Shown in pieces: positions 1-64,000 of a stretch of DNA of 64,000 nucleotides (positions are counted from its first letter, which is position 1; every line of letters begins with the position of its first letter). The notes under the pieces were generated by a model. That model was not told where the DNA came from and made no database searches. It saw only the letters and a program-made list of their open reading frames with translations. Position numbers and translations under genes: made by a program. The DNA is from Gemmatimonadota bacterium (lineage in GTDB: Bacteria; Gemmatimonadota; Gemmatimonadetes; Longimicrobiales; Gaopeijiaceae): positions 1 through 64,000 of the forward strand of contig JAPPNN010000063.1 of the NCBI GenBank assembly GCA_028873815.1, read 5' to 3'.

Positions 1-138
1 CGCTGGAAACCGGCCCCGCGTTCAGGCTCATTTGCCGTTGGACAAGACTGGGGCTACCGAAGGAAAACGATACCAACTATCTTTAAAAGCTATGCTTTGA
101 ACGATTGGGCCAATGCCAACCAGGGGGAGTCCGTCAAA

Positions 139-255
139 GTGAAGGTCCGCACCAGCGTGAAACCCATGTGTGAGTACTGCCGCGTCGTCCGCAGGAAGGG
201 CGTCGTCCGCATCATCTGCAGCCGGAACCCCCGGCACAAGCAGCGTCAGGGCTGA
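139..255 (+). CDS. rpmJ: 50S ribosomal protein bL36 (zinc-ribbon form)
   Basis: This 38-residue protein is bL36, a small zinc-ribbon protein of the large ribosomal subunit. The reading begins [14 protein letters not shown] and shows the four zinc ligands Cys11, Cys14, Cys27 and His33 at the family spacing. The length matches the family exactly. The start is GTG, chosen because the conserved MKVR N-terminus begins there and a purine-rich Shine-Dalgarno (GGGGGAG, about 123-129) lies just upstream. rpsM starts 10 nt after its stop, as expected in the alpha operon. The upstream 138 bases encode no infA-like protein in any frame I can read and are AT-richer, so they are probably leader or intergenic. 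Confidence 0.95.
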
Positions 256-265
256 GGCGGCAACC

Positions 266-646
266 ATGGCACGCATCGCGGGGGTCGATCTTCCCAGGGG
301 CAAGCGAATCGAGGTCGCGCTCACCTACGTGTACGGCGTGGGGCGCACCTCCTCGAAGCAGATACTCGAGGCGGCGGGCATCAATCCCGATCTTCGCACG
401 CACGAGCTGACGGACCAGGACGCGAGTCGTCTGCGCCGTGAGATCGAGCAGAACTACAAGGTCGAGGGTGCGCTGCGCACCGAGGTGTCCATGAACATCA
501 AACGTCTCATGGACATCGGATGCTACCGGGGCCTGCGCCATCGCCGGGGTCTGCCCGTGCGGGGACAGCGGACCCACACGAACGCGCGCACCAAGAAGGG
601 GCCCAGGCGCGCGATCGCGGGCAAGAAGAAGGCTCCCAAGAAGTAG
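266..646 (+). CDS. rpsM: 30S ribosomal protein uS13
   Basis: uS13 sits in the head of the small subunit and contacts the 50S subunit and P-site tRNA. The 126-residue product begins [14 protein letters not shown], the canonical N-terminus. It carries the helix-two-turn-helix core ([14 protein letters not shown]), then the conserved [19 protein letters not shown] segment, and ends in a lysine-rich tail. The ATG at 266 was chosen because it starts the conserved N-terminus; an in-frame ATG at 170 would add 32 Ala/Ser-rich residues overlapping rpmJ. It lies between rpmJ and rpsK in standard alpha-operon order. Confidence 0.96.
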
Positions 647-687
647 CCGGGTGCATCGGATAACCTAACAGGCGGATTATCACAGGC

Positions 688-704
688 GCGGGGTAGTGCC
701 CCGC
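688..704 (+). promoter_or_regulatory. Hairpin abutting the rpsK ribosome-binding site
   Basis: GCGGGG (688-693) and CCCCGC (699-704) form a perfect 6-bp GC stem around a 5-nt loop. The Shine-Dalgarno AGGAAGG (705-711) follows at once, then the TTG start of rpsK at 718. The placement suggests a structure that could modulate S11 translation. The effect is inferred, and no homologous element is claimed. Confidence 0.4.
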
Positions 705-717
705 AGGAAGGTGCCGG

Positions 718-1110
718 TTGGCAAACCCCAGATCGACGCGGACGAAGAAATCGAAGAAGGTCGTCGCGGCCGAAGGCGTCGCGCACATCAAGGCGACCTT
801 CAACAACACCATCATCACCATCGCGGACCAGGCCGGGAACGTCCTGGTCTGGGCAACGGCGGGGACGGCCGGCTTCAAGGGATCCAAGAAGTCCACGCCC
901 TTCGCCGCAACCATGGCCGCAGAACAGGCCGGCCGCGATGCTGTCGCCATGGGCGTGCGGCAGATCGTCGTTCGCGTGCAGGGACCCGGCTCCGGCAGGG
1001 AATCCGCGATCCAGGCGCTGGCGGCGGCCGGGCTCAACATCGTCTCGATTCACGATGTGACGCCCCTGCCGCACAACGGCTGTCGGCCACCCAAGAAACG
1101 CCGCGTGTGA
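718..1110 (+). CDS. rpsK: 30S ribosomal protein uS11
   Basis: uS11 is a platform protein of the small subunit near the mRNA exit. The 130-residue product contains the conserved core [15 protein letters not shown] and [13 protein letters not shown], then the C-terminal signature [12 protein letters not shown]. The only start in frame with the full core is TTG at 718; an upstream GTG at 696 is in a different frame. TTG is supported by a strong Shine-Dalgarno (AGGAAGG, 705-711) at normal spacing. It lies 71 nt after rpsM with a GC hairpin in between, and rpsD follows after 23 nt. Confidence 0.95.
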
Positions 1111-1133
1111 CGGAATAGAGAGACTCCACAACA

Positions 1134-1769
1134 ATGGCACGATACACAGGTCCGGTTTGCAAGCGATGCCGCCGGGAGGGGCAGAAACTCTTCCTGAAGG
1201 GCGCGAAGTGCTACACCGAAAAATGTCCCGTTGAGCGGCGCCAGTATCCGCCGGGCCACCACGGGCCGGCGGCGGTCCGGCGCCGCAAGCAGTCGGACTA
1301 CGCGATGCAGCTGCGCGAGAAGCAGAAAGTCAAGCGCATCTACGGACTGCACGAGAAGCAGTTCCGCAACCTGTTCGAGTACGCCGCGGGGCGGCCGGGC
1401 GTCACGGGCGAGAACCTCATCATCGCGCTGGAGAGCCGTCTGGACAACGTGGTCTTCCGGATGGGCATGGCGGCCAGCCGTCGCCAGGCTCGCCAACTGG
1501 TCCGGCACCGCCACGTCGCCGTCAACGGATCCACGGTGGACATTCCGAGCTATCGGCTCTCCGCCGGCGACGAAGTCGCATTGCGCTCGAAGTCCCGTGA
1601 TCTGGATCTGGTTGCGGCGAGCCTCGAGGCACGCACCCGACCGCCACTGCTGGACTGGCTGTCGCTCGATGAGAAGAAGCGGGTCGGCAGGGTCGTGCGG
1701 GCGCCCACGCGGGGAGACATTCCTCTCGCCGCGCAGGAACAATTGATCGTCGAACTCTATTCCAAGTGA
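1134..1769 (+). CDS. rpsD: 30S ribosomal protein uS4 (zinc-binding type)
   Basis: uS4 nucleates small-subunit assembly by binding the 5' domain of 16S rRNA. The 211-residue product begins MARYTGPVCKRCRREG. It carries Cys9, Cys12, Cys26 and Cys31, the ligands of the zinc-containing S4 type. The S4 RNA-binding domain lies at about 95-160 (ESRLDNVVFRMGMAASRRQARQLV region in shorter pieces) and the C-terminus VELYSK is typical. In other bacteria S4 can repress its own operon; no matching leader was recognised here. It sits between rpsK and rpoA. Confidence 0.95.
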   Translation: MARYTGPVCKRCRREGQKLFLKGAKCYTEKCPVERRQYPPGHHGPAAVRRRKQSDYAMQLREKQKVKRIYGLHEKQFRNLFEYAAGRPGVTGENLIIALESRLDNVVFRMGMAASRRQARQLVRHRHVAVNGSTVDIPSYRLSAGDEVALRSKSRDLDLVAASLEARTRPPLLDWLSLDEKKRVGRVVRAPTRGDIPLAAQEQLIVELYSK

Positions 1770-1843
1770 GCCTGCTGAGAGCCGCACCGTCGACGGTTCA
1801 CGGGGATTCAAGCGGGCATAAACCAGCCAGGGGGATACCTACG

Positions 1844-2887
1844 GTGACTTTGGAGCTTGATCTTTCAGGTCTCGTTCTTCCCGAGCGCATCGAGATTGCG
1901 GAGATGTCGGAGGACGGCCGCTCTGCGGTCTTCGTCCTTGAGCCGCTCGAAAGGGGCTTCGGGCATACGCTGGGCAACTCGGTTCGCCGAGTACTGCTGT
2001 CCTCGCTCAAGGGATCGGCGGTTTGGGCATTCCGGATCGACGGCGTGGTCCATGAGCATCAGACCATCGCTTCCGTCGTGGAGGATGTGCACCAGATCAT
2101 CCAGAACCTGAAGTCGCTCGTGGTCAGCCTCGACGACGACATCGACGAAGCGGTGCTTTCGATTCGGGCGTCCAGGTCGGGTCCGATCAGCGCGCGCCAG
2201 ATCAAGGCGCCCGGGTCGGTCACCATCCACGATCCCGACCATCACATCCTCACGCTGCAGGACGACCGGGAACTCAATATCGAACTGCGCGTCAACAAGG
2301 GTCGCGGCTTCGTGCTCGCGGATCAGGGCCCGGTGCCGAAGGACTCCCCGGTGGACCTGGTTCGGATCGACGCGATCTATAACCCGGTGTTGCGCGCAAA
2401 CTTCACCGTCGAGGAGACGCGTGTCGGGCAGAGGACCGACTTCGACAAGCTGTCCATCCATGTGGAGACCGACGGGTCGGTCGATCCGGAGAGCGCCATT
2501 CGATACTCGGCGGAGCTGGTCCGGAAGCACCTGGAATACATGCTCTACTTCTCGATCGGCGGGCTTCCCGAGGACGAGCCGAGCGCGCTTGCGCCGATCC
2601 CGGAGAAGATGGTCGAACTGTTCCACACCCCGATCGGCGACCTGGCCGAGCTGAGCGTCCGCTCGCGCAATTCGCTGAAGAGGGTATCGATCAAGACGCT
2701 GGGGGACCTGATCAGCCGCACCGAAGAGGAGATGCTGGACATCGACAACTTCGGGAAGAAGTCGCTGACGGAGATGCGCAAGATCCTGCAGGTACACGGT
2801 CTGCGATTCGGGATGAGATTCGAGGAGGGAGACGACGGGAGGCTCTTCCTCGTCCAGGAGGGCGCCGTCGAGCCGACGGGGGAATAG
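1844..2887 (+). CDS. rpoA: DNA-directed RNA polymerase subunit alpha
   Basis: The alpha subunit dimerises to scaffold RNA polymerase assembly. Its C-terminal domain binds UP elements and activators. The 347-residue product has the N-terminal domain (LERGFGHTLGNSVRRVLLSS at about 35-54) and a C-terminal HhH domain (SVRSRNSLKRVSIKTLGDL, then NFGKKSLTEM). I chose the GTG at 1844 because it gives the usual N-terminus (VTLELDLSGL) and follows an AGGGGGA Shine-Dalgarno at about 1830-1836. An in-frame ATG at 1766 would add 26 unrelated residues overlapping rpsD. rplQ follows 3 nt downstream. Confidence 0.96.
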   Translation: MTLELDLSGLVLPERIEIAEMSEDGRSAVFVLEPLERGFGHTLGNSVRRVLLSSLKGSAVWAFRIDGVVHEHQTIASVVEDVHQIIQNLKSLVVSLDDDIDEAVLSIRASRSGPISARQIKAPGSVTIHDPDHHILTLQDDRELNIELRVNKGRGFVLADQGPVPKDSPVDLVRIDAIYNPVLRANFTVEETRVGQRTDFDKLSIHVETDGSVDPESAIRYSAELVRKHLEYMLYFSIGGLPEDEPSALAPIPEKMVELFHTPIGDLAELSVRSRNSLKRVSIKTLGDLISRTEEEMLDIDNFGKKSLTEMRKILQVHGLRFGMRFEEGDDGRLFLVQEGAVEPTGE

Positions 2888-2890
2888 GTC

Positions 2891-3241
2891 ATGCGTCACC
2901 GAAAAAAGGGTAGAAGCCTCTCGCGCTCGCCGAGCCACCGCAAGGCGCTGCTGAGGAACATGGCGATGTCGCTCTTTCAGCACGAGCGGATCACCACGAC
3001 CACGGCGCGCGCCAAGGAGCTGCGGCCCTACGTGGAGCGCCTCATCACGCTGGCCAAGCGGGGAGACCTGCACGCACGCCGGCTGGCGGCCCGCCGGATC
3101 GCCGACCGCGATGTGCTCGGCAAGCTCTTCGATGACATCGCCCCGCGCTACGCCGAGCGCCCGGGAGGCTACACCCGCATTCTCAAGCTGGGCAACCGCA
3201 AGGGTGACGCCGCCGAAATGGCGCTGATCGAGTTAGTGTGA
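2891..3241 (+). CDS. rplQ: 50S ribosomal protein bL17
   Basis: bL17 is a large-subunit protein near the peptide exit tunnel. The 116-residue product begins [20 protein letters not shown], the canonical N-terminus. It continues with the family core ([36 protein letters not shown]) and ends with [18 protein letters not shown]. Length matches the short bacterial form. It begins 3 nt after rpoA and is the last gene of the alpha operon here. Confidence 0.96.
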
Positions 3242-3260
3242 TAGAATCGGGCGGCACGGG

Positions 3261-3278
3261 GAGGTTCCGCCGAACCTC
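3261..3278 (+). terminator. Possible hairpin at the end of the alpha operon
   Basis: GAGGTTC (3261-3267) and GAACCTC (3272-3278) form a perfect 7-bp stem with a 4-nt loop, 19 nt after the rplQ stop. No T-run follows, so it is not a classical intrinsic terminator. It could attenuate transcription, stabilise the mRNA end, or be a protein-binding palindrome. Confidence 0.3.
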
Positions 3279-3314
3279 GACAGCCGAACTTGGAACGCGC
3301 AAAGGACAGGCCAG

Positions 3315-3875
3315 ATGGTAACGTTGCTGAATTCCCGCTCGGGGGCGGTTCGACCGGGGACGCTGCTCATGCTGCTGAGCTTCCTCGTGGTTGGGGGTTT
3401 CCTGTACTGGCTCTCCGTCACGGCCGAGCCGACCGAGGTGGTGATCGAGGAGCCGGAAGACGATGTCATGGTGAACGAGGTCGCCTTCGCGGACTTCTCC
3501 GGTGGACCGCCGGCCTACGTGGGACAGGAACTCACGCTGCGGAGCGTCGCGGTGACCAGCCTGTTGCGGCCCCACGCGTTCTGGACGAGCCTGGAGGACG
3601 GACAGAGCACGGCCTATCTGCTGCACTTCTCCGACGCGCTCCAGGCCGACTCGGCGGCGGTCACCGAGGGTACGAGCGTGGACGTTACGGGAACGGTCAT
3701 GCAGATGTCCGACTCCATTCTGGACGCCTGGGAGGCCGCCGGAGCCTTCCCGAACGAGATCGACCGCACCTTGGCCGAGTTCGCGGAGACCTTCATCGAG
3801 GTCACCGTGCTCGGCGGCGACGGGGCGGGTGACGACTCCTCCGAGGCCGGCGAGGCTTCCGAGTCTTCCTCCTGA
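3315..3875 (+). CDS. Membrane-anchored hypothetical protein
   Basis: I do not recognise a named family for this 186-residue protein. It has a short cytoplasmic N-terminus, one hydrophobic membrane segment at about 17-34 (LLMLLSFLVVGGFLYWL), an acidic stretch (about 43-52), and then an extracytoplasmic domain of about 100 residues. That domain's alternating hydrophobic pattern (YVGQELTLRSVAVTSLL; EGTSVDVTGTVMQM) resembles a small OB-fold. The tail is Gly/Glu/Ser-rich and probably disordered. The ATG at 3315 follows an AAAGGA Shine-Dalgarno. It sits 73 nt after rplQ and 64 nt before a nucleotide-sugar dehydrogenase. A role in envelope biology is only a guess. Confidence 0.7.
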   Translation: MVTLLNSRSGAVRPGTLLMLLSFLVVGGFLYWLSVTAEPTEVVIEEPEDDVMVNEVAFADFSGGPPAYVGQELTLRSVAVTSLLRPHAFWTSLEDGQSTAYLLHFSDALQADSAAVTEGTSVDVTGTVMQMSDSILDAWEAAGAFPNEIDRTLAEFAETFIEVTVLGGDGAGDDSSEAGEASESSS

Positions 3876-3939
3876 GACGGTTTCCGCGCCGGCATCGGTG
3901 GGAATGAGGGCGGCGCAGGCCGAAGCCGGACAGTGGGAA

Positions 3940-5292
3940 ATGGCGGACACCGAACGGCGGGACACACCGAAGTCGAAGCGGTCGCGGCTGGAATCGGGTG
4001 ACGCCGTGCTCGGGGTCGTGGGCCTCGGGTACGTCGGCTTGCCGCTTGCCGCGGAGGCCGCGCGGCACGGGATACGGGTCATCGGCTTCGACGTGGATTC
4101 CGAGGTCGTGGACAGTGTCAACGGGGGCCTGAGCCATATTGCCGATCTGCCCGCGTCGGCGGTGTCCGGTGCGCGGGAGCGCGGGCTGCTCGAGGCGACC
4201 GCGGACATGAAACGCCTGAGCCGGTGTGACGCGGTGTCGATTTGCGTGCCCACGCCTCTGTCGAAGACCCGGGATCCCGATATCTCGCACGTTCTGGCCG
4301 CTGCCGAAGCCGTGGCCGCGGTGCTCCGTGAGGACCAGCTCGTCGTGCTGGAGTCGACCACGTATCCGGGCACGACCCGCGAAGTCGTGTTGCCGATCCT
4401 GCGCCGGAGCGGACTCGAGCCCGGGACCGACTTCCATCTGTGCTTCTCGCCCGAACGCGTGGATCCGGGCAACGAGACCTGGAAGACGGGGAACACGCCA
4501 CGCATCATCGGCGGTGTCACGCCGCGATGCACCGAGGTCGGCACGGCGTTCTACTCGCGCTTCGTGGACGATCTGGTGGCGGTATCCTCGGCCGAGGCCG
4601 CCGAACTGGCGAAGATCCTCGAGAACGCGTTTCGCGCGGTGAACATCGGGCTGGTCAACGAGATGGCGCTGATTGCCGACCGGCTCGGGCTCGACATATG
4701 GGAGGTGATCGAGGCCGCGGCCACGAAGCCGTTCGGATTCATGAAATTCACGCCGGGACCGGGTCTCGGCGGCCATTGTCTGCCGGTCGATCCGCACTAC
4801 CTGTCGTGGAAGATGCGCGCGATGGACTACCGCACCCGGTTCATCGAGACGGCCTCCGAGATCAACGCGGAGATGCCGACGTTCGTCGTCGGCAAGGTTC
4901 GGGACGCGCTCAACGGGGCGCGCAAGCCCGTGAACGGGTCCCGGATCGTACTGCTTGGCGTGGCCTTCAAGAAGAATGTGGCCGATGTGCGCGAATCCCC
5001 GGCGATGGACATCCTGGAACTGCTGGAGCGCGACGGGGCGGAGGTGCTGTACCACGATCCCCACGTGCCCGAGTGGCCGACGCGGGACGGTCGCGTGCTC
5101 TGTTCGCAGCCCCTCGCCGATGGTCTGCTGCAGGGAGCGGACGCGGTCGTGATCGTGACGGATCACTCCGCGTTCGACGCGGGGGAGATCTATCGGCTGT
5201 CGCCGATCCTCGTCGACGCGCGCAACGCTACGGCGGCGGTTCCCGAGTCCCGGAGCACGTCCCGTCCGCAGCGCTGGATCGTGAAGGGATGA
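3940..5292 (+). CDS. UDP-N-acetyl-hexosamine 6-dehydrogenase (WecC/WbpA-like)
   Basis: This is a UDP-glucose/GDP-mannose dehydrogenase-family enzyme that oxidises C6 of a nucleotide sugar in two NAD+-dependent steps to the uronate. The Rossmann motif GVVGLGYVGLPLA lies at about 22-34. The central domain has ENAFRAVNIGLVNEMA, and the catalytic Cys is in GPGLGGHCLPVDP near residue 270. The sequence resembles the WecC/WbpA branch acting on UDP-ManNAc or UDP-GlcNAc more than UDP-glucose. The start is uncertain: in-frame ATGs at 3904 and 3940 both have poor spacing, and I chose 3940. It overlaps the next gene by 4 nt (ATGA). Likely role: capsule or O-antigen precursor synthesis. Confidence 0.85.
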   Translation: MADTERRDTPKSKRSRLESGDAVLGVVGLGYVGLPLAAEAARHGIRVIGFDVDSEVVDSVNGGLSHIADLPASAVSGARERGLLEATADMKRLSRCDAVSICVPTPLSKTRDPDISHVLAAAEAVAAVLREDQLVVLESTTYPGTTREVVLPILRRSGLEPGTDFHLCFSPERVDPGNETWKTGNTPRIIGGVTPRCTEVGTAFYSRFVDDLVAVSSAEAAELAKILENAFRAVNIGLVNEMALIADRLGLDIWEVIEAAATKPFGFMKFTPGPGLGGHCLPVDPHYLSWKMRAMDYRTRFIETASEINAEMPTFVVGKVRDALNGARKPVNGSRIVLLGVAFKKNVADVRESPAMDILELLERDGAEVLYHDPHVPEWPTRDGRVLCSQPLADGLLQGADAVVIVTDHSAFDAGEIYRLSPILVDARNATAAVPESRSTSRPQRWIVKG

Positions 5293-6611
5293 GGATCGCG
5301 GTGCTGGGAAGCGGGTATGTAGGACTGACGACCGGGGCGTGCCTGGCGGAGACGGGCAACGATGTCGTGTGCGCGGACGTCGTACAGGAGAAGGTGGACG
5401 CCCTCAACCGGGGGGAAGTCCCCTTCTTCGAACCCGGTCTGGCCGCGCTGCTGGCTGAGAACGTGGCGGCGGGGCGCCTCACCTTCACCACCGACAACGC
5501 GATGGCCGTGCGCGAATCGCACATCGTCTTCATCACCGTTGGGACGCCTCAGGGCGACGACGGGTCCGCGGACCTGCAGCACGTCCTTGCGGCGGCGCGG
5601 GACGTCGGCCGCGCAATGGACGGTGAGCGGATCGTGGTCACCAAGAGCACGGTACCCGTGGGAACCACGCGGATGGTGCGTGAGGCCATCGAGGCCGAGA
5701 CGGATCATCCGGTGCATGTGTGCTGCAACCCGGAATTCCTGAAGGAGGGGGCGGCGATCAGCGACTTCAAGCGGCCGGACCGCGTAGTGCTGGGCGTCGA
5801 CGACTTCGAAGCGGCGGAAGTTCTCCGGGACCTCTACGCGCCCTTCGTGCGGACGGGGCGGGAGATCCTCGTCATGGACACGGCTTCGGCCGAAGTCACG
5901 AAGTACGCGGCCAACGCAATGCTGGCTACCCGCATCAGCTTCATGAACATGATCGCCCGTCTCTGCGAGCGCTCGGGCGCCGATGTGGACATGGTGCGCC
6001 TGGGCGTGGGTTCGGACGCCCGGATCGGCCCGACCTACCTGTTTCCGGGTTTGGGGTACGGGGGCTCCTGCTTCCCCAAGGACGTTACCGCACTCGCGCG
6101 GACCCTCAACGCGATGGAAGTCGATGCGTCGATCCTCGAGGCGGTTGAGCGCGTCAACCAAAAGCAGAAGCGCCTTCTTCTCGAGATGGTGGTCGAGCGT
6201 TTCGGCGAAGACCTGCGTGGGCGGGTATTCGCGGTGTGGGGGCTCGCCTTCAAGCCGGATACCGACGACATGCGCGAGGCACCCAGCCTGTTGACGATCC
6301 GTGGCCTGCTGGCGCATGGCGCCAGGGTTGTCGCTCACGATCCGGCCGCGCTGGAAGCTGCGCGTAGGATCCTGGGATCCGATATCGAGTACTGCGAACA
6401 CAACTACGACGCGCTGGCCGGGGCCGACGCGCTGCTCATCCACACCGAGTGGCATCCCTATCGGCACCCGGACTTCGCGCGGATCCGCACGGCGCTGTCC
6501 GGCGCGGTGGTTTTCGATGGGCGCAATCTCTATACCCCGGAAGTCATGCGGGAACTGGGCTTCGAGTATTTTTCGGTGGGACGGCGTCCCGCCCGGCCGG
6601 TGGCGGGCTGA
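5289..6611 (+). CDS. ugd: UDP-glucose 6-dehydrogenase
   Basis: The 440-residue enzyme converts UDP-glucose to UDP-glucuronate with two NAD+. It has the N-terminal Rossmann motif (AVLGSGYVGLTTGACLA), the central signature (EVTKYAANAMLATRISFMN), and the catalytic Cys in GGSCFPKD near residue 258. The C-terminal domain has WGLAFKPDTDDMREAPS. Features match the TuaD/UGD branch. It overlaps the preceding dehydrogenase by 4 nt and is followed after 3 nt by a UDP-glucuronate decarboxylase that would use its product, giving a UDP-glucose to UDP-glucuronate to UDP-xylose route. Confidence 0.93.
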   Translation: MRIAVLGSGYVGLTTGACLAETGNDVVCADVVQEKVDALNRGEVPFFEPGLAALLAENVAAGRLTFTTDNAMAVRESHIVFITVGTPQGDDGSADLQHVLAAARDVGRAMDGERIVVTKSTVPVGTTRMVREAIEAETDHPVHVCCNPEFLKEGAAISDFKRPDRVVLGVDDFEAAEVLRDLYAPFVRTGREILVMDTASAEVTKYAANAMLATRISFMNMIARLCERSGADVDMVRLGVGSDARIGPTYLFPGLGYGGSCFPKDVTALARTLNAMEVDASILEAVERVNQKQKRLLLEMVVERFGEDLRGRVFAVWGLAFKPDTDDMREAPSLLTIRGLLAHGARVVAHDPAALEAARRILGSDIEYCEHNYDALAGADALLIHTEWHPYRHPDFARIRTALSGAVVFDGRNLYTPEVMRELGFEYFSVGRRPARPVAG

Positions 6612-6614
6612 ACG

Positions 6615-7589
6615 ATGCGCGTGCTGATCACCGGAGTGGCGGGCTTCCTCGGCTCGCACCTTGCGGATCGCTTCCTGGCCGAGGGGTGCGAGGTGCTCGG
6701 CGTGGACAACTTCGTCACCGGTTCGTCCGGCAACCTCGCGCATCTCGAACGGGATCGGCGCTTTCGGCTCATCGAGCGCGACGTCTCGGTGCCTCTGTCC
6801 GTCGATGAGGCGTTGGACGGCGTCCTGCACTTCGCGTCGCCGGCCAGCCCGCCCGACTATCTCGATCTGCCGATTCAGACGCTCGACGCCGGAGGTCTGG
6901 GGGCCCGCCACACGCTGAATCTCGCGCTCCGCCACCGCGCCCGGTATCTGCTGGCTTCGACCTCGGAGGTGTACGGAGACCCCCGTGTGCATCCCCAGAC
7001 GGAGGACTACTGGGGCCATGTCAATCCGGTCGGCCCGAGGAGCGTCTATGACGAGGCGAAGCGGTATGCCGAGGCGATGACCATGGCCTACCACCGAGCG
7101 CATGGGCTTGACACGAGAATCGTGCGGATCTTCAACACCTACGGTACGCGCATGCGTCCCCACGATGGCCGGGTAGTGTCCAACTTCATCGTGCAGGGAC
7201 TGCGAGGGGAGCCGATGACCGTATATGGCGACGGTTCGCAGACCCGTTCGTTCTGCTACGTGGACGATTGCGTGGACGGGATCTTCAGGCTCTTCGAATC
7301 GACGCGCGTCGATCCCGTGAACATCGGCAACCCGGAGGAGGTCACCGTGCTCGAGCTGGCTCGCATGGTGATGAAAGAGACGGGATCGTCGCAGGCACCC
7401 GTGTTTCTTCCGCTGCCCGCCGACGATCCCGGTGTGAGGTGTCCGGACATCGCCGCGGCGCGGAGGCACCTCGGCTGGTCGCCGCGCATCAGCCTGCGCG
7501 AGGGCCTGCGGCGGACCGTCCGCTACTTCGCCGATGTGGCCGCGGGCGCGAACGTGCGATCCCGGGCAATGCGGGAGGTGGCCTCGTGA
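6615..7589 (+). CDS. UDP-glucuronate decarboxylase (UDP-xylose synthase), SDR family
   Basis: This 324-residue extended short-chain dehydrogenase has [15 protein letters not shown] (NAD binding), STSEVYGDP, and the catalytic YDEAK (Tyr-x3-Lys). It closely follows the UXS family, which decarboxylates UDP-glucuronate to UDP-xylose; the [14 protein letters not shown] segment and [10 protein letters not shown] are typical. Context supports this, since UDP-glucose dehydrogenase is immediately upstream. The product probably feeds cell-surface polysaccharide synthesis. Its stop overlaps the GTG start of the next gene (GTGA). Confidence 0.88.
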
Positions 7590-8512
7590 CCGGCGCCCGA
7601 TCGTGGCGCATGGCCCTCTGGGTGGGCGCGCTGGCTGTCCTGATCCCGGCATGCGGAGCGGATCCGGGTGAGGCGGCCGCACTGCTGCGCGGCGACCGTG
7701 CGTTCGCGCGCGGCGAGTACGAGGAGGCGCTCGCCGAGTATCGTCTGGCGCTGCTCAGGGAGAATCCGGGCGAGGACGGCGTCGTGCGGGCCGCGCACGC
7801 CTACGTGGCGCTCGGGCGGGTCGACGAGGCGCGCTCGCTGTACGAGCAGGCCGTTGCGGCCGACGATTCCTACGCCAATCAGGCGGTGTCGGACTTCGTC
7901 GCCCTGGCAAGGCGCGAGCACGAGGCGGGCGACAGCTACGGAATGGCCTCGGCGATGGAGGCGGCGCTGCACTTCCGCCCGGGCATCGTGGTGGAGGGGC
8001 TGGCGCTGCCGATGGCACGGCACTACAGCAACAGTGGCGAGTACGCACGTGCGCGGCCACTCTACCTGAGGGCGCTGGGCCAGAACCGCGACGATGCGGA
8101 CATCGTGTTCGAGACCGCGCTCGCGCACGAGGAGATCGGCGACTGCGAGCGGGCGCTGGTGTACTTCGACCAGTTTGTGGAACTGGCGCCGCGCCGTACG
8201 GCAGAGGTCAGCTGGCATGTGGGCTCCTGTTCCTTTCAGCTATCCCGGGAGTTGGCGGAAGAAGGGGCTCTCGACGAGGCGCTGTTGTATCTGGGTGCGA
8301 TGATCGATCTGGCGGAACCCAGGCCGCTGCTGGCCCAGGCATATATGGACAAGGGCGAATTGCTCGCGCAACTCGGCGACTGCCTGTCCGCGGTGGAGGC
8401 CTTCCGGGCCGTTGGCGATGCGGATCCCTCAGGGTCGGGTCCGCTCGTGGGTCAGGCGAGAGCACGCGTGGACGAGATCCGTTTCGGCGAGAGGGGGGAC
8501 GCGCTGTGCTGA
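7586..8512 (+). CDS. TPR-repeat lipoprotein
   Basis: The 308-residue product has a signal segment at about 9-22 ending in a lipobox-like IPAC, so Cys is probably lipidated. The rest is helical tetratricopeptide repeats (for example [63 protein letters not shown]). TPRs scaffold protein interactions; no catalytic motif is visible. GTG at 7586 was chosen because it overlaps the previous stop (GTGA) and gives a proper signal sequence. It overlaps the BamD-like gene, suggesting a shared envelope role. The specific function is unknown. Confidence 0.8.
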
Positions 8513-9318
8513 CCCGTTCGGTGGCCGCGGGGGCTCTGGTCGGATTGCTGGGAGCGGCCTGCTCCTCGGCACCACCCTTTTCGGGGTGGACGCCCGAACA
8601 GCTCTACGAGCACGGTCAGAGGGCCTTCGACCAGGGGGACTGGGACGAAGCGCGGCGGGCGTTCGAACGCCTGGTGCTGACCTTCCCGGGCTTCGATCAG
8701 GCGGTGGAGGCGCGCCACTACCTGGCCAGGACCTTCTTCTCGGATGGTGAATTCGTGAGCGCGGTGTCGGAGTATACGCGCATCGTGCAGGTATACCCGG
8801 ACCACGAGCGCACCACCGAGGCCTACATGGGACTGTGCCGTTCCTATGCGGCCATGTCTCCACATCCGCAGCGGGACCAGCAGTACACGATACAGGCCCG
8901 CACGACCTGCCAGAACGTAGCCAACGACTTCCAGGGCACGGCGGTGGGTGACTCGGCGGCGATGGTTGCGGGGGACATGCACGCCAAGTTGGGCGACAAG
9001 GCCTACCAGGAGGGCTATTTTTACTTCCAGCGTGACATCCTCCCATCGGCGGAGCTTGTTTTTCTTGACCTGTTGGAAGCCTTCCCGGATACCAATGCGG
9101 CGCCCCGTGCCGTGGCGCGCCTCATCGACATCTACGAGGCTTGGGGATGGGGTGATCAGCAGGAGGAATTCAGGGCCAGACTGCGCGAGAGCTATCCGGA
9201 CTCGCCCGAGGCCAGGGAGCTCGACGCACCCGTCGCCAGCGATACCGTTTCAACGGTCAGGAGCCGGGCGCCTCCCGGTCCGCGTCTCCTGACGAGATGG
9301 CCCGACGACCGCGGGTAG
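8506..9318 (+). CDS. bamD: Outer-membrane assembly lipoprotein BamD
   Basis: BamD is the essential TPR lipoprotein of the BAM complex that inserts beta-barrels into the outer membrane. The 270-residue product has a signal peptide with lipobox LGAAC (Cys at about 19). Five TPR-like helical pairs follow, including the typical opening (LYEHGQRAFDQGDWDEARRA) and ARHYLARTFFSDGEFVSAVS. The GTG start at 8506 lies inside the end of the previous gene. BamD implies a Gram-negative cell. The C-terminus overlaps nadD by 22 nt. Confidence 0.82.
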   Translation: MLTRSVAAGALVGLLGAACSSAPPFSGWTPEQLYEHGQRAFDQGDWDEARRAFERLVLTFPGFDQAVEARHYLARTFFSDGEFVSAVSEYTRIVQVYPDHERTTEAYMGLCRSYAAMSPHPQRDQQYTIQARTTCQNVANDFQGTAVGDSAAMVAGDMHAKLGDKAYQEGYFYFQRDILPSAELVFLDLLEAFPDTNAAPRAVARLIDIYEAWGWGDQQEEFRARLRESYPDSPEARELDAPVASDTVSTVRSRAPPGPRLLTRWPDDRG

Positions 9319-9958
9319 GGATCTTCGGCGGTACTTTCGACCCGCCCCACCTCGGCCACGTCGTGGTGGCCCGCGAGGTTGCGGATGCAGTTGATCTCGA
9401 ACGCGTTCTCTGGGTTCCCGCGGCGATTCCTCCGCACAAGAGGCACCGAAGCCTGACGCGGGCGGCCGTGCGGCGGCGAATGGTCGAGGCGGCAGTCGCC
9501 CGTGATCCGCGTTTCGAGCTATGCGACCTCGAGCTGGAGCGTGGGGGTGTGTCCTACACGGTGGATACGTTGCGGAGTCTCAAGGCCGCACATCCGGAGT
9601 GGTCTCTGGTGCTGATCGTGGGAACGGATCTGGTGGCGGGGATGTCGGCGTGGAGGGAACCGGACGCGGTCGCGGAGCTGGCGGAACTGGTGGTGATGTC
9701 CAGAGACGGAGAGGCACCCGGGTCGGACTGCCGGGGGAGGGTGGTCCCGGTAACACGGGTCGATGTCTCCTCCTCACGGGTCCGGAAGCGCGTCAGGGGA
9801 CGAAGGGCCGTTCGAGACATGGTCGGGGCCCACATCTTGTCCATTATTGAGAGCGAAGGTTTGTACAGACAGCCCGAACGCGCGAAGGTGGGCGTGAAAG
9901 GGCAGCGAATCCAGGAGGGTCGGGTGTCGTCCGTCGAGGGTGACACCGGACAAGCGGA

Positions 9959-9962
<4 letters not shown>
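9297..9962 (+). CDS. nadD: Nicotinate-nucleotide adenylyltransferase
   Basis: NadD transfers AMP from ATP to nicotinate mononucleotide in NAD synthesis. The 221-residue protein has the nucleotidyltransferase motif FGGTFDPPHLGH near the N-terminus, PPHKRHRS, and the C-terminal SSSRVRKRV (the family's ISSTxIR element). The ATG at 9297 overlaps the end of bamD. About 25 residues of the C-terminus are a poorly conserved tail. It overlaps secA by 4 nt (ATGA). Confidence 0.92.
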
Positions 9963-13272
<3,310 letters not shown>

Positions 13273-13294
<22 letters not shown>

Positions 13295-13977
13295 TAGCCG
13301 CAGCCCCTCCGCCGGAGGCGAGGCCCCGGGAGCGGCTTCAGCGCCACGGGCCGGGACCCCTCTCCGAGCAGGAGCTGCTGGCGCTGGTGATCGGGTCGGG
13401 AAGCACGGCGATGCCCGCGCACCGCTTGGCGGAGCGGGTACTGGACCTGTCCGGGGGGCGGCTGCGCGACCTCGCACGGATCGATCCGGGCATTCTGGTC
13501 GGTGTGCCGGGAATCGGCCCTGCCATGGCCGCGAGGATCGTCGCGGCCATCGAGCTTGGCAAACGCGTAGGGTCCGCGCGCTCGCGCCACGAGGATCCCG
13601 TATCGGGGCCCGGAGACGTCCACGACATCTTCGCGCCCGCCCTGGCCCATCTGGCGCACGAGGAATTCCACGTCCTGCTGCTCAACGCCCAGAATATCCC
13701 GATCTGCCAGAGACAGGTGACGCGTGGCATTCTTGACGCGTCCCTCATCCATCCCCGCGAGGTTTTTCGCGACGCGATCGTTCTCAGGGCGGCGGGTCTT
13801 ATCCTGGTGCATAACCATCCGTCGGGGAATCCGGAGCCTTCCGCGGAGGATCTCAAGGTGACGCGGCAGTTGAGCGTGGCGGGAGACCAGCTGGGCATCC
13901 CCGTCCTCGACCACATTATCGTGGCGGGAGGAACCTTCTCGTCGCTTGCGGGACGGGGTTGTCTTCGGGGACCTTGA
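13273..13977 (+). CDS. radC: RadC/JAMM-domain protein (DUF2466)
   Basis: RadC proteins have a helix-hairpin-helix domain and a JAB/MPN metalloprotease-like domain; their role is unclear, despite the historic DNA-repair name. The 234-residue product shows PLSEQELLALVIGSG, the HhH (GVPGIGPAMAARIVA), and the JAMM metal motif HNHPSG followed by Asp at the right spacing (NPEPSAED). GTG at 13273 lies inside the 3' end of secA (22-nt overlap) and is the only start giving a family-length protein. Confidence 0.9.
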
Positions 13978-14010
13978 AGGCTTCCGAGAACGACTGAACC
14001 GGAGGGTGCA

Positions 14011-15918
14011 GTGAACGGGACCAACGCGGCGCGGCGGGAACACATCCCCGTTCGCGTCATGAAGGACCATGACGCCATCGCGGCCGAGGTGGCCGGGCGA
14101 ATTGCGGCGCTCATCCGGCGACGTGCCGCCGAGGGACGCGACGCGGTACTGGGTCTTGCGACCGGTTCCACGCCTGTCGGGGTCTACCGCGAGCTGATCC
14201 GGTTGCACCGTGAAGAGGGACTGGACTTCTCCAACGTTGTCACCTTCAACCTCGACGAATACTACCCGATGGAGCCCGGGAGCATCCACAGCTACCATCG
14301 CTACATGCGGGAGAACCTCTTCGAGCACGTCAATATCCGGTCCGGTTGCTGTCACATACCCCGTGGCGACCTGGCCGGGACCGAGGTGGAGGCACACTGT
14401 CGCGACTTCGAACGCCGCATTCGGGCTGCCGGAGGCATCGACCTTCAGATTCTCGGGATCGGACGTACCGGACACATCGGCTTCAATGAGCCCGGGTCGG
14501 CTCGCCGCTCGCGCACCCGGCAACTCTACCTCGACACGGTAACCAGGACCGACGCCGCGTCCGACTTCTTCGGCGAGGAAAACGTGCCCCCGCAGGCGAT
14601 CACCATGGGGGTCGCGACCATCCTGGAGGCCCGCGAAGTGGTCTTGCTGGCCACCGGCGAGCACAAGGCCGCGATCGTGCGTCGTGCAGTGGAGGGCGAG
14701 GTTCATGCCGATGTGGCCGCTACCTTCCTGCAGCAGCATCCCGCGGCGACGGTCTACCTGGACCCCGCGGCGGCGGCGGATCTCACACGGATCCGCACCC
14801 CCTGGCTGGTCGGGGATGTTGAGTGGACACCCCACTGGGAGACCGAGGCCGTCATCTGGCTGAGCCGGCGCACCGGCAAGCCGATCCTGCACCTCGCCAC
14901 CGACGATTATCGGGAACACCATCTCGGGTCGCTGGTGTCGCGATACGGGTCGGCCGAGCCGCTCAACGGAGAGGTGTTCAATGCCCTGATTGCCAAGATT
15001 CGCGGCAAGAGCCGGTTGCCCCGTGGCCACCGTATGCTGGTGTTCTCACCACACCCCGACGACGACGTGATTTCGATGGGCGGGCTGCTGAGGAAGCTCA
15101 CCGAGAACGGGAACGACGTCACGGTGGCCTACCAGACGTCGGGAAACATTGCCGTCTTCGACCACGAAGTGCGCCGCTACCTCGACTTCATGCGCAGGAC
15201 GGCCAGGGTGATCGACCTCGGAGAGCGGAAAGCCCTGGAAGCGGTATTGAGATCCGTGGAGGAGGATCTGGTGGAGAAGGAGCCTGGAGATGTCGATTCC
15301 GCGGTCGTCCAGGACCTGAAGCGGATCATCCGCGAGAGCGAGGCGTCGGCGGGGATCGCGGAGCTGGGCCTCTCGGCCGATCACGCGCGCTTCCTCAACA
15401 TGCCGTTCTACCAGACGGGAGAGGTCAGGAAAGATCCAATCTCGGAGGCCGACGTAGGAATCGTTGTCGACCTGCTGGAGGAAGTGCGTCCGACCATGGT
15501 ATTCGCCGCGGGCGACCTGTCCGACCCCCACGGTACGCACCGCATGTGTCTGGAGGCCGTCGAAAGGGCACTCGGACGCTACAGCGGCGACCCTCCCTGG
15601 CTTTGGCTCTATCGCGGCGCGTGGCAGGAGTGGAGCGTGAACGAGGCCACGGTGCTCGTACCGCTTTCGGACGGTGAGATGCGCGCCAAGGTGCAGGCGA
15701 TCTTCCGGCACGAGTCGCAGAAGGACTCGGCTCCTTTTCCCGGTCCGGACGACCGCGAGTTCTGGCAGCGCGTGGTCGATCGCAACCGGGGGACGGCGGA
15801 CCTGCTCCAGTCCCTTGGGCTGCCTGCGTATCGGGCCATGGAGGCGTACGTGACGCTCCGAAAGGGGCGCAGGGTGGAGGCCAGGGAGATTCCAACATCG
15901 TCACTGGCGGAGAAGTAG
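14011..15918 (+). CDS. NagB-like/PIG-L deacetylase fusion protein
   Basis: This 635-residue protein joins two sugar enzymes. Residues about 10-270 resemble glucosamine-6-phosphate deaminase (LATGSTPVGVYRELI, FNLDEYYPM, GHIGFNEPGS, LLATGEHKA). Residues about 345-600 are a PIG-L/LmbE zinc deacetylase with the metal motif SPHPDDDV and a second site DPHGTH. The combination could deacetylate and deaminate N-acetylglucosamine derivatives. In the deaminase motif the residue two before His is Thr (GIGRTGH) where E. coli NagB has Asp (GVGNDGH), so activity may differ. GTG at 14011 follows GGAGGGTG. The LysW cluster starts 42 nt downstream. Confidence 0.85.
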   Translation: MNGTNAARREHIPVRVMKDHDAIAAEVAGRIAALIRRRAAEGRDAVLGLATGSTPVGVYRELIRLHREEGLDFSNVVTFNLDEYYPMEPGSIHSYHRYMRENLFEHVNIRSGCCHIPRGDLAGTEVEAHCRDFERRIRAAGGIDLQILGIGRTGHIGFNEPGSARRSRTRQLYLDTVTRTDAASDFFGEENVPPQAITMGVATILEAREVVLLATGEHKAAIVRRAVEGEVHADVAATFLQQHPAATVYLDPAAAADLTRIRTPWLVGDVEWTPHWETEAVIWLSRRTGKPILHLATDDYREHHLGSLVSRYGSAEPLNGEVFNALIAKIRGKSRLPRGHRMLVFSPHPDDDVISMGGLLRKLTENGNDVTVAYQTSGNIAVFDHEVRRYLDFMRRTARVIDLGERKALEAVLRSVEEDLVEKEPGDVDSAVVQDLKRIIRESEASAGIAELGLSADHARFLNMPFYQTGEVRKDPISEADVGIVVDLLEEVRPTMVFAAGDLSDPHGTHRMCLEAVERALGRYSGDPPWLWLYRGAWQEWSVNEATVLVPLSDGEMRAKVQAIFRHESQKDSAPFPGPDDREFWQRVVDRNRGTADLLQSLGLPAYRAMEAYVTLRKGRRVEAREIPTSSLAEK

Positions 15919-15960
15919 TAGATTTCGGTTTCCCATATTGCCGCGAGGAGATCCCCAACG

Positions 15961-16125
15961 ATGTCGGAGTGTCCCGTATGTGCAGGAGAGGTCGAGATCT
16001 CTCCCGACCCCGTGGAAGGAGAGTTGCTCGAATGCGAGGAGTGCGGCGTCGAGTTGGAAATCCTGACGCTGGATCCCCTCACGCTCGGAGAGGCCCCCGA
16101 GGCGGAAGAGGATTGGGGTGAATGA
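15961..16125 (+). CDS. lysW: Amino-group carrier protein LysW/ArgW
   Basis: LysW is the small acidic carrier whose C-terminal glutamate is attached to the amino group of 2-aminoadipate or glutamate, protecting and tethering the intermediate during lysine or arginine synthesis. The 54-residue product has a zinc-binding N-terminus (SECPVCAG, then ECEECG: Cys4, Cys7, Cys25, Cys28) and ends with the diagnostic EEDWGE. The ATG at 15961 is the only sensible start. Its stop overlaps the ATG of lysX (ATGA). The presence of this protein fixes the pathway type for the following genes. Confidence 0.96.
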
Positions 16126-16961
16126 AGGTCGGATTCCTTCACTCCCTTATCCGGAAAGACGAGAAGTTCCTGATTGCGGAACTCCGCAAGCGGGACGACA
16201 TGGAAGTGGTCTTCCTGGACGACCGCAAACTGGTCCTGGACCCTGGGTGCGCCCCAGAGGTCGACATCGTGCTGGAGCGATCGATCAACCATTCGCGCGC
16301 CATGCACGCGTTGCGGCTCTTCGAGGGTGCGGGCACCCTGTGCGTCAATACCTATGAAGTCGCGCGGCGGTGCGGGGACAAGATCCTCACCGCCGCGTCG
16401 CTGCGGGAATGCGGAGTGCCGCAGCCCGAAGTACGGGTCGCGTTTACGCCGGAATCGGCGCTGCTGGCGATCGAGGAACTGGGCTATCCGGCCGTGCTCA
16501 AGCCCGCAGTCGGATCGTGGGGCCGTCTGTTGTCGAAGATCAACGACCGGGACGCGGCGGAGACCGTGCTCGAGCACAAGTCCATCCTGGGCAGCTACCA
16601 CCATTCGATCTTCTTCGTGCAGCAATACGTGGAGAAAGACGGTCGCGACATCCGTGCATTCGTGGTCGGAGACGAGTGCGTTGCGGCGATCTACCGTTCG
16701 TCCGAGCACTGGATCACCAATACCGCGCGGGGAGGTCGTGCCACCAACTGTCCGGTGACCGTCCCGCTGGCCGAGATGGCGCTGCGTGCAGCGGACGCGG
16801 TCGGCGGCGGCGTCCTCGCGGTCGACCTCTTCGAGACCGCGGACGGCCTGCTCGTCAACGAGGTCAATTACACGATGGAGTTCCGCAACAGCATCGACGT
16901 TACCGGGGTCAACATCCCGGAGCGCCTCGTGTCCTACCTCGCGGACGCGGCCCGCCCATGA
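16122..16961 (+). CDS. lysX: LysW ligase LysX/ArgX (ATP-grasp)
   Basis: LysX or ArgX uses ATP to ligate the amino group of 2-aminoadipate or glutamate to the C-terminal glutamate of LysW. The 279-residue product is a RimK-like ATP-grasp enzyme: [20 protein letters not shown] (lysine-containing ATP-binding strand), [20 protein letters not shown], and the metal-binding end [20 protein letters not shown]. It lies directly after lysW and before argC/lysY, each with ATGA overlap. Lysine versus arginine specificity cannot be settled by eye, so the symbol is provisional. Confidence 0.92.
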
Positions 16962-17980
16962 TCCGCGTCGCAATCGCGGGAGGTTCCGGCTACGCGGGCG
17001 GTGAGCTGTTGCGGTTGCTCATTGCGCACCCCGATGCCGACGTCGTCCAGATCACGTCGGAGCGGATGGCGGGCAAGCTGGCGCATCGCGCCCACCCCAA
17101 TCTGCGCGGCGCCACGCGGCTGCGCTTCCGCAATCTCGGCGAACTGGAGGAGTGCGACGTCCTCTTCTCCTGTCTGCCGCACGGCGAGTCCGCCCGTCGC
17201 ATCGACGACCTCCGCCGCGCCGCCCCGCGCGTCGTCGATCTCGGCGCGGACTTCCGCCTGGACGACGCCGCCGAGTATGAACGGTTCTACGGACGGCCGC
17301 ACCCGCGCCCCGACCTGCTCGGGCGATTCGTGTACGGGATCGCGGAGCTCAACCGGGACACCCTCGCCGAGGCCGACCTGGTGGCGTGCGCGGGGTGCAA
17401 CGCGACGGCCGCGATCCTTGGCCTGCGTCCGCTGTACCTGGAAAGGGTGGCGGACTCGGCGGTGGTCGAGGTCAAGGTGGGCTCGAGCGAAGCCGGCAAC
17501 CGTGCGACGCCCGGGAGCCATCATCCCGAGCGAAGCGGCGCCATGCGTTCGTACAAGCCCACCGGGCATCGCCATCTTGCCGAAATCCGCGCCGCGCTTG
17601 GGGGCGACATTCACTTTTCGGCCACCGCGGTCGAAATGGTGCGTGGTGTCCTCGCCACCTGTCACGTGTTCGTGAATCGCGACCTCGACGACAAGGCGCT
17701 GTGGCAAATCTATCGCAGGGCCTACGCCGGCGAGCCCTTTGTTCGCATCGTCAAGGAACGCTCCGGCATCCACCGATACCCGGATCCCAGCCTTCTCTCG
17801 GGCTCCAACTACTGCGATGTCGGTTTCGAGCGTGACCCACTGGCCAACCGCGTCGTGGTGGTCAGCGCGATCGACAACCTCATGAAGGGTGCGGCCGGGC
17901 AGGCGGTGCAAGCCTTCAACGTGATGCATGGTCTTCCCGAGACCCGCGGACTGGAGTTCCCGGGCCTTCACCCGGCCTGA
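16958..17980 (+). CDS. argC: LysW-gamma-glutamyl-phosphate reductase LysY/ArgC
   Basis: This NADPH-dependent reductase converts the LysW-bound acyl phosphate to the semialdehyde. The 340-residue protein has the N-terminal Rossmann motif [17 protein letters not shown] and the catalytic Cys in [12 protein letters not shown]. It also shows the insert typical of the LysW branch ([19 protein letters not shown]) and ends with [16 protein letters not shown]. It overlaps lysX by 4 nt and precedes a class II amidotransferase by 1 nt. By family it could serve lysine, arginine or both. Confidence 0.93.
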
Positions 17981-17981
17981 C

Positions 17982-18716
17982 ATGTGCCGCCTGCTGTGCG
18001 TTCAGGGCGAAGACAACTTCGAGATGGCTGGTCACCTCGATGTGTTCGCCGCCATCGCACGGGACAGCCGCGAGTACCAGGGCCATGGCTGGGGATGCGC
18101 TTGGCTTGAAGATGGCAGGTGGCGGCTCTACCACGACATCGCGCCGATCTGGGAGGATCCCTGGAGGCCGCCGGGCCGAGCGAAGCTGCTCGTCGCCCAC
18201 GCACGAAGCGCGTTTCGCGACGAGGGGATTCGCGTCGAGAACAACATGCCCTTCAGCGACGGCGAACACGTCTTCGTCTTCAACGGCGAGCTCTACGGGG
18301 TGAGGATCAAGGAGCGGGGCCGGATCGGCGCCGAGAAGTTGTTCAACTTTGTCAAGCGCTTCGATCGCGGCGATTTCCGATTGGCGCTCCAGAGGGGACT
18401 CGGCGTGATCGAGAAGCGCACCCGCCGCATCCGTGCGATGAACCTGATCGTGGCCGACCGGTCGGCACGGGTCCACGTTGCGATGAACTTTCGAGAGGAT
18501 CCCGAGTACTTTCAGATGCACACTACGGAGTCGGACCGTGTCCGGATTATCTGTTCCGATCCGTATCCCGAGTCCGCCGGGAATGGCCAGTCCGGGACAT
18601 CCGGCGAGTCGCCCGGTCCCGGCATGCCCGAAGCGCATGCCGGCACGACCATGGCCTGGGTTCCCTTGCGCAAGGGTGAGGTGCTGACTTTTGACGTGAA
18701 CGATCTGAGTAGATGA
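17982..18716 (+). CDS. Class II glutamine amidotransferase-like protein
   Basis: The 244-residue protein belongs to the Ntn-type class II glutamine amidotransferases (YafJ/EgtC-like). After Met removal Cys2 (MCRLLCVQG) would be the nucleophile. LLVAHARSAF and FVFNGELYGV correspond to the glutamine-binding Arg/Asn and Gly regions. I chose ATG 17982 because it exposes Cys2. It lies inside the LysW cluster between argC/lysY and lysZ, 1 nt after the former. No step of the known LysW pathway needs glutaminase activity, so its role is unexplained. It could be an amide-transfer or gamma-glutamyl hydrolase activity on an intermediate. Confidence 0.82.
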   Translation: MCRLLCVQGEDNFEMAGHLDVFAAIARDSREYQGHGWGCAWLEDGRWRLYHDIAPIWEDPWRPPGRAKLLVAHARSAFRDEGIRVENNMPFSDGEHVFVFNGELYGVRIKERGRIGAEKLFNFVKRFDRGDFRLALQRGLGVIEKRTRRIRAMNLIVADRSARVHVAMNFREDPEYFQMHTTESDRVRIICSDPYPESAGNGQSGTSGESPGPGMPEAHAGTTMAWVPLRKGEVLTFDVNDLSR

Positions 18717-18729
18717 ATGGAGAAACAAG

Positions 18730-19521
18730 GTGTTGCTGCTAAAGATAGGGGGCGGTGAATCGATCAACCTGGCAGGCATCGCGCACGATCTTGCCGATTT
18801 CGAGGATTCCGTCTGCATCGTGCACGGGGCGAACGCGCTGCGGGACGATCTGGCTCGACGGCTGGGGGTGGAAAAACAGGTTCTGACTTCCGTTTCGGGC
18901 TACACCAGCGTGTACACGGACGAGCAGCTCATGGACGTGATGCTCATGGCCTACTCCGGGCTCCGCAACAAGCGCCTGGTGGAGTTGTTGCAGGGAAAAG
19001 GCGTGAACGCGGTCGGACTTACCGGCCTGGACGGAGGTCTTGTGCGCGGGATGCGCAACAAGGGGATCCGCGTGCGGCAGGGTGGGAAGACCCTGATCAA
19101 GCGGGACCTTTCGGGCAAGCCGGTATCGGTGAACCGGAGGTTGCTCCGCCTCCTGATTGACAACGGTTTTACGCCGGTCGTGACCGTGCCGATCATCGAC
19201 GAAAACAACTTCGCCATCAATTCGGAGAACGACGACATCGTCGCCGTGTTGAACATGGTGCTGGAGGCGGATGTGGTGGTGCAGCTGATCGAGGCGCCCG
19301 GCATCCTGGACGACCGGAACAACCCCAGGTCTCTGATTCGCCGTATCGCGCGTACCGAGTTGGCCGAACGGGAAAAGCGAGTGAAGGGTCGCATGAAACG
19401 CAAGCTGCTGGCCCTCAGGCGGCTCACGGAAGCAGCATCCACGCAGGTCGTGGTGGCGGACGGACGCCGTGAGCATCCGCTGACGGACGCGCTGGCGGGC
19501 AAGGGGACCGTGATCCTGTGA
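18730..19521 (+). CDS. lysZ: LysW-aminoadipate/glutamate kinase LysZ/ArgB
   Basis: This amino-acid kinase phosphorylates the side-chain carboxylate of the LysW-bound substrate. The 263-residue protein has the N-terminal phosphate-binding Lys and glycines (LLLKIGGGESIN), a substrate loop (VSGYTSVYTDEQL), and the ATP region (PVVTVPIIDENN, NSENDDIVAVLN). The GTG at 18730 gives a normal N-terminus and follows GGAG at 18719-18722. It differs from standard ArgB by lacking N-acetyl-glutamate binding features and resembling the LysZ branch. Its stop overlaps the next GTG start (GTGA). Confidence 0.92.
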   Translation: MLLLKIGGGESINLAGIAHDLADFEDSVCIVHGANALRDDLARRLGVEKQVLTSVSGYTSVYTDEQLMDVMLMAYSGLRNKRLVELLQGKGVNAVGLTGLDGGLVRGMRNKGIRVRQGGKTLIKRDLSGKPVSVNRRLLRLLIDNGFTPVVTVPIIDENNFAINSENDDIVAVLNMVLEADVVVQLIEAPGILDDRNNPRSLIRRIARTELAEREKRVKGRMKRKLLALRRLTEAASTQVVVADGRREHPLTDALAGKGTVIL

Positions 19522-20714
19522 GCGCGCACGCGGACTGGCCTGGCGGCGACATCGCCGAGCCTCGGGACGCCCGCGCGATAGAGCGCACCCATGGGCTCGA
19601 GGTCTATCCCAAGCGCGACATCACGGTGGTGCGGGGGAAGGGGGCGGAGGTGTGGGACGACAGGGGCCGCCGCTACATCGACTGTGTCGCCGGGATCGGA
19701 GTGGCAAGCGTCGGGCACGCCAACCCCGCCGTCGCCGGAGCGGTTGCCGAGCAGGCGCGCACGCTTGTGACCTGTCCCGGAATCTTCTACAACGACGCGC
19801 GCGCAAGGTTGCTGGAGAAACTGGCCGAGGTGGCCCCCGCAGGGCTGTCGCGCGCGTTCCTTTGCAATTCGGGCACGGAAGCGATCGAGGCGGCGTTCAA
19901 GTTCGCACGCGTCGTGACGGGGCGGGTCGGCATCGTCTCGACCATGCGGGGATTCCACGGTCGCACGCTCGGGGCCCTCAGCGCGACCTACAAAAAGGAG
20001 TACCGGGAACTCTTCAAACCTCTCGTCCCGGGCTTCTCGTTCGTGCCGTTCAACAACGTGGACAAGCTGCGCGCGGCGGTGAGCGAAGAGACGGCGGCGG
20101 TGGTGATCGAGCCCGTCCAGGGGGAGGGCGGGATCCGTCCCGCCAGCGCCGGGTTCCTGCGTGCGGCGCGCGAGGCCTGCGACGATACCGGTGCCGTCCT
20201 GATCTTCGACGAGATCCAGACGGGCTTCTGCCGTACGGGCAGGATGTTCGCGTGCGAGCACTACCAGGTGACACCCGATATCCTGTGCCTCGCCAAGGCG
20301 ATGGGGGGCGGGGTGCCCATCGGCGCGGTTCTCGCGGCCGACCGAGTCAACCCGCCTGTCGGCAAGCACGGCACCACGTTCGGCGGGAACCCGCTCGCCT
20401 GCGCGGCCGCCCTGGCCGCCATCCGGTTCATGGAGGACGAGCGGCTGGCTGAACGTGCGCAACGCCTCGGCACCCGTTTCCGCAACCGCTTCGAGCGCGA
20501 CTTGCCGGCTCGCGTGCGCGCGCTTCGTCAGGTCGGCCTGATGATCGGAATCGAACTGCGTGAGCGTTGCGTGCCGTTCCTCAAGGCGCTGATGGAACAG
20601 GGTGTGCTCGCGCTGCCGGCGGGCAGGACGGTAATCCGCGTGCTCCCGCCCCTGGTGATCACCGAGAGCCAGATTGACGAGGTAGTGGACACGCTGGTGA
20701 ACGTGCTCGCGTAG
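19518..20714 (+). CDS. lysJ: LysW-semialdehyde aminotransferase LysJ/ArgD
   Basis: This PLP-dependent class III aminotransferase converts the LysW-bound semialdehyde to the amine (lysine or ornithine precursor). The 398-residue product has [16 protein letters not shown], the [12 protein letters not shown] motif that binds the PLP ring, and the Schiff-base Lys in [12 protein letters not shown]. It overlaps lysZ by 4 nt and ends the cluster. The releasing hydrolase LysK/ArgE is not in the window and should lie elsewhere. Confidence 0.92.
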
Positions 20715-20887
20715 AGATCTGCGCTGTCACGGCCGGTCGCGGCATGCTGGCCCGATGACCCAGGAACGGTCACATTGCCTGCGTGCCGGTGGCGCATGCG
20801 GCCCACCGTCAACGGTAGCCACGGGGACTCCCGAGCCGCATCGAGTGGTCCCGGGGTTGGTTCTGCAATTCAGAAGCGAGGTGTCGT

Positions 20888-21517
20888 ATGAAGTCCATCG
20901 AGCGGGGATTGGTCACGTCGGCAGCGTTGCTGCTCGTACTGTTCCTGGGTGCCGCCTGCGGAGACCAACCCCAGGGGGACGAGTCTGCCAGCGGCGAGGC
21001 CGCCGAGGGGGCCATGGCCGCGGAGGCTGGAAGCGAGGCGGCAGGCGTCGACGCGGAGACCGGCGAGGCGGCCGGTGAGGAAGGCGGCGAGCACCGCGAG
21101 GGCGGTGAGCACAGTGAGGGCGGGGAGCACCGGGAAGGTGGTGAGCATGGGGAGGGGGGCGAGCACCGTGAAGGTAGCGAGCACGGCGAAGGTAGCGAGC
21201 ACGGCGATGAGGGCGAGGAGTCGGGCGAATACATCGGTCGCACGCAGAGTTGGGACGCGACCCGGCGCGGCATGCGCCTGACGCTGGCGTTCGACGAAGA
21301 TCGCGGAGCCTTCGTGGGAATGGTCGAGAACACGACCGAGGCGACAATCTGCGCCGTTCGCGTGGAAGTGCACCTGGCCGGCGGGCCCGAGCTGGGGCCC
21401 ACCGAGCGCCGGGATCTGGATGCGGGGGCGTCCATGGCACTGGAGCTGCCGGGGGGCGGCGAGAGCTTCGAGAGCTGGACCGCGCATCCGGAAAGCTCGG
21501 CCTGCGGCGGGGTCTGA
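20888..21517 (+). CDS. Lipoprotein with His/Glu hexapeptide repeats
   Basis: This 209-residue protein is not of a family I recognise. It has a signal peptide with lipobox LGAAC (Cys24), an Ala/Glu/Gly-rich acidic stretch, and seven tandem hexapeptides of pattern G-(G/S)-E-H-x-(E/D) at residues 66-107. A compact C-terminal domain (about 115-205) follows, with alternating beta-like strands (MRLTLAFDEDRGAFVGMVEN, VRVEVHLAGG). The histidine/glutamate repeats could bind divalent metal ions. It starts 173 nt after lysJ and ends 5 nt before a convergent glycosidase. Confidence 0.72.
   Translation: MKSIERGLVTSAALLLVLFLGAACGDQPQGDESASGEAAEGAMAAEAGSEAAGVDAETGEAAGEEGGEHREGGEHSEGGEHREGGEHGEGGEHREGSEHGEGSEHGDEGEESGEYIGRTQSWDATRRGMRLTLAFDEDRGAFVGMVENTTEATICAVRVEVHLAGGPELGPTERRDLDAGASMALELPGGGESFESWTAHPESSACGGV
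21083..21208 (+). repeat. Seven tandem 18-bp coding repeats
   Basis: Seven copies of a degenerate 18-bp unit (consensus GGCGAGCACCGxGAGGGx) lie in frame inside the His/Glu lipoprotein gene. Each codes for one G-(G/S)-E-H-x-(E/D) hexapeptide. Copy number could vary by slippage without frameshift. Confidence 0.85.
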
Positions 21518-21522
21518 CCCGA

Positions 21523-23511
21523 CTAGGGCCAGAAGCCGGGCCTGAAGTCCTCGAGTTCCTCCAGAGCACCCAGCGCGAAGAGCGGTGCCCAGCTCTGGAA
21601 CCGATGGCCGCATCCCGCGCCCGTGCGGGAGTCGAAGTTCTCACGGCACATTCCCGTACGGCGACGGTCGGCGAGGAACATGCGAGCACCCTTCCAGGCA
21701 AGATCGTGGGCGAGGTGGTCGAAGCCATACCGGCGAAGGCCCTGCAGAATCAGGTAGTTCATGGGAGGCCAGATCGAGCCGCGCCAGTATTGCTGGTCGG
21801 CGAAGGCGGGGTCGTCCCGTGCGATCGTGGGCAGGACCCAGTCGCCCCAGAAGCGGGCGGGATCACACAGAGTCTCAACCATGCGCCGGGCCCGCCGCCG
21901 CGTAGGGACGCCCGCGATCAGGGGGAGGAAATTGGATGCCGCCACCCGGGCGGAAAGCCCCGATGGCAGTTCGTCCAGGTAGAGACCGGCGTCTTCACAC
22001 CAGAGCACGCGATTCATGACTTCGACGAGGCGTAGATACCCGGTGGCGAACCGGTCGGCGGCGGTGTCGTCCCGGAGGATCCGCGCGATCCGTGACAGAC
22101 ACTCAAGGTCGAGGGCACGGTAGCTGCACAGGTCGACCGCCGACATCGCGAAGACCTGCCGGTCCGGGTCCCAGTCGGCTTCGTCCCAGAGAGGCAGATC
22201 GTCCTGGCCCGATTCCCAGGCCGCGCGCTGATGGCCGTCGGCGCCTTCTTCCCATGCCGGCACGAGTCCGGGGCCGGGCACGAGTGCGGTGTCGGAGCCC
22301 CAGGCGAGAAGTCCCGGGGTCAGGCCTTCGCGACGGGGCCGCCCGTCCTTGTCCGCCACCCACCACTGGCACCAGGCTACGAGGTCCGGGTAGACGGCGG
22401 CGAGCGTGTCGGGGTCGGGGTGGGTCCGCTGAAGTCGGAGTGCGGCATACGAGCCGATGGGTGGTTGAGACCGATCGGGCGTGCCGCCGTGGCGGCTTCG
22501 CCAGTTGGGGACGCAGCCGTTCGGGTATCGGGACCGGACCCCGGCCTGAAGAGCAGCCCAGGCGAGCTCGCCCGACACGGCAGCGAGTTGGAGGGCGTTG
22601 AAAAAGCTGTCCCATCCGAAGACGGTCCAATCGTCGGATGCGGGGGCGGTCGACGCGCCGGGCTGGCGCCCGGCAGACCCGGCGGCCACCCCCGGCCGGG
22701 GAAAGATCCAGCGGCGGCCGGCCGGGGCGTAGAGCCGTGCGGTCTCGGGCTGAAGCAAGACCGTCCACATGAGGTTGTCGGCGATGCTCTTCAACAGGTC
22801 CGGGTGGTCCGCCGCCCGGGGCCGCCGCCGCCCCCATTGCCTGCGCGCCGCATCGATCCAGGCGTCCGCCCGCTCGACGAGCCGCGCCGCCCGGGCGGCG
22901 GCCCCGGCCCCGCCCCACGCGGCCACCATGACCAGGCGACCGGTCGTGTTTTCCGCAACGTCGAGGAAGCGCGCCACCTCGCCCGGGCGTGCCGGTACGT
23001 CCAGCGTGGCGTCGGACGCCATGCGCCGCCTCGTCGCCGGCGCGAACGCGGTGACGATCTCCACACCCCCGGACACGGCCCGCCAGCCGTCCAGGGGTAC
23101 GGCGTCCGCCGCGTCCGCCATGGCCGCACTGTCTCCCTCCTCCACCTCGGCCCAGCGGGGATCCCATCGCCAGGGCGCATCGCCGATCAGCTCCAGACGG
23201 CCGGGCGATCGGGCGGTCGCGCGCAACGCCACAGCGTCGCTCCCGCGCGACCACTCCACGATCAGCGTGCTCGACCGGGGTTCGGATTCGGGCGACGCCT
23301 CGGCGCTCAGATCGAACTCCATGCGCGCGTAGGACCCGTCGGGCGCGTGCGGCCCGACCAGCGATACCATCCAGTACCAGTCGTCGCGGTCGCGGCGGCG
23401 CCCACCGGGATCGGTGAAGGCGAGACGGACGCCGACGCCTTCGTTCGGACCAGTGGCGAACACCAGGCCTGCCCAGCGGGACGCTTCCAGCGCGCCTATC
23501 GACAGAGTCAC
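21523..23511 (-). CDS. Glycoside hydrolase, GH63/MGH1-type (alpha/alpha)6 barrel
   Basis: The 662-residue protein has a beta-rich N-terminal region (about 1-200) and a six-hairpin catalytic domain. Family-typical segments include VFGWDSFFNALQLA, AAWESGQDDLPLWD, VDLCSYRALDLECL and the C-terminal QQYWRGSIWPPMNYLIL. GH63-type enzymes hydrolyse alpha-glucosidic bonds in oligosaccharides or mannosyl/glucosyl-glycerate. No signal peptide is seen, so it is probably cytoplasmic. GTG at 23511 is the only start before an upstream in-frame stop. It is convergent with the upstream lipoprotein gene and divergent from the GPP34-P450 gene. Confidence 0.8.
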   Translation of the reverse strand: MTLSIGALEASRWAGLVFATGPNEGVGVRLAFTDPGGRRRDRDDWYWMVSLVGPHAPDGSYARMEFDLSAEASPESEPRSSTLIVEWSRGSDAVALRATARSPGRLELIGDAPWRWDPRWAEVEEGDSAAMADAADAVPLDGWRAVSGGVEIVTAFAPATRRRMASDATLDVPARPGEVARFLDVAENTTGRLVMVAAWGGAGAAARAARLVERADAWIDAARRQWGRRRPRAADHPDLLKSIADNLMWTVLLQPETARLYAPAGRRWIFPRPGVAAGSAGRQPGASTAPASDDWTVFGWDSFFNALQLAAVSGELAWAALQAGVRSRYPNGCVPNWRSRHGGTPDRSQPPIGSYAALRLQRTHPDPDTLAAVYPDLVAWCQWWVADKDGRPRREGLTPGLLAWGSDTALVPGPGLVPAWEEGADGHQRAAWESGQDDLPLWDEADWDPDRQVFAMSAVDLCSYRALDLECLSRIARILRDDTAADRFATGYLRLVEVMNRVLWCEDAGLYLDELPSGLSARVAASNFLPLIAGVPTRRRARRMVETLCDPARFWGDWVLPTIARDDPAFADQQYWRGSIWPPMNYLILQGLRRYGFDHLAHDLAWKGARMFLADRRRTGMCRENFDSRTGAGCGHRFQSWAPLFALGALEELEDFRPGFWP

Positions 23512-23640
23512 GAGCCAAAGGTCGTGTATGCGTGGCTTCGGCGCTATCCTTCAGGGGAGATGATTTATGGCGCGTGCTTGCGGGATCGGTCGGCCAGGAG
23601 GTGACGGCGGTCCCTTTCCTGCGACAATGGACTGGCGGCT

Positions 23641-23665
23641 ACCGGGGACATAACTTCTCCCCGGT
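23641..23665 (+). promoter_or_regulatory. Inverted repeat upstream of the GPP34-P450 gene
   Basis: ACCGGGGA (23641-23648) and TCCCCGGT (23658-23665) form a perfect 8-bp inverted repeat with a 9-nt loop. It lies in the 226-bp divergent gap, 72 nt before the ATG at 23738. It could be an operator or an mRNA hairpin. No clear -10/-35 pair was found nearby. Confidence 0.35.
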
Positions 23666-23737
23666 GCGAGATATCCGAGTCAGCGGAAGGCGGTGGAACA
23701 TGACATTCCGCGTGGAACCGCAGGGGTGGCTGGATTG

Positions 23738-25765
23738 ATGGCCGTTACGACCGATGGTGTGACGACCACCGCACTTACGCTCCCCGAGGAGCTCATCCTG
23801 ATGCTCCTCAACGAGGAGAACGGCTATTTCCACCAGGTGCCCGGCTGGCGATTGAACTGCGCCGTCGTCGGCGCGGTGCTCGCGGAACTCTCCCTGCTTT
23901 CGCGCATCGACACGGATCTGGAGTCTCTGTTTCTGGTTGACGCGGCGAAGACCGGCGATCCCGCCCTGGACCCCATTCTGGAGGAAATCGCGGGCGAACC
24001 CGTCCAGCACAACGCGCAATACTGGATCGAACGGCTTGCCCACCGTGCCGAATCCGTCATCGACCTGACCCTGGACCGCCTGGTCGACCTGAAGATCCTC
24101 GAATACCATGACGGCGATTTCTGGACGGTGGCTGGTACCGTGCGGCATTCGGACATGTACGGCGATCCGGCGGAGGATACGGCCGGGCAGTTCATCAAGA
24201 CGCGGATCGGCAAGGCGATTTTCACCGACGCGATTCCGGATCCGAGAGACGTGATCGTCATTTGTCTCGTCAATACCTGCGATGTCTTCCGGTTCATGTT
24301 CCAGCTCGATGAAGAAGCCGAGGAGCGCATCGAGTTCATCAGCAAGATGGACCTGATCGGCCGCTCCATTGCCGCCGCGGTTCTCCACAATGTCGCGGCA
24401 CCGCTGTTTCGGCGTTCCCGTTTGACGAAGCACATTCCGCGTGTTCCACTGCGCAAGCTGCTGTCCAATCCCAATGCGCGCATCGGCAATCTTCCCGCGG
24501 TTTTTGCAGATCTGGCCAAACAGTACGGCCCGGTTTACCAGATCCGTCCACCGTTCAAGAAGCCCATGGTCTTCCTTGCCGGAACCCAGATAAACCGCTG
24601 GACGAATCGGCACGGGCGGATGCACCTGAGGACGAGGGACTACTTCGCCGATTTCGAGAAAGTCTACGGCGCGTCCGGCGTCTTGCCCTCTCTGGATGGC
24701 GCGGATCATTTCCGGCTTCGCAAGGCCCTGGCGCCGGCGTACTCGCGCCGGAGACTCGCGGATCAGGTGGGCGACCTTATCCATCATACCCGGAAACATA
24801 TGGCGGAATGGCGGGTCGGTGACACCATCTCCGCGACGAAGATGTGTCGGCGAACGATCAACGCGCAGATTTCGCCAATGTACGTCAGCGTGGATTCGCA
24901 GGACATCTTCGACGACCTGTCGATATACAAGGAACGGGCGCTCAACGTTCACATCACCAAGGCCCTGCCCAGGTTCATGCTGAAGACACCGGGAATGAAA
25001 CGGCGGGCCAAGGCCGTGGACACGCTGCTGGGACGAATCCAGAGCGTTCATACGCCCGCACAGCGAGCCGGCTGCCCGCGCAACCTCGCGGACGACCTGT
25101 TGAGCCTCAACGCGAGCGATCCGCAGTTCGTGCCGGAATCGAACCTGCGTTTCGCGCTGTCCGCAGCGCTGATTGCCAGCGTCTACCTGGGTGACGCGTT
25201 CAGCTTTGCGGTCTACGCGATGGCGTCAAGGCCCGCCGACTACGCGAGGATCCGGGACGAAGCCGCCGCCCTGTTCGGAAACGGCGATCCCGATGGCGAC
25301 GACTTCACGCCATCCGCGTTGGACTTCACCCACCGCTTCCTCATGGAATGTCTGCGGATGTACCCGATTGTGCCGATGTCCATGCGCACCGTCATGAATG
25401 GCTGTGTGGTCGAAGGCTACGAACTGCCGGTGGGCAAGACAATCTTCATCGCGCAGACCGCCACCCATTTCATGGACGACGTCTTCCCCAACCCGTTCAC
25501 ATTCGATACGGACCGCTATCGGGCACCGCGGCATGAGCACAGGGGTCCCGGGTACGCGCCGTACGGCCTGGGCACGCACAGGTGTCTCGGCTTCCGCTGG
25601 ATGGAACTGCAGTTGGCCATCAACATGCTCATGGTCGCGCACTACTTCACGGTCGAGGTGTTCCCGGAGGATTTCAGGTTCCGTTTCAACCCCTTCCCGT
25701 CGATGAAGCCGAGCAAGAAGCTGAAGTTCCGCATCGCGGAGCAGGTGCGGGAGCTGCCGGCCTAG
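23738..25765 (+). CDS. GPP34-domain/cytochrome P450 fusion protein
   Basis: Residues about 12-215 of this 675-residue protein match the GPP34 (GOLPH3-like) fold: LTLPEELILMLLNEENG, GAVLAELSLLSRID and a C-terminal DVIVICLVNTCDVFRFMF. GOLPH3 proteins bind membrane phosphoinositides. Residues about 235-670 are a cytochrome P450. The ExxR motif is E537-R540 (ECLRMYP), and the heme ligand is Cys616 in PYGLGTHRCLGF. The I-helix reads LGDAFS around Asp486-Ala487, lacking the usual Thr after the acid. Start at 23738 rather than an in-frame ATG at 23693 is a judgement; both have purine-rich upstream sequence. An RND transporter follows after 54 nt and a sterol methyltransferase lies beyond it, suggesting a lipid or sterol substrate. 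Confidence 0.85.
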   Translation: MAVTTDGVTTTALTLPEELILMLLNEENGYFHQVPGWRLNCAVVGAVLAELSLLSRIDTDLESLFLVDAAKTGDPALDPILEEIAGEPVQHNAQYWIERLAHRAESVIDLTLDRLVDLKILEYHDGDFWTVAGTVRHSDMYGDPAEDTAGQFIKTRIGKAIFTDAIPDPRDVIVICLVNTCDVFRFMFQLDEEAEERIEFISKMDLIGRSIAAAVLHNVAAPLFRRSRLTKHIPRVPLRKLLSNPNARIGNLPAVFADLAKQYGPVYQIRPPFKKPMVFLAGTQINRWTNRHGRMHLRTRDYFADFEKVYGASGVLPSLDGADHFRLRKALAPAYSRRRLADQVGDLIHHTRKHMAEWRVGDTISATKMCRRTINAQISPMYVSVDSQDIFDDLSIYKERALNVHITKALPRFMLKTPGMKRRAKAVDTLLGRIQSVHTPAQRAGCPRNLADDLLSLNASDPQFVPESNLRFALSAALIASVYLGDAFSFAVYAMASRPADYARIRDEAAALFGNGDPDGDDFTPSALDFTHRFLMECLRMYPIVPMSMRTVMNGCVVEGYELPVGKTIFIAQTATHFMDDVFPNPFTFDTDRYRAPRHEHRGPGYAPYGLGTHRCLGFRWMELQLAINMLMVAHYFTVEVFPEDFRFRFNPFPSMKPSKKLKFRIAEQVRELPA

Positions 25766-25819
25766 CGAGTCCGGCCGAGCGACGACATTCTCGTCCACAC
25801 CCAGGCTGATCCAACAGAA

Positions 25820-28800
25820 ATGAGTCGGAACTCAAGCAGCCACGGCGAGCCTGGCGGCCCCATTGCCTACATGGCGAGCAACGGCGTCGCCGCCAATCTG
25901 CTGATGTTCGGGATCATCGCCGCCGGCCTGGTGTCGCTGACCGGTCTCGAGCAGGAGGGATGGCCCGAGGTACCCTTCAACCAGTTCGAGATCTCCGTGC
26001 CCTTCCCCGGCGCAACTCCCGAGGAGGTGGAGGAGGCCATCGTCGTCAAGATCGAGGATGAGGTCAGGGGACTCGCCGATGTGAAGGCGGTCAGATCCAT
26101 AGCCGCGCCGGGGATGGCGTCCGTCAGGGTTGAAGTCAACTCCGGCACGGACATGGGGGCCAAGAAGGACGAGATCGAGTCGGCGGTCGGGCGTATTCAG
26201 ACGTTTCCGGGCGGAGCCGAACGGTTCCAGATACGCGAAATGACCAACGCCCAGAGCATGATTCGCCTGATCGTCTACGGCGACGTTCCGGAGCGCTCGC
26301 TCAAGGAGCTCGCGTACCGGATCGAAGACGACCTCGCCGCGCTTCCCTCCGTTTCCCAGGTCGTGACCAGCGGAGTGCGCAACTACGAGGTTTCGATCGA
26401 GGTGCCGCTGCAACGTCTCAGGGCTCTCGGCCTGACCCTCACCGATATCGCGAACACGATTCGGCGCAACTCACTGGACTTGTCCGCGGGGAGTATCGAT
26501 ACCCGGGAGTCCCAGGTGCGGGTGCGCACGGTTGGCCAGAGCTACGACCAGCAGGATTTCGAGGAAATCGTGCTCCTCAGCCGCGACGATGGCACGGTCG
26601 TGCGTCTGGGTGATGTCGCCGAAGTGCGTGACGGTTTCCAGGACACGGATCTGATCGTGCGGCATCAGGGCCAGCCCGCGGTCTTCGTCGAGGTTTTCCG
26701 GGCGAAGGGCGAACGGGTCATGAGCGTGGCGCGTGCCGTCAAGGAGCATGTAGCCGACGAGGTGATCCCTTCACTCCCCAACGGCGTGGGCGTCACCATC
26801 TGGAACGACGACTCCACCGCGTTCACGGAGCGGGCCGCCCTCCTCCTCAAGAACGGGGCTCTGGGGCTGCTGCTGGTCTTGATCGCGCTGGGCCTTTTCC
26901 TGGAGGTCCGGCTGGCCTTCTGGGTAGCCGTCGGCCTTGGCGTTGCGGGGATCGGCGCGCTGGCCGCCATGATGGTGTTCGACATCGCAATCCACGCCGT
27001 CTCGCTCTTCTCCTTCGTGCTCGCCATCGGAATCATCGTGGACGATGCGATCGTCGTCGCCGAACATATCCATCTGGAACGAATGCGAGGCACGCCGGGC
27101 GTCGTCGCCGCCATCCGCGGTGCGCGGCGGATCAAGGTGCCGCTGATCTTCGCGGTGCTCACCACCATCGTTGCGTTCGTCCCCCTGCTCTTCATTCCCG
27201 CGGGGTTCGGAGAAGTCTGGAAGGCGCTGCCCATCATCGTGATCGCCATGCTGGTGATCTCACTGATCGAATCGCTGCTGGTGCTGCCCAACCACCTGTC
27301 GCACCGACTGCACGGCCCCGATTGGGCGCCCCGCACGGGCCCGGAACGGTTCGTCGGCCGCATTCAGGGTCGAGTCGACTCCCTGCTGAACAATTTCATC
27401 CAGGGCCCCCTGGATCACGGAATGCGGTTCGCGACCGATCGTCCCGGCATAACGCTCTCCGCAGCTGCCGCCGTCTTCATATTGACCATTTCCCTGCTGC
27501 CGGCGGGCATCGTACCCACCACCTTTGCGACCGAGGTCGAGGGGGACTTCGTAACCGCCACCCTTCAGATGCCGGACGGCACCACCGCGCGGCAGACGGA
27601 CGCGGTGGCACGGGAACTGGAGGCGGCCGGTCACCGGGTCATCCAGCGTCTCTCCGAGGGCCGGCCCTCGGATACGCCTCCGCTTCTGTCCGGCGTTACG
27701 GCCGTCGTTGGTCAGCGGTCACGGATCGAGGTCGGCGGTCTCAACCCCTCCCCCACCCTGAACCCCGAAGCCAATATCGCCACCATCGAGTTCAAGCTCC
27801 TGCCGGCGCAGCAGCGGCGCATCACGTCGGGAGAAGTCATGCAGGCCTGGCGTGAGGAGGTGGGTATCCTGCCCCAGGTGCGCTCGATAACCTTCATGAG
27901 CGAGATCTACACGCTGGGCAACCCGTTGGAAGCCGTGCTTTCCCATCCGGATCCGGAGCGCCTGGTGGTAATCGCATCGTCCGTGGTCAATGAACTCCGT
28001 CGAGTGGGTGGGGTCTTTGACATCCACTCGGATCATACGCCCGGCATCCCGGAAGTTCAGCTGGGACTGTTGCCTGAAGCACGAACCCTCGGCCTGACGC
28101 TCGACGCGCTGGCCCTGCAGACGAGAGCCGCCTTCTTTGGGGCGGAGGCCCTGCGGGTGCAGCGAGGACGCGACGAAGTCCGGGTCTACGTCCGACTGCC
28201 CGAGGAGCAGCGCAGCTCGCTCACCGACATCGAGAGCTACCTGCTCCGTACGGAAAACGGCGCCGAGGTGCCGGTGAGCCGTGTGGCTTCACTCAGTCCG
28301 GGCATGTCGCCGCCGGCCATCCATCGCCAGGACGGCCAGCGCGTCGTCACGGTCACCGCTGATGTGGATTCCAACGTGATTTCCGCCGGGGAAGCCAATG
28401 GCATCCTGGAAAACACCATCCTCGCGGGACTGGTCGATACGGATCCCGGTCTGACCTATACCTTTGGCGGCGAACAGCAGCAGCAGCTCGACTCTCTGGG
28501 CGCGCTCTACCGTGGTTTCGCGATAGCGTTGCTGATCATCTTCGCGCTGCTGGCCATTCCGCTGCGTTCCTATACCAAGCCCTTCATCATCATGGCCATC
28601 ATTCCGTTCGGGTTCGTCGGCGTGATCCTGGGCCACTGGATCCTGGGAGTGGCGGTGAGCGCGGAGTCCTTTGTCGGGATATTCGGCCTGGCGGGCGTGG
28701 TGGTGAACGATTCCCTGGTCATGATGGACTTCATCGATCAGGAACTCGAAGAGGGCCTTCCGGTGCGCGAGGCGATCATCGAGGGAGCCAAGGGCCGTTT

Positions 28801-28999
28801 TCGTCCGATCATGCTTACCTCGCTGACCACCTTCCTCGGCTTCACGCCGCTCATTCTCGAGGACGCCATTCAGGCCCAGTTCTTCGTTCCCTTCTCCGCC
28901 TCGATCGGGTGCGGCATCCTGTTCACCACCGCCATGCTGATGTTCCTGGTGCCCGCGCTGTCCTCGCTGCGCCTGCGCTGGACCACGCGGGGCGGCTAG
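25820..28999 (+). CDS. RND-family efflux transporter (AcrB-like inner-membrane subunit)
   Basis: The 1059-residue protein has the RND layout: a first membrane helix (about 15-35), a large periplasmic loop, a helix bundle, a second loop and a second bundle. The proton-relay Asp-Asp pair is present (IGIIVDDAIVVAEHIHLERM). The C-terminal bundle has GLAGVVVNDSLVMMDFIDQ. RND pumps export hydrophobic compounds using the proton gradient, usually with an adaptor and an outer-membrane channel. Neither partner is adjacent. It follows the GPP34-P450 by 54 nt and converges with the methyltransferase (4-nt overlap of ends). Export of a lipid or sterol made here is a reasonable inference only. Confidence 0.9.
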   Translation: MSRNSSSHGEPGGPIAYMASNGVAANLLMFGIIAAGLVSLTGLEQEGWPEVPFNQFEISVPFPGATPEEVEEAIVVKIEDEVRGLADVKAVRSIAAPGMASVRVEVNSGTDMGAKKDEIESAVGRIQTFPGGAERFQIREMTNAQSMIRLIVYGDVPERSLKELAYRIEDDLAALPSVSQVVTSGVRNYEVSIEVPLQRLRALGLTLTDIANTIRRNSLDLSAGSIDTRESQVRVRTVGQSYDQQDFEEIVLLSRDDGTVVRLGDVAEVRDGFQDTDLIVRHQGQPAVFVEVFRAKGERVMSVARAVKEHVADEVIPSLPNGVGVTIWNDDSTAFTERAALLLKNGALGLLLVLIALGLFLEVRLAFWVAVGLGVAGIGALAAMMVFDIAIHAVSLFSFVLAIGIIVDDAIVVAEHIHLERMRGTPGVVAAIRGARRIKVPLIFAVLTTIVAFVPLLFIPAGFGEVWKALPIIVIAMLVISLIESLLVLPNHLSHRLHGPDWAPRTGPERFVGRIQGRVDSLLNNFIQGPLDHGMRFATDRPGITLSAAAAVFILTISLLPAGIVPTTFATEVEGDFVTATLQMPDGTTARQTDAVARELEAAGHRVIQRLSEGRPSDTPPLLSGVTAVVGQRSRIEVGGLNPSPTLNPEANIATIEFKLLPAQQRRITSGEVMQAWREEVGILPQVRSITFMSEIYTLGNPLEAVLSHPDPERLVVIASSVVNELRRVGGVFDIHSDHTPGIPEVQLGLLPEARTLGLTLDALALQTRAAFFGAEALRVQRGRDEVRVYVRLPEEQRSSLTDIESYLLRTENGAEVPVSRVASLSPGMSPPAIHRQDGQRVVTVTADVDSNVISAGEANGILENTILAGLVDTDPGLTYTFGGEQQQQLDSLGALYRGFAIALLIIFALLAIPLRSYTKPFIIMAIIPFGFVGVILGHWILGVAVSAESFVGIFGLAGVVVNDSLVMMDFIDQELEEGLPVREAIIEGAKGRFRPIMLTSLTTFLGFTPLILEDAIQAQFFVPFSASIGCGILFTTAMLMFLVPALSSLRLRWTTRGG

Positions 29000-30039
29000 C
29001 CGCGAACAGGCTTGCGCGCCAGGAAACAGTAGAGCGGCGAGAAGATCCCGGTTCTCCCGCCGGCGACATAGGCGTCTGCAGTCCGATCCATGAGTTCGAC
29101 AACCTCTGCCGATCCCCTGGGGAACACCCGCAGAAGCTCGGCCAGCCTGGATCCCCAGAAAAACATCTTGCGACCCATGGGAGCCTGGACGAGAGCGGTG
29201 CCGAGCCACCCACGGCGGGCCTCCATGGGCTGATACCACGGCGTGGTCGGACCCGTCTCGTCGACAGCGAGGTCGGCCGCCTCCAGGACCTCGAATCCCG
29301 CGGTTTCGAGGGCCCGGTCCACCTCCCCAAACGTTGCGATATCCTGGAGCGCGATGCCGTGCATTAGTTCCCGCTTGATGGCCCGGTGGCGATCGTCGTC
29401 GGGATTGTACATGTCCGTCATGCACATTTCCTGGCCCCAGAAAAGGGCTCCGGGCTTCAGCACACGTTGGATTTCGGCAAACGCGCGCGCCTTGTCGGGA
29501 GCATGGCAGGTCGATTCGATCGCGTAGCCCCGGTCGAAGGTCGCGTCCGCGATGGAACTCATATTCATGAAGCTGCAAGCGAGACAGTCGATCATGTGAT
29601 CGAGCCCCGCCTCGGCATTCAGCGACCTGGCCTTGCTCAGCTGGATTTCACTGCTGTTGATTCCCAATACCCGGACCCCGGCCTCACGGGCGACGCGGCG
29701 CATTGGACCTCCGATCCCGCACCCGATGTCGGCCACCGTCATGCCTTCACGCAGTTCCAGCTTGGCGATCATCTGCCGCTGGTGCCGGATCTTCGAGTCC
29801 TTCAGGCTCTCGCCGGGCGACAGCGGCGCGAAGTGCAGGGATTCTCCCCAGCCGAAGACCATCAATTCGCTGCAAAGGTCGTAGTATTCCGCTACGGTCC
29901 GGGTATGGTCGTAATCGGCTGCGCCCCCATCCGCGGCCAACGCTCTGTCCGTCCATCCTTCGAAGTCCCGCACGCGACGGCTGACGTTCGTCTTGCCGAA
30001 CGCGGCCTTCAGTCCACCGGATAGTCGACGCAATTGCAT
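28996..30039 (-). CDS. Sterol C-24 methyltransferase-like enzyme (ERG6/SMT family)
   Basis: The 347-residue protein aligns end to end with eukaryotic sterol C-24 methyltransferases from memory of yeast Erg6. It has the sterol-binding motif FGWGESLHFAP (62-72), the SAM site ADIGCGIGGP (103-112), YAIESTCHAP (172-181) and LKPGALFWGQE. A full SMT C-terminal domain ends VAGGRTGIFSPLYCFLARKP. SMTs move a methyl group from S-adenosylmethionine to C24 of the sterol side chain. ATG at 30039 follows AGGA at normal spacing. A P450 and a transporter lie alongside, and a Rieske sterol-like oxygenase 8 kb away. A non-sterol substrate such as a tocopherol-like or other isoprenoid remains possible, but the C-terminal match argues against it. 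Confidence 0.87.
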   Translation of the reverse strand: MQLRRLSGGLKAAFGKTNVSRRVRDFEGWTDRALAADGGAADYDHTRTVAEYYDLCSELMVFGWGESLHFAPLSPGESLKDSKIRHQRQMIAKLELREGMTVADIGCGIGGPMRRVAREAGVRVLGINSSEIQLSKARSLNAEAGLDHMIDCLACSFMNMSSIADATFDRGYAIESTCHAPDKARAFAEIQRVLKPGALFWGQEMCMTDMYNPDDDRHRAIKRELMHGIALQDIATFGEVDRALETAGFEVLEAADLAVDETGPTTPWYQPMEARRGWLGTALVQAPMGRKMFFWGSRLAELLRVFPRGSAEVVELMDRTADAYVAGGRTGIFSPLYCFLARKPVRG

Positions 30040-30103
30040 GGCAGATCCTGGCGAGGCGCTGGCGGTGGTCCGACCAGGCGCATTCGCATGTGCGTGTCGA
30101 TGA

Positions 30104-32716
30104 TCATTGAAAACCTCTCGGGGTGAGCCTCAACACGGCGGTCACGCGGCCCGCCGCGCCGGCAAGGCTGACCCGGATGGCGCCGCCCGAGCGGCTCGAC
30201 ACGGTCACGTGGGCATCGGCCGTAACCGCGTCGACCGGCGTGCCGAAGAGACGGACGTCGTAGTCACGACCCGCCGTACCCTCGATCGTCAGCAGCCATC
30301 CGTCGCCGTCGGCGGTCAGGTCGATGATGCGCAGGCCCGTGCTCCGCTGGCCCGGCTGCAAGTCGATGCGCGGGGGTGCGACGGCGAGGCCACCGCGCCA
30401 GGTCACCGTGAACACGCCGTCGGCGGACTCGGTCAGCGTCTCATTTGTCGCCCCCACCGGCACATCCGGCACGAAATCGATGTCCACCGGCGGTCCGTCC
30501 GTGCCGACGATCACGCGCTGCTCTCCGCCGGTTCCGGTCCAGCGCCGCGTGATGTCCACATCGACCGTCGCATCACCAACCCGCAATCCGCGCACCTTCG
30601 CCCCGTCCCAATCCGCCGGCAGCTGCGGAGCCAGCCGTGCCCGGCCGTTGGGCGCGTCCGGTTCCCACCCGAAGACGCCGCGGAGCAGCGGCGTCACCAG
30701 CATCGAGGTCGCGAAGAACTGGTGCGGCACCGTCTGATCGAGGGGCTGGTAGAAGCTTCCCGAAAAGAGCTCGCCGTGGCGGCCGAGGCTCCAGTCGAAG
30801 GTCATCTGCTTGACCGCGTCCATCAGGTGGAATCCCGCCCACGGGCGCCGGTAGCGGTACTGCGCCCACGACGCGAAGCCGGTCACAAAGGGCCACACGG
30901 TGCCCATGTTGTACTGGAGCGGGTCGTAAAGCTCGCTCTCGGTCGAAAGCATGTGCGCGCCCCAGTCCGACGACACGCGGTCGCCCGCGATCAGCGCCAG
31001 CGTCGACCTGGCCCGCTCATCCTCGAGCAGTCCGAAGGCCGCCGCCGTGGCCGGCCACACGGTCAGGTTGTCGTTGGTGCCGCCGCCGGCCAGGATGCCG
31101 AACGCGTGGTGGCCCACGTCGGGGCGCCAGTACGCGTTGTTCAGCGTCGCGCGCGCGGTTGGCGCGATCCGCGCGGCCTGCGCCGCCAGCTCCCCGTCGC
31201 CCAGATGCTCCGCCATCACCAGCGTGCCCTCCAGCGCGGCCACCCACACGCCCGCCAGGTAGATGTCCTGGTGCAGTGCCTCGCCCAGCCCGCCGACCTC
31301 GACCGCGCCCAGCCCGCCCACAGTGTTCTCGATGATCCCGTCGCCGTCGGTCTCCGCGCTCAGGCACCACGCCCACGCGCGCGTGTACGCCGGCCACAGC
31401 TCGCGCAGCAGCTCGTCGTCGCCGCTGGCCAGCCAATACTGGTACACCGCGAACATCCAGTGAGGCGTCGTGTCGGCGTGGTAGTAGGCGTAGGGGTAGG
31501 TGTCGAACCAGTCGATGTGAGCCGCGGCCTGCGAGATCTCGTGGGTGATCTTGCCGTCGCCGCGCTGGTACTTGGCGAGAAACGCGAGTTCCTCGGCCAC
31601 CAGTTCCCACTGGCCCAGAGCGTCCATCGCGTAGGTGTTCATCATGGCGTCGCCGCCGAAGAACCAGCCGAAGCCCGGTCGCCCGCCGTCGCCCGACAGT
31701 CCCCAGCCGGCGACGAAGCCGCACCCCAGGTCCGGGTTGCAGACGCGCTGTTCCTCCAGGTTGATCTTGGCCCACTCGAGCGCCAGGTCGAGCAGCGGAT
31801 CGGGCGTCTCGATCGAGGCGGTATTCGCCAGCACGGAGTCCGCCCACGCACGGGTGTCCCGATAAAGCATCTCCGCGCCCGCAATCAGCCGTCCGTACCG
31901 CGCAAACACCGTATCGCGCGGCGCCGTCCCCGCCGCCACCGCGATCGGAATGAACTCCGCCCGCGCGCGCTCCGGATCCACCGGGATCACCATCGTGCGC
32001 GGCGCCTCGCCCAGCTGGTGCGCCGGATGCTCGACCGAGTTGGTCGCCCACGGCGAGCCCACCACGGCGTTGCGCGTCTGCAGACTCTCGGAGAGCACGA
32101 AGACGCGCCGGTCCCCGTCCCAGTACGCGTATTGCCCGCCCAGCGACCCCGGCCACATGTAGTTGAGCACCGGGTGGAACTCGGCGACGATCTCCATCGG
32201 CTCCGGGCTGTCGACCTCGAGCAGCACCAGGAGGCCGGTCGCGGCGGTGTCCCTGGGCGCGAGGATGTGCTGCCGCACCTGAAACGCCGCGTGGCTGTAA
32301 GTGATCGTCGCCATCTCGGGCCGCACATGCAGCGTGCGCGCCACCTGCCCGCCGGGAATCGGGGCACCGTAACCGGATGTCGAGAAAGCGAGGCGGAAGC
32401 CGCTGCCCACCTTGAGCGGATGCACCCACAGCTCGGCCTCGCCCGTTTCCAGCCCGAGCCAGGCCGCACGGGGGCCGGTCACGCCGAGGTATTCGCCGGG
32501 ACGCACGGGGCCGGTCAGCTCGATGGGCGACGGCGCGATCACAAAGCGCGGGACAGACAGCGCGGCAAGGTCGCCGGGCGAGGGGTCGGGGAGGCGCTGG
32601 GCCGCAGTGGGGTTGGGGTGGGGGGCGAGTAGCGCGAAGATGGCCGCCGCGGTCAGGATCCGGGCCAGCGCCGGGGTGGGGCGGGCGGCGGGACGGGGGG
32701 AGGGGGGAGATCTCAT
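30104..32716 (-). CDS. Secreted glycogen-debranching-like six-hairpin glycosidase
   Basis: The 870-residue protein has a signal sequence (LTAAAIFALLAPHPNPTAAQ region at about 15-38), a beta-rich N-terminal domain (about 50-280) and an (alpha/alpha)6 barrel. The barrel shows FGWFFGGDAMMNTYAMDAL, TPHWMFAVYQYWLASGDDEL and DPLQYNMGTVWPFVTGF. A C-terminal beta-sandwich follows. It resembles amylo-alpha-1,6-glucosidase/GDE_C and related GH15/63-like hydrolases; the exact substrate is unknown. Start at 32716 was chosen because it begins just before the signal sequence; an ATG at 32818 would add 34 Arg/Gly-rich residues. Export implies action on extracellular glucan or glycan. Confidence 0.8.
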   Translation of the reverse strand: MRSPPSPRPAARPTPALARILTAAAIFALLAPHPNPTAAQRLPDPSPGDLAALSVPRFVIAPSPIELTGPVRPGEYLGVTGPRAAWLGLETGEAELWVHPLKVGSGFRLAFSTSGYGAPIPGGQVARTLHVRPEMATITYSHAAFQVRQHILAPRDTAATGLLVLLEVDSPEPMEIVAEFHPVLNYMWPGSLGGQYAYWDGDRRVFVLSESLQTRNAVVGSPWATNSVEHPAHQLGEAPRTMVIPVDPERARAEFIPIAVAAGTAPRDTVFARYGRLIAGAEMLYRDTRAWADSVLANTASIETPDPLLDLALEWAKINLEEQRVCNPDLGCGFVAGWGLSGDGGRPGFGWFFGGDAMMNTYAMDALGQWELVAEELAFLAKYQRGDGKITHEISQAAAHIDWFDTYPYAYYHADTTPHWMFAVYQYWLASGDDELLRELWPAYTRAWAWCLSAETDGDGIIENTVGGLGAVEVGGLGEALHQDIYLAGVWVAALEGTLVMAEHLGDGELAAQAARIAPTARATLNNAYWRPDVGHHAFGILAGGGTNDNLTVWPATAAAFGLLEDERARSTLALIAGDRVSSDWGAHMLSTESELYDPLQYNMGTVWPFVTGFASWAQYRYRRPWAGFHLMDAVKQMTFDWSLGRHGELFSGSFYQPLDQTVPHQFFATSMLVTPLLRGVFGWEPDAPNGRARLAPQLPADWDGAKVRGLRVGDATVDVDITRRWTGTGGEQRVIVGTDGPPVDIDFVPDVPVGATNETLTESADGVFTVTWRGGLAVAPPRIDLQPGQRSTGLRIIDLTADGDGWLLTIEGTAGRDYDVRLFGTPVDAVTADAHVTVSSRSGGAIRVSLAGAAGRVTAVLRLTPRGFQ

Positions 32717-32814
32717 CCGGCGGCGGCCTCGGGCTCGTTGTGCGTGACCAATGGCTAGAGCAGGCCTCTGAATTCCTGCTCCGTGAGACCGGCGTCCTGG
32801 ACGATGCGACCCAG

Positions 32815-32979
32815 TCATTGCTCCCTGCGGTTCATCGCTTCGATCTCAAGTTCGAGGTCCCTCTTGGCCGCCTCGAGTCCGCTCTCTCTGCCGCCACCGC
32901 CAAGCCGCTTAAGTGATCGGACTCCCAGATACACTCCTCCTGCTACGATCCCGAGCACCAGCAGTTCGCCAATTCCCAT
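32815..32979 (-). CDS. Small single-pass membrane protein with coiled-coil tail
   Basis: A 54-residue reading frame begins MGIGELLVLGIVAGGVYLGV, a membrane helix at about 4-20. A Gly/Arg linker and a charged helix (EAAKRDLELEIEAMNRREQ) follow. I know no family name for it. The codons after its TGA stop remain open and amino-acid-like for 19 codons (starting LGRIVQDAGLTEQEF, ending at a TAG), so the true product may once have been longer. It lies between the secreted glycosidase and the beta-propeller genes on the same strand. No strong Shine-Dalgarno is visible, so confidence is modest. Confidence 0.45.
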   Translation of the reverse strand: MGIGELLVLGIVAGGVYLGVRSLKRLGGGGRESGLEAAKRDLELEIEAMNRREQ

Positions 32980-33053
32980 TGTGATCGGCACAATTCCGCT
33001 CCTCGATCAAGTCCACCGGTCGACGACAATGCGCCAAGCTCGCTTGGATACCA

Positions 33054-34271
33054 CTACCGACGCAACCGCCAAACCCGCGGATGCTGCACGTCGAATTCGC
33101 TGGTCCACACCCCGAGGATCTCGTCCTCGCCGACCTCCGTGACCCTGAAGCTTGCGGGGATCTCCACGCTTCCAAGCCAGGCGCCGTCGGAGGCAAGCAC
33201 CACCCAGTGCTCCGGTCCGCCGCGTTCGCTCTGTCCCAGAAACGGCCGCAGCCAGACCGCACCGGTCGGGTCGACCAGCATGTCTGCGTAGGCCGGGCGG
33301 GTCTCCGGCGACGGCATGTCTTCGATCGCCTGGACAAAGAAAGGCGGCAGTGACGTGACCCCCGGGGGAAGCGGAATGTCGAGACGGGCGTTTCGTTCGA
33401 CCGCGACCTGGTCGGGGGTCAGAGCCAGCGGGTAGTCCGGGATGCGGAGAATGCGGACGGTTTCGCCGCTCGCGCTGTTCGCCTCGATCTGCATCTCGTC
33501 GGAGCTGCCTGTGAAGATTCGTCCGTCGTGCACATCCAGCACCGACTCCTTCCCGAAGAGCGGAGGCCCGCTCAGCATATCGGCCACGTACATCTCGGAG
33601 CCCGGCGTCCCCCCGATACTGTCCCGCCGACCTCCCTCCAGGTCATACGCCAGCAGGACCTCCGGCGGCCGGATAACACCGTACACCTCGGGGTAGTGGG
33701 TCACCGCCCGCACGATCATCGTGCCGCTGCCCAGGTAGCGAATGTCCGTGACATCGTCGTCGAGCTGCACGGTGCGAATGTGCTGCAGACCGGAACCGAA
33801 GAGTGTCACCCGGGACCGGATATCCCGCGCCAGCAGCGAATCGCCCACGACTTCCACCTGCTGCAGGTTCGCGAACTCGCCCGGTCCCTCGCCGTGCCCG
33901 CCGGCGGCGCCGACGAAGCTGCCGTCGGCCGAGAACGTCCTGATCTCGTTCGACCCACGGTTGACCACGACGATGCCCCCATCCGGCAGCCGCTTGACGT
34001 CCCGCACCTGGTAGAAGTTGTGCGGATCGCCGGTGCCTGACTCCGCCAGGTCGAGCAGGGGTTCCGGGTCGACGCGCCAGTGCGCCGAATCGCCCCAGGC
34101 GGGCCCGAAGGACTCGACGATCGTGATGCCGGTGCTGTCGCGCTGCACCGTCAGCGGGGGACCGCCGTCGGAGGGAGCGCAGGCGGGGAGCACGCACGCG
34201 ATCAAGGCGCAGGTGCCGACTCGCGTCAACCGGGTGGAGAGCGGGTTGCATGCGGCAAGCACGGATGTCAT
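33054..34271 (-). CDS. Six-bladed beta-propeller lipoprotein (copy 2)
   Basis: The 405-residue protein has a signal peptide ending in a lipobox-like LPAC, then repeated propeller blades with motifs such as LPDGGIVVVNRGSNEIRTF, FSADGSFVGAAGGHGEGPGEF and DPTGAVWLRPF. It belongs to the NHL/6-bladed beta-propeller lipoproteins common in Gemmatimonadota and Bacteroidota. These probably act as extracellular binding or scaffold proteins; no enzymatic residues are evident. Its ATG overlaps the stop of the upstream paralogue (ATGA) and is preceded by GGAAAGGGA. It is clearly a tandem duplicate of the neighbour. Confidence 0.82.
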   Translation of the reverse strand: MTSVLAACNPLSTRLTRVGTCALIACVLPACAPSDGGPPLTVQRDSTGITIVESFGPAWGDSAHWRVDPEPLLDLAESGTGDPHNFYQVRDVKRLPDGGIVVVNRGSNEIRTFSADGSFVGAAGGHGEGPGEFANLQQVEVVGDSLLARDIRSRVTLFGSGLQHIRTVQLDDDVTDIRYLGSGTMIVRAVTHYPEVYGVIRPPEVLLAYDLEGGRRDSIGGTPGSEMYVADMLSGPPLFGKESVLDVHDGRIFTGSSDEMQIEANSASGETVRILRIPDYPLALTPDQVAVERNARLDIPLPPGVTSLPPFFVQAIEDMPSPETRPAYADMLVDPTGAVWLRPFLGQSERGGPEHWVVLASDGAWLGSVEIPASFRVTEVGEDEILGVWTSEFDVQHPRVWRLRR

Positions 34272-35503
34272 TCGCCGTCCCTTTCCAGGCGCAGCACCCG
34301 CGGATGCTGCACGTCCAGTTCGTCGTGCCAGACGCCCAGCACCTCGTCGATGCCGATGTCCCACACGTGAAAATCCTCGGGTACCTCCACGCTGCCGAGC
34401 CACCGGCCGCCGGGATCCAGCACCAGCCAGGACTCGGGTCCGCCGCCCTCGCTCATCCCGCGGAAGGGCCGCAGCCAGATCGCGCCCGTGGGATCGACGA
34501 TCATGTCGGCGTAGGCGGGCCGGGTAGTGGGCAGCGGCATGTCCTCGATCAGCTGGCGAAACCGCGGGGGCATCGGCCGGCCCTGAGGAGTGGTTGTGTC
34601 CAGGCGGGCATCGCGCTCGGCGACGGCCCGCGCCTCGCTCACCGTCAGGGCGTACGGCGCCAGGCGCAGGATCCTCACCGTGTCGCCGGTCGCGGTCATC
34701 TCCTCCACCTGCATCCGGTCGGAGGATCCGGTGAAGATGCGGTCGCCGTGGGTGTCGACGACGGCCTTCTTCTGAAAAAGAGGCACGATGCGCATGTCGC
34801 CGACGAAGTAATCCTCGTAGCCCGGAGTCCAGCCGATGCTGTCGCCGCCGCTCCCGTCGAGCCGGTACGTGCGGAGGGTCTCGGGGACGCGGGTCAGGCG
34901 GCCGAGTTCGGGGATCGGGGGAACGATGCGCGCGACGAGGCGTCCGGCTTCGATGGCGTGGACGGCGTGTGTCCTGCGGGCCAGACGCGTCTCGCGGATC
35001 AGGACCGGACCGGGGCCGAAGACGCTGATCACACCGTCCCGGTCGACCACCAGGATCGTGTCGCCCGCCACCTCCAGCTGCTGCGCGTTGATGAATTCGC
35101 CGGGCCCCTGCCCCTGCCTGGATCCGCCGAACGAGCCTGCGAAGCCGCCGTCGGCCGAGAACTGCCGGATCTCGTCGGAGCCCGCGTTCAGGACGACGAG
35201 GGACCCGTCCGGGAGCCGCCTCATGCCGCGCACCTGGTAGAAGCTGTGCGCGTCGCCGGTGCCGGATTCGGCCAGGTCGAGGACCGGTTCGGGGTCGATG
35301 CGCCACGCGTTCGGATCCGCCGAACCCGTCTGCGCGGGATTCCCCCAGGCGGGCCGGACGGACTCGACGATCTTGATGCCGGCGCTGTCGCGCTGGATCG
35401 ATGGCGGGGGACCGTCGCCGCCGGGGGTGCAGGCGTGTAGGATTACGCCCGCGGTGGCCAACAGGAGGCGTTTGCCCCTGCCGGACAGTTGGGGCCGCCC
35501 CAC
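34268..35503 (-). CDS. Six-bladed beta-propeller lipoprotein (copy 1)
   Basis: This paralogue of the next gene shares the opening (IQRDSAGIKIVESVRPAWG), the DPEPVLDLAESGTGDAHSFY block and the ends DPTGAIWLRPF and LGVWHDELDVQHPR. The GTG at 35503 gives 411 residues with a signal segment and lipobox-like LHAC at about 27. An ATG at 35554 would put the N-terminus inside the AT-rich palindromic promoter shared with the divergent antitoxin gene, so I consider it unlikely. Function is unknown beyond an envelope-anchored propeller. It is translationally coupled to the second copy by an ATGA overlap. Confidence 0.78.
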   Translation of the reverse strand: MGRPQLSGRGKRLLLATAGVILHACTPGGDGPPPSIQRDSAGIKIVESVRPAWGNPAQTGSADPNAWRIDPEPVLDLAESGTGDAHSFYQVRGMRRLPDGSLVVLNAGSDEIRQFSADGGFAGSFGGSRQGQGPGEFINAQQLEVAGDTILVVDRDGVISVFGPGPVLIRETRLARRTHAVHAIEAGRLVARIVPPIPELGRLTRVPETLRTYRLDGSGGDSIGWTPGYEDYFVGDMRIVPLFQKKAVVDTHGDRIFTGSSDRMQVEEMTATGDTVRILRLAPYALTVSEARAVAERDARLDTTTPQGRPMPPRFRQLIEDMPLPTTRPAYADMIVDPTGAIWLRPFRGMSEGGGPESWLVLDPGGRWLGSVEVPEDFHVWDIGIDEVLGVWHDELDVQHPRVLRLERDGE

Positions 35504-35509
35504 GACGCG

Positions 35510-35550
35510 TTGGCGCTGGGATATGCTACTATTATAATAGCAAAATGCTA
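35510..35550 (+). promoter_or_regulatory. Promoter/operator of the VapBC-like pair
   Basis: TTGGCG (35510-35515) and TATAAT (35533-35538) are spaced by 17 bp, a near-consensus sigma-70 promoter for the antitoxin gene at 35578. The -10 lies in the perfect palindrome CTATTATAATAG (35529-35540). ATGCTA occurs directly on both sides (35523-35528 and 35545-35550). The arrangement suits autoregulation by the ribbon-helix-helix antitoxin. The palindrome also offers a -10 for the divergent propeller gene, though without a good -35. Confidence 0.6.
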
Positions 35551-35577
35551 TCATTGGGCGCTTGAAGGAGGTGGAGG

Positions 35578-35868
35578 ATGGCGGACGTGGCCATCCGGGG
35601 AGTCCCGGACGAGTTGCACCTGGAACTTAAGGCGGCGGCGGAGAGAAATCACCGCAGCCTCAACGGAGAGATCGTCGCGAGGCTGGCGGCCTCGGTCCGC
35701 ACGGCGCCGGTCGATGCCATCACCCTCCTGGAGCGCATCCAGCGGCGGCACCGGACGCTCGGCCCGATCGAGCTGGGCGAGACGGCGCTGCGCGGCCTTC
35801 AGGACGAAGGCCGAATCACACCGGGACGGAAGGACGCGCGCAGCACCCCGTGGACGGGCGGCGAATGA
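35578..35868 (+). CDS. FitA/Arc-type ribbon-helix-helix antitoxin
   Basis: The 96-residue protein begins MADVAIRGVPDELHLELKAAAERNHRSLNGEIVARL, a typical FitA/Arc ribbon-helix-helix DNA-binding domain. The C-terminal half should wrap around and neutralise the toxin. GGAGGTGGAGG precedes the ATG. Its stop overlaps the toxin start (ATGA). In this family the antitoxin represses its own promoter alone and with the toxin, and a palindromic promoter lies just upstream. The toxin next to it looks degenerate, so this may now act as a plain repressor. Confidence 0.85.
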   Translation: MADVAIRGVPDELHLELKAAAERNHRSLNGEIVARLAASVRTAPVDAITLLERIQRRHRTLGPIELGETALRGLQDEGRITPGRKDARSTPWTGGE

Positions 35869-36260
35869 TCGCCGTCGACACGAGCGTGATTGCGCGGCTG
35901 GTCGTGGGCGGCCGCGACGGCGCGGAGGCGGCCCGGCTCTTTCGGCAGGATCCGGAGTGGGCCGGCCCCGCGAGCCTGATGAGCGGGGTGCGCCGCGTGT
36001 TGATCGGGCTGGTGCGCGGACGGTCGATCACGGTCGACCAGGCGAAAGCCATGTGCGACGACGCGGCCCTGGCGCTGGGCGGGAGGATCGTGACCGTCCC
36101 GTCGGCGCGGGTGCTCGATGCCGCGCTGGAGTGCGGGCTGTCGGCCGAGCAAGCCGAGTTCGTGGTGGTGGCGCGGGAACTGGGCGTGCCGCTGGCGACG
36201 GGCGACCGGGCGGTTCTGAGCGCGGCGCGGGACGTGGCGATTTGGGTGGGCACGGGATAG
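35865..36260 (+). CDS. VapC-like PIN-domain toxin with missing acidic residues
   Basis: PIN toxins are Mg2+-dependent RNases that use a cluster of four acidic residues. The 131-residue protein starts MIAVDTSVIARL with the first Asp, and the last acidic site is in LATGDRAVL. At the second site, where relatives usually read ...SE(F/L)RNVL, this protein has LMSGVRRVL (Gly for Glu). At the third, relatives read SAYDxEFV and this has SAEQAEFV (Gln for Asp). Two of the four acids therefore appear lost, so it is likely inactive as a nuclease. The start overlaps the antitoxin stop. Confidence 0.8.
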   Translation: MIAVDTSVIARLVVGGRDGAEAARLFRQDPEWAGPASLMSGVRRVLIGLVRGRSITVDQAKAMCDDAALALGGRIVTVPSARVLDAALECGLSAEQAEFVVVARELGVPLATGDRAVLSAARDVAIWVGTG

Positions 36261-36280
36261 GGGTTTGCGTATTGTCTATC

Positions 36281-36318
36281 GCAACTGTTGCAATCATATA
36301 ATCATAATCGTTGCAATC
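36281..36318 (+). promoter_or_regulatory. AT-rich repeat/promoter region before the ATPase gene
   Basis: GCAACTGTTGC (36281-36291) is an 11-nt inverted repeat. GTTGCAATC occurs twice (36287-36295 and 36310-36318). TATAAT is at 36297-36302 with TTGTCT at 36272-36277 (19-bp spacing). This is a plausible promoter with repeat-type binding sites for the ATPase gene starting at 36377. Confidence 0.4.
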
Positions 36319-36376
36319 GTACGAATGACCCATTAGACTGTATCCTCGGCCGCTTCGCAAAACCGGGAACTCGTCA

Positions 36377-37726
36377 ATGCTCCGCTACCCCGACATCCCG
36401 TCACGTCATTTCGTTCGCGGGCCCCCCTTGGCGGTTCGCGAGGGGGGGGCGTCAAGAGAATACCGGCCGCGTGTAGCGGACACCGAGCTCAAGCAACGCC
36501 TGGGCCGGTCGGGAGCTATCCTGATCGAGGGGCCGAGGGCCTGCGGCAAGACGGCGACGGCGAGGCAGATTGCGGCGAGCGCGGTCATGTTGGACGCCCA
36601 TCCCTCCGCTCGCCGCGCGGCCGCCGTCGATCCCGGGTTTTTGCTCCTGGGCGAGACGCCCCGCCTGATTGACGAGTGGCAGGTCGTCCCGGAAATCTGG
36701 AACCACGTGCGCCACGCCGTTGACGATCGTCGGGGCCGTGGCCACTTCATCCTGACCGGGTCCGCCGTCCCGCCGGACGACATCACCCGGCATACCGGCG
36801 CGGGGCGCATCGGCCGGCTCCGCCTCCGTCCCATGTCGCTCTTCGAATTGCAGCGTTCGACCGGCCAGATCTCTCTCTCGCGGTTGCTGGCCGGTGTCCC
36901 GGTACCGACTTCGTTTGCGGAGTTGACCGTACCGGAACTGGCGGAACTCGTGTGCACCGGCGGCTGGCCGGGACACCTGGGATCGTCGGAACAGGACCCC
37001 GCGCGCTCGGCCGCGGATGCGATGGCGGAGAATCGGGACTATGTGGGCGAGATCTGCCGCGCCGACATCCGCCGGGTGGACGGGTCGGGACGGGATCCGG
37101 CCAGGGTCGGGCGGTTCCTGCAATCGCTGGGCCGCAACGTCGCCACATGCGCCAGCATGGCCACACTGGCCCGGGATGCCGGCGGACCGGACCAGCACCT
37201 GAACAAGTACACGGCCAGCTCGTACATGACCGCGCTGGAGCGGCTCATGATCGTGGAGAACCAGCCGCCTTGGGCGCCGCACCTCCGTTCCCGGTCACGG
37301 CTCCGAACTTCCGCAAAGCGTCACTTCGTCGACCCCTCTCTTGCCGTCGCGGCGCTGAGTGCCAGCACGGATCACGTACTGAACGACTTCGAGTGGTTCG
37401 GCTTCCTGTTCGAGTCGATGGTCATCCGGGACCTTCGCATCTACGCCCAGGCCACCGGGGCGACGGTACACCACTACCGAGACAACACGGGGTTGGAGGT
37501 GGACGCCGTGGTAGACGCCGGGCCGGGGCGGTGGGCGGCGTTCGAAATCAAGCTCGGTGCAAGCCGGGTCGACGAGGGGGCAAGGACGCTGCTGAAGTTT
37601 GCCGACCGGGTGGATGTGGAGCGGTGCGGAGAACCCGCAGCCCTCGGAGTAATCGTGGGAAGCGGGTATGGGTACGCGAGACCGGATGGTGTGGGTGTCA
37701 TTCCGGTAGGGGCGCTGGGAATTTGA
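36377..37726 (+). CDS. COG1373-type AAA ATPase with DUF4143
   Basis: The 449-residue protein has Walker A GPRACGKT (52-59), Walker B-like RLIDEWQ (about 95-101) and a sensor stretch HFILTGSAVP. The C-terminal DUF4143 nuclease-like domain includes FEWFGFLFESMVIRDL and HHYRDNTGLEVDAVV. This family is widespread, often mobile, and its function is unsettled. The first 28 residues are Pro/Arg/Gly-rich and unlike the family, whose domain starts around EYRPRVADTELKQ. I see no closer start codon. It converges with the Rieske gene (ends 1 nt apart). Confidence 0.83.
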   Translation: MLRYPDIPSRHFVRGPPLAVREGGASREYRPRVADTELKQRLGRSGAILIEGPRACGKTATARQIAASAVMLDAHPSARRAAAVDPGFLLLGETPRLIDEWQVVPEIWNHVRHAVDDRRGRGHFILTGSAVPPDDITRHTGAGRIGRLRLRPMSLFELQRSTGQISLSRLLAGVPVPTSFAELTVPELAELVCTGGWPGHLGSSEQDPARSAADAMAENRDYVGEICRADIRRVDGSGRDPARVGRFLQSLGRNVATCASMATLARDAGGPDQHLNKYTASSYMTALERLMIVENQPPWAPHLRSRSRLRTSAKRHFVDPSLAVAALSASTDHVLNDFEWFGFLFESMVIRDLRIYAQATGATVHHYRDNTGLEVDAVVDAGPGRWAAFEIKLGASRVDEGARTLLKFADRVDVERCGEPAALGVIVGSGYGYARPDGVGVIPVGALGI

Positions 37727-37727
37727 G

Positions 37728-38813
37728 CTAGCGCACTTCCGAGTAGAACTGGCGGCAGTACAGGCGGTATTTCCCGATGGGGCCGTCTGCGCGGCACAGC
37801 CGGGGTGGCGACCGGAACCGTTTCCGCTCCCAGATGACCACGTCCTGCATCACGTAGCGCTTCTCCTCCTTGAGGAGGATGTGGCTCATCACCCCGTGAC
37901 GCAGCCTCATGGGCAGAAAGCCAAGACCCGCGATGAACCGCCCCGGCTGGCGGATTTCGCGCGCCTGCGTGACCAGCGTCAGCTCGATGAACTCGCCGTC
38001 GACGGGTGTGGCGAGGACCCACAGCCTCGCGTCCATGCCGATCGACTTCTCGTGGACCTCGACGTAGGAATAGCCCAGGCCATGCACGTGGGTGACCGCC
38101 GAAACGTCGGACCCGAAGTCGATCAGGCCCGCCACTCTGCGCACGCTCTTGAAGTCGAAAGTGCTCTTCAGATACGCGCCGTCGATCGACAGCGGACCGG
38201 TCGGCTCCACGCTCTCGTAGCCGTGTGTGTACTCCAGATGCTCCACGTCCACGGAGTTTTCCGTCGTCTCCTGGGGATGCCCGCGGAACCGCAGGGTAAC
38301 CGATCGCAGCGGACTCCACTGGGCGCCGACAGGTGGCTCATCCGGCAGGTGCCACTGCGCTGGCCGCCCGCCGAGGCCCCACCACGCGAAGACCATGCCG
38401 AGGATCTCGGCGGTCTCGTACACCTTCAGCCTGGCGGCTTTGGGGGCCGGGGCGTTCGGAGTCGCGACGCACCGTCCGCTGGCATTGAAGGTGAATCCGT
38501 GAAATGGGCAGACCAGGCAGCCGTCTCGAACCACGCCGCCGACCGTCGGCCCCATGTGCGAGCCCAGGTGCGGACAGAAGGCGTCGGCTACGCAGACGCG
38601 GCCGTCCTCGTCGGCCCAGACCACGATCTCCTCACCGAGCCAGGTCTTCTCGATCAGCTTTTGCCGCTCGATGGATTCGCGGGTCGCGACGAGGTACCAG
38701 CCCTCGGGGAAGGGGGGAAGCCGGTCCGTTGGCGTCTTCGAAGGTCTCCGGTCCCGGCCGGGCTCATGTCCGGTCCGCGCTGGAGGTGCGGCCAATGAGC
38801 TGATTGAGGCCAT
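37728..38813 (-). CDS. Rieske non-heme iron oxygenase, KshA/Neverland (sterol desaturase/oxygenase) type
   Basis: The 361-residue protein has a Rieske [2Fe-2S] site (Cys80, His82, Cys102, His105: CPHLGSH and CPFHGF) and a mononuclear iron site with N-x2-D-x2-H-x4-H spacing (Asn186, Asp189, His192, His197). The order and the ENSVDVEHLEYTHG segment resemble sterol and steroid oxygenases such as cholesterol 7-desaturase Neverland/DAF-36, KshA and the bacterial sterol demethylase SdmA. ATG at 38813 follows GGAAAGGA at good spacing. No reductase partner is adjacent. A FAD protein lies 87 nt upstream on the same strand. A role in sterol ring modification is inferred. Confidence 0.85.
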   Translation of the reverse strand: MASISSLAAPPARTGHEPGRDRRPSKTPTDRLPPFPEGWYLVATRESIERQKLIEKTWLGEEIVVWADEDGRVCVADAFCPHLGSHMGPTVGGVVRDGCLVCPFHGFTFNASGRCVATPNAPAPKAARLKVYETAEILGMVFAWWGLGGRPAQWHLPDEPPVGAQWSPLRSVTLRFRGHPQETTENSVDVEHLEYTHGYESVEPTGPLSIDGAYLKSTFDFKSVRRVAGLIDFGSDVSAVTHVHGLGYSYVEVHEKSIGMDARLWVLATPVDGEFIELTLVTQAREIRQPGRFIAGLGFLPMRLRHGVMSHILLKEEKRYVMQDVVIWERKRFRSPPRLCRADGPIGKYRLYCRQFYSEVR

Positions 38814-38859
38814 GCGAGTCGTCCTTTCCGCTCTACGCACCTGGGAAGCGACTGGACGC

Positions 38860-38892
38860 GACAATATCAGACAAAAAATGTCCGAAATTGTC
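38860..38892 (-). promoter_or_regulatory. Nested palindromic operator upstream of the Rieske gene
   Basis: Outer arms GACAAT (38860-38865) and ATTGTC (38887-38892) enclose inner arms GACA (38870-38873) and TGTC (38879-38882) with a 5-nt A-rich centre. The site lies in the 87-nt gap before the Rieske start. Its symmetry resembles TetR-type operators. No regulator gene is nearby. Confidence 0.5.
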
Positions 38893-38900
38893 ACATCTCG

Positions 38901-40286
38901 TCAAGCGGACGCCTTCCTGAAGCGCCAGCCGTACATGAGGCTCCCGTAATAGTTGAACATACGCCGCGCCTCGGGATCGTCGAAGGGGTAGTCCGCGCCC
39001 AGCTGCCGTGCGGCGGCCAGCCCGGTGACGAGGCAGGTTTCCTGGCTGTTGATCAGCGTATGGGCGCCGCAGTGCCACGTTCGCCTTCCGCCCTGAATGA
39101 ACCGGAACAGCGGGACGAGCCAAGCGACATGGCGCACGTCGTGAACGATGTGCTGAAACCACCACTTCCTGATGACCTTCTCTTCGTCGATCCGGCTGAT
39201 CGGGTTGTAGGTCACCAGGCAGGGCCTGTCCGACCGATTGGCCCATGGCTGCTGGTTGTGCATGATGTACGTGATTTCGTAGTTGTCCGGCCTGGCGCCG
39301 TATTGCTCGATGTGATTGCTGCGCGTCTGCAGCGGCTTCACCTCGTTGTCCGGAAGCACCGATGCATCGGAGTGCACGACGGTGTGGTTGTGGAGCTCGC
39401 TCTCATAGCGTATGGACGAGAGGATGTAGCGCTCCATGAAGGTAGGATTGTCGAGCATCATCAGCGTCTGGTTTGCGTTGCAGGCGAAGATGACCTCGTC
39501 GAAGGTCTCGCGGACGCCGTTCTCGTCCTCGACCACGACCTCGGACGCGCGGCGATACACCTTTCGGACCGGCCGGTTGAGGTGAATCCTGTCCCGGAAG
39601 CCGGCGGACAGGCTCTCGTAGATCCGCCGGGTTCCGCCGTCCCACGTCTGCATCGGCGTCGCGACCTCGATGTCGAAGAATTCGAGATACCTCGAGAAGA
39701 GCGAGGCGGGCATGTCGAACACGTTGGTCGCCATCAGGAAGTTGACGAACATCGGCTTCAGGATCTTGTACCTGAATTCCCCGCCCAGGCCGGCCAGGTT
39801 GAGCACCGTGCCCATGCTGATGTAGTTGAACGGGTTCAGCGCGTTCAGGAGCCTCGAGCGGGCGCGGGTCAGTCCGCCAAACCGGTGCAGCCGCTTCAGG
39901 ATCCGCTGGAACCTGGCGATCTCGGCCTCGAGCTGTCGCCGGATCTCGGAGTCGAAGTCGTGCGCGTACACCTGGCCTCGGTACCTGACGCTGTAGCTGA
40001 ACCGGGTGTCGATCAGTTCGATCCCGTGGTCCTGCATCAGCAGCAGGATGTGGTGATACACCGACGGGATGCACGCGGTAACCGAGATGTCGAACGGAAT
40101 CGAGCTGCCGTCGTCTTGCGGCATGTCGACGGTGATCGCGTTACCGCCAATCTGCTCGTTGGCTTCGAAGAGCCGGAAGTCGAATCGGTCCGGGTGCCGG
40201 TGCAGCGCCCACGCGGCCCCCAGGCCCGACACGCCGCCGCCGATGATCGCGACTCGCCGCTTTTTCCGGTTTCGGTTTGTTGACAT
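38901..40286 (-). CDS. FAD-dependent amine-oxidase-like protein (COG2907 type)
   Basis: The 461-residue protein begins with a dinucleotide-binding motif (VAIIGGGVSGLGAAWAL) and LFEANEQIGGNA, and ends with the FAD-contacting segment (GLAAARQLGADYPFDD). It resembles the COG2907 flavoproteins often found with lipid-modifying methyltransferases. The reaction is unknown; a desaturase, dehydrogenase or sterol-oxidising role is possible given the neighbouring Rieske oxygenase. Starts at 40286 (used) and 40313 are both possible; neither has a clear Shine-Dalgarno. A palindrome and an ATPase pseudogene lie upstream in the opposite direction. Confidence 0.8.
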   Translation of the reverse strand: MSTNRNRKKRRVAIIGGGVSGLGAAWALHRHPDRFDFRLFEANEQIGGNAITVDMPQDDGSSIPFDISVTACIPSVYHHILLLMQDHGIELIDTRFSYSVRYRGQVYAHDFDSEIRRQLEAEIARFQRILKRLHRFGGLTRARSRLLNALNPFNYISMGTVLNLAGLGGEFRYKILKPMFVNFLMATNVFDMPASLFSRYLEFFDIEVATPMQTWDGGTRRIYESLSAGFRDRIHLNRPVRKVYRRASEVVVEDENGVRETFDEVIFACNANQTLMMLDNPTFMERYILSSIRYESELHNHTVVHSDASVLPDNEVKPLQTRSNHIEQYGARPDNYEITYIMHNQQPWANRSDRPCLVTYNPISRIDEEKVIRKWWFQHIVHDVRHVAWLVPLFRFIQGGRRTWHCGAHTLINSQETCLVTGLAAARQLGADYPFDDPEARRMFNYYGSLMYGWRFRKASA

Positions 40287-40326
40287 GGAGGATCCGTTCC
40301 GGTTTTCCTGCATTTATCCATTGTGA

Positions 40327-40355
40327 GTGGGTAAATATACCGCTAATTTACCCAC
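40327..40355 (+). promoter_or_regulatory. Perfect palindrome immediately before the ATPase pseudogene
   Basis: GTGGGTAAAT (40327-40336) and ATTTACCCAC (40346-40355) form a perfect 10-bp inverted repeat with a 9-nt AT-rich centre. The pseudogene's ATG begins at the next base. It lies in the divergent gap with the FAD gene, so it could regulate either. An AT-rich symmetrical site here fits an autoregulatory operator. Confidence 0.6.
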
Positions 40356-40927
40356 ATGTACCTCAGACATCTCACCAACGTGCTCGATTCCAGCCAACGC
40401 AGCGTCCTTGTGCTTGGCCCACGGCAGGTCGGCAAATCTACGCTTCTGGCATCCCTGTCACCCGATCTTTCACTGAATCTGGCGAGCCCGCGCGCAAACT
40501 CAGGCGGGGACAGGCCAATCTCCTGCCGGGCAGGATCCACGTCCATCAGATGCACCCGCTGCTCGCGTGCGAACTGGCCGGGGATTTTAATCTCGACCGC
40601 GCGCTCGCGCATGGGACGCTCCCGGGCATCTACGCGGAAGGAGACGACGAGCTGCGAGCCGCGGACCTCCGAAGCTATACGGATACGTATCTTCGCGAGG
40701 AGATCCAGGCCGAGGCTCTTGTGCGGAATCTCGGGGGCTTCTCGCGCCTCCTGGACTTGATGGCTGCCTCTTCGGGCCGGATCCTCAACGTTCAGGCGAT
40801 GTGCAGGCAGGCCGGCAGCGACCGGGTCACGCGGCGGATCGTGGTCTTCCTGGGTGATCGGCGCCAGGTGCTCGAGGGGGTCGAGGTGCTTCCCCTGGCC
40901 GATTTCCTGGAGGAATTGCCGCGGTAG
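40356..40927 (+). pseudogene. Decayed COG1373-family ATPase (frameshift and deletions)
   Basis: The first frame reads MYLRHLTNVLDSSQRSVL and carries a Walker A (GPRQVGKST). After about LNLASP the homology jumps to another frame (ARKLRRGQANLLPGRI, then LREEIQAEALVRNLGGFSRL). Compared with the family from memory, the Walker B region of about 65 residues is missing between these blocks. A second deletion of over 100 residues lies after ILNVQAM, before the ending VLEGVEVLPLADFLEELPR. The gene is therefore dead. It belongs to a different branch from the intact ATPase at 36377-37726. Confidence 0.82.
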
Positions 40928-41040
40928 GGAGTCCCCACTTGCCGGACACGAATCCGCGACTTCGATTCAGGAATTGGCGCCTGAAGTCGAGTCCCGCGCC
41001 TGAAGTCGACCCCGGTGGGAAGGACCGGAAGGACCGCGTG

Positions 41041-42093
41041 ATGAGAATCTTGCGTTTTGCGATGCTGGCGGCGTTAGCGCCGGTGCTGGCGGCCCCGGCG
41101 TCCGGGCTCGCTCAGGAGTCCGACGACGCCCGGGCGTTCGATCCGACCCTGGAGGAGTGGCAGGTGCCGTGGCTGGAGAGCCGGCCGCGCGATCCCTACG
41201 TCGGGCCGGACGGGCGCGTCTGGTTCGTCGGTCAGCGCTCCCACTATGCTGCCGTGCTCGACCCCGTAACCGGCGAATTCAGGAAGTACGACCTTCCCGA
41301 CGGCGCGGGCCCGCACACGGTCGTGGTGGGCACGGACGGGATGGTCTGGTACACCGGCAACCGGGTGGGGAACATCGGCCGCATCGATCCTGCGACCGGC
41401 GACATCGAGATCTTCCCGATGCCCGACGAGCGCGCCCGCGACCCGCACACCTTCGCGTTCGACGCCGCGGGCGACCTCTGGTTCACCGTCCAGGGCGGCA
41501 ACTTCGTCGGCAAGTTCTGGCGTGAGACGGCCGACGTGCGGTTGGTCGAGATGCCGCACAACCCCGAGGGGCGCGGCGGATCGACCCGGCCCTACGGCCT
41601 CAAGATGGACTCCCGGGACCGGCCCTGGGCGACGCTGTTCGGCACGAACCAGTTGGTCATGGTCGATCCCGACACGTTCGAGCCCACGTACTACGAGCTG
41701 CCCGAAGGCGCGCGGCCTCGGCGGCTGGTGATCGACTCGCGCGACGTCGTCTGGTATGTGGATTACGCGCGCGGGTACCTCGGCCGGGTCGACCCGGAGA
41801 GCGGCGAGGTGACCGAGTGGGCGAATCCGAGCGGCGAGGGCGCGCGCCCGTACGGGGTCGCCATCGACGAACACGACCGCGTCTGGTTCGTCGAAACGGG
41901 GGTGCGGCCGAACCGGTTCGTGGGCTTCGACACCCGCCGCGAGGAGTACATCAGCGAGGTGGACGTGGCGAGCGGCGGCGGGACCATCCGCCACATGTAC
42001 TTCGATCCGAAGACCAGCACGATCTGGTTCGGCACCGACGTGAACACGGTGGGGAGGGCGGTGCTGCCGCCCTTGAGGAGGGTCAGCGAGTAG
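41041..42093 (+). CDS. Secreted streptogramin-lyase-like (Vgb/NHL) beta-propeller protein
   Basis: The 350-residue protein has a signal peptide (about 1-24, ending ASGLAQ) and repeated propeller motifs of the Vgb type (GPDGRVWFVGQ, GTDGMVWYTGN, FDAAGDLWFTVQGG, DEHDRVWFVETG). Virginiamycin B lyase opens streptogramin B lactones, but most secreted homologues have no known substrate. ATG at 41041 was chosen because it begins the signal peptide; an upstream in-frame start would add 34 residues. The next 88 nt to hicB hold no clear gene. Confidence 0.8.
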   Translation: MRILRFAMLAALAPVLAAPASGLAQESDDARAFDPTLEEWQVPWLESRPRDPYVGPDGRVWFVGQRSHYAAVLDPVTGEFRKYDLPDGAGPHTVVVGTDGMVWYTGNRVGNIGRIDPATGDIEIFPMPDERARDPHTFAFDAAGDLWFTVQGGNFVGKFWRETADVRLVEMPHNPEGRGGSTRPYGLKMDSRDRPWATLFGTNQLVMVDPDTFEPTYYELPEGARPRRLVIDSRDVVWYVDYARGYLGRVDPESGEVTEWANPSGEGARPYGVAIDEHDRVWFVETGVRPNRFVGFDTRREEYISEVDVASGGGTIRHMYFDPKTSTIWFGTDVNTVGRAVLPPLRRVSE

Positions 42094-42181
42094 GGCAATG
42101 CGCAACCGTCCCGGTTAACGACCAACGAAGGAGACATCGATGAAGGCCCGCCGAGCGACCGCGAGCAAGTGGGCGATACCC

Positions 42182-42751
42182 TCACCGGCGGCCTTCGTCG
42201 CGCATTGAGAGCATTTCGGAAACGCTGAATCCACCTACGCGGTCGCGGAGGGACCGCAGCCCTTCGGCAGCCTTGGCTGCTGCTCGTTGGTCGGGCCCGG
42301 CCGTTGAGGCAAACGTGACCGTGGGGCGTTCGCCGACCTCGACAACCAGTCGCTTGTCCACCTTGCTCAGGGCCTTTTCGACCTGGCGGATATGTGACCG
42401 GTGCTCTGGATTCAGGAGTTTTCTGATGGCGCCCTCGCTCAAGCCCATGCGCGCGGCCAGTCCGACATTGGAGAGCCCCTGTTCGCGCATCGCCGTATAT
42501 AGCGCAAGCTTCGCCGCCACCACGAGCGGCACGGCGACCGTGACTTGCCCTGGTTGCACGGGTCCCGGTGCCGGGATTTCCTCGCGGGCGCGCACGTAAG
42601 CCCCTAGTGCAATGGCCAATGCGTCCTCCGCCATCGCCAGGGCGTCGGCTTCGTCGTCGCCGCAAGTGAGGGCTTCAGGAACGTGGGGGAACGAGACGGA
42701 AAACCCTCCGTCTTGCTCGGGAGTCAGCTCACAGGGGTAGGCGTATCGCAT
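42182..42751 (-). CDS. hicB: HicB-family antitoxin with C-terminal HTH (orphan)
   Basis: The 189-residue protein has the HicB degenerate RNase H-like domain at its N-terminus (MRYAYPCELTPEQDGGFSVS, then EALTCGDDEADALAMAEDAL). An XRE-like helix-turn-helix follows at about 88-115 (GLSNVGLAARMGLSEGAIRKLL). HicB neutralises the mRNA interferase HicA and represses their operon. Only a remnant of hicA remains directly upstream, so the antitoxin is an orphan. It is convergent with the propeller gene. Confidence 0.85.
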   Translation of the reverse strand: MRYAYPCELTPEQDGGFSVSFPHVPEALTCGDDEADALAMAEDALAIALGAYVRAREEIPAPGPVQPGQVTVAVPLVVAAKLALYTAMREQGLSNVGLAARMGLSEGAIRKLLNPEHRSHIRQVEKALSKVDKRLVVEVGERPTVTFASTAGPDQRAAAKAAEGLRSLRDRVGGFSVSEMLSMRDEGRR

Positions 42752-42821
42752 TAGAAATCTCCCTCGCGGATTCCTTTCTAGCGTAGCGTCTGGCGCGCCT
42801 GACGAACTCGGTGCTATTCAA
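42751..42821 (-). pseudogene. hicA remnant (internal deletion, frame change)
   Basis: From a TTG at 42821 the frame reads LNSTEFVRRARRYARK, which looks like the first helix of HicA. The end of the same interval in another frame reads GIREGDF then TAA, which looks like a HicA C-terminus. The TAA overlaps the hicB ATG (TAATG), the usual hicAB junction. The roughly 45 central residues, including the catalytic His region, are absent. I infer an internal deletion in a former hicA. Confidence 0.6.
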
Positions 42822-42826
42822 CGGCC

Positions 42827-42855
42827 AATGTCGTACCCAAAGGTACGACTGTCAA
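42827..42855 (-). promoter_or_regulatory. hicAB promoter and palindromic operator
   Basis: On the minus strand TTGACA (42855-42850) is a perfect -35 box. It directly abuts the perfect palindrome GTCGTACC-4 nt-GGTACGAC (42830-42849). A weak -10 (GACATT, 42832-42827) lies 17 bp beyond. The operator therefore covers the -35/-10 spacer, as in autoregulated toxin-antitoxin promoters. Confidence 0.6.
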
Positions 42856-43053
42856 GAGACTCTCTGTCCATCGCGACCGCCATTCCCACTTCCCACGGTT
42901 CCGAACTGCCGCGCCTCATCGGGGCGGCAATCGCGGGCGGTTCACCGCCATGGGAACGATGGCACCGAAGAGTGGGCGCATGAATGTCCGGATGGGACTA
43001 GTATGTTGCTGGAACCCCGAGCAATCCGAAGGGCAACAAAGGGGGGAGTCGTC

Positions 43054-44271
43054 ATGTCCACCAATCGTTCCGTCCGCAACTCCGAGGTAGCCGCGTTCCC
43101 GAGGCTCGCGCTTTGTACCGGCTTCCTGACATCCCTCGTCCTCGCCGCTGCGTGCGCCGCTCCGGCGGATCAGGCGCCGTACGACACGTCAGCCGTCGGC
43201 CAGGCCCCCAGCCAACCCCCCGAAGCCGACCACTTCGTCCCCTCCACCCCGGAGAACCTGAACTGGGGCTGGTTCCCGATTGACAAGGAGCCCGTGCTGC
43301 GCATGCAGTCCGGCGAGACCGTGCGCGTCAACACGCTGACCCATGTGGGTGCGGGCCAGAACGAAGAGCCGGTGGCATACCTCACCGGCCTGGGCATCCC
43401 ACGCGACGAGATCCTTCAGGACGTGCTGGACTTCTGGGCCACGCGCGAGGGACGACCTCGCGAGGGGCGGAGCGGCCACGTCATCACGGGCCCGATCCAT
43501 GTGGACGGTGCCGAGCCGGGCGATGTGCTGGAGATCGAGATCCTGTCCATCGAGACGCGGGTTCCCTGGGGCGTCAACAGCATGAGTGCGCGGGGCGGCG
43601 TGTTCTCGACGTCATATCCCGGCTTTGCGGAGGGCGATCCCGTGCTGGACATTCCGCCCGGCACCCGACACGTGATCCGCACCGGTGAGGTCGACGGCCG
43701 GGAGGTCGCGTTCTTCTCCGACGACATCCAGGTCCCGCTTGCGCCGTTCATGGGCATCATGGCGGTTGCGCCCGATCCGGTGGTCGGCCAGCCTGGCGTG
43801 ACGGTCCCCGGCGTACAGGGGTCGCGGCCGCCCGGACCCTTCGGCGGCAACCTCGACGTCAAAGACCTGAAGGCCGGCACGACGGTGTATCTACCCGTGT
43901 TCCACCCCGGAGCTCTCTTCTATGTCGGAGATCCGCATGGGGCTCAGGGCGACGGTGAGGTCAGCGGGACGGCCATCGAACAGTCCCTGACGGGCACGTT
44001 CCGGCTCAGGGTTCACAAGGACCGCAGCATCACGGGCCCGAGGGCCGAGAATGGCGACCACTACATCCTGATGGGGATCGACCTGGATCTCGACCGCGCG
44101 GCCCGCCACGCCGTCTGGGAGGTCGTCAACTTCCTCGTCGAGGAGAAGGGGCTCACCCCGGCCAGGGCGCTGTCGCTGGCGAGCATCGCGGTGGACTTCC
44201 ACATCAGCGAGGTGGTGGACCTGACCCAGGTGGTGTCGGGGTTGATCCCGAAGGATGTGTTCCTGCGGTAG
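43054..44271 (+). CDS. Lipoprotein acetamidase/formamidase family protein
   Basis: The 405-residue protein carries a signal sequence with lipobox AAAC (Cys at about 33). The rest is a FmdA/AmdA-family domain: GETVRVNTLTHVGAG, GPIHVDGAEPGDVLEIEIL, and the strong signature LPVFHPGALFYVGDPHGAQG followed by DGEVSGTAIE. The family hydrolyses formamide, acetamide or related amides. A lipoprotein form suggests action outside the inner membrane. ATG at 43054 is chosen after GGGGGGAG. It converges with the SusD gene (13 nt apart). Confidence 0.85.
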   Translation: MSTNRSVRNSEVAAFPRLALCTGFLTSLVLAAACAAPADQAPYDTSAVGQAPSQPPEADHFVPSTPENLNWGWFPIDKEPVLRMQSGETVRVNTLTHVGAGQNEEPVAYLTGLGIPRDEILQDVLDFWATREGRPREGRSGHVITGPIHVDGAEPGDVLEIEILSIETRVPWGVNSMSARGGVFSTSYPGFAEGDPVLDIPPGTRHVIRTGEVDGREVAFFSDDIQVPLAPFMGIMAVAPDPVVGQPGVTVPGVQGSRPPGPFGGNLDVKDLKAGTTVYLPVFHPGALFYVGDPHGAQGDGEVSGTAIEQSLTGTFRLRVHKDRSITGPRAENGDHYILMGIDLDLDRAARHAVWEVVNFLVEEKGLTPARALSLASIAVDFHISEVVDLTQVVSGLIPKDVFLR

Positions 44272-44284
44272 CGGGCACGCCCTC

Positions 44285-45619
44285 CTACGCTTCGCCGTCT
44301 CTGCAGTCCCCCAGGTTGTAGTTCGGGTTGTTCGCCTCGTTGCCCGGAATCACCAGAGACAGATCCGTGCCGCGCTGCAGGTTGTCCTTGTGGTAAGGTC
44401 CCCACGGGTACACGGAACTCGCCGCGCGGCCGTATTGCCGCACGAGGCGCCGCAAGTCGCCCAGACGGTGGCCGGTGTTGAACAGCCAGAACGCCCGTTC
44501 GCGGAACATCAGGTCCACCCGCGCATCCTGACTGCCCGGATCGGGCACCGGGTCCATCCCGACAGTACCGCGGGCCGCGTTGATCGTGGCGATCCATCCT
44601 GCGAAATCCCCGGCGTTCAACTGCGCCTCGGCCTCGATCATCCGTGCCTCGTTCCCACTTGCGGTTTCCACCGGCGCGGCGCGGCTCGTGAGCTTGAGGT
44701 AGCGATACATCGGCGTCTCGGAATCGAACCGTGACACGCCGACGTACTCGGTGGGCACCCGCGGATCGCCCGCAGTCGCGAAGTCGAGGCCGTTGCCGCC
44801 CTCGTTGTTCGACACCGAGTAGCGGTCGAGCTCCCAGTTGTCCACGTACATGAAGTTCTCTTCGCGGGAAGAGTTCGTGGAGTGGACGGTTTCGTACAGG
44901 AAGTCTGTGGGTACGCTTGCCACGGCGGCGGCGGCGGCGGCGTAGTTGCCCTGGTTGAGCAGCGCTCTGCCTCTCAGGACGCGTGCGAAGTTGGCGATTC
45001 TCGCACTGCCGCCCGCCGCCTGGTCGGCCATGTTCAGCCGTTCGATCGCCCGGTCCATGATCTGGTCCGTGCTCAGCGGCATTCCGTACTCGATTTCGGG
45101 TTCGGTTCTGCTGAAGGGCACCGCCCCGCAGTACGCCTCGCCCATCAGGATGTGCACGGCCGCCGAGACGGCGTACAGCTCGCCGATGCGCGGATCGGCG
45201 CCGCCCGACACCTCCTGCAACAGTGACGCCGCGTCCTCGGCGGAGACCCGCGCCACATGCAGGTTCTGGTACATCTGGTCCCACGAAGCGTTCTGGGGAT
45301 CCATCTCCCGCAGGTCCATGGCCCGGATCAGCGGCGGTGTTCCGCCGAACGAGAACTCGTCGCTGAACCATCCCATGGCCTGTACCAGGCCGAGCGCCGA
45401 CCCGGGACCGCCCGCGGCCCCGTCCTTGGCGAGCGCGAACTCGCCGATGGCTCCGCTGTATAGCGCCGAGGCACCTTGCAGCGTCCGAAGCTGGTCGGGC
45501 TCGATGATGTCGGGGTCCTGTACATCGAGAAGGGTGTCGCAGGCGGGGAGCGCGGCGATCAGCACGAGCGCCGCGATCAGCCGGCCTTTTTCGTTTCGTT
45601 GTTCGCTATTCCTGCTCAT
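44285..45619 (-). CDS. SusD/RagB-like outer-membrane lipoprotein
   Basis: SusD-type proteins are surface lipoproteins that capture ligands for the SusC TonB-dependent channel. The 444-residue protein has a signal peptide with LPAC lipobox (Cys about 27), then DTLLDVQDPDIIEPDQL and helical TPR-like repeats (WDQMYQNLHVARVSAEDAASLL). Its C-terminus (WLFNTGHRLGDLRRLVRQYG) is typical. ATG at 45619 follows AAAGGA; an upstream ATG at 45652 is less likely. It lies 36 nt downstream of the SusC gene and should be co-transcribed. The ligand is unknown. Confidence 0.88.
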   Translation of the reverse strand: MSRNSEQRNEKGRLIAALVLIAALPACDTLLDVQDPDIIEPDQLRTLQGASALYSGAIGEFALAKDGAAGGPGSALGLVQAMGWFSDEFSFGGTPPLIRAMDLREMDPQNASWDQMYQNLHVARVSAEDAASLLQEVSGGADPRIGELYAVSAAVHILMGEAYCGAVPFSRTEPEIEYGMPLSTDQIMDRAIERLNMADQAAGGSARIANFARVLRGRALLNQGNYAAAAAAVASVPTDFLYETVHSTNSSREENFMYVDNWELDRYSVSNNEGGNGLDFATAGDPRVPTEYVGVSRFDSETPMYRYLKLTSRAAPVETASGNEARMIEAEAQLNAGDFAGWIATINAARGTVGMDPVPDPGSQDARVDLMFRERAFWLFNTGHRLGDLRRLVRQYGRAASSVYPWGPYHKDNLQRGTDLSLVIPGNEANNPNYNLGDCRDGEA

Positions 45620-45655
45620 GTCCTTTGTCCTCTCTGGAGTCGTGGTTGCCATGGG

Positions 45656-48600
45656 TCAGTAACCGAGGTTGACTCGGAGCATGAACGTTCTCAGCTGGCC
45701 CGCCTGCACGAAGTTGTAGTTGGGTCCGTCCGTGCTGGCGCCGGAGGTGTTCACCTCGGGGTCCCAGCTGGTGAAGTTGGTGAAGGTGTACAGATTGCGT
45801 CCGGTGAGAATGACCGCCGCCGTCCGGGCGCCGATCCGATCCGCCCACGAGCGTGGCGTGTTGAGGCGGATGTGCGCCTCGCGGATCTTGACGAACGAGG
45901 CATCCTCGGCGTAGGCACCGAAGGCTCGAGCGCCGGCGACCGCCTTGGCCTGCGCTTCCAGCGGGGCGTTGGGGTCGTTGAGATCGCGGCAATTCTGTAC
46001 GAACGCGCACTGGAAAAGCGTGTTCACGTTATGGGAGACGTATCCACCCTGATAGTCGGCCAGGCCACCGATCTCGATGCGGTCGTTCCAGAGCGACAGG
46101 CTGGTGGCGAACTGCAGGTTCTGGGTCGGGATCGTGCTGCCGTTGAACACGGCGGTGTCCGACACGACGACTTCGCTCGGGACGATGATGCCGTCCCCGT
46201 TCGCGTCCTCCCACGACTCCAGCCTCGGCCACCAGAGGCCGTAGAGCGGGAAGCCGACGGCCTGCTTGTAGCCGAATCCCTGGATGGGCGTCACGCCCTC
46301 GCCGAGCTCGATCAGCTCGTTCGAGTTCTTGGCGCCGGTGATGCCGACGGTCCAGTTCAGGTCCTCATTTTCGATGATGCGGGCGTTGAGGCTGACCTCG
46401 AACCCCTGGTTCATCACCTCGCCCAGGTTTTCGACGCGGGTCTGCGTTGCGCCCAGCGACCCGGGCAGTTCGCGGTTCACCAGCGCATCGGTTGTGCTCT
46501 TGTTGTAGTAGGTGAACTCGATGTCGACGCGGTTGTCGAGTCCGGTGGCGTCGAACCCCAACTCGTATTCGGTGGAGCGCTCGGGGCGGAGTTCGATATT
46601 GCCGAGGCCGCCGATGGTCACCGAGGGCTGGGAGGTCGTCTGATCGCCGACGAGAATCGAGCTTGTCACGGGCAGCAGGTACCTGAGCGCCGCGTTCGCG
46701 TCGGGTTGCAGGCCCGATTGGCCGAAGGCACCGCGCAGGCGGAGTGAACTGATCCAGGAGGCGCCCGGGTCGTCGATCGTGATGAACGACACGGAGGCCT
46801 TGGGGTACCAGGCCGCCTCGAAGCCCTCGCCGAACGCGCTGTTCTGGTCCACACGCATGGCGCCGATTACGTAGAGCCGGTCGTTCCAGCCCAGCTGCTG
46901 TTCCAGATACGAGCCCACGGTCTTCGTCTCGACGGTGATCTCGCCGGAGTTCTTCGTGGCGCCCGCGTCGATAGACTGGCCGCCCGGCGGGAACACGGCC
47001 GCCGAGTTGAGGGTGCCCTCGAGGAGGTCCTCGTTGTACTGGGCCCCGACCGAGGTCCGGGAGCTGATCTGGTCGGTCACGTCGAAGTTCGCACTGCTTC
47101 CCAGGTCGACCGAGTACTTGTACTGCGTGAAGGAGTCGATCGCGCGGATCCCCTGGCGCTGCTGGCCACAGATCGCGCAGCCCTGGCCCGGCGCGTTGAA
47201 CGACTCGTCGCTGTATCCCGTGTAGTCCATGCCCACGGTGGCGTGCGACGTGATGTAGTCGGTCGGCCTCCAGTTGAGTCTGCCGCTGTTGATGAAACGG
47301 TCGGTCTCGCGCCAGACGATGTGCGCGAAGTTCTGATCCGGGGGCGCGAAGCCGAAGGGACTTGGCGCATTCGGGTTGGCGGTGCCGAAAATCGCAGTCC
47401 CGTAGATGCCCTCCAGGTTGTCGCCCGTCTGCGGCAGGTAGACATCGCTCTTGACCAGCCCCACGGACACGTTCAGGTCCATGTTGTCGCGAACGTCGGC
47501 GGTCAGGTTCGTGCGAAGGTTGAACTTCGTCAGCACATTCGGCTGGAGCTGCCTGTCGGGGATCACCGTGGTTCCGCGTTCATCGTAGAGGAACTCGCGG
47601 CTGACCTGGGGCATCTGAACGACGCCGGTCTCGTTCTCGAACTCGGCGGATACGAAGTACCGCACGGTGTTCCCGCCGCTCACCTGCGCGCCAAACTGCT
47701 GCCGGTGACCGTTCTTGATGGGCGAGTATTCGGGCTCGGTAAGCAGGTTGCGCGTATGCAGCTGCTCGATCGTGCACTGTCCCATCGCCTGCTGCATGGG
47801 AAGGCAGGGCCTCGTGGCTCCATTGGGGGCACGCCCCTCGGAGTAGTAGATCCCGGGGTACTCCGCCGGATCCTGGCTCAGCCCCTGTTCGATCCAGATG
47901 TTCCAGCGCGGCGGTCCCTCTGTGCCGCGCTTCGTCGTGATCCAGATAACGCCGTTGGCGGCTTGCGTCCCGTAGAGTGTTGCCGCCGAGGGCCCCTTGA
48001 CGATCTCGACGCTCTCGATTTCCTCGGGGTTCAGATCGTTGAAGAACGACGGTTCGCCGCCACCGATATACTGGTCCCCGCCGAGAGCGGGTGAACCGGA
48101 GTTGACCCGGATCCCGTCAACGTAGACGAGGGGGTCGGGAGACAGCGTCGCGCTGGAGATGCCGCGGATACGGATGCGGGCCCCGGTGCCGACCGTGCCG
48201 TCGGACGGAATGACCGAAACCCCCGAGGCGCGGCCCTGCAGCAGCTCCTGGAAGCTGGTTACCGGAGCTACCTCGGTGAGCATGGAGGTCTCGATCTTCG
48301 CGACCGCGTTCCCGATCTCCCGGCGGCGCTGCTCTCCGGTGGCCGTGACCACGATCTCGTCCATTGACAGCGCGACGAGGCCCAGGACGAAGTCGCGCAC
48401 CGCGGTCCCGCCGGCCTCGACCGTCACGGACTGGGTCGCCGAGGCGTACCCCAGCATCACCACGGTGATGTCGTGGTCGCCCACCGGCACGTTGTTGAGG
48501 AGATAGCGGCCGGATTCGTTGGACACGACGCCGATGGTCGTTCCCTCGACGGCGACCTGGGCTCCGGACAGGGGTTGACCACCTTCGTCCTGGACCGTGC

Positions 48601-48688
48601 CGGTCACGGAGCCCGTCTGAGCCAGTGCCGGTGCGGCCGCGAGGGCAAGAGGGACGAGAGAGAAAACGAACTCGCGCAGGCGTTTCAT
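45656..48688 (-). CDS. SusC/RagA-like TonB-dependent receptor
   Basis: The 1010-residue outer-membrane receptor has a signal peptide (ALAAAPALAQ) and a carboxypeptidase-regulatory-like domain (VTGTVQDEGGQPLSGAQVAVEG). A plug domain follows with the SusC features EIVVTATGEQRRREIGNAVA, VYVDGIRVNSG and VKGPSAATLYGTQAANGVIWI. A long C-terminal beta barrel ends TFMLRVNLGY with the terminal aromatic residue. It imports a substrate, usually glycan or peptide, using TonB energy. ATG at 48688 follows AAGGAGGAGG. SusD is directly downstream. Confidence 0.93.
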   Translation of the reverse strand: MKRLREFVFSLVPLALAAAPALAQTGSVTGTVQDEGGQPLSGAQVAVEGTTIGVVSNESGRYLLNNVPVGDHDITVVMLGYASATQSVTVEAGGTAVRDFVLGLVALSMDEIVVTATGEQRRREIGNAVAKIETSMLTEVAPVTSFQELLQGRASGVSVIPSDGTVGTGARIRIRGISSATLSPDPLVYVDGIRVNSGSPALGGDQYIGGGEPSFFNDLNPEEIESVEIVKGPSAATLYGTQAANGVIWITTKRGTEGPPRWNIWIEQGLSQDPAEYPGIYYSEGRAPNGATRPCLPMQQAMGQCTIEQLHTRNLLTEPEYSPIKNGHRQQFGAQVSGGNTVRYFVSAEFENETGVVQMPQVSREFLYDERGTTVIPDRQLQPNVLTKFNLRTNLTADVRDNMDLNVSVGLVKSDVYLPQTGDNLEGIYGTAIFGTANPNAPSPFGFAPPDQNFAHIVWRETDRFINSGRLNWRPTDYITSHATVGMDYTGYSDESFNAPGQGCAICGQQRQGIRAIDSFTQYKYSVDLGSSANFDVTDQISSRTSVGAQYNEDLLEGTLNSAAVFPPGGQSIDAGATKNSGEITVETKTVGSYLEQQLGWNDRLYVIGAMRVDQNSAFGEGFEAAWYPKASVSFITIDDPGASWISSLRLRGAFGQSGLQPDANAALRYLLPVTSSILVGDQTTSQPSVTIGGLGNIELRPERSTEYELGFDATGLDNRVDIEFTYYNKSTTDALVNRELPGSLGATQTRVENLGEVMNQGFEVSLNARIIENEDLNWTVGITGAKNSNELIELGEGVTPIQGFGYKQAVGFPLYGLWWPRLESWEDANGDGIIVPSEVVVSDTAVFNGSTIPTQNLQFATSLSLWNDRIEIGGLADYQGGYVSHNVNTLFQCAFVQNCRDLNDPNAPLEAQAKAVAGARAFGAYAEDASFVKIREAHIRLNTPRSWADRIGARTAAVILTGRNLYTFTNFTSWDPEVNTSGASTDGPNYNFVQAGQLRTFMLRVNLGY

Positions 48689-48880
48689 AGCCTCCTCCTT
48701 GCGGCGAGGGAGCGGCGCCCGGCGATTTCGTGTGGGAAGTCGGACGCCGAGTGACCCATCCACCCATCCGATCCACACGCGTGTCAACGTACGGTGGGGT
48801 GGGGGGGATCGCCACAGGGGGCCCTGCCAACTAGATTGCTCCGGGTCTGCGACCAACCCTGTCGGTGCATGGAGACGACC

Positions 48881-49132
48881 ATGACGAAACGCGAGTGGAC
48901 CAGGAAGCACGCACCCGCAGCGCTGGCTTTCGTGGCCGTAGCATTGTTCTTCGGCCTTACGACGGGAGCGCGGTTTCCGGCCGTCGTGACCACGAACGGT
49001 ACATACTATCCGCGGGATTACGATGAGAACGCGGAATACCGGGAGAAAACGCGCTGCTGGGGGGTTCCAGTCGTCTATTGGCGCTGCAGCACGACGATGG
49101 AGCCGCTGGCAGCGGATCCGGCGTCGGGTTAG
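48881..49132 (+). CDS. Small exported or membrane-anchored hypothetical
   Basis: The 83-residue protein has a basic N-terminus and a hydrophobic segment (APAALAFVAVALFFGLTTGA at about 11-30), then a small tail rich in Tyr with two Cys (TRCWGVPVVYWRCS). I recognise no family. The ATG at 48881 follows GGAG; an ATG at 48869 is also possible. It is divergent from the SusC gene. The following 182 bases to the PIN toxin gene contain no gene that I can support. Confidence 0.5.
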   Translation: MTKREWTRKHAPAALAFVAVALFFGLTTGARFPAVVTTNGTYYPRDYDENAEYREKTRCWGVPVVYWRCSTTMEPLAADPASG

Positions 49133-49314
49133 GCTGGGCCGGAGCCAAGGGCCCGGATCGGGGGGACCGTCGTCGCCAAAGGAGAGAGGGTGGGCGGCGA
49201 CAGGAATGACGGCCCCTTACCGATCACGGGCCCTTTCTTGTTGCGGTGGGCCCGGGATGGCGCGGCGTCCAGGGTCGAAGTCCCCGCAATAACCCCCAGC
49301 ATCGCTCGTCCACT

Positions 49315-49695
49315 TCAGCCCTTGAAGTTGAGCGCCGCGGCCACCCGGGCCTGGCTGTCGTTGAGTGTGATGAACGAGATCGCGCCTGGATCGGGTGCCG
49401 CGTACAGCGCGGTCGCCACGTGCCAGAGATCGGCGCCGCGCAGATAGCCGGCACCCAGCGCCGTCTTGATCTCGTCGGAAAGGGGACGGTTGGTCAGGAT
49501 CCAGCCAATCCGGTCGAGCAGGTCCGTGGGCACCCGACATCCCTCGCGCGAACACGCCGCGCGCAACTCCGCCTCGAGCAGATTCGACGAGATCACGCGG
49601 GAAAACCCGTTGAGCCGGTCCGCGAGGGCATCCGCGCCGTCCTCTCCGAACGCGATGGCGACCATGACGGAGGTGTCCACGTAGGCAACGCTCAT
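49315..49695 (-). CDS. vapC: VapC-type PIN-domain toxin
   Basis: The 126-residue PIN-domain protein has all four acidic sites: Asp in SVAYVDTSVM, Glu in NLLEAELRAA, Asp in RGADLWHVATAL, and Asp in FITLNDSQARV. PIN toxins cleave RNA (tRNA or rRNA) when freed from the antitoxin. Its ATG overlaps the antitoxin stop (ATGA). Compared with the PIN protein at 35865, this copy looks intact and active. Confidence 0.88.
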   Translation of the reverse strand: MSVAYVDTSVMVAIAFGEDGADALADRLNGFSRVISSNLLEAELRAACSREGCRVPTDLLDRIGWILTNRPLSDEIKTALGAGYLRGADLWHVATALYAAPDPGAISFITLNDSQARVAAALNFKG

Positions 49696-49967
49696 TCGCC
49701 GCGCTCCGCGAAGAAGCGCTCGAGTGCGCCCGGCTTCGCAGCGCCCACCCGGATCGGCAGGCTCGGATGCTTCGCTGGCACAAGAATCCCCCGTTTCTCA
49801 AGCTCGGCGAAGTGCTCCTCGACGCTCATGGCTCCGCGTTCGAACGGACGGATTTCCGCTACCGGATCGCCTCGGTAGGTGACGGTTACCGTTCCCCCCT
49901 CCCGCACCAGCCGCATCACTTCGGAGAACCTCGCTTTTGCTTCGTAGGTTGAAAACACAGCGTTCAT
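49692..49967 (-). CDS. Phd/YefM-type antitoxin
   Basis: The 91-residue protein begins MNAVFSTYEAKARFSEVMRLV and continues TVTVTYRGDPVAEIRPF, a typical Phd/YefM N-terminal DNA-binding domain. The C-terminal tail (about 50-91) would bind the toxin. It is the first gene of a two-gene operon with vapC. The promoter lies so close that only about 3 nt precede the ATG, suggesting a near-leaderless mRNA. Confidence 0.87.
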   Translation of the reverse strand: MNAVFSTYEAKARFSEVMRLVREGGTVTVTYRGDPVAEIRPFERGAMSVEEHFAELEKRGILVPAKHPSLPIRVGAAKPGALERFFAERGE

Positions 49968-49976
49968 GTTCGATCC

Positions 49977-50004
49977 AATCTAACCAGTCAGACTAGTTTG
50001 TCAA
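49977..50004 (-). promoter_or_regulatory. Promoter and imperfect palindrome of the Phd/VapC operon
   Basis: On the minus strand TTGACA (50004-49999) and TAGATT (49982-49977) are 16 bp apart. The spacer contains AACTAGTC and GACTGGTT, an 8-bp inverted repeat with one mismatch. Transcription should start near 49970, 3 nt before the ATG at 49967. Confidence 0.6.
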
Positions 50005-50069
50005 TTTGCCTGGGACCCACCCTCGACACCGCACCTGGGAGCGGCGCCAAGCGGGGTCGGAACATACCA

Positions 50070-50942
50070 TCAGCGGATTCCCTCGAGCTGTATCCCGCGC
50101 ACGAAATACCGCTGCGTGAACAGAAAGAGCAGCGCGATCGGCAGCACCGCCACCACGCCCGCCGCCATCTGATAGGGCCAGTTGATCTCGTAGGTCGAAT
50201 GGAATGCGGCGATCCCCACCTCGACGACGCGCATCTCCATGGACCGCGTGGCCAGCAGCGGCCAGAGCAGGTTTTTCCACGCGTCGATGAAGGCGAAGAG
50301 CGCCAGGGTGGCCACGGCGGGTTTCGCCAGCGGCAGCGCAACGCCGAGGAACACCCGGAACGGGCCGGCGCCGTCCACCCTCGCGGCGTCCTCCAGCTCG
50401 CGGGGCAGCGTCCGGAAGTACTGGCGCATCAGGAAGATGCCCCACACGGAGACGAGTTCGGTGGAAATCAGGCCCTGGTAGGTGTCGATCCAGCCGAGGG
50501 CGTCGATCAGCAGGAAGCGGGGGATGAGGACGATGACTACGGGCACCATCATGGTGGCCAGGAAGAGCATGAACACCTTTTGCCGCCCGGGAAAGTCGAT
50601 GCGGGCGAAGGCGTACCCGGCGGTGGTGGCGGTCACGATCTGCCCGGCCACGACGGCCACGGAAAAGATCAGCGAGTTCAGAAAATAGCGGCGGAACGGC
50701 TGGGCGGTCAGCGCCTCGGGGTAGTTCGACCAGAGCGGCGCCGCGGGCAGGATCCCCCGGCTCGAGAACACTTCGAGCTGGCCCATCAGCGAGGTGGCGG
50801 CCATCCACAGGAAGGGCGCGGCCATGACCAGGCAGGCGCCCAGCAGGACGGCGGTGCTGAGCGCCGGGAGCATGCGCGCGGCCCGCGTGCCATTAGGCAT
50901 GGACCACGTGCGCTCACCCATGGCCCGTGTGCCCCTACGCAT
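50070..50942 (-). CDS. Sugar ABC transporter permease, MalG-type
   Basis: The 290-residue integral membrane protein has six predicted helices and the permease cytoplasmic loop (ELEDAARVDGAGPFRVFLGVALPLAKPA), which contacts the ATPase. It pairs with the upstream MalF-type permease, with which it overlaps by 8 nt. ATG at 50942 follows GGGGAGGG at normal spacing. Its first 24 residues form short related units (MRRGTRA, MGERTWS, MPNGTRA), so the real start could be a later Met (50900 or 50873). Confidence 0.87.
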   Translation of the reverse strand: MRRGTRAMGERTWSMPNGTRAARMLPALSTAVLLGACLVMAAPFLWMAATSLMGQLEVFSSRGILPAAPLWSNYPEALTAQPFRRYFLNSLIFSVAVVAGQIVTATTAGYAFARIDFPGRQKVFMLFLATMMVPVVIVLIPRFLLIDALGWIDTYQGLISTELVSVWGIFLMRQYFRTLPRELEDAARVDGAGPFRVFLGVALPLAKPAVATLALFAFIDAWKNLLWPLLATRSMEMRVVEVGIAAFHSTYEINWPYQMAAGVVAVLPIALLFLFTQRYFVRGIQLEGIR

Positions 50943-52758
50943 GGACCGCCCTCCCCTCGAGCAGCCGGAAATGCAGCCACGTCGCAACGAACACCACCGC
51001 GAAGAGGATCCAGCTCATCGCGGCCGCGTTGCCGAAGCGCAGGAACTCCCAGGCCTCGCGGTAGATGTGGTAGACGGCGACGTCCGTCGCGCCCAGCGGG
51101 CCGCCCTCGGTCATGACGTAGACGAGCCCGAAGACCTGGAATGATCCGATCACCGAGGTGACCAGCACGAAGAACAGCGTGTGGCGAAGTCCGGGCAGCG
51201 TGATGTGGCGGAAGCGCTGCACCGCGCCGGCTCCGTCCACGCGCGCCGCGTCGTACCAGTCCCGCGGAATGGCCGCCAGACCCGCCTGGAAGACGACCAT
51301 CTGGTAGCCGACCACCATCCACACGCTGATCGCCATGAGGGTGACGAGTGCGACTTCCGGCGAGGTGAGCCAGCTCACCGGGGCCAGCCCGACGGATTCC
51401 AGCAGCTGGTTGACGGGGCCGTACCCGTCGTTCAGCAGCCACTTCCACACCACCGCGATTGCGACCACGCTGGTGATGCTGGGCAGGAACAGCGCGAGAC
51501 GGGCCAGGCGTACCGCGCGCCGCGACCCGCGGGTGAGCAGGGCGAGCCCCAGGGCGACCGCCATCGCAAGGGGCACGTGCAGCGTGAAGATCCCGGTGTT
51601 GCGAAGCGCCGTCCACCAATCGACATCTAATATGATTTGGCGATATCTGTCAAGGCCCACGAAAGGATGCACGGGATCGACGAGATGCCACTCGTGCAGG
51701 GAGATCCACAGAGAGAAGAGCAGGGGGCCGAAGGTGAAGATGGCGAGCAGGAGGGCGGCCGGGGCAAGAAACGCCCATGCCGTAACGGTGCGGCGCAGCA
51801 GGGGCGGGTGCGCCGAGAGTGGGAGGAGGAAGAGGATCAGCGCCGTGAGCAGGGACGCGGCGGTGGCCGCGGCCGCGAGCGGGACGGTCGGTGCGCGCGT
51901 TTCCTCGTAGCCGAGCAGGGCGAGGTGGAGGGCACGGAAGGGGGCGGCGGGGCCCTGTGCGGGGAGGGTGACGAGACCGGCGTGCCAGGTGGTGCGGCCG
52001 ACCGCGACGGTGAACGGGGTGGCGTAGGGGGGGTCGGGAATGGCGGCGAGCGCGACGCCGACGTCCTGTGGCATCGTCCAGAGCTGATCGGGGCGCGTCA
52101 GCGCGGCGGAGGCGGCCCAGGGCAGGCCCGCGACGCGAGCGGCTCGTTCCGGATCCGTGCCGAGGTCGAGGGCCGCCTCGACGGCGCGGAGGGCGTGGCC
52201 GGCGTGGCGGTCGCTGAGGGCTTCCAGCTCGCTGTCGGCCCATCGGTGTGTAGTGGCGGCGACCGCGCCGAGCAGTGCGGTCGCTGTGAGCGCGACGATG
52301 GTGGGGTAGCCGGGGGGCGCGGGGGCTCGGCGCCGCGCCAAGGCCCAGGCAGACATGAGCAGCGATCCCAGCAGGGCGAGGGCGGTGGCGGTGGGGGGAA
52401 GGGGGGACTCCCGGGGTTGCGGCGGGACCGCAATCCAGACGGCGGGCTGGAGCGAGCCCGCACGGTAGGCATGGGCACCGGGTTCGGAAGGGGACTCGCC
52501 GGGTCCCATTCGGTTGGCGGGCTGCCCGGACCCGGGGGCTGGCACCGATTCGATTGCGATGCCGGCATCCACAAAGCTTCGCGCGGCCTCGTCCGCGCCT
52601 CCGGACAGTTCCCACAGTTCGGCGGCCATGCGCGCGACGCTCCTGCTGGCGGCCGCTTGCGCCTCCCCCAGTTGCCGGGCCGCCACCGCGATTGTCGCCG
52701 CCGTTCCCGCCGTGAACGCCACGGCGACGAGTGCGGGAAGCGTGGCCCGCCCCGTCAT
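50935..52758 (-). CDS. Sugar ABC transporter permease, MalF-type, with N-terminal membrane-sensor-like extension
   Basis: Residues about 320-607 are a normal MalF-type permease with the EAA loop (WYDAARVDGAGAVQRFRHITLPGL). Before it lie about 310 extra residues: a helix (about 5-25), a 100-residue extracytoplasmic segment, two helices (about 127-148 and 155-176), a second extracytoplasmic segment (about 177-290), and a helix (about 293-315). That layout recalls sensory input domains. The start at 52758 overlaps the solute-binding protein stop (ATGA). MalF-type permeases are usually about 290-310 residues, although E. coli MalF itself carries an N-terminal extension. Confidence 0.85.
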   Translation of the reverse strand: MTGRATLPALVAVAFTAGTAATIAVAARQLGEAQAAASRSVARMAAELWELSGGADEAARSFVDAGIAIESVPAPGSGQPANRMGPGESPSEPGAHAYRAGSLQPAVWIAVPPQPRESPLPPTATALALLGSLLMSAWALARRRAPAPPGYPTIVALTATALLGAVAATTHRWADSELEALSDRHAGHALRAVEAALDLGTDPERAARVAGLPWAASAALTRPDQLWTMPQDVGVALAAIPDPPYATPFTVAVGRTTWHAGLVTLPAQGPAAPFRALHLALLGYEETRAPTVPLAAAATAASLLTALILFLLPLSAHPPLLRRTVTAWAFLAPAALLLAIFTFGPLLFSLWISLHEWHLVDPVHPFVGLDRYRQIILDVDWWTALRNTGIFTLHVPLAMAVALGLALLTRGSRRAVRLARLALFLPSITSVVAIAVVWKWLLNDGYGPVNQLLESVGLAPVSWLTSPEVALVTLMAISVWMVVGYQMVVFQAGLAAIPRDWYDAARVDGAGAVQRFRHITLPGLRHTLFFVLVTSVIGSFQVFGLVYVMTEGGPLGATDVAVYHIYREAWEFLRFGNAAAMSWILFAVVFVATWLHFRLLEGRAVHA

Positions 52759-54059
52759 CGCCTCAGCACCTCGTCGACCCGGCGAGCAACGTCCGCCGCA
52801 CTCGAGGCCAGATCCTCTCCCGCGAGCAACCGCCGGTCCATGATCTCCACCGCCAGCGCCTCCACGCGAGAGAAATCCCGAACATGGGCGCCCCACGTCA
52901 GCCTGGCCCCCTCCACCAGCGAAATGAACGCGGCCTCCACCCCCGTGGTGTCCCGCGCCGCAAATTCCGCCGCCACATCGGCGCGGGAGGGGATGGCCAG
53001 CCCGGAGCGCGCGCGGATCCGCTGCGCTTCCGGAGATGCGAGGAAGCCGGCCAGGTCGATGGCCTGACGCAGGTTGGCCGCGTTCGGCGGCACCGCCCAC
53101 CCGGAGGCGTAAAGCACGCTGGTCGCCGCGCCTTGGGATGGATGATGGGGAATCCGGACGATCGCCAGGTCCAGTTCGCCCGCGTCCACGAGGTCCCGGA
53201 AGACCGGCAGCGTCCAGTGACCGGACAGCAGGAACGCCTGCCCGCCCGAGGCAAAACGGGCCTCCCGGGCCGGGTCTCCCTGCTGCACGAACTGGGCGCC
53301 GGGGGTCAGTCCGTCCTCCGCGAGGCCGGTCAGGAAGGCGTATGCGTCCACCGCGGCGGGGGCGTCCATGAAGCCCGACGCGGCGTCGCCCTCGGGAGAC
53401 AGGATGTCCCCGCCGGCGGACCACACGAAGGGCACCCACTGGTAGAGGTTGCGCGGAAAGTCGAAGCCGTAGACGTCCGGCCTGCCGTCCCCGTCGGAAT
53501 CGATGGTGGCCGCGTCGGCCGCGCGCCGGAAATCGTCCCACGTCCATTCCGCGCTCGCGGGCAAGTCAATGCCTGCACGGGACAGCACGCCGCGGTTGGT
53601 GTACAGCACCATCGGCGTGAAATCCTTGGGCAGCGCGAAGAGCGAGCGGCCTCGTCGAAAGGCGTCCAGCACCTGCGGGAAGACGCTGTCGGCGCGGAAC
53701 CCGAGCGCCTCCTGGTACGGCTCGAAGTCGACCGCCAGCCCGCGGTCCACGAAGGTGGGAATGTCCGGTGAGTCGAGCAGGTAGACATCGGGAGGGCGAC
53801 CCGCCGCGATCGAGGTCAGAAGCCGCTCCTCATAACCGTTCGGCGCCGATTCAAGCACGACGCGCGTGCCCGGGCGCAGGGCCTCGTACCGGTCGGCGAC
53901 CCGTTGCTCGATCTCGAGTTCGTTGCCCCCCGCCCAAAGCGCGACCCGCAGGGTAACGGCGGCGGGTGGCGCGGGAGAGCAGGCCGCTCCTGCGAGGAGG
54001 AGCACGGCGGCAAGCCTCGAGAGTCGGGCCAGATGTTGACACATATAGTGGAATCTCAA
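52755..54059 (-). CDS. Sugar ABC transporter solute-binding lipoprotein
   Basis: The 434-residue protein has a signal peptide with lipobox AGAAC (Cys about 27). It continues as a family 1 extracellular solute-binding protein (LWAGGNELEIEQRVADRYEA, PDVYLLDSPDIPTFVDRG, LYTNRGVLSRAGIDLP, ATSVLYASGWAVPP). It delivers an oligosaccharide to the two permeases encoded next. Its ATG overlaps the ATPase stop. The substrate is unknown, though the glycosidase at the head of the operon suggests an alpha-glucan oligosaccharide. Confidence 0.9.
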   Translation of the reverse strand: MRFHYMCQHLARLSRLAAVLLLAGAACSPAPPAAVTLRVALWAGGNELEIEQRVADRYEALRPGTRVVLESAPNGYEERLLTSIAAGRPPDVYLLDSPDIPTFVDRGLAVDFEPYQEALGFRADSVFPQVLDAFRRGRSLFALPKDFTPMVLYTNRGVLSRAGIDLPASAEWTWDDFRRAADAATIDSDGDGRPDVYGFDFPRNLYQWVPFVWSAGGDILSPEGDAASGFMDAPAAVDAYAFLTGLAEDGLTPGAQFVQQGDPAREARFASGGQAFLLSGHWTLPVFRDLVDAGELDLAIVRIPHHPSQGAATSVLYASGWAVPPNAANLRQAIDLAGFLASPEAQRIRARSGLAIPSRADVAAEFAARDTTGVEAAFISLVEGARLTWGAHVRDFSRVEALAVEIMDRRLLAGEDLASSAADVARRVDEVLRR

Positions 54060-55183
54060 GTATCACGCAATAGATGAATGGGACGAGGCGCGGGCCCCAT
54101 GCGGCTGCCATCGGGGCCAAAGAGGTGGGTTCTCTCCCAGGCGACCGAGATGTGCACAGGGTCGCCCGGACTGACACGCACCGACGGTGACGCCCGCACG
54201 ACCCACGCGGCGTCGGCCGGCCCGTCCAGATGAACACGCTGCTCGCTGCCCAGCGCCTCGATACGCAGGACGGTGGCTGTGGAATCGGGCTGCCGAACTG
54301 CAGGAGTGATGTCAGGCTGCGGTCCCTGTGGTGCGATCGCGAGATCCTCCGGGCGCACCGCGAGCGTTGCGGCGTCGAGAGGCCGCTCCGGCGCGAAACG
54401 GAAGGGTCCACCCGTCAGGCTGCCGTCGGCCTCGCGGGAGAGTCGGAGCCGGTTGATGGGGGGAGATCCCACGAAGGTCGCGACGAAGAGGTTCGCGGGC
54501 TGACGGTAGATCGCGTCGGGCGTACCCACCTGGAGAATCCTCCCCTGGTCCATCACCGCCACGCGCTGGCCCAGGGAGAGCGCCTCGGTCTGATCGTGGG
54601 TGACGAAGATCATGGTCGTGCCGAGACGCCGATGCAGGGCCGCGATCTCGTCGCGGGTCCGCAGCCGCAAACCCGCGTCGAGGTTGGACAGCGGCTCGTC
54701 GAAGAGGAAGACGCCGGGATCGCGGACCATCGCGCGGCCCAGCGCCACACGCTGCTGCTGTCCCCCGGACAATTGGCCGGGACGGCGGGACAGCAGGTCC
54801 TGGAGCCCCAGCACCCTGGCCGTCCGGTCCACCCGCTCCTCGATCTCGGCCCTGTTCGTGCCGCGCACGCGAAGGCCGAAACCCAGGTTCCCCGCCACGG
54901 TCATGTGCGGGTACAGCGCGTAGCTCTGGAAGACCATCGCAACGTCGCGGTCGCCGGGGGCGACGTCGTTTACGGGACGCTCGCCGATCAGGACTTCGCC
55001 GCCGTCGGGCTCCTCCAACCCCGCAATCAGGCGCAGCAAAGTGCTCTTCCCGCACCCCGACGGTCCGACCAGCGCCATCAGCTCGCCGGGACGGACCTCC
55101 AGGTCGGCGGCGGCGACCGCGGTCACGGCTCCGAACCGCTTTTCCACGCCCCTGAGGGTGACGCCGCGCGGTGCGGGGGTCAT
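54056..55183 (-). CDS. Sugar ABC transporter ATP-binding protein, MalK/UgpC-type
   Basis: The 375-residue ATPase shows Walker A (GPSGCGKST), the Q-loop (VFQSYALYPHMT), the signature LSGGQQQR, Walker B (VFLFDEPL) and the H-loop (FVTHDQTEAL). A C-terminal MalK-type regulatory TOBE domain follows (about 240-375). It powers the two permeases encoded downstream. ATG at 55183 overlaps the glycosidase stop (ATGA). In related systems such domains can also bind regulators; nothing here shows that. Confidence 0.93.
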   Translation of the reverse strand: MTPAPRGVTLRGVEKRFGAVTAVAAADLEVRPGELMALVGPSGCGKSTLLRLIAGLEEPDGGEVLIGERPVNDVAPGDRDVAMVFQSYALYPHMTVAGNLGFGLRVRGTNRAEIEERVDRTARVLGLQDLLSRRPGQLSGGQQQRVALGRAMVRDPGVFLFDEPLSNLDAGLRLRTRDEIAALHRRLGTTMIFVTHDQTEALSLGQRVAVMDQGRILQVGTPDAIYRQPANLFVATFVGSPPINRLRLSREADGSLTGGPFRFAPERPLDAATLAVRPEDLAIAPQGPQPDITPAVRQPDSTATVLRIEALGSEQRVHLDGPADAAWVVRASPSVRVSPGDPVHISVAWERTHLFGPDGSRMGPAPRPIHLLRDT

Positions 55184-57555
55184 GGCCACGGGACCCGGAG
55201 GGGGCGGTCGCGCGGGCCGTCGTGGCGCCGTCCGTCCACCGTCAGCGCGGCGCGGTCCCCCGTCAGCTCCACCGAGACGGAGTGCCCGCGGGCCTGCACG
55301 GGGCCCATCGCGACATCCCGGAGGCCGTGCGGCAGGGGCCACACCTGCGCACGTTCGTGATCGATGTCCAGTCCCGCGATTCCGCGCGCCATCAGGTCCA
55401 GCACCCAGGAATGCTGATAGTCGTCGATCCCGCGAAACGTACAGGCGCGGCCCGTGTGCGGATTGTAGTGCTCGTAGCAATTGGGGCGGACAGGATCGCC
55501 GCCGATGAACATCATGCGCACGAACCGCGTGAGCATGTCGGCGGCCAGCGCGCCCGCCCGGCGATTGCCCCGCCCCCAGAACCGCAGCAGCCCCTCGATC
55601 ACGTGGCTCGTGGTCATGGGCCAGACACGACCGTTCCAGGGACAATTCCGCCGCTTTCCGCGCCAGACTCCGTCGGCCGAGAAGCGAGGGTCGTCCACGC
55701 TGGACGAGGGAACGGGGTAGCGCGTCCCGAAGGTTGCCGGGTCTTCCAGGTGATCCATCATCGCACCGAGACGGGATTCATCCACCAGATCGGTGAGCAT
55801 CGGATAAAAGCCGACGGCGGCCTTGACTCCCGTACGCTCAAGGGTACGCCCGTCCAGATCGGTGAAGATACGCGCCTCGGACGACCACATGCGCCCGCGG
55901 ATCGCGTCGCCGGTGCGCGATGCCAGCGACCGCCACCGGGGCCGGTCCCCCTCACGGCCCAGTTCGCGTGCGATCTCGTCGAGCGCGCGGAAGAGCAGGT
56001 ACGCGTACACGGTGACGTCGACGCCCTTCAGACGCAGGCGCGGCTGCCACCCGGCGGTGTCGGCGTGCGGATCGACGGCCATGTAGCGGGACATGTACTC
56101 CTGGCCTGTTTCGAAGTGGTTGACGACCGTGAACATCCCCGAATCCTCGGGGTCGCGCGACCGGTTGAGCCACCCGGCGTACCGGCACAGCCCATGGTAG
56201 CATCGCGCGAGACGGACCGGGTCGGGGTGCATGCGGTGCACGGCCAGGACCGTGTCGCCCCAGTTGGCGTGGTAGAAGTCGGTGCGCTCGAGATGGCTGC
56301 CGTAGAGCCGCCCGTGCAGGGAGCCGTCCTCCTTCTGGTTGTCGAGGAAGTTGAGGATCGATCCCCACGCCTCGCTCCCGCCCGCGCGCCACCGCATCTC
56401 CATCATGTGGCACTGCGCGCTGTAGGTGATCGGGACGTGGAAGTACCCGGGTCCCTCGGCGATGGCGGGGTGCCGTATGTTTCCCCAACGGCCGTCGATG
56501 CGGTTGAGTCCCAGCCCATGGATGCGGTAGTCGAAGTAGCGGTCGAGGTGCGGGTCGCCGGAGCGGAAGGCGGGGAAGCCTGCGAAGAAGGACCGCCACG
56601 GGCGGGTTGGCCGGGGCGGTTTGTTGGCCGGTCGGCGTGGGCCGCCGGTTGCGGGGATTCCGGGCGCAAGCCGCATGCGCAGGCTGATCGGCCGGTCGCC
56701 GCGGATCGGGACTGCCACGGCCACCCAGACCCATCCGACCGTGTCTTCGGGGTCGATTGCATCGTCAGGGCCGATTGCGTCGTCCGGGGACGGTTCGGTC
56801 CGCGCGAGGGCCGGTGCCGGATGGGGACCCTCGGCAAACGGGGACAGCTCCCAGTCCGGGGACGAGCCTCCCTCCGAGGCGACGATCCGGTGCCAGGCAG
56901 GGGTCGGATCGCCCGAGAGTTCCATGGTTATGGGGAGCTCCCGATTCGCGCGATCCCGGACCGTCCGGACCCACGTCGCGCCCGTTGCCGACGCGCCCAC
57001 GCCGGTCGTGGTGCGCACCCGGGTCGTTGTGCGCAGTGGCTGCGCGGTGAACGCGACGAGCCAGCCCTTCGCGGGTGGCGCCAGGGTCCACGAGGACTCG
57101 AGACGGCCGCCGGGCAGAACGCGCCGGTCCTCGGTGGCCGCGAGCGAACCGGCTTGCGCGCACCACCGCGTGGTGAGGCGTCCCGGGCGCCAGCGTGACG
57201 CGTGCCCGGCGGTCCCGATCTCCGGCTCGAGTGCGATCTCGTGACCTTCGGCGTCCAGCAACGCCACCGAGAAGCACGGCCCGAGTTCGTAGTGCAGCAG
57301 ATGGACGGGATCCCAGAAGCCAGGCTTGTGCAACCATCGCGGGAAGGGCGGCGCCCACACGACACCGTCCAGCCCGCCCAGGAACCATTTATCGGGACGG
57401 GCGAGTGCGGCGATGCGGTCTTGGGCGGCTGGAAGCGTCAACTGGCTATTGTCTTGCGCGCCTGCCCGGAATGCTCGTGCGCGTCCGGTGCGCGAGAACA
57501 GGCACGCTGGCAGTGGTGTAGAACCGGTGTCGTGCAACTGGTGATCCGCCATCAT
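55180..57555 (-). CDS. GH63/MGH1-type glycosidase heading a sugar ABC operon
   Basis: The roughly 791-residue cytoplasmic-looking enzyme has a beta-rich N-terminal region and a six-hairpin catalytic domain: YRIHGLGLNRIDGRWGNIRH, DFYHANWGDTVLAV, GMFTVVNHFETGQEYMSRYM, RNCPWNGRVWPMTTSHVIEG and CYEHYNPHTGRACTFRGIDD. It is likely an alpha-glycosidase. ATGs at 57555, 57552 and 57591 are possible; 57591 would overlap the rel start, so I used 57555. Its stop overlaps the MalK-type gene, so the hydrolase and transporter are co-expressed to process imported oligosaccharide. Confidence 0.83.
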   Translation of the reverse strand: MMADHQLHDTGSTPLPACLFSRTGRARAFRAGAQDNSQLTLPAAQDRIAALARPDKWFLGGLDGVVWAPPFPRWLHKPGFWDPVHLLHYELGPCFSVALLDAEGHEIALEPEIGTAGHASRWRPGRLTTRWCAQAGSLAATEDRRVLPGGRLESSWTLAPPAKGWLVAFTAQPLRTTTRVRTTTGVGASATGATWVRTVRDRANRELPITMELSGDPTPAWHRIVASEGGSSPDWELSPFAEGPHPAPALARTEPSPDDAIGPDDAIDPEDTVGWVWVAVAVPIRGDRPISLRMRLAPGIPATGGPRRPANKPPRPTRPWRSFFAGFPAFRSGDPHLDRYFDYRIHGLGLNRIDGRWGNIRHPAIAEGPGYFHVPITYSAQCHMMEMRWRAGGSEAWGSILNFLDNQKEDGSLHGRLYGSHLERTDFYHANWGDTVLAVHRMHPDPVRLARCYHGLCRYAGWLNRSRDPEDSGMFTVVNHFETGQEYMSRYMAVDPHADTAGWQPRLRLKGVDVTVYAYLLFRALDEIARELGREGDRPRWRSLASRTGDAIRGRMWSSEARIFTDLDGRTLERTGVKAAVGFYPMLTDLVDESRLGAMMDHLEDPATFGTRYPVPSSSVDDPRFSADGVWRGKRRNCPWNGRVWPMTTSHVIEGLLRFWGRGNRRAGALAADMLTRFVRMMFIGGDPVRPNCYEHYNPHTGRACTFRGIDDYQHSWVLDLMARGIAGLDIDHERAQVWPLPHGLRDVAMGPVQARGHSVSVELTGDRAALTVDGRRHDGPRDRPLRVPWP

Positions 57556-57589
57556 ATCACAACCCTGATTCCCCTGATAGATTGGGCAC

Positions 57590-59794
57590 ATGGCGACGAC
57601 GGCGGCGGCTCAACGCACCACGACGATCCGGGGGTTTCCGCGCCCTCTGGCACGGGCCATGGAACAGTACGCCGACCGTCTCGACATCGACACGATTCGC
57701 GCGGCCTACGAGTTGGCGGACGAGGCGCACGCGGGGCAGCGCCGGGCGTCGGGGGAGCCCTTCATCAACCACGCGGTGGAGGTCGCGACGATCGTCGCCG
57801 AGCTGCAGCTCGACACCGCTTCCGTGATCTCGGCGCTCGTCCACGACGTCGTGGAGGACACGGTCGTCTCGATCCACGGGATCCGCGAGATCTTCGGGGA
57901 GGAGGTGGGCGCGATCGTCGACGGGGTCACCAAGATCGGGAAGGTGCGCTTCCGGTCGAGCACCGAGCGGCAGGTCGAGAACTATCGCAAGCTGCTGCTC
58001 TCCATGGCGCAGGACGCGCGCGTGATCCTGGTGAAGCTGGCGGACCGCTTGCATAACATGCGTACGCTCGAGCATCTGCGGCCCGGCAAACAGAAGCCCA
58101 TCGCGCGGGAGACGCGCGAGATCTACGCTCCGTTGGCGCACCGGCTCGGCATGGCGGCAATCAAATGGGAGCTGGAGGACCTGGCCTTCAAGTTCCTCGA
58201 TCCCGAGTCCTACGACGGCCTCCGCAAGCTGGTGCGGCAGCGGCGGCGCGCCCGTGAGCGGCACATCCTGGAGATGCAGCGCCCGCTCGAGGACGCGTTG
58301 CGAGTGGCGGGGGTGCCGGGCGAGGTAACGGGGCGTCCCAAGCACCTCTGGTCGATCCACCGCAAGATGGTCACCCAGGACCGGAGCTACGACGAGATCT
58401 ACGACCTCATGGCGCTGCGCGTGATCACCGATTCGGTCGCGCACTGCTACGCCGCTCTGGGCATCATCCACGGCCGGTGGACACCGATTCAGGAGCGCTT
58501 CCACGACTACGTGGCGACACCGAAGTCGAACATGTACCAGTCCATCCACACGACCGTGTACGGCCCCGGGGGACGCAGGTACGAGGTGCAGATCCGCACC
58601 GGGGAAATGCACCGCACCGCCGAGTTCGGGATCGCGGCCCACTGGCGGTACAAGGCCGAGGGGAAGGAAAGCGGGGTCGACGACGCCCTCACCTGGTTCC
58701 GCCAGGTCCTGGAATGGCAGAAGGACGCGAGTGAACCGGAGGAGTTCATGGAATTCCTCCGCATGGATCTCTTCCAGGGCGAGATCTTCGTATTCACCCC
58801 GAAGGGCGAAGTGAAGCAGTTGCCGGTAGGATCGTCGCCCATTGATTTCGCGTTCTCGGTACACACCGAAGTCGGGCTCCACTGCGCGGGCGCCAAGGTG
58901 AACGGACGCATCGCGCCCCTGTCGCGGCAGCTGGCCAGCGGGGACTCGGTGGAGATCATCACCAACCCGCGCCAATGGCCCAACCGCGACTGGCTGGGCT
59001 TCGTGAAGACCTCTCGCGCGCGCACCAGGATCCGGCAGTGGATCCGCCGCGAGGAATTCGACCGCGCCCGGCGGCTCGGCCAGGAGCTTTTCCAGCGGGC
59101 GCTGCGCAAGGCCAGGCTATCCAGGCCCAACGACGACGAGACGCTCCGGGTAGCCCGAAAGCTGGGGTACAGGAGCTTCGACGAGGCGCTGGCCGCGCTG
59201 GCCCGCGGCGACATCGGGCCTTCGGCCGTCATCCGCGGCTTCTATCCGGACGAGGATCCGTCCCAGGTCGTGAAACGGTCGCCCTCCGCGCTGGAACGGA
59301 TCGCCGAGAAGATTCGCAAGTCGAACCGCGGCGTGACCATTCAGGGGATGGACAACCTGATGATCCGCTACTCCCAGTGCTGCCAGCCCGTCCCCGGGGA
59401 CAAGGTGATCGGGTACATCACGCGGGGCCGCGGCATCTCGATTCACCGGACCGACTGTCCGAACGTCCTCAACCTCAACGAGGACCCGGAACGGCGGGTC
59501 GAGATCGAGTGGCGGGCCGAGCGCGGAGACCGGTTCTTCGTACATCTGCACATGGAGGGGACCGACCGGCGGGGCCTGCTGGGCGACGTGGCCAGGACGA
59601 TCAGCGAGACGGCGACCGACATCCAGCATGCGGATATGCGCGGCACGGACGGCGGCATGACCGCCGCATTCGTCGTGGAGGTGCAGGACCTCAATCATCT
59701 GAAGCGCGTCATGCAGGCCGTGCAGCGCGTGAAGGGAGTGGTCTCCGTGGTGCGGCGCGAGAGCATCCACGAGAGCGAACTCTTCGATGCCTGA
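57590..59794 (+). CDS. rel: RelA/SpoT-family ppGpp synthetase/hydrolase
   Basis: The 734-residue long RSH protein controls the stringent response. The HD hydrolase domain has [20 protein letters not shown] and HDVVEDT. The synthetase domain has [16 protein letters not shown] and [14 protein letters not shown] ([14 protein letters not shown]), a zinc-finger/CC region ([20 protein letters not shown]) and ACT ([18 protein letters not shown]) domains follow. The intact HDxxED supports hydrolase activity. It is divergent from the glycosidase operon across a very short gap (34 nt), so promoters overlap coding DNA. Its end overlaps uvrB by 8 nt. Confidence 0.95.
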
Positions 59795-61775
59795 ATTCGA
59801 GATTCGGGCCCCCTTCGAGCCGCAGGGCGACCAGCCCAGCGCGATCATCGAACTGGGCGAAGGCCTGCGGGCCGGAGCACGCTTCCAGACGCTGCTGGGC
59901 GCGACGGGGACCGGGAAGACCCTGACGATGGCCCACGTCATCGCCGAGTCGAAGCGTCCCACCCTGGTCATGTCGCACAACAAGACGCTTGCCGCCCAGC
60001 TCTACGGCGAACTCAAGTCGCTGCTTCCCGCCAACGCCGTCGAGTACTTCGTCTCGTACTACGACTACTATCAGCCCGAAGCCTACGTCCCCGCGACCGA
60101 CACCTACATCGAGAAGGATGCGTCCATCAACGAGGACATCGAGCGGCTGCGGCTGCGCGCCACGTCCTCGCTGATCGAGCGTCGCGACGTGGTCGTCGTG
60201 GCCTCGGTGTCCTGTATCTACGGCCTGGGCAATCCCATCGACTACCGGGGATTGATGCTCCACCTCGAAGTCGGCGAGGAAGTCCCACGCCAGCAGATCC
60301 TGCGGGGTCTGGTCGACATCCTGTACAAGCGGAACGACATCGCCTTCGAGCGCGGCGCCTTCCGGGTCCGCGGCGACACGATCGAGGTGTTCCCGGCCTA
60401 CGAGGAGCAAGCGATCCGGATCGAACTCTGGGGCGACGAGATCGAGCGGGTCACCCGCTTCGACCCGCTCACCGGCGAGACCATCGCCAAGCTGGAGCGA
60501 ACCTCGATCTATCCGGCGTCGCACTACGTGACGCGGCAGCGCACGATCGAGGAGATGGCCCCGCTGATCCGGGAGGAGATGGCGGCGCAGGTGGAGACGT
60601 TCAAGGCGGCGGGACTCCTGCTGGAGGCGCAGAGGATCGAGTCGCGCACCAACTTCGACCTGGAGATGATGCTGGAGATGGGGACGTGTCCGGGCATCGA
60701 GAACTACAGCCGCTACACGAGCGGGCGGGAGCCGGGGGAGAGGCCGGCCTGCCTTCTGGATTTCTTTCCCGAGGACTTTCTCCTGATCGTCGACGAATCC
60801 CACGTGACCATTCCGCAGCTTCACGGGATGTACAAGGGCGATCGGTCGCGCAAGGAGACGCTGGTGCAGCACGGATTCCGTCTGCCTTCGGCGATCGACA
60901 ACCGTCCGCTGCGCTTCGAGGAGTGGCGGTCGCTGCTGAACCAGGTCGTTTTCGTCTCGGCGACCCCCGGTGACTACGAACTGGAGCAGAGCGGGGGGGT
61001 CGTGACCGAACAGATCATCCGTCCCACGGGGCTTGTGGACCCGCCGATCGACGTGCGTCCCGTGCGCGGCCAGGTGGACGACCTGCTCGCCGAGATCCGG
61101 GAACGGGCGGAGAGGGACGAGCGGGTCCTGGTCACCACCCTGACCAAGCGCATGGCCGAGGACCTCTCGGAGTACTTCCAGTCGGTCGGGGTCAAGGTGC
61201 GGTACATGCACGCCGACATCGACGCGATCGAGCGGATGGAGATTCTGCGCGCGCTGCGCCTGGGGAGAATCGACGTGCTCGTGGGCATCAATCTGCTGCG
61301 CGAGGGGCTCGACCTGCCCGAGGTCTCGCTGGTCGCGATCCTGGACGCCGACAAGGAGGGATTCCTGCGCAACGCCCGCTCCCTGATCCAGACCGTGGGC
61401 CGCGCGGCGCGCAACGCGAACGGCAAGGCGATCCTCTACGCGGACACCATCACGGGGTCGATGCGGGTGTGCCTGGACGAGACCGGGCGCCGCCGGCGCG
61501 TACAGATCGCGCACAACGAGCGGCACGGGATCGTCCCGAAGACCATCCGCAAGAGCGTCGAGCAGATCGAACTGTCGACCCGGGTGGCCGACGCGCGCGA
61601 CAAGCCCGTTGCCAAGGTGGCGGAGCCGGCGCCTGGCTACACGGACGAGGTCGACTCGGAAGCCTTCGTGAAGATCCTCGAGGAAGAGATGGCCAAGGCG
61701 GCGGAGGCGCTCGACTTCGAGAGGGCGGCCGCGCTGAGGGACCAGCTGTTCGACCTCAAGGCGGCGGTGGGGTGA
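59787..61775 (+). CDS. uvrB: Excinuclease ABC subunit B
   Basis: UvrB verifies DNA damage in nucleotide excision repair. The 662-residue product begins with [11 protein letters not shown] and Walker A GATGTGKT. It has the beta-hairpin [12 protein letters not shown], helicase motifs ([36 protein letters not shown]), and the C-terminal UVR motif ([20 protein letters not shown]). Length and order are standard. It overlaps rel by 8 nt and tsaE by 4 nt (GTGA). Confidence 0.97.
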
Positions 61776-62401
61776 AGCCCACGGCGGAGACCGGCGAGGA
61801 CCGCGCGCCGACCGGGGACGCGGAGGCGTCCGTTTGCGCGGATCGTGGCATCACGCATCTGACCGAGGACGAACTGGTTGCATGGGGCCGCCGGATCGGA
61901 GCCGCGGTGACGGTGCCGATCTTTATCGGCCTGATCGGGCCGCTGGGCGCGGGCAAGTCCGTTCTTGCAAGGGCCGTGGCGCGCGGTGCCGGTGTCGAGG
62001 GCGCCCTGCCGTCGCCGACCTTCAACATCGTGTTCCGGTATCCGGCCTCCGGGCGGCGACAGAGCGGGTCGCCGCGAAGAGATCGCCGGCGGGTGCGTGG
62101 ACGGCGGCGGGTGGGCGGGCGCGGAGCCGGCAACGGGGCGGCCGTCGTGCACGCCGACCTCTTCCGCATCGCCTCGGTGCAGGAGTTGGCCGCGATCGGA
62201 TGGGAGGACATGGTGGCCGACCGCAGGGCCATCGTTCTGGTGGAGTGGTGCCGGCGGGCCGGAGACGAACTGCCGCAGGACCGGTGGGAAGTCACACTCG
62301 ACTTCGTCGACGACGATGCGCGGCGCGCGGTGCGGGTCGAGCGCGTGGGAGAGCCTTCCCCCCTTCCGGGCTTCCGCGTGGCCCGCGAGGCGTTGGAATA
62401 G
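61772..62401 (+). CDS. tsaE: tRNA t6A biosynthesis ATPase TsaE
   Basis: TsaE is the ATPase of the TsaB-TsaD-TsaE complex that makes N6-threonylcarbamoyladenosine in tRNA. Walker A is GPLGAGKSV and the switch segment is [13 protein letters not shown]. Between that and the conserved VVHADLFRI lies an Arg/Gly-rich insert of about 27 residues ([19 protein letters not shown] and on) that is unusual for Tsa[14 protein letters not shown] is the conserved end. GTG at 61772 overlaps uvrB (GTGA). tsaB is 29 nt downstream, as expected for the pathway. Confidence 0.9.
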
Positions 62402-62430
62402 CGCTCGGCTTTGTCCACGGAGTGCCAGGT

Positions 62431-63228
62431 ATGCGGGTGACCAAACGTGCACCGGATGGTCCCGTCGTGGCGATCGAGACCTCGGGCAGGTTGGGATCGG
62501 TCGCGGTGGCGATGGGCGGGATCGTTGCGGCACGCCGCTTTCTGACCGGGCGCGCGGGACACGCGTCGGGTCTGGTTCCGGCAGTGCAGGAGGTGCTCGA
62601 GGAGGCCGGGTCCGGTCTGGCACAGGTCGCGGGCGTCGTGGCCGGGGCCGGGCCGGGTTCCTTCACGGGGGTCCGGATCGCGGCGGCCGCGGCAAAGGGG
62701 CTCGCGTCGGGTCTGGGCGTGCCCCTCTACGCGACCTCCAGCCTGCGCGCGGCGTCGTTCGCGTTGGAGGCCTTCGAGGATGACCCTCGGGAACTCGTGG
62801 ATGCGGTCGCGGAGGCGGGGCCTGGAACGGATGCCGATTGGGACGGCGCGGCCATCGCCGGGAGAGGCCATGAACGGGCCGAGGGAGCGTGCCGTGAACG
62901 GGAGGTGCGTTACGTGCTCTTCGACGCTCGGAACGGTCGCGTGTACGGCGCCTGCTACGACGTGGGGGCGACTGGACCGGCCGAGGTGACGGCACCGCAT
63001 GGCGGCACGATCCTGGAGGTGCTCAACGGACGGCCTCCCGAGGGGACGCGCTTCGTGGGGGATGGCGCGGCGGCCCATGCGGCGCTGATTCACGCCGCCG
63101 GGTACGAAACACGGCCGGCCCCGGCCGGGGTTGCCATCGCCGACGCCGTGGTGAAGTGCTGCCGCTGGGAGCCGGTCGATATCGCCGATTGGCAGCCCGA
63201 CTACATGAGGGAATGGAGACCCGGATGA
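62431..63228 (+). CDS. tsaB: tRNA t6A biosynthesis protein TsaB
   Basis: TsaB is the catalytically inactive Gcp-like partner of TsaD. The 265-residue product has VVAIETSGRLGSVAVA and the signature GAGPGSFTGVRIAAA. It is longer than usual owing to an acidic/Gly insert at about 115-150 (DAVAEAGPGTDADWDG). ATG at 62431 follows GGAG. It sits between tsaE and rimI in a common housekeeping order, with ATGA overlap to rimI. Confidence 0.92.
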   Translation: MRVTKRAPDGPVVAIETSGRLGSVAVAMGGIVAARRFLTGRAGHASGLVPAVQEVLEEAGSGLAQVAGVVAGAGPGSFTGVRIAAAAAKGLASGLGVPLYATSSLRAASFALEAFEDDPRELVDAVAEAGPGTDADWDGAAIAGRGHERAEGACREREVRYVLFDARNGRVYGACYDVGATGPAEVTAPHGGTILEVLNGRPPEGTRFVGDGAAAHAALIHAAGYETRPAPAGVAIADAVVKCCRWEPVDIADWQPDYMREWRPG

Positions 63229-63683
63229 CGGCGCGGGTCTCCGTGCGGCGGGCCATTCGTTCGGATCTGGCTGCCATCCGCAAGATCGAGGAGACGTCCT
63301 TCTCACGTCCCTGGAAGAGCGAGACCTTCGATGAGCTGCTCGGAGCGCCCGGGATGGAAGTGCTCGTCGCGGTTGCGGGGGCGGAGGTGGCGGGCTATGC
63401 CGTGCTGATCGTCCGTGAACGGGAGGCCGAACTGGCCAACCTTGCCGTGAGCGGCCCCCACCGCGGCGAGGGGATCGGTCAGGCTCTGGTGGCGCGTGCG
63501 ATCGAAGTCTGCGGTGGGCACGGAGCATGCAGGATGCTGCTGGCGGTGCGGGCGTCCAACGGCGCGGCGATCCGTCTGTACCAGCGCTACGGGTTCAGGA
63601 CAATCGGCAGCCACGGCTCCTATTACGAGGATCCCTCGGAAGACGCTTGCATCATGCTGCTCACACTGCCGGAGGAATGCTGA
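63225..63683 (+). CDS. rimI: Ribosomal-protein-alanine N-acetyltransferase RimI
   Basis: RimI is a GNAT acetyltransferase that in E. coli acetylates the N-terminal Ala of S18. The 152-residue product has VRRAIRSDLAAIRKIEETSF, the acetyl-CoA loop (LAVSGPHRGEGIGQALVARA) and LLAVRASNGAAIRLYQRYGF. Standard length. The ATG at 63225 overlaps tsaB by 4 nt; an in-frame ATG at 63213 is possible. The neighbourhood tsaE-tsaB-rimI is common in bacteria. Confidence 0.92.
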   Translation: MTARVSVRRAIRSDLAAIRKIEETSFSRPWKSETFDELLGAPGMEVLVAVAGAEVAGYAVLIVREREAELANLAVSGPHRGEGIGQALVARAIEVCGGHGACRMLLAVRASNGAAIRLYQRYGFRTIGSHGSYYEDPSEDACIMLLTLPEEC

Positions 63684-63739
63684 CGGGGGTTCTCGTTTCG
63701 CGGTGAGCGGCTAACTTTCGACGCAGGTACTGCAACCGA

Positions 63740-64000
63740 ATGGAGACGATGCCCGAGGACGGCCGAAAGGTCCTGGTCACCGGCGGGGCCGGTTTCATCG
63801 GGAGTCATGTCGCCGACGCCCATCTCGAGCGGGGCGATCGGGTCTGGATCGTCGACGATCTTTCTTCCGGCCGGCTGGATAACGTGCCGTCGGGAGCCGA
63901 GTTCCACCGGATGGACATCGCGGACCCCGAAGTGCGCGACCTGATTCGCGATGTCGGGTTCGATCTCGTCAATCACCACGCCGCCCAGATCGACGTGCGC
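63740..64000 (+). CDS. NAD-dependent sugar epimerase/dehydratase (partial, cut by window end)
   Basis: Only the first 87 codons are present. They read an extended-SDR N-terminus: VLVTGGAGFIGSHVADAHL (NAD-binding), WIVDDLSSGRLDNV, and a VNHHAAQIDVR segment near the window edge, as in UDP-glucose 4-epimerase-like proteins. The substrate cannot be told from this part. ATGs at 63740 and 63749 are both possible; the second has GGAG only 3 nt upstream. It starts 56 nt after rimI. Confidence 0.85.
   Translation, partial: METMPEDGRKVLVTGGAGFIGSHVADAHLERGDRVWIVDDLSSGRLDNVPSGAEFHRMDIADPEVRDLIRDVGFDLVNHHAAQIDVR

Follow-up and report, generated by a model that had tools for sequence, protein, structure and literature searches.

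The window is 64 kb of DNA, the first part of a 141-kb contig from a draft genome of 4.29 Mb and 86% completeness. A sequence-only reading had placed in it a sterol methyltransferase (SMT), a P450, a Rieske oxygenase, a flavoprotein and an RND transporter, and all five genes were found there as intact open reading frames, each scoring above the Pfam cut-off for its own family. The forward strand encodes a GPP34-P450 fusion (positions 23738-25765) followed by an AcrB-type RND transporter (25820-28999; ACR_tran, 518 bits). On the reverse strand lie a clade-A SMT homologue of 347 amino acids (28996-30039; Methyltransf_11, 60 bits; Sterol_MT_C, 51 bits), a KshA-like Rieske oxygenase (37728-38894; Rieske, 65 bits; KshA_C, 71 bits) and an FAD oxidoreductase of the amine-oxidase fold (38901-40313; Amino_oxidase, 61 bits). 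A single operon of all five is ruled out by the four genes that separate the SMT from the Rieske gene, encoding a GH116-like protein, two beta-propeller-type proteins and an AAA_14/DUF4143 ATPase. In three sibling loci (L170, L172 and L173) the Rieske gene adjoins the P450 gene, and the one-contig genome G058 carries the P450, RND and GH116 genes consecutively, with no SMT. The RND gene is inverted in G058, which made a DNA alignment of this SMT-free site useless; it was discarded, and gene order alone was used. The ERG24, CYP51 and oxidosqualene cyclase (OSC) trio of the sterol biosynthesis cluster was not found among the scanned window genes. TAG or other stops inside homologues proved, in the cases inspected, to be natural gene ends.

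What had been read as a P450 is one in its C-terminal part (residues 250-661; p450, 99 bits), but the first ~215 residues form a GPP34 domain (residues 15-215; 101 bits) that the earlier reading had missed. The predicted model of the fusion has a pLDDT of 84.9. CYP184A1 ranks first both by single sequence and by fold, whereas the CYP51s are nearest by family profile only (E 5e-34) and are distant; an NCBIfam scan of the window P450 returned other P450s, all far below cut-off. Fold searches with the P450 and the SMT gave general relatives only.

The Rieske protein had been called KshA/SdmA-like. Its Rieske motif, mononuclear-iron ligands and KshA_C domain, together with KshA as the best PDB match of its profile, uphold the first half of that name; the second half hardly holds, as the protein reaches 37 bits against an NCBIfam equivalog cut-off of 600 for the 4beta-methylsterol monooxygenase SdmA. 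Cys107/His109/Cys129/His132 and Asp216/His219/His224 are invariant in 21 Rieske sequences, and we take the latter Asp and His residues to be the iron ligands. The annotated GTG start of the gene is probably too early, with homologues aligning from about residue 59. The best PDB match of the FAD protein is LkcE (109 bits), and two queries for an adaptor or outer-membrane partner of the RND transporter found none in the window.

Clade-A sterol methyltransferases

The window SMT aligns over its full length with yeast ERG6 (33.6% identity over 348 positions, E 8e-69). With its class I SAM methyltransferase domain and Sterol_MT_C domain, this confirms the claim of a full-length protein of the SMT/ERG6 family. 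Its nearest named relative, at 93% identity, lies in a MAG titled Gemmatimonadetes bacterium. Matches at E 1e-20 or better occur in 32 of 298 Gemmatimonadota genomes; 25 of these, the clade-A genomes, carry a copy at 66-100% identity (two are fragments), six have only a 39-46% copy and one a 32% copy. In G280, which is among the 25, an additional copy is 40% identical, and no Gemmatimonadota copy falls between 46 and 66%. Among 217 sampled Actinomycetota genomes, clade A was found in the centre genome only. A wider search, in which alignment A1 was run against species genomes, yielded at least 563 confirmed candidates, and the best 80 of these (hereafter the best 80 loci) were analyzed. All 80 are from MAGs, with SMTs 64-93% identical to that of the window. 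Submitters' titles put 72 of them in 11 phyla and eight in none, though such titles are not always right: the contigs of two loci titled Gammaproteobacteria (L032 and L033) agree in length and in the place of the match with contigs from G086 and G280, two genomes of the same family as the window. The label prefixes of the best 80 loci (SB06xx in 23, RHO in 19, jk18x in 12, others in fewer) presumably mark sponge MAG projects, which they resemble, and suggest a sponge origin of the 80. The bacterium carrying the window is related to sponge-type symbionts. Sponges studied by Robbins et al. 2021 include R. odorabile, C. matthewsi, I. ramosa and A. aerophoba (PMC8163846).

Four residues, Met60, Leu68, Trp201 and Met205 in window numbering, are present in all 81 clade-A sequences (the window and the best 80 of at least 563), and Gln203 in 80 of the 81; selecting the 80 by similarity to the window SMT favours such uniformity. 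In the ten comparison SMTs the position of Met60 is always Tyr, and they have Phe (9) or Gln (1) for Leu68, Ala (7), Gly (2) or Thr (1) for Trp201, Tyr (9) or Cys (1) for Gln203, and Trp (8) or Tyr (2) for Met205. The signature was present in all 14 Gemmatimonadota clade-A copies checked (14 of the 25, from a list made with a plain E-value limit) and missing from the six distant Gemmatimonadota copies. YEYGWGxSFHF, which is present in the yeast sequence and which we take to be the sterol-binding motif of SMTs, reads MVFGWGESLHF in the window protein. The two substitutions, Met for Tyr and Leu for Phe, are fixed in 81 of 81 sequences, and clade A is therefore a divergent rather than a canonical member of the SMTs. 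In a quick tree the 81 sequences form one group (SH-aLRT 100), apart from the six distant Gemmatimonadota SMTs, three OSC-adjacent SMTs and yeast. The phylogenetic check proposed with the sequence-only reading is thus answered in part: clade A is a distinct group within a tree that holds yeast as its one eukaryotic SMT and that contains neither demonstrated bacterial SMTs nor outside enzymes. By its sequence, clade A is a separate, tight SMT subfamily with fixed changes in SMT motifs.

The same module could nonetheless contain an ordinary C-24 methyltransferase, possibly of the clades assayed by Brown et al. 2023, its motif changes being neutral or tuning the product. Most of the active-site motif is kept in clade A (His69, Phe70, Glu77, His86, GCGxGGP and Glu175). 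In addition, 23 of the 24 bacterial SMTs tested by Brown et al. fall in two clades, and the limits used there (E 1e-50 and 30% identity to yeast) would admit the window SMT (PMC10070321). Set against this are the four positions fixed for residues that none of the 10 comparison SMTs has, and two islands where clade A neighbours a canonical SMT, a pairing that hints at separate functions. We give the C-24 alternative somewhat less than an even chance. It answers a separate question from the catabolism and hopanoid alternatives weighed below, and its likelihood is not to be summed with theirs.

Partner genes and links to sterol synthesis

Within flanks of at most 10 kb around each clade-A SMT, the best 80 of at least 563 loci hold the GPP34-P450 in 54 cases (in 30 of them at most 500 bp from the SMT), an RND-superfamily transporter in 50, the Rieske gene in 49 and the FAD gene in 28. 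In the 43 of these loci that extend at least 9 kb on both sides, all four partners are present in 17 and none in 10. The FAD protein is the most conserved partner, with a mean pairwise identity of 80% across 26 of the best 80 loci. The families also travel together among the 298 Gemmatimonadota genomes, where the Rieske family is found in 25 of 25 clade-A genomes versus 13 of 273 others, the P450 family in 24 of 25 versus 17 of 273 and the FAD family in 22 of 25 versus 7 of 273 (Fisher p < 1e-22, uncorrected for kinship). The occurrence of these three families in genomes lacking clade A argues that methylation is an add-on. Correlations of gene distance between partners are modest (rho 0.25-0.39). 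The transporters at the best 80 loci are of three kinds, in 18, 19 and 13 loci; the window's AcrB kind is the one beside the SMT in 18 of the 80, at 300 bits or more. One representative of each of the other two kinds matched MMPL and Patched/sterol-sensing models above cut-off, and HpnN below it. The Patched/sterol-sensing matches may reflect general MMPL kinship.

Members of the squalene-cyclase family were sought in clade-A genomes by submitting 50 of the best 80 loci, of which 49 genomes were searched, a set that partly overlaps the 298 Gemmatimonadota. A match was found in 30 of the 49. Motifs were read in 24 cyclases, which gave 22 of the hopene type (DxDD) and two of the OSC type; in five further genomes the second cyclase is an OSC. 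In all, seven of the 49 genomes carry an OSC (61-100% identity to one of the seven), and G326 additionally has an untyped cyclase fragment. The prevalence of DxDD cyclases would be expected if the substrate were another isoprenoid lipid, such as a hopanoid, rather than a sterol. The SMT model, which is most like small-molecule O-methyltransferases and terpene C-methyltransferases, and the sub-threshold HpnN matches of the alternative transporters point the same way. However, 19 of the 49 genomes, and the window's own, have no cyclase-family match at all, and clade A is linked to SE-OSC operons, leaving the hopanoid alternative only a slim chance.

These links were seen in the 20 kb around the seven OSCs, where we found a canonical SMT in three cases, the window's FAD family (75-81% identity) in three and the GPP34-P450 (49-51%) in two. 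On one Nitrospirales contig, covered by the overlapping loci L058 and L142, an island within 17 kb (about 25.3-42.0 kb of the contig) holds the GPP34-P450, clade-A SMT, KshA-like Rieske and FAD genes, then a canonical SMT, followed by SdmB-like, SdmA-like, ERG4/ERG24, P450 and SE-OSC genes. The SdmB-like protein reaches 303 bits and the SdmA-like one 415, both below the cut-off of 600; the SdmA-like protein is distinct from the window's KshA-like Rieske oxygenase. On a second contig (L068 and L146), the clade-A SMT and GPP34-P450 lie about 12 kb from an OSC. These islands tie every kind of module member except the transporter to sterol synthesis. They also bear on the idea that the Rieske, P450 and FAD enzymes initiate degradation of host sterols as a carbon source, the SMT being incidental. 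Such catabolism would suit the KshA-like Rieske protein, the sponge-only KshA clusters and sponge steroid degraders described by Holert et al. 2018 (PMC5790920), and the families in 7 and 6 of the best 80 loci that by eye resemble acyl-CoA synthetase and acyl-CoA dehydrogenase. We nevertheless regard it as improbable: in the Nitrospirales island the four genes adjoin a biosynthetic operon, and no breakdown genes were recognised among the top 40 families common to many loci.

Most clade-A genomes have no OSC. Close homologues of an SE-OSC query (64-70%) occur in five of the 298 Gemmatimonadota genomes, and in G162 only the epoxidase part is matched, by a 48% fragment. Of the five, G045 is the only one among the 25 clade-A Gemmatimonadota genomes, and the 24 without an OSC are 86-99% complete. 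Of three Gemmatimonadota OSC loci inspected, a single one includes an SMT next to the OSC, a distant one at 43%, and the P450, Rieske and FAD genes are absent from all three. Profile searches of the window's own draft genome gave no match to SQHop_cyclase_C, SE or SQS_PSY. A squalene/phytoene synthase is present in 36 of 38 genomes tested, mostly kin, so we dropped its lack here as evidence; the missing SQS_PSY is probably a draft gap, and in a draft 86% complete single absences mean little. A PF00432 search of the same genome was uninformative, as its control also gave no match. The earlier statement that OSC and squalene epoxidase are lacking thus held in the window and, by profile and SE-OSC searches, in the draft genome. 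It had been left open whether sterols are supplied or made by genes elsewhere in the genome; the draft showed no OSC or SE for the second route, and the absence of OSC from most clade-A genomes makes import from a source outside the cell most likely.

Proposed role and relation to known systems

We consider it probable that the locus is a sterol-tailoring module that acts on supplied sterols and has no ring synthesis of its own. The ring would be built outside the bacterium and supplied by the host or by neighbours. The clade-A SMT, to judge by its family, would methylate the sterol side chain once or more, with SAM as donor. Family and linkage suggest that the GPP34-P450 and the KshA-like Rieske protein insert oxygen into the ring or side chain, that the FAD enzyme acts on a bond by oxidation or isomerisation, and that an RND-superfamily transporter carries the sterol across the envelope; the GPP34 part perhaps anchors the P450 to the membrane in which the sterol lies. 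Methylation is on this reading an addition to a P450/Rieske/FAD set, and the module genes appear to have passed between phyla, as a whole or piecemeal. It is also conceivable, if unlikely, that clade A is a side-chain SMT of new regiochemistry, for example a 26-SMT, whose substrates would be sterols that a canonical SMT or the host has previously alkylated at C-24. If so, it could be the 26-SMT behind the 26-methyl sterols of sponges (aplysterol type; 26-methylstigmastane biomarker), the canonical and clade-A SMTs of the Nitrospirales island would form a two-step alkylation pathway, and the window's OSC-free module would be a symbiont route to remodel host sterols.

Earlier publications already cover bacterial SMTs and the sterol operons of sponge symbionts. 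Brown et al. 2023 described active bacterial SMTs, some of them of sponge symbionts, and noted that enzymes methylating sterols at C-26 are still undiscovered and matter for the debate over sponge biomarkers (PMC10070321). Kelly et al. 2022 reported such operons, termed clusters of steroid genes (CSG), in Ircinia symbionts of many phyla (PMC9531527). The main text of the Palauibacterales paper contains neither "sterol" nor "cytochrome P450" (PMC10469786), and a literature search, with subscription journals and bioRxiv outside its reach, found no paper on the GPP34-P450 fusion or on an OSC-free module. Clade A is a clearly delimited group of SMTs, present in MAGs whose titles name 11 phyla (among the best 80 of at least 563 loci), with recurring, putatively sterol-oxidising partners and mostly without ring synthesis. 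It may offer a short list of candidates for C-26 sterol methylation, and the module a specific picture of how symbiotic bacteria might remodel sterols made by others.

The sterol 14alpha-demethylases (CYP51) are the nearest solved relatives of the window P450 by family profile; unlike them, the window P450 carries the GPP34 fusion, and the usual acid/His-Thr motif of helix I was not seen in its alignment. With the 3-ketosteroid 9alpha-hydroxylase KshA, the window Rieske protein shares the KshA_C domain and its best PDB profile matches, although the single-sequence match (80 bits) covers mainly residues 61-224. An RND-superfamily transporter beside sterol genes recalls the sterol transporter BstA and the hopanoid transporter HpnN (PMC10942540). 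The two other transporter kinds weakly resemble BstA, whereas the window's is AcrB-type and has no significant BstA match (E 0.019). As in the CSG of Kelly et al., sterol genes here occur in many symbiont phyla with signs of transfer, and the SMT often at the flank of the CSG is a further likeness; the CSG core of ERG24, CYP51 and OSC, in contrast, is not next to the window SMT, and no OSC was found in its draft genome (PMC9531527). The SMTs of Brown et al. have mostly been shown to methylate C-24, and the available text does not mention the GPP34-P450, KshA-like Rieske and FAD partners (PMC10070321). Like clade A, they are SMT-family enzymes of uncultured bacteria that include sponge symbionts, and one, from Chlamydiae, lies in a MAG without other sterol genes (PMC10070321).

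The GPP34-P450 family

The fusion of an N-terminal GPP34 domain to a C-terminal cytochrome P450 (23738-25765, + strand) belongs to a multi-copy family in these bacteria. The same draft genome encodes a second such fusion, about 33% identical (C26; L190:8518-10944), and in genome G248 (L186) a paralogous fusion adjoins the FAD gene. When the family was aligned, the usual acid/His-Thr pair was found to be absent from helix I (window positions ~25160-25200, fusion residues 476-490), its place being taken by an invariant Ala480 and Tyr483. This replacement hints at an unusual oxygen chemistry for the GPP34-P450.

Neighboring genes and loci without partners

The gene set falls into two parts, P450/RND/SMT (23738-30039) and Rieske/FAD (37728-40313). 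Among the genes that lie between them is one for an AAA_14/DUF4143 ATPase (36377-37726), which was not found at the corresponding place in 15 sibling loci when compared at 1e-15. A beta-propeller protein resembling the Vgb streptogramin lyase lies at 40939-42093; a resistance-gene label for it is unfounded, the Vgb match scoring 78 bits against a family cut-off of 600.

No partner gene (GPP34-P450, Rieske, FAD or RND) was present near the clade-A sterol methyltransferase (SMT) in 10 loci flanked on each side by 9 kb or more of sequence (L064, L066, L067, L071, L075, L082, L083, L088, L090 and L107), where the enzyme may work alone. Two records titled Gammaproteobacteria, L032 and L033, appear to belong to the window's own Gemmatimonadota family; given this conflict, phylum counts should not rest on MAG titles alone.

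Transporter arrangement

Five loci with an AcrB-type transporter (L069, L080, L085, L100 and L110) also encode, near the SMT, an outer-membrane efflux protein together with an HlyD adaptor, and therefore some modules include a full tripartite pump. In contrast to these five, the window shows the RND part only, two queries having turned up neither an adaptor nor an outer-membrane partner there.
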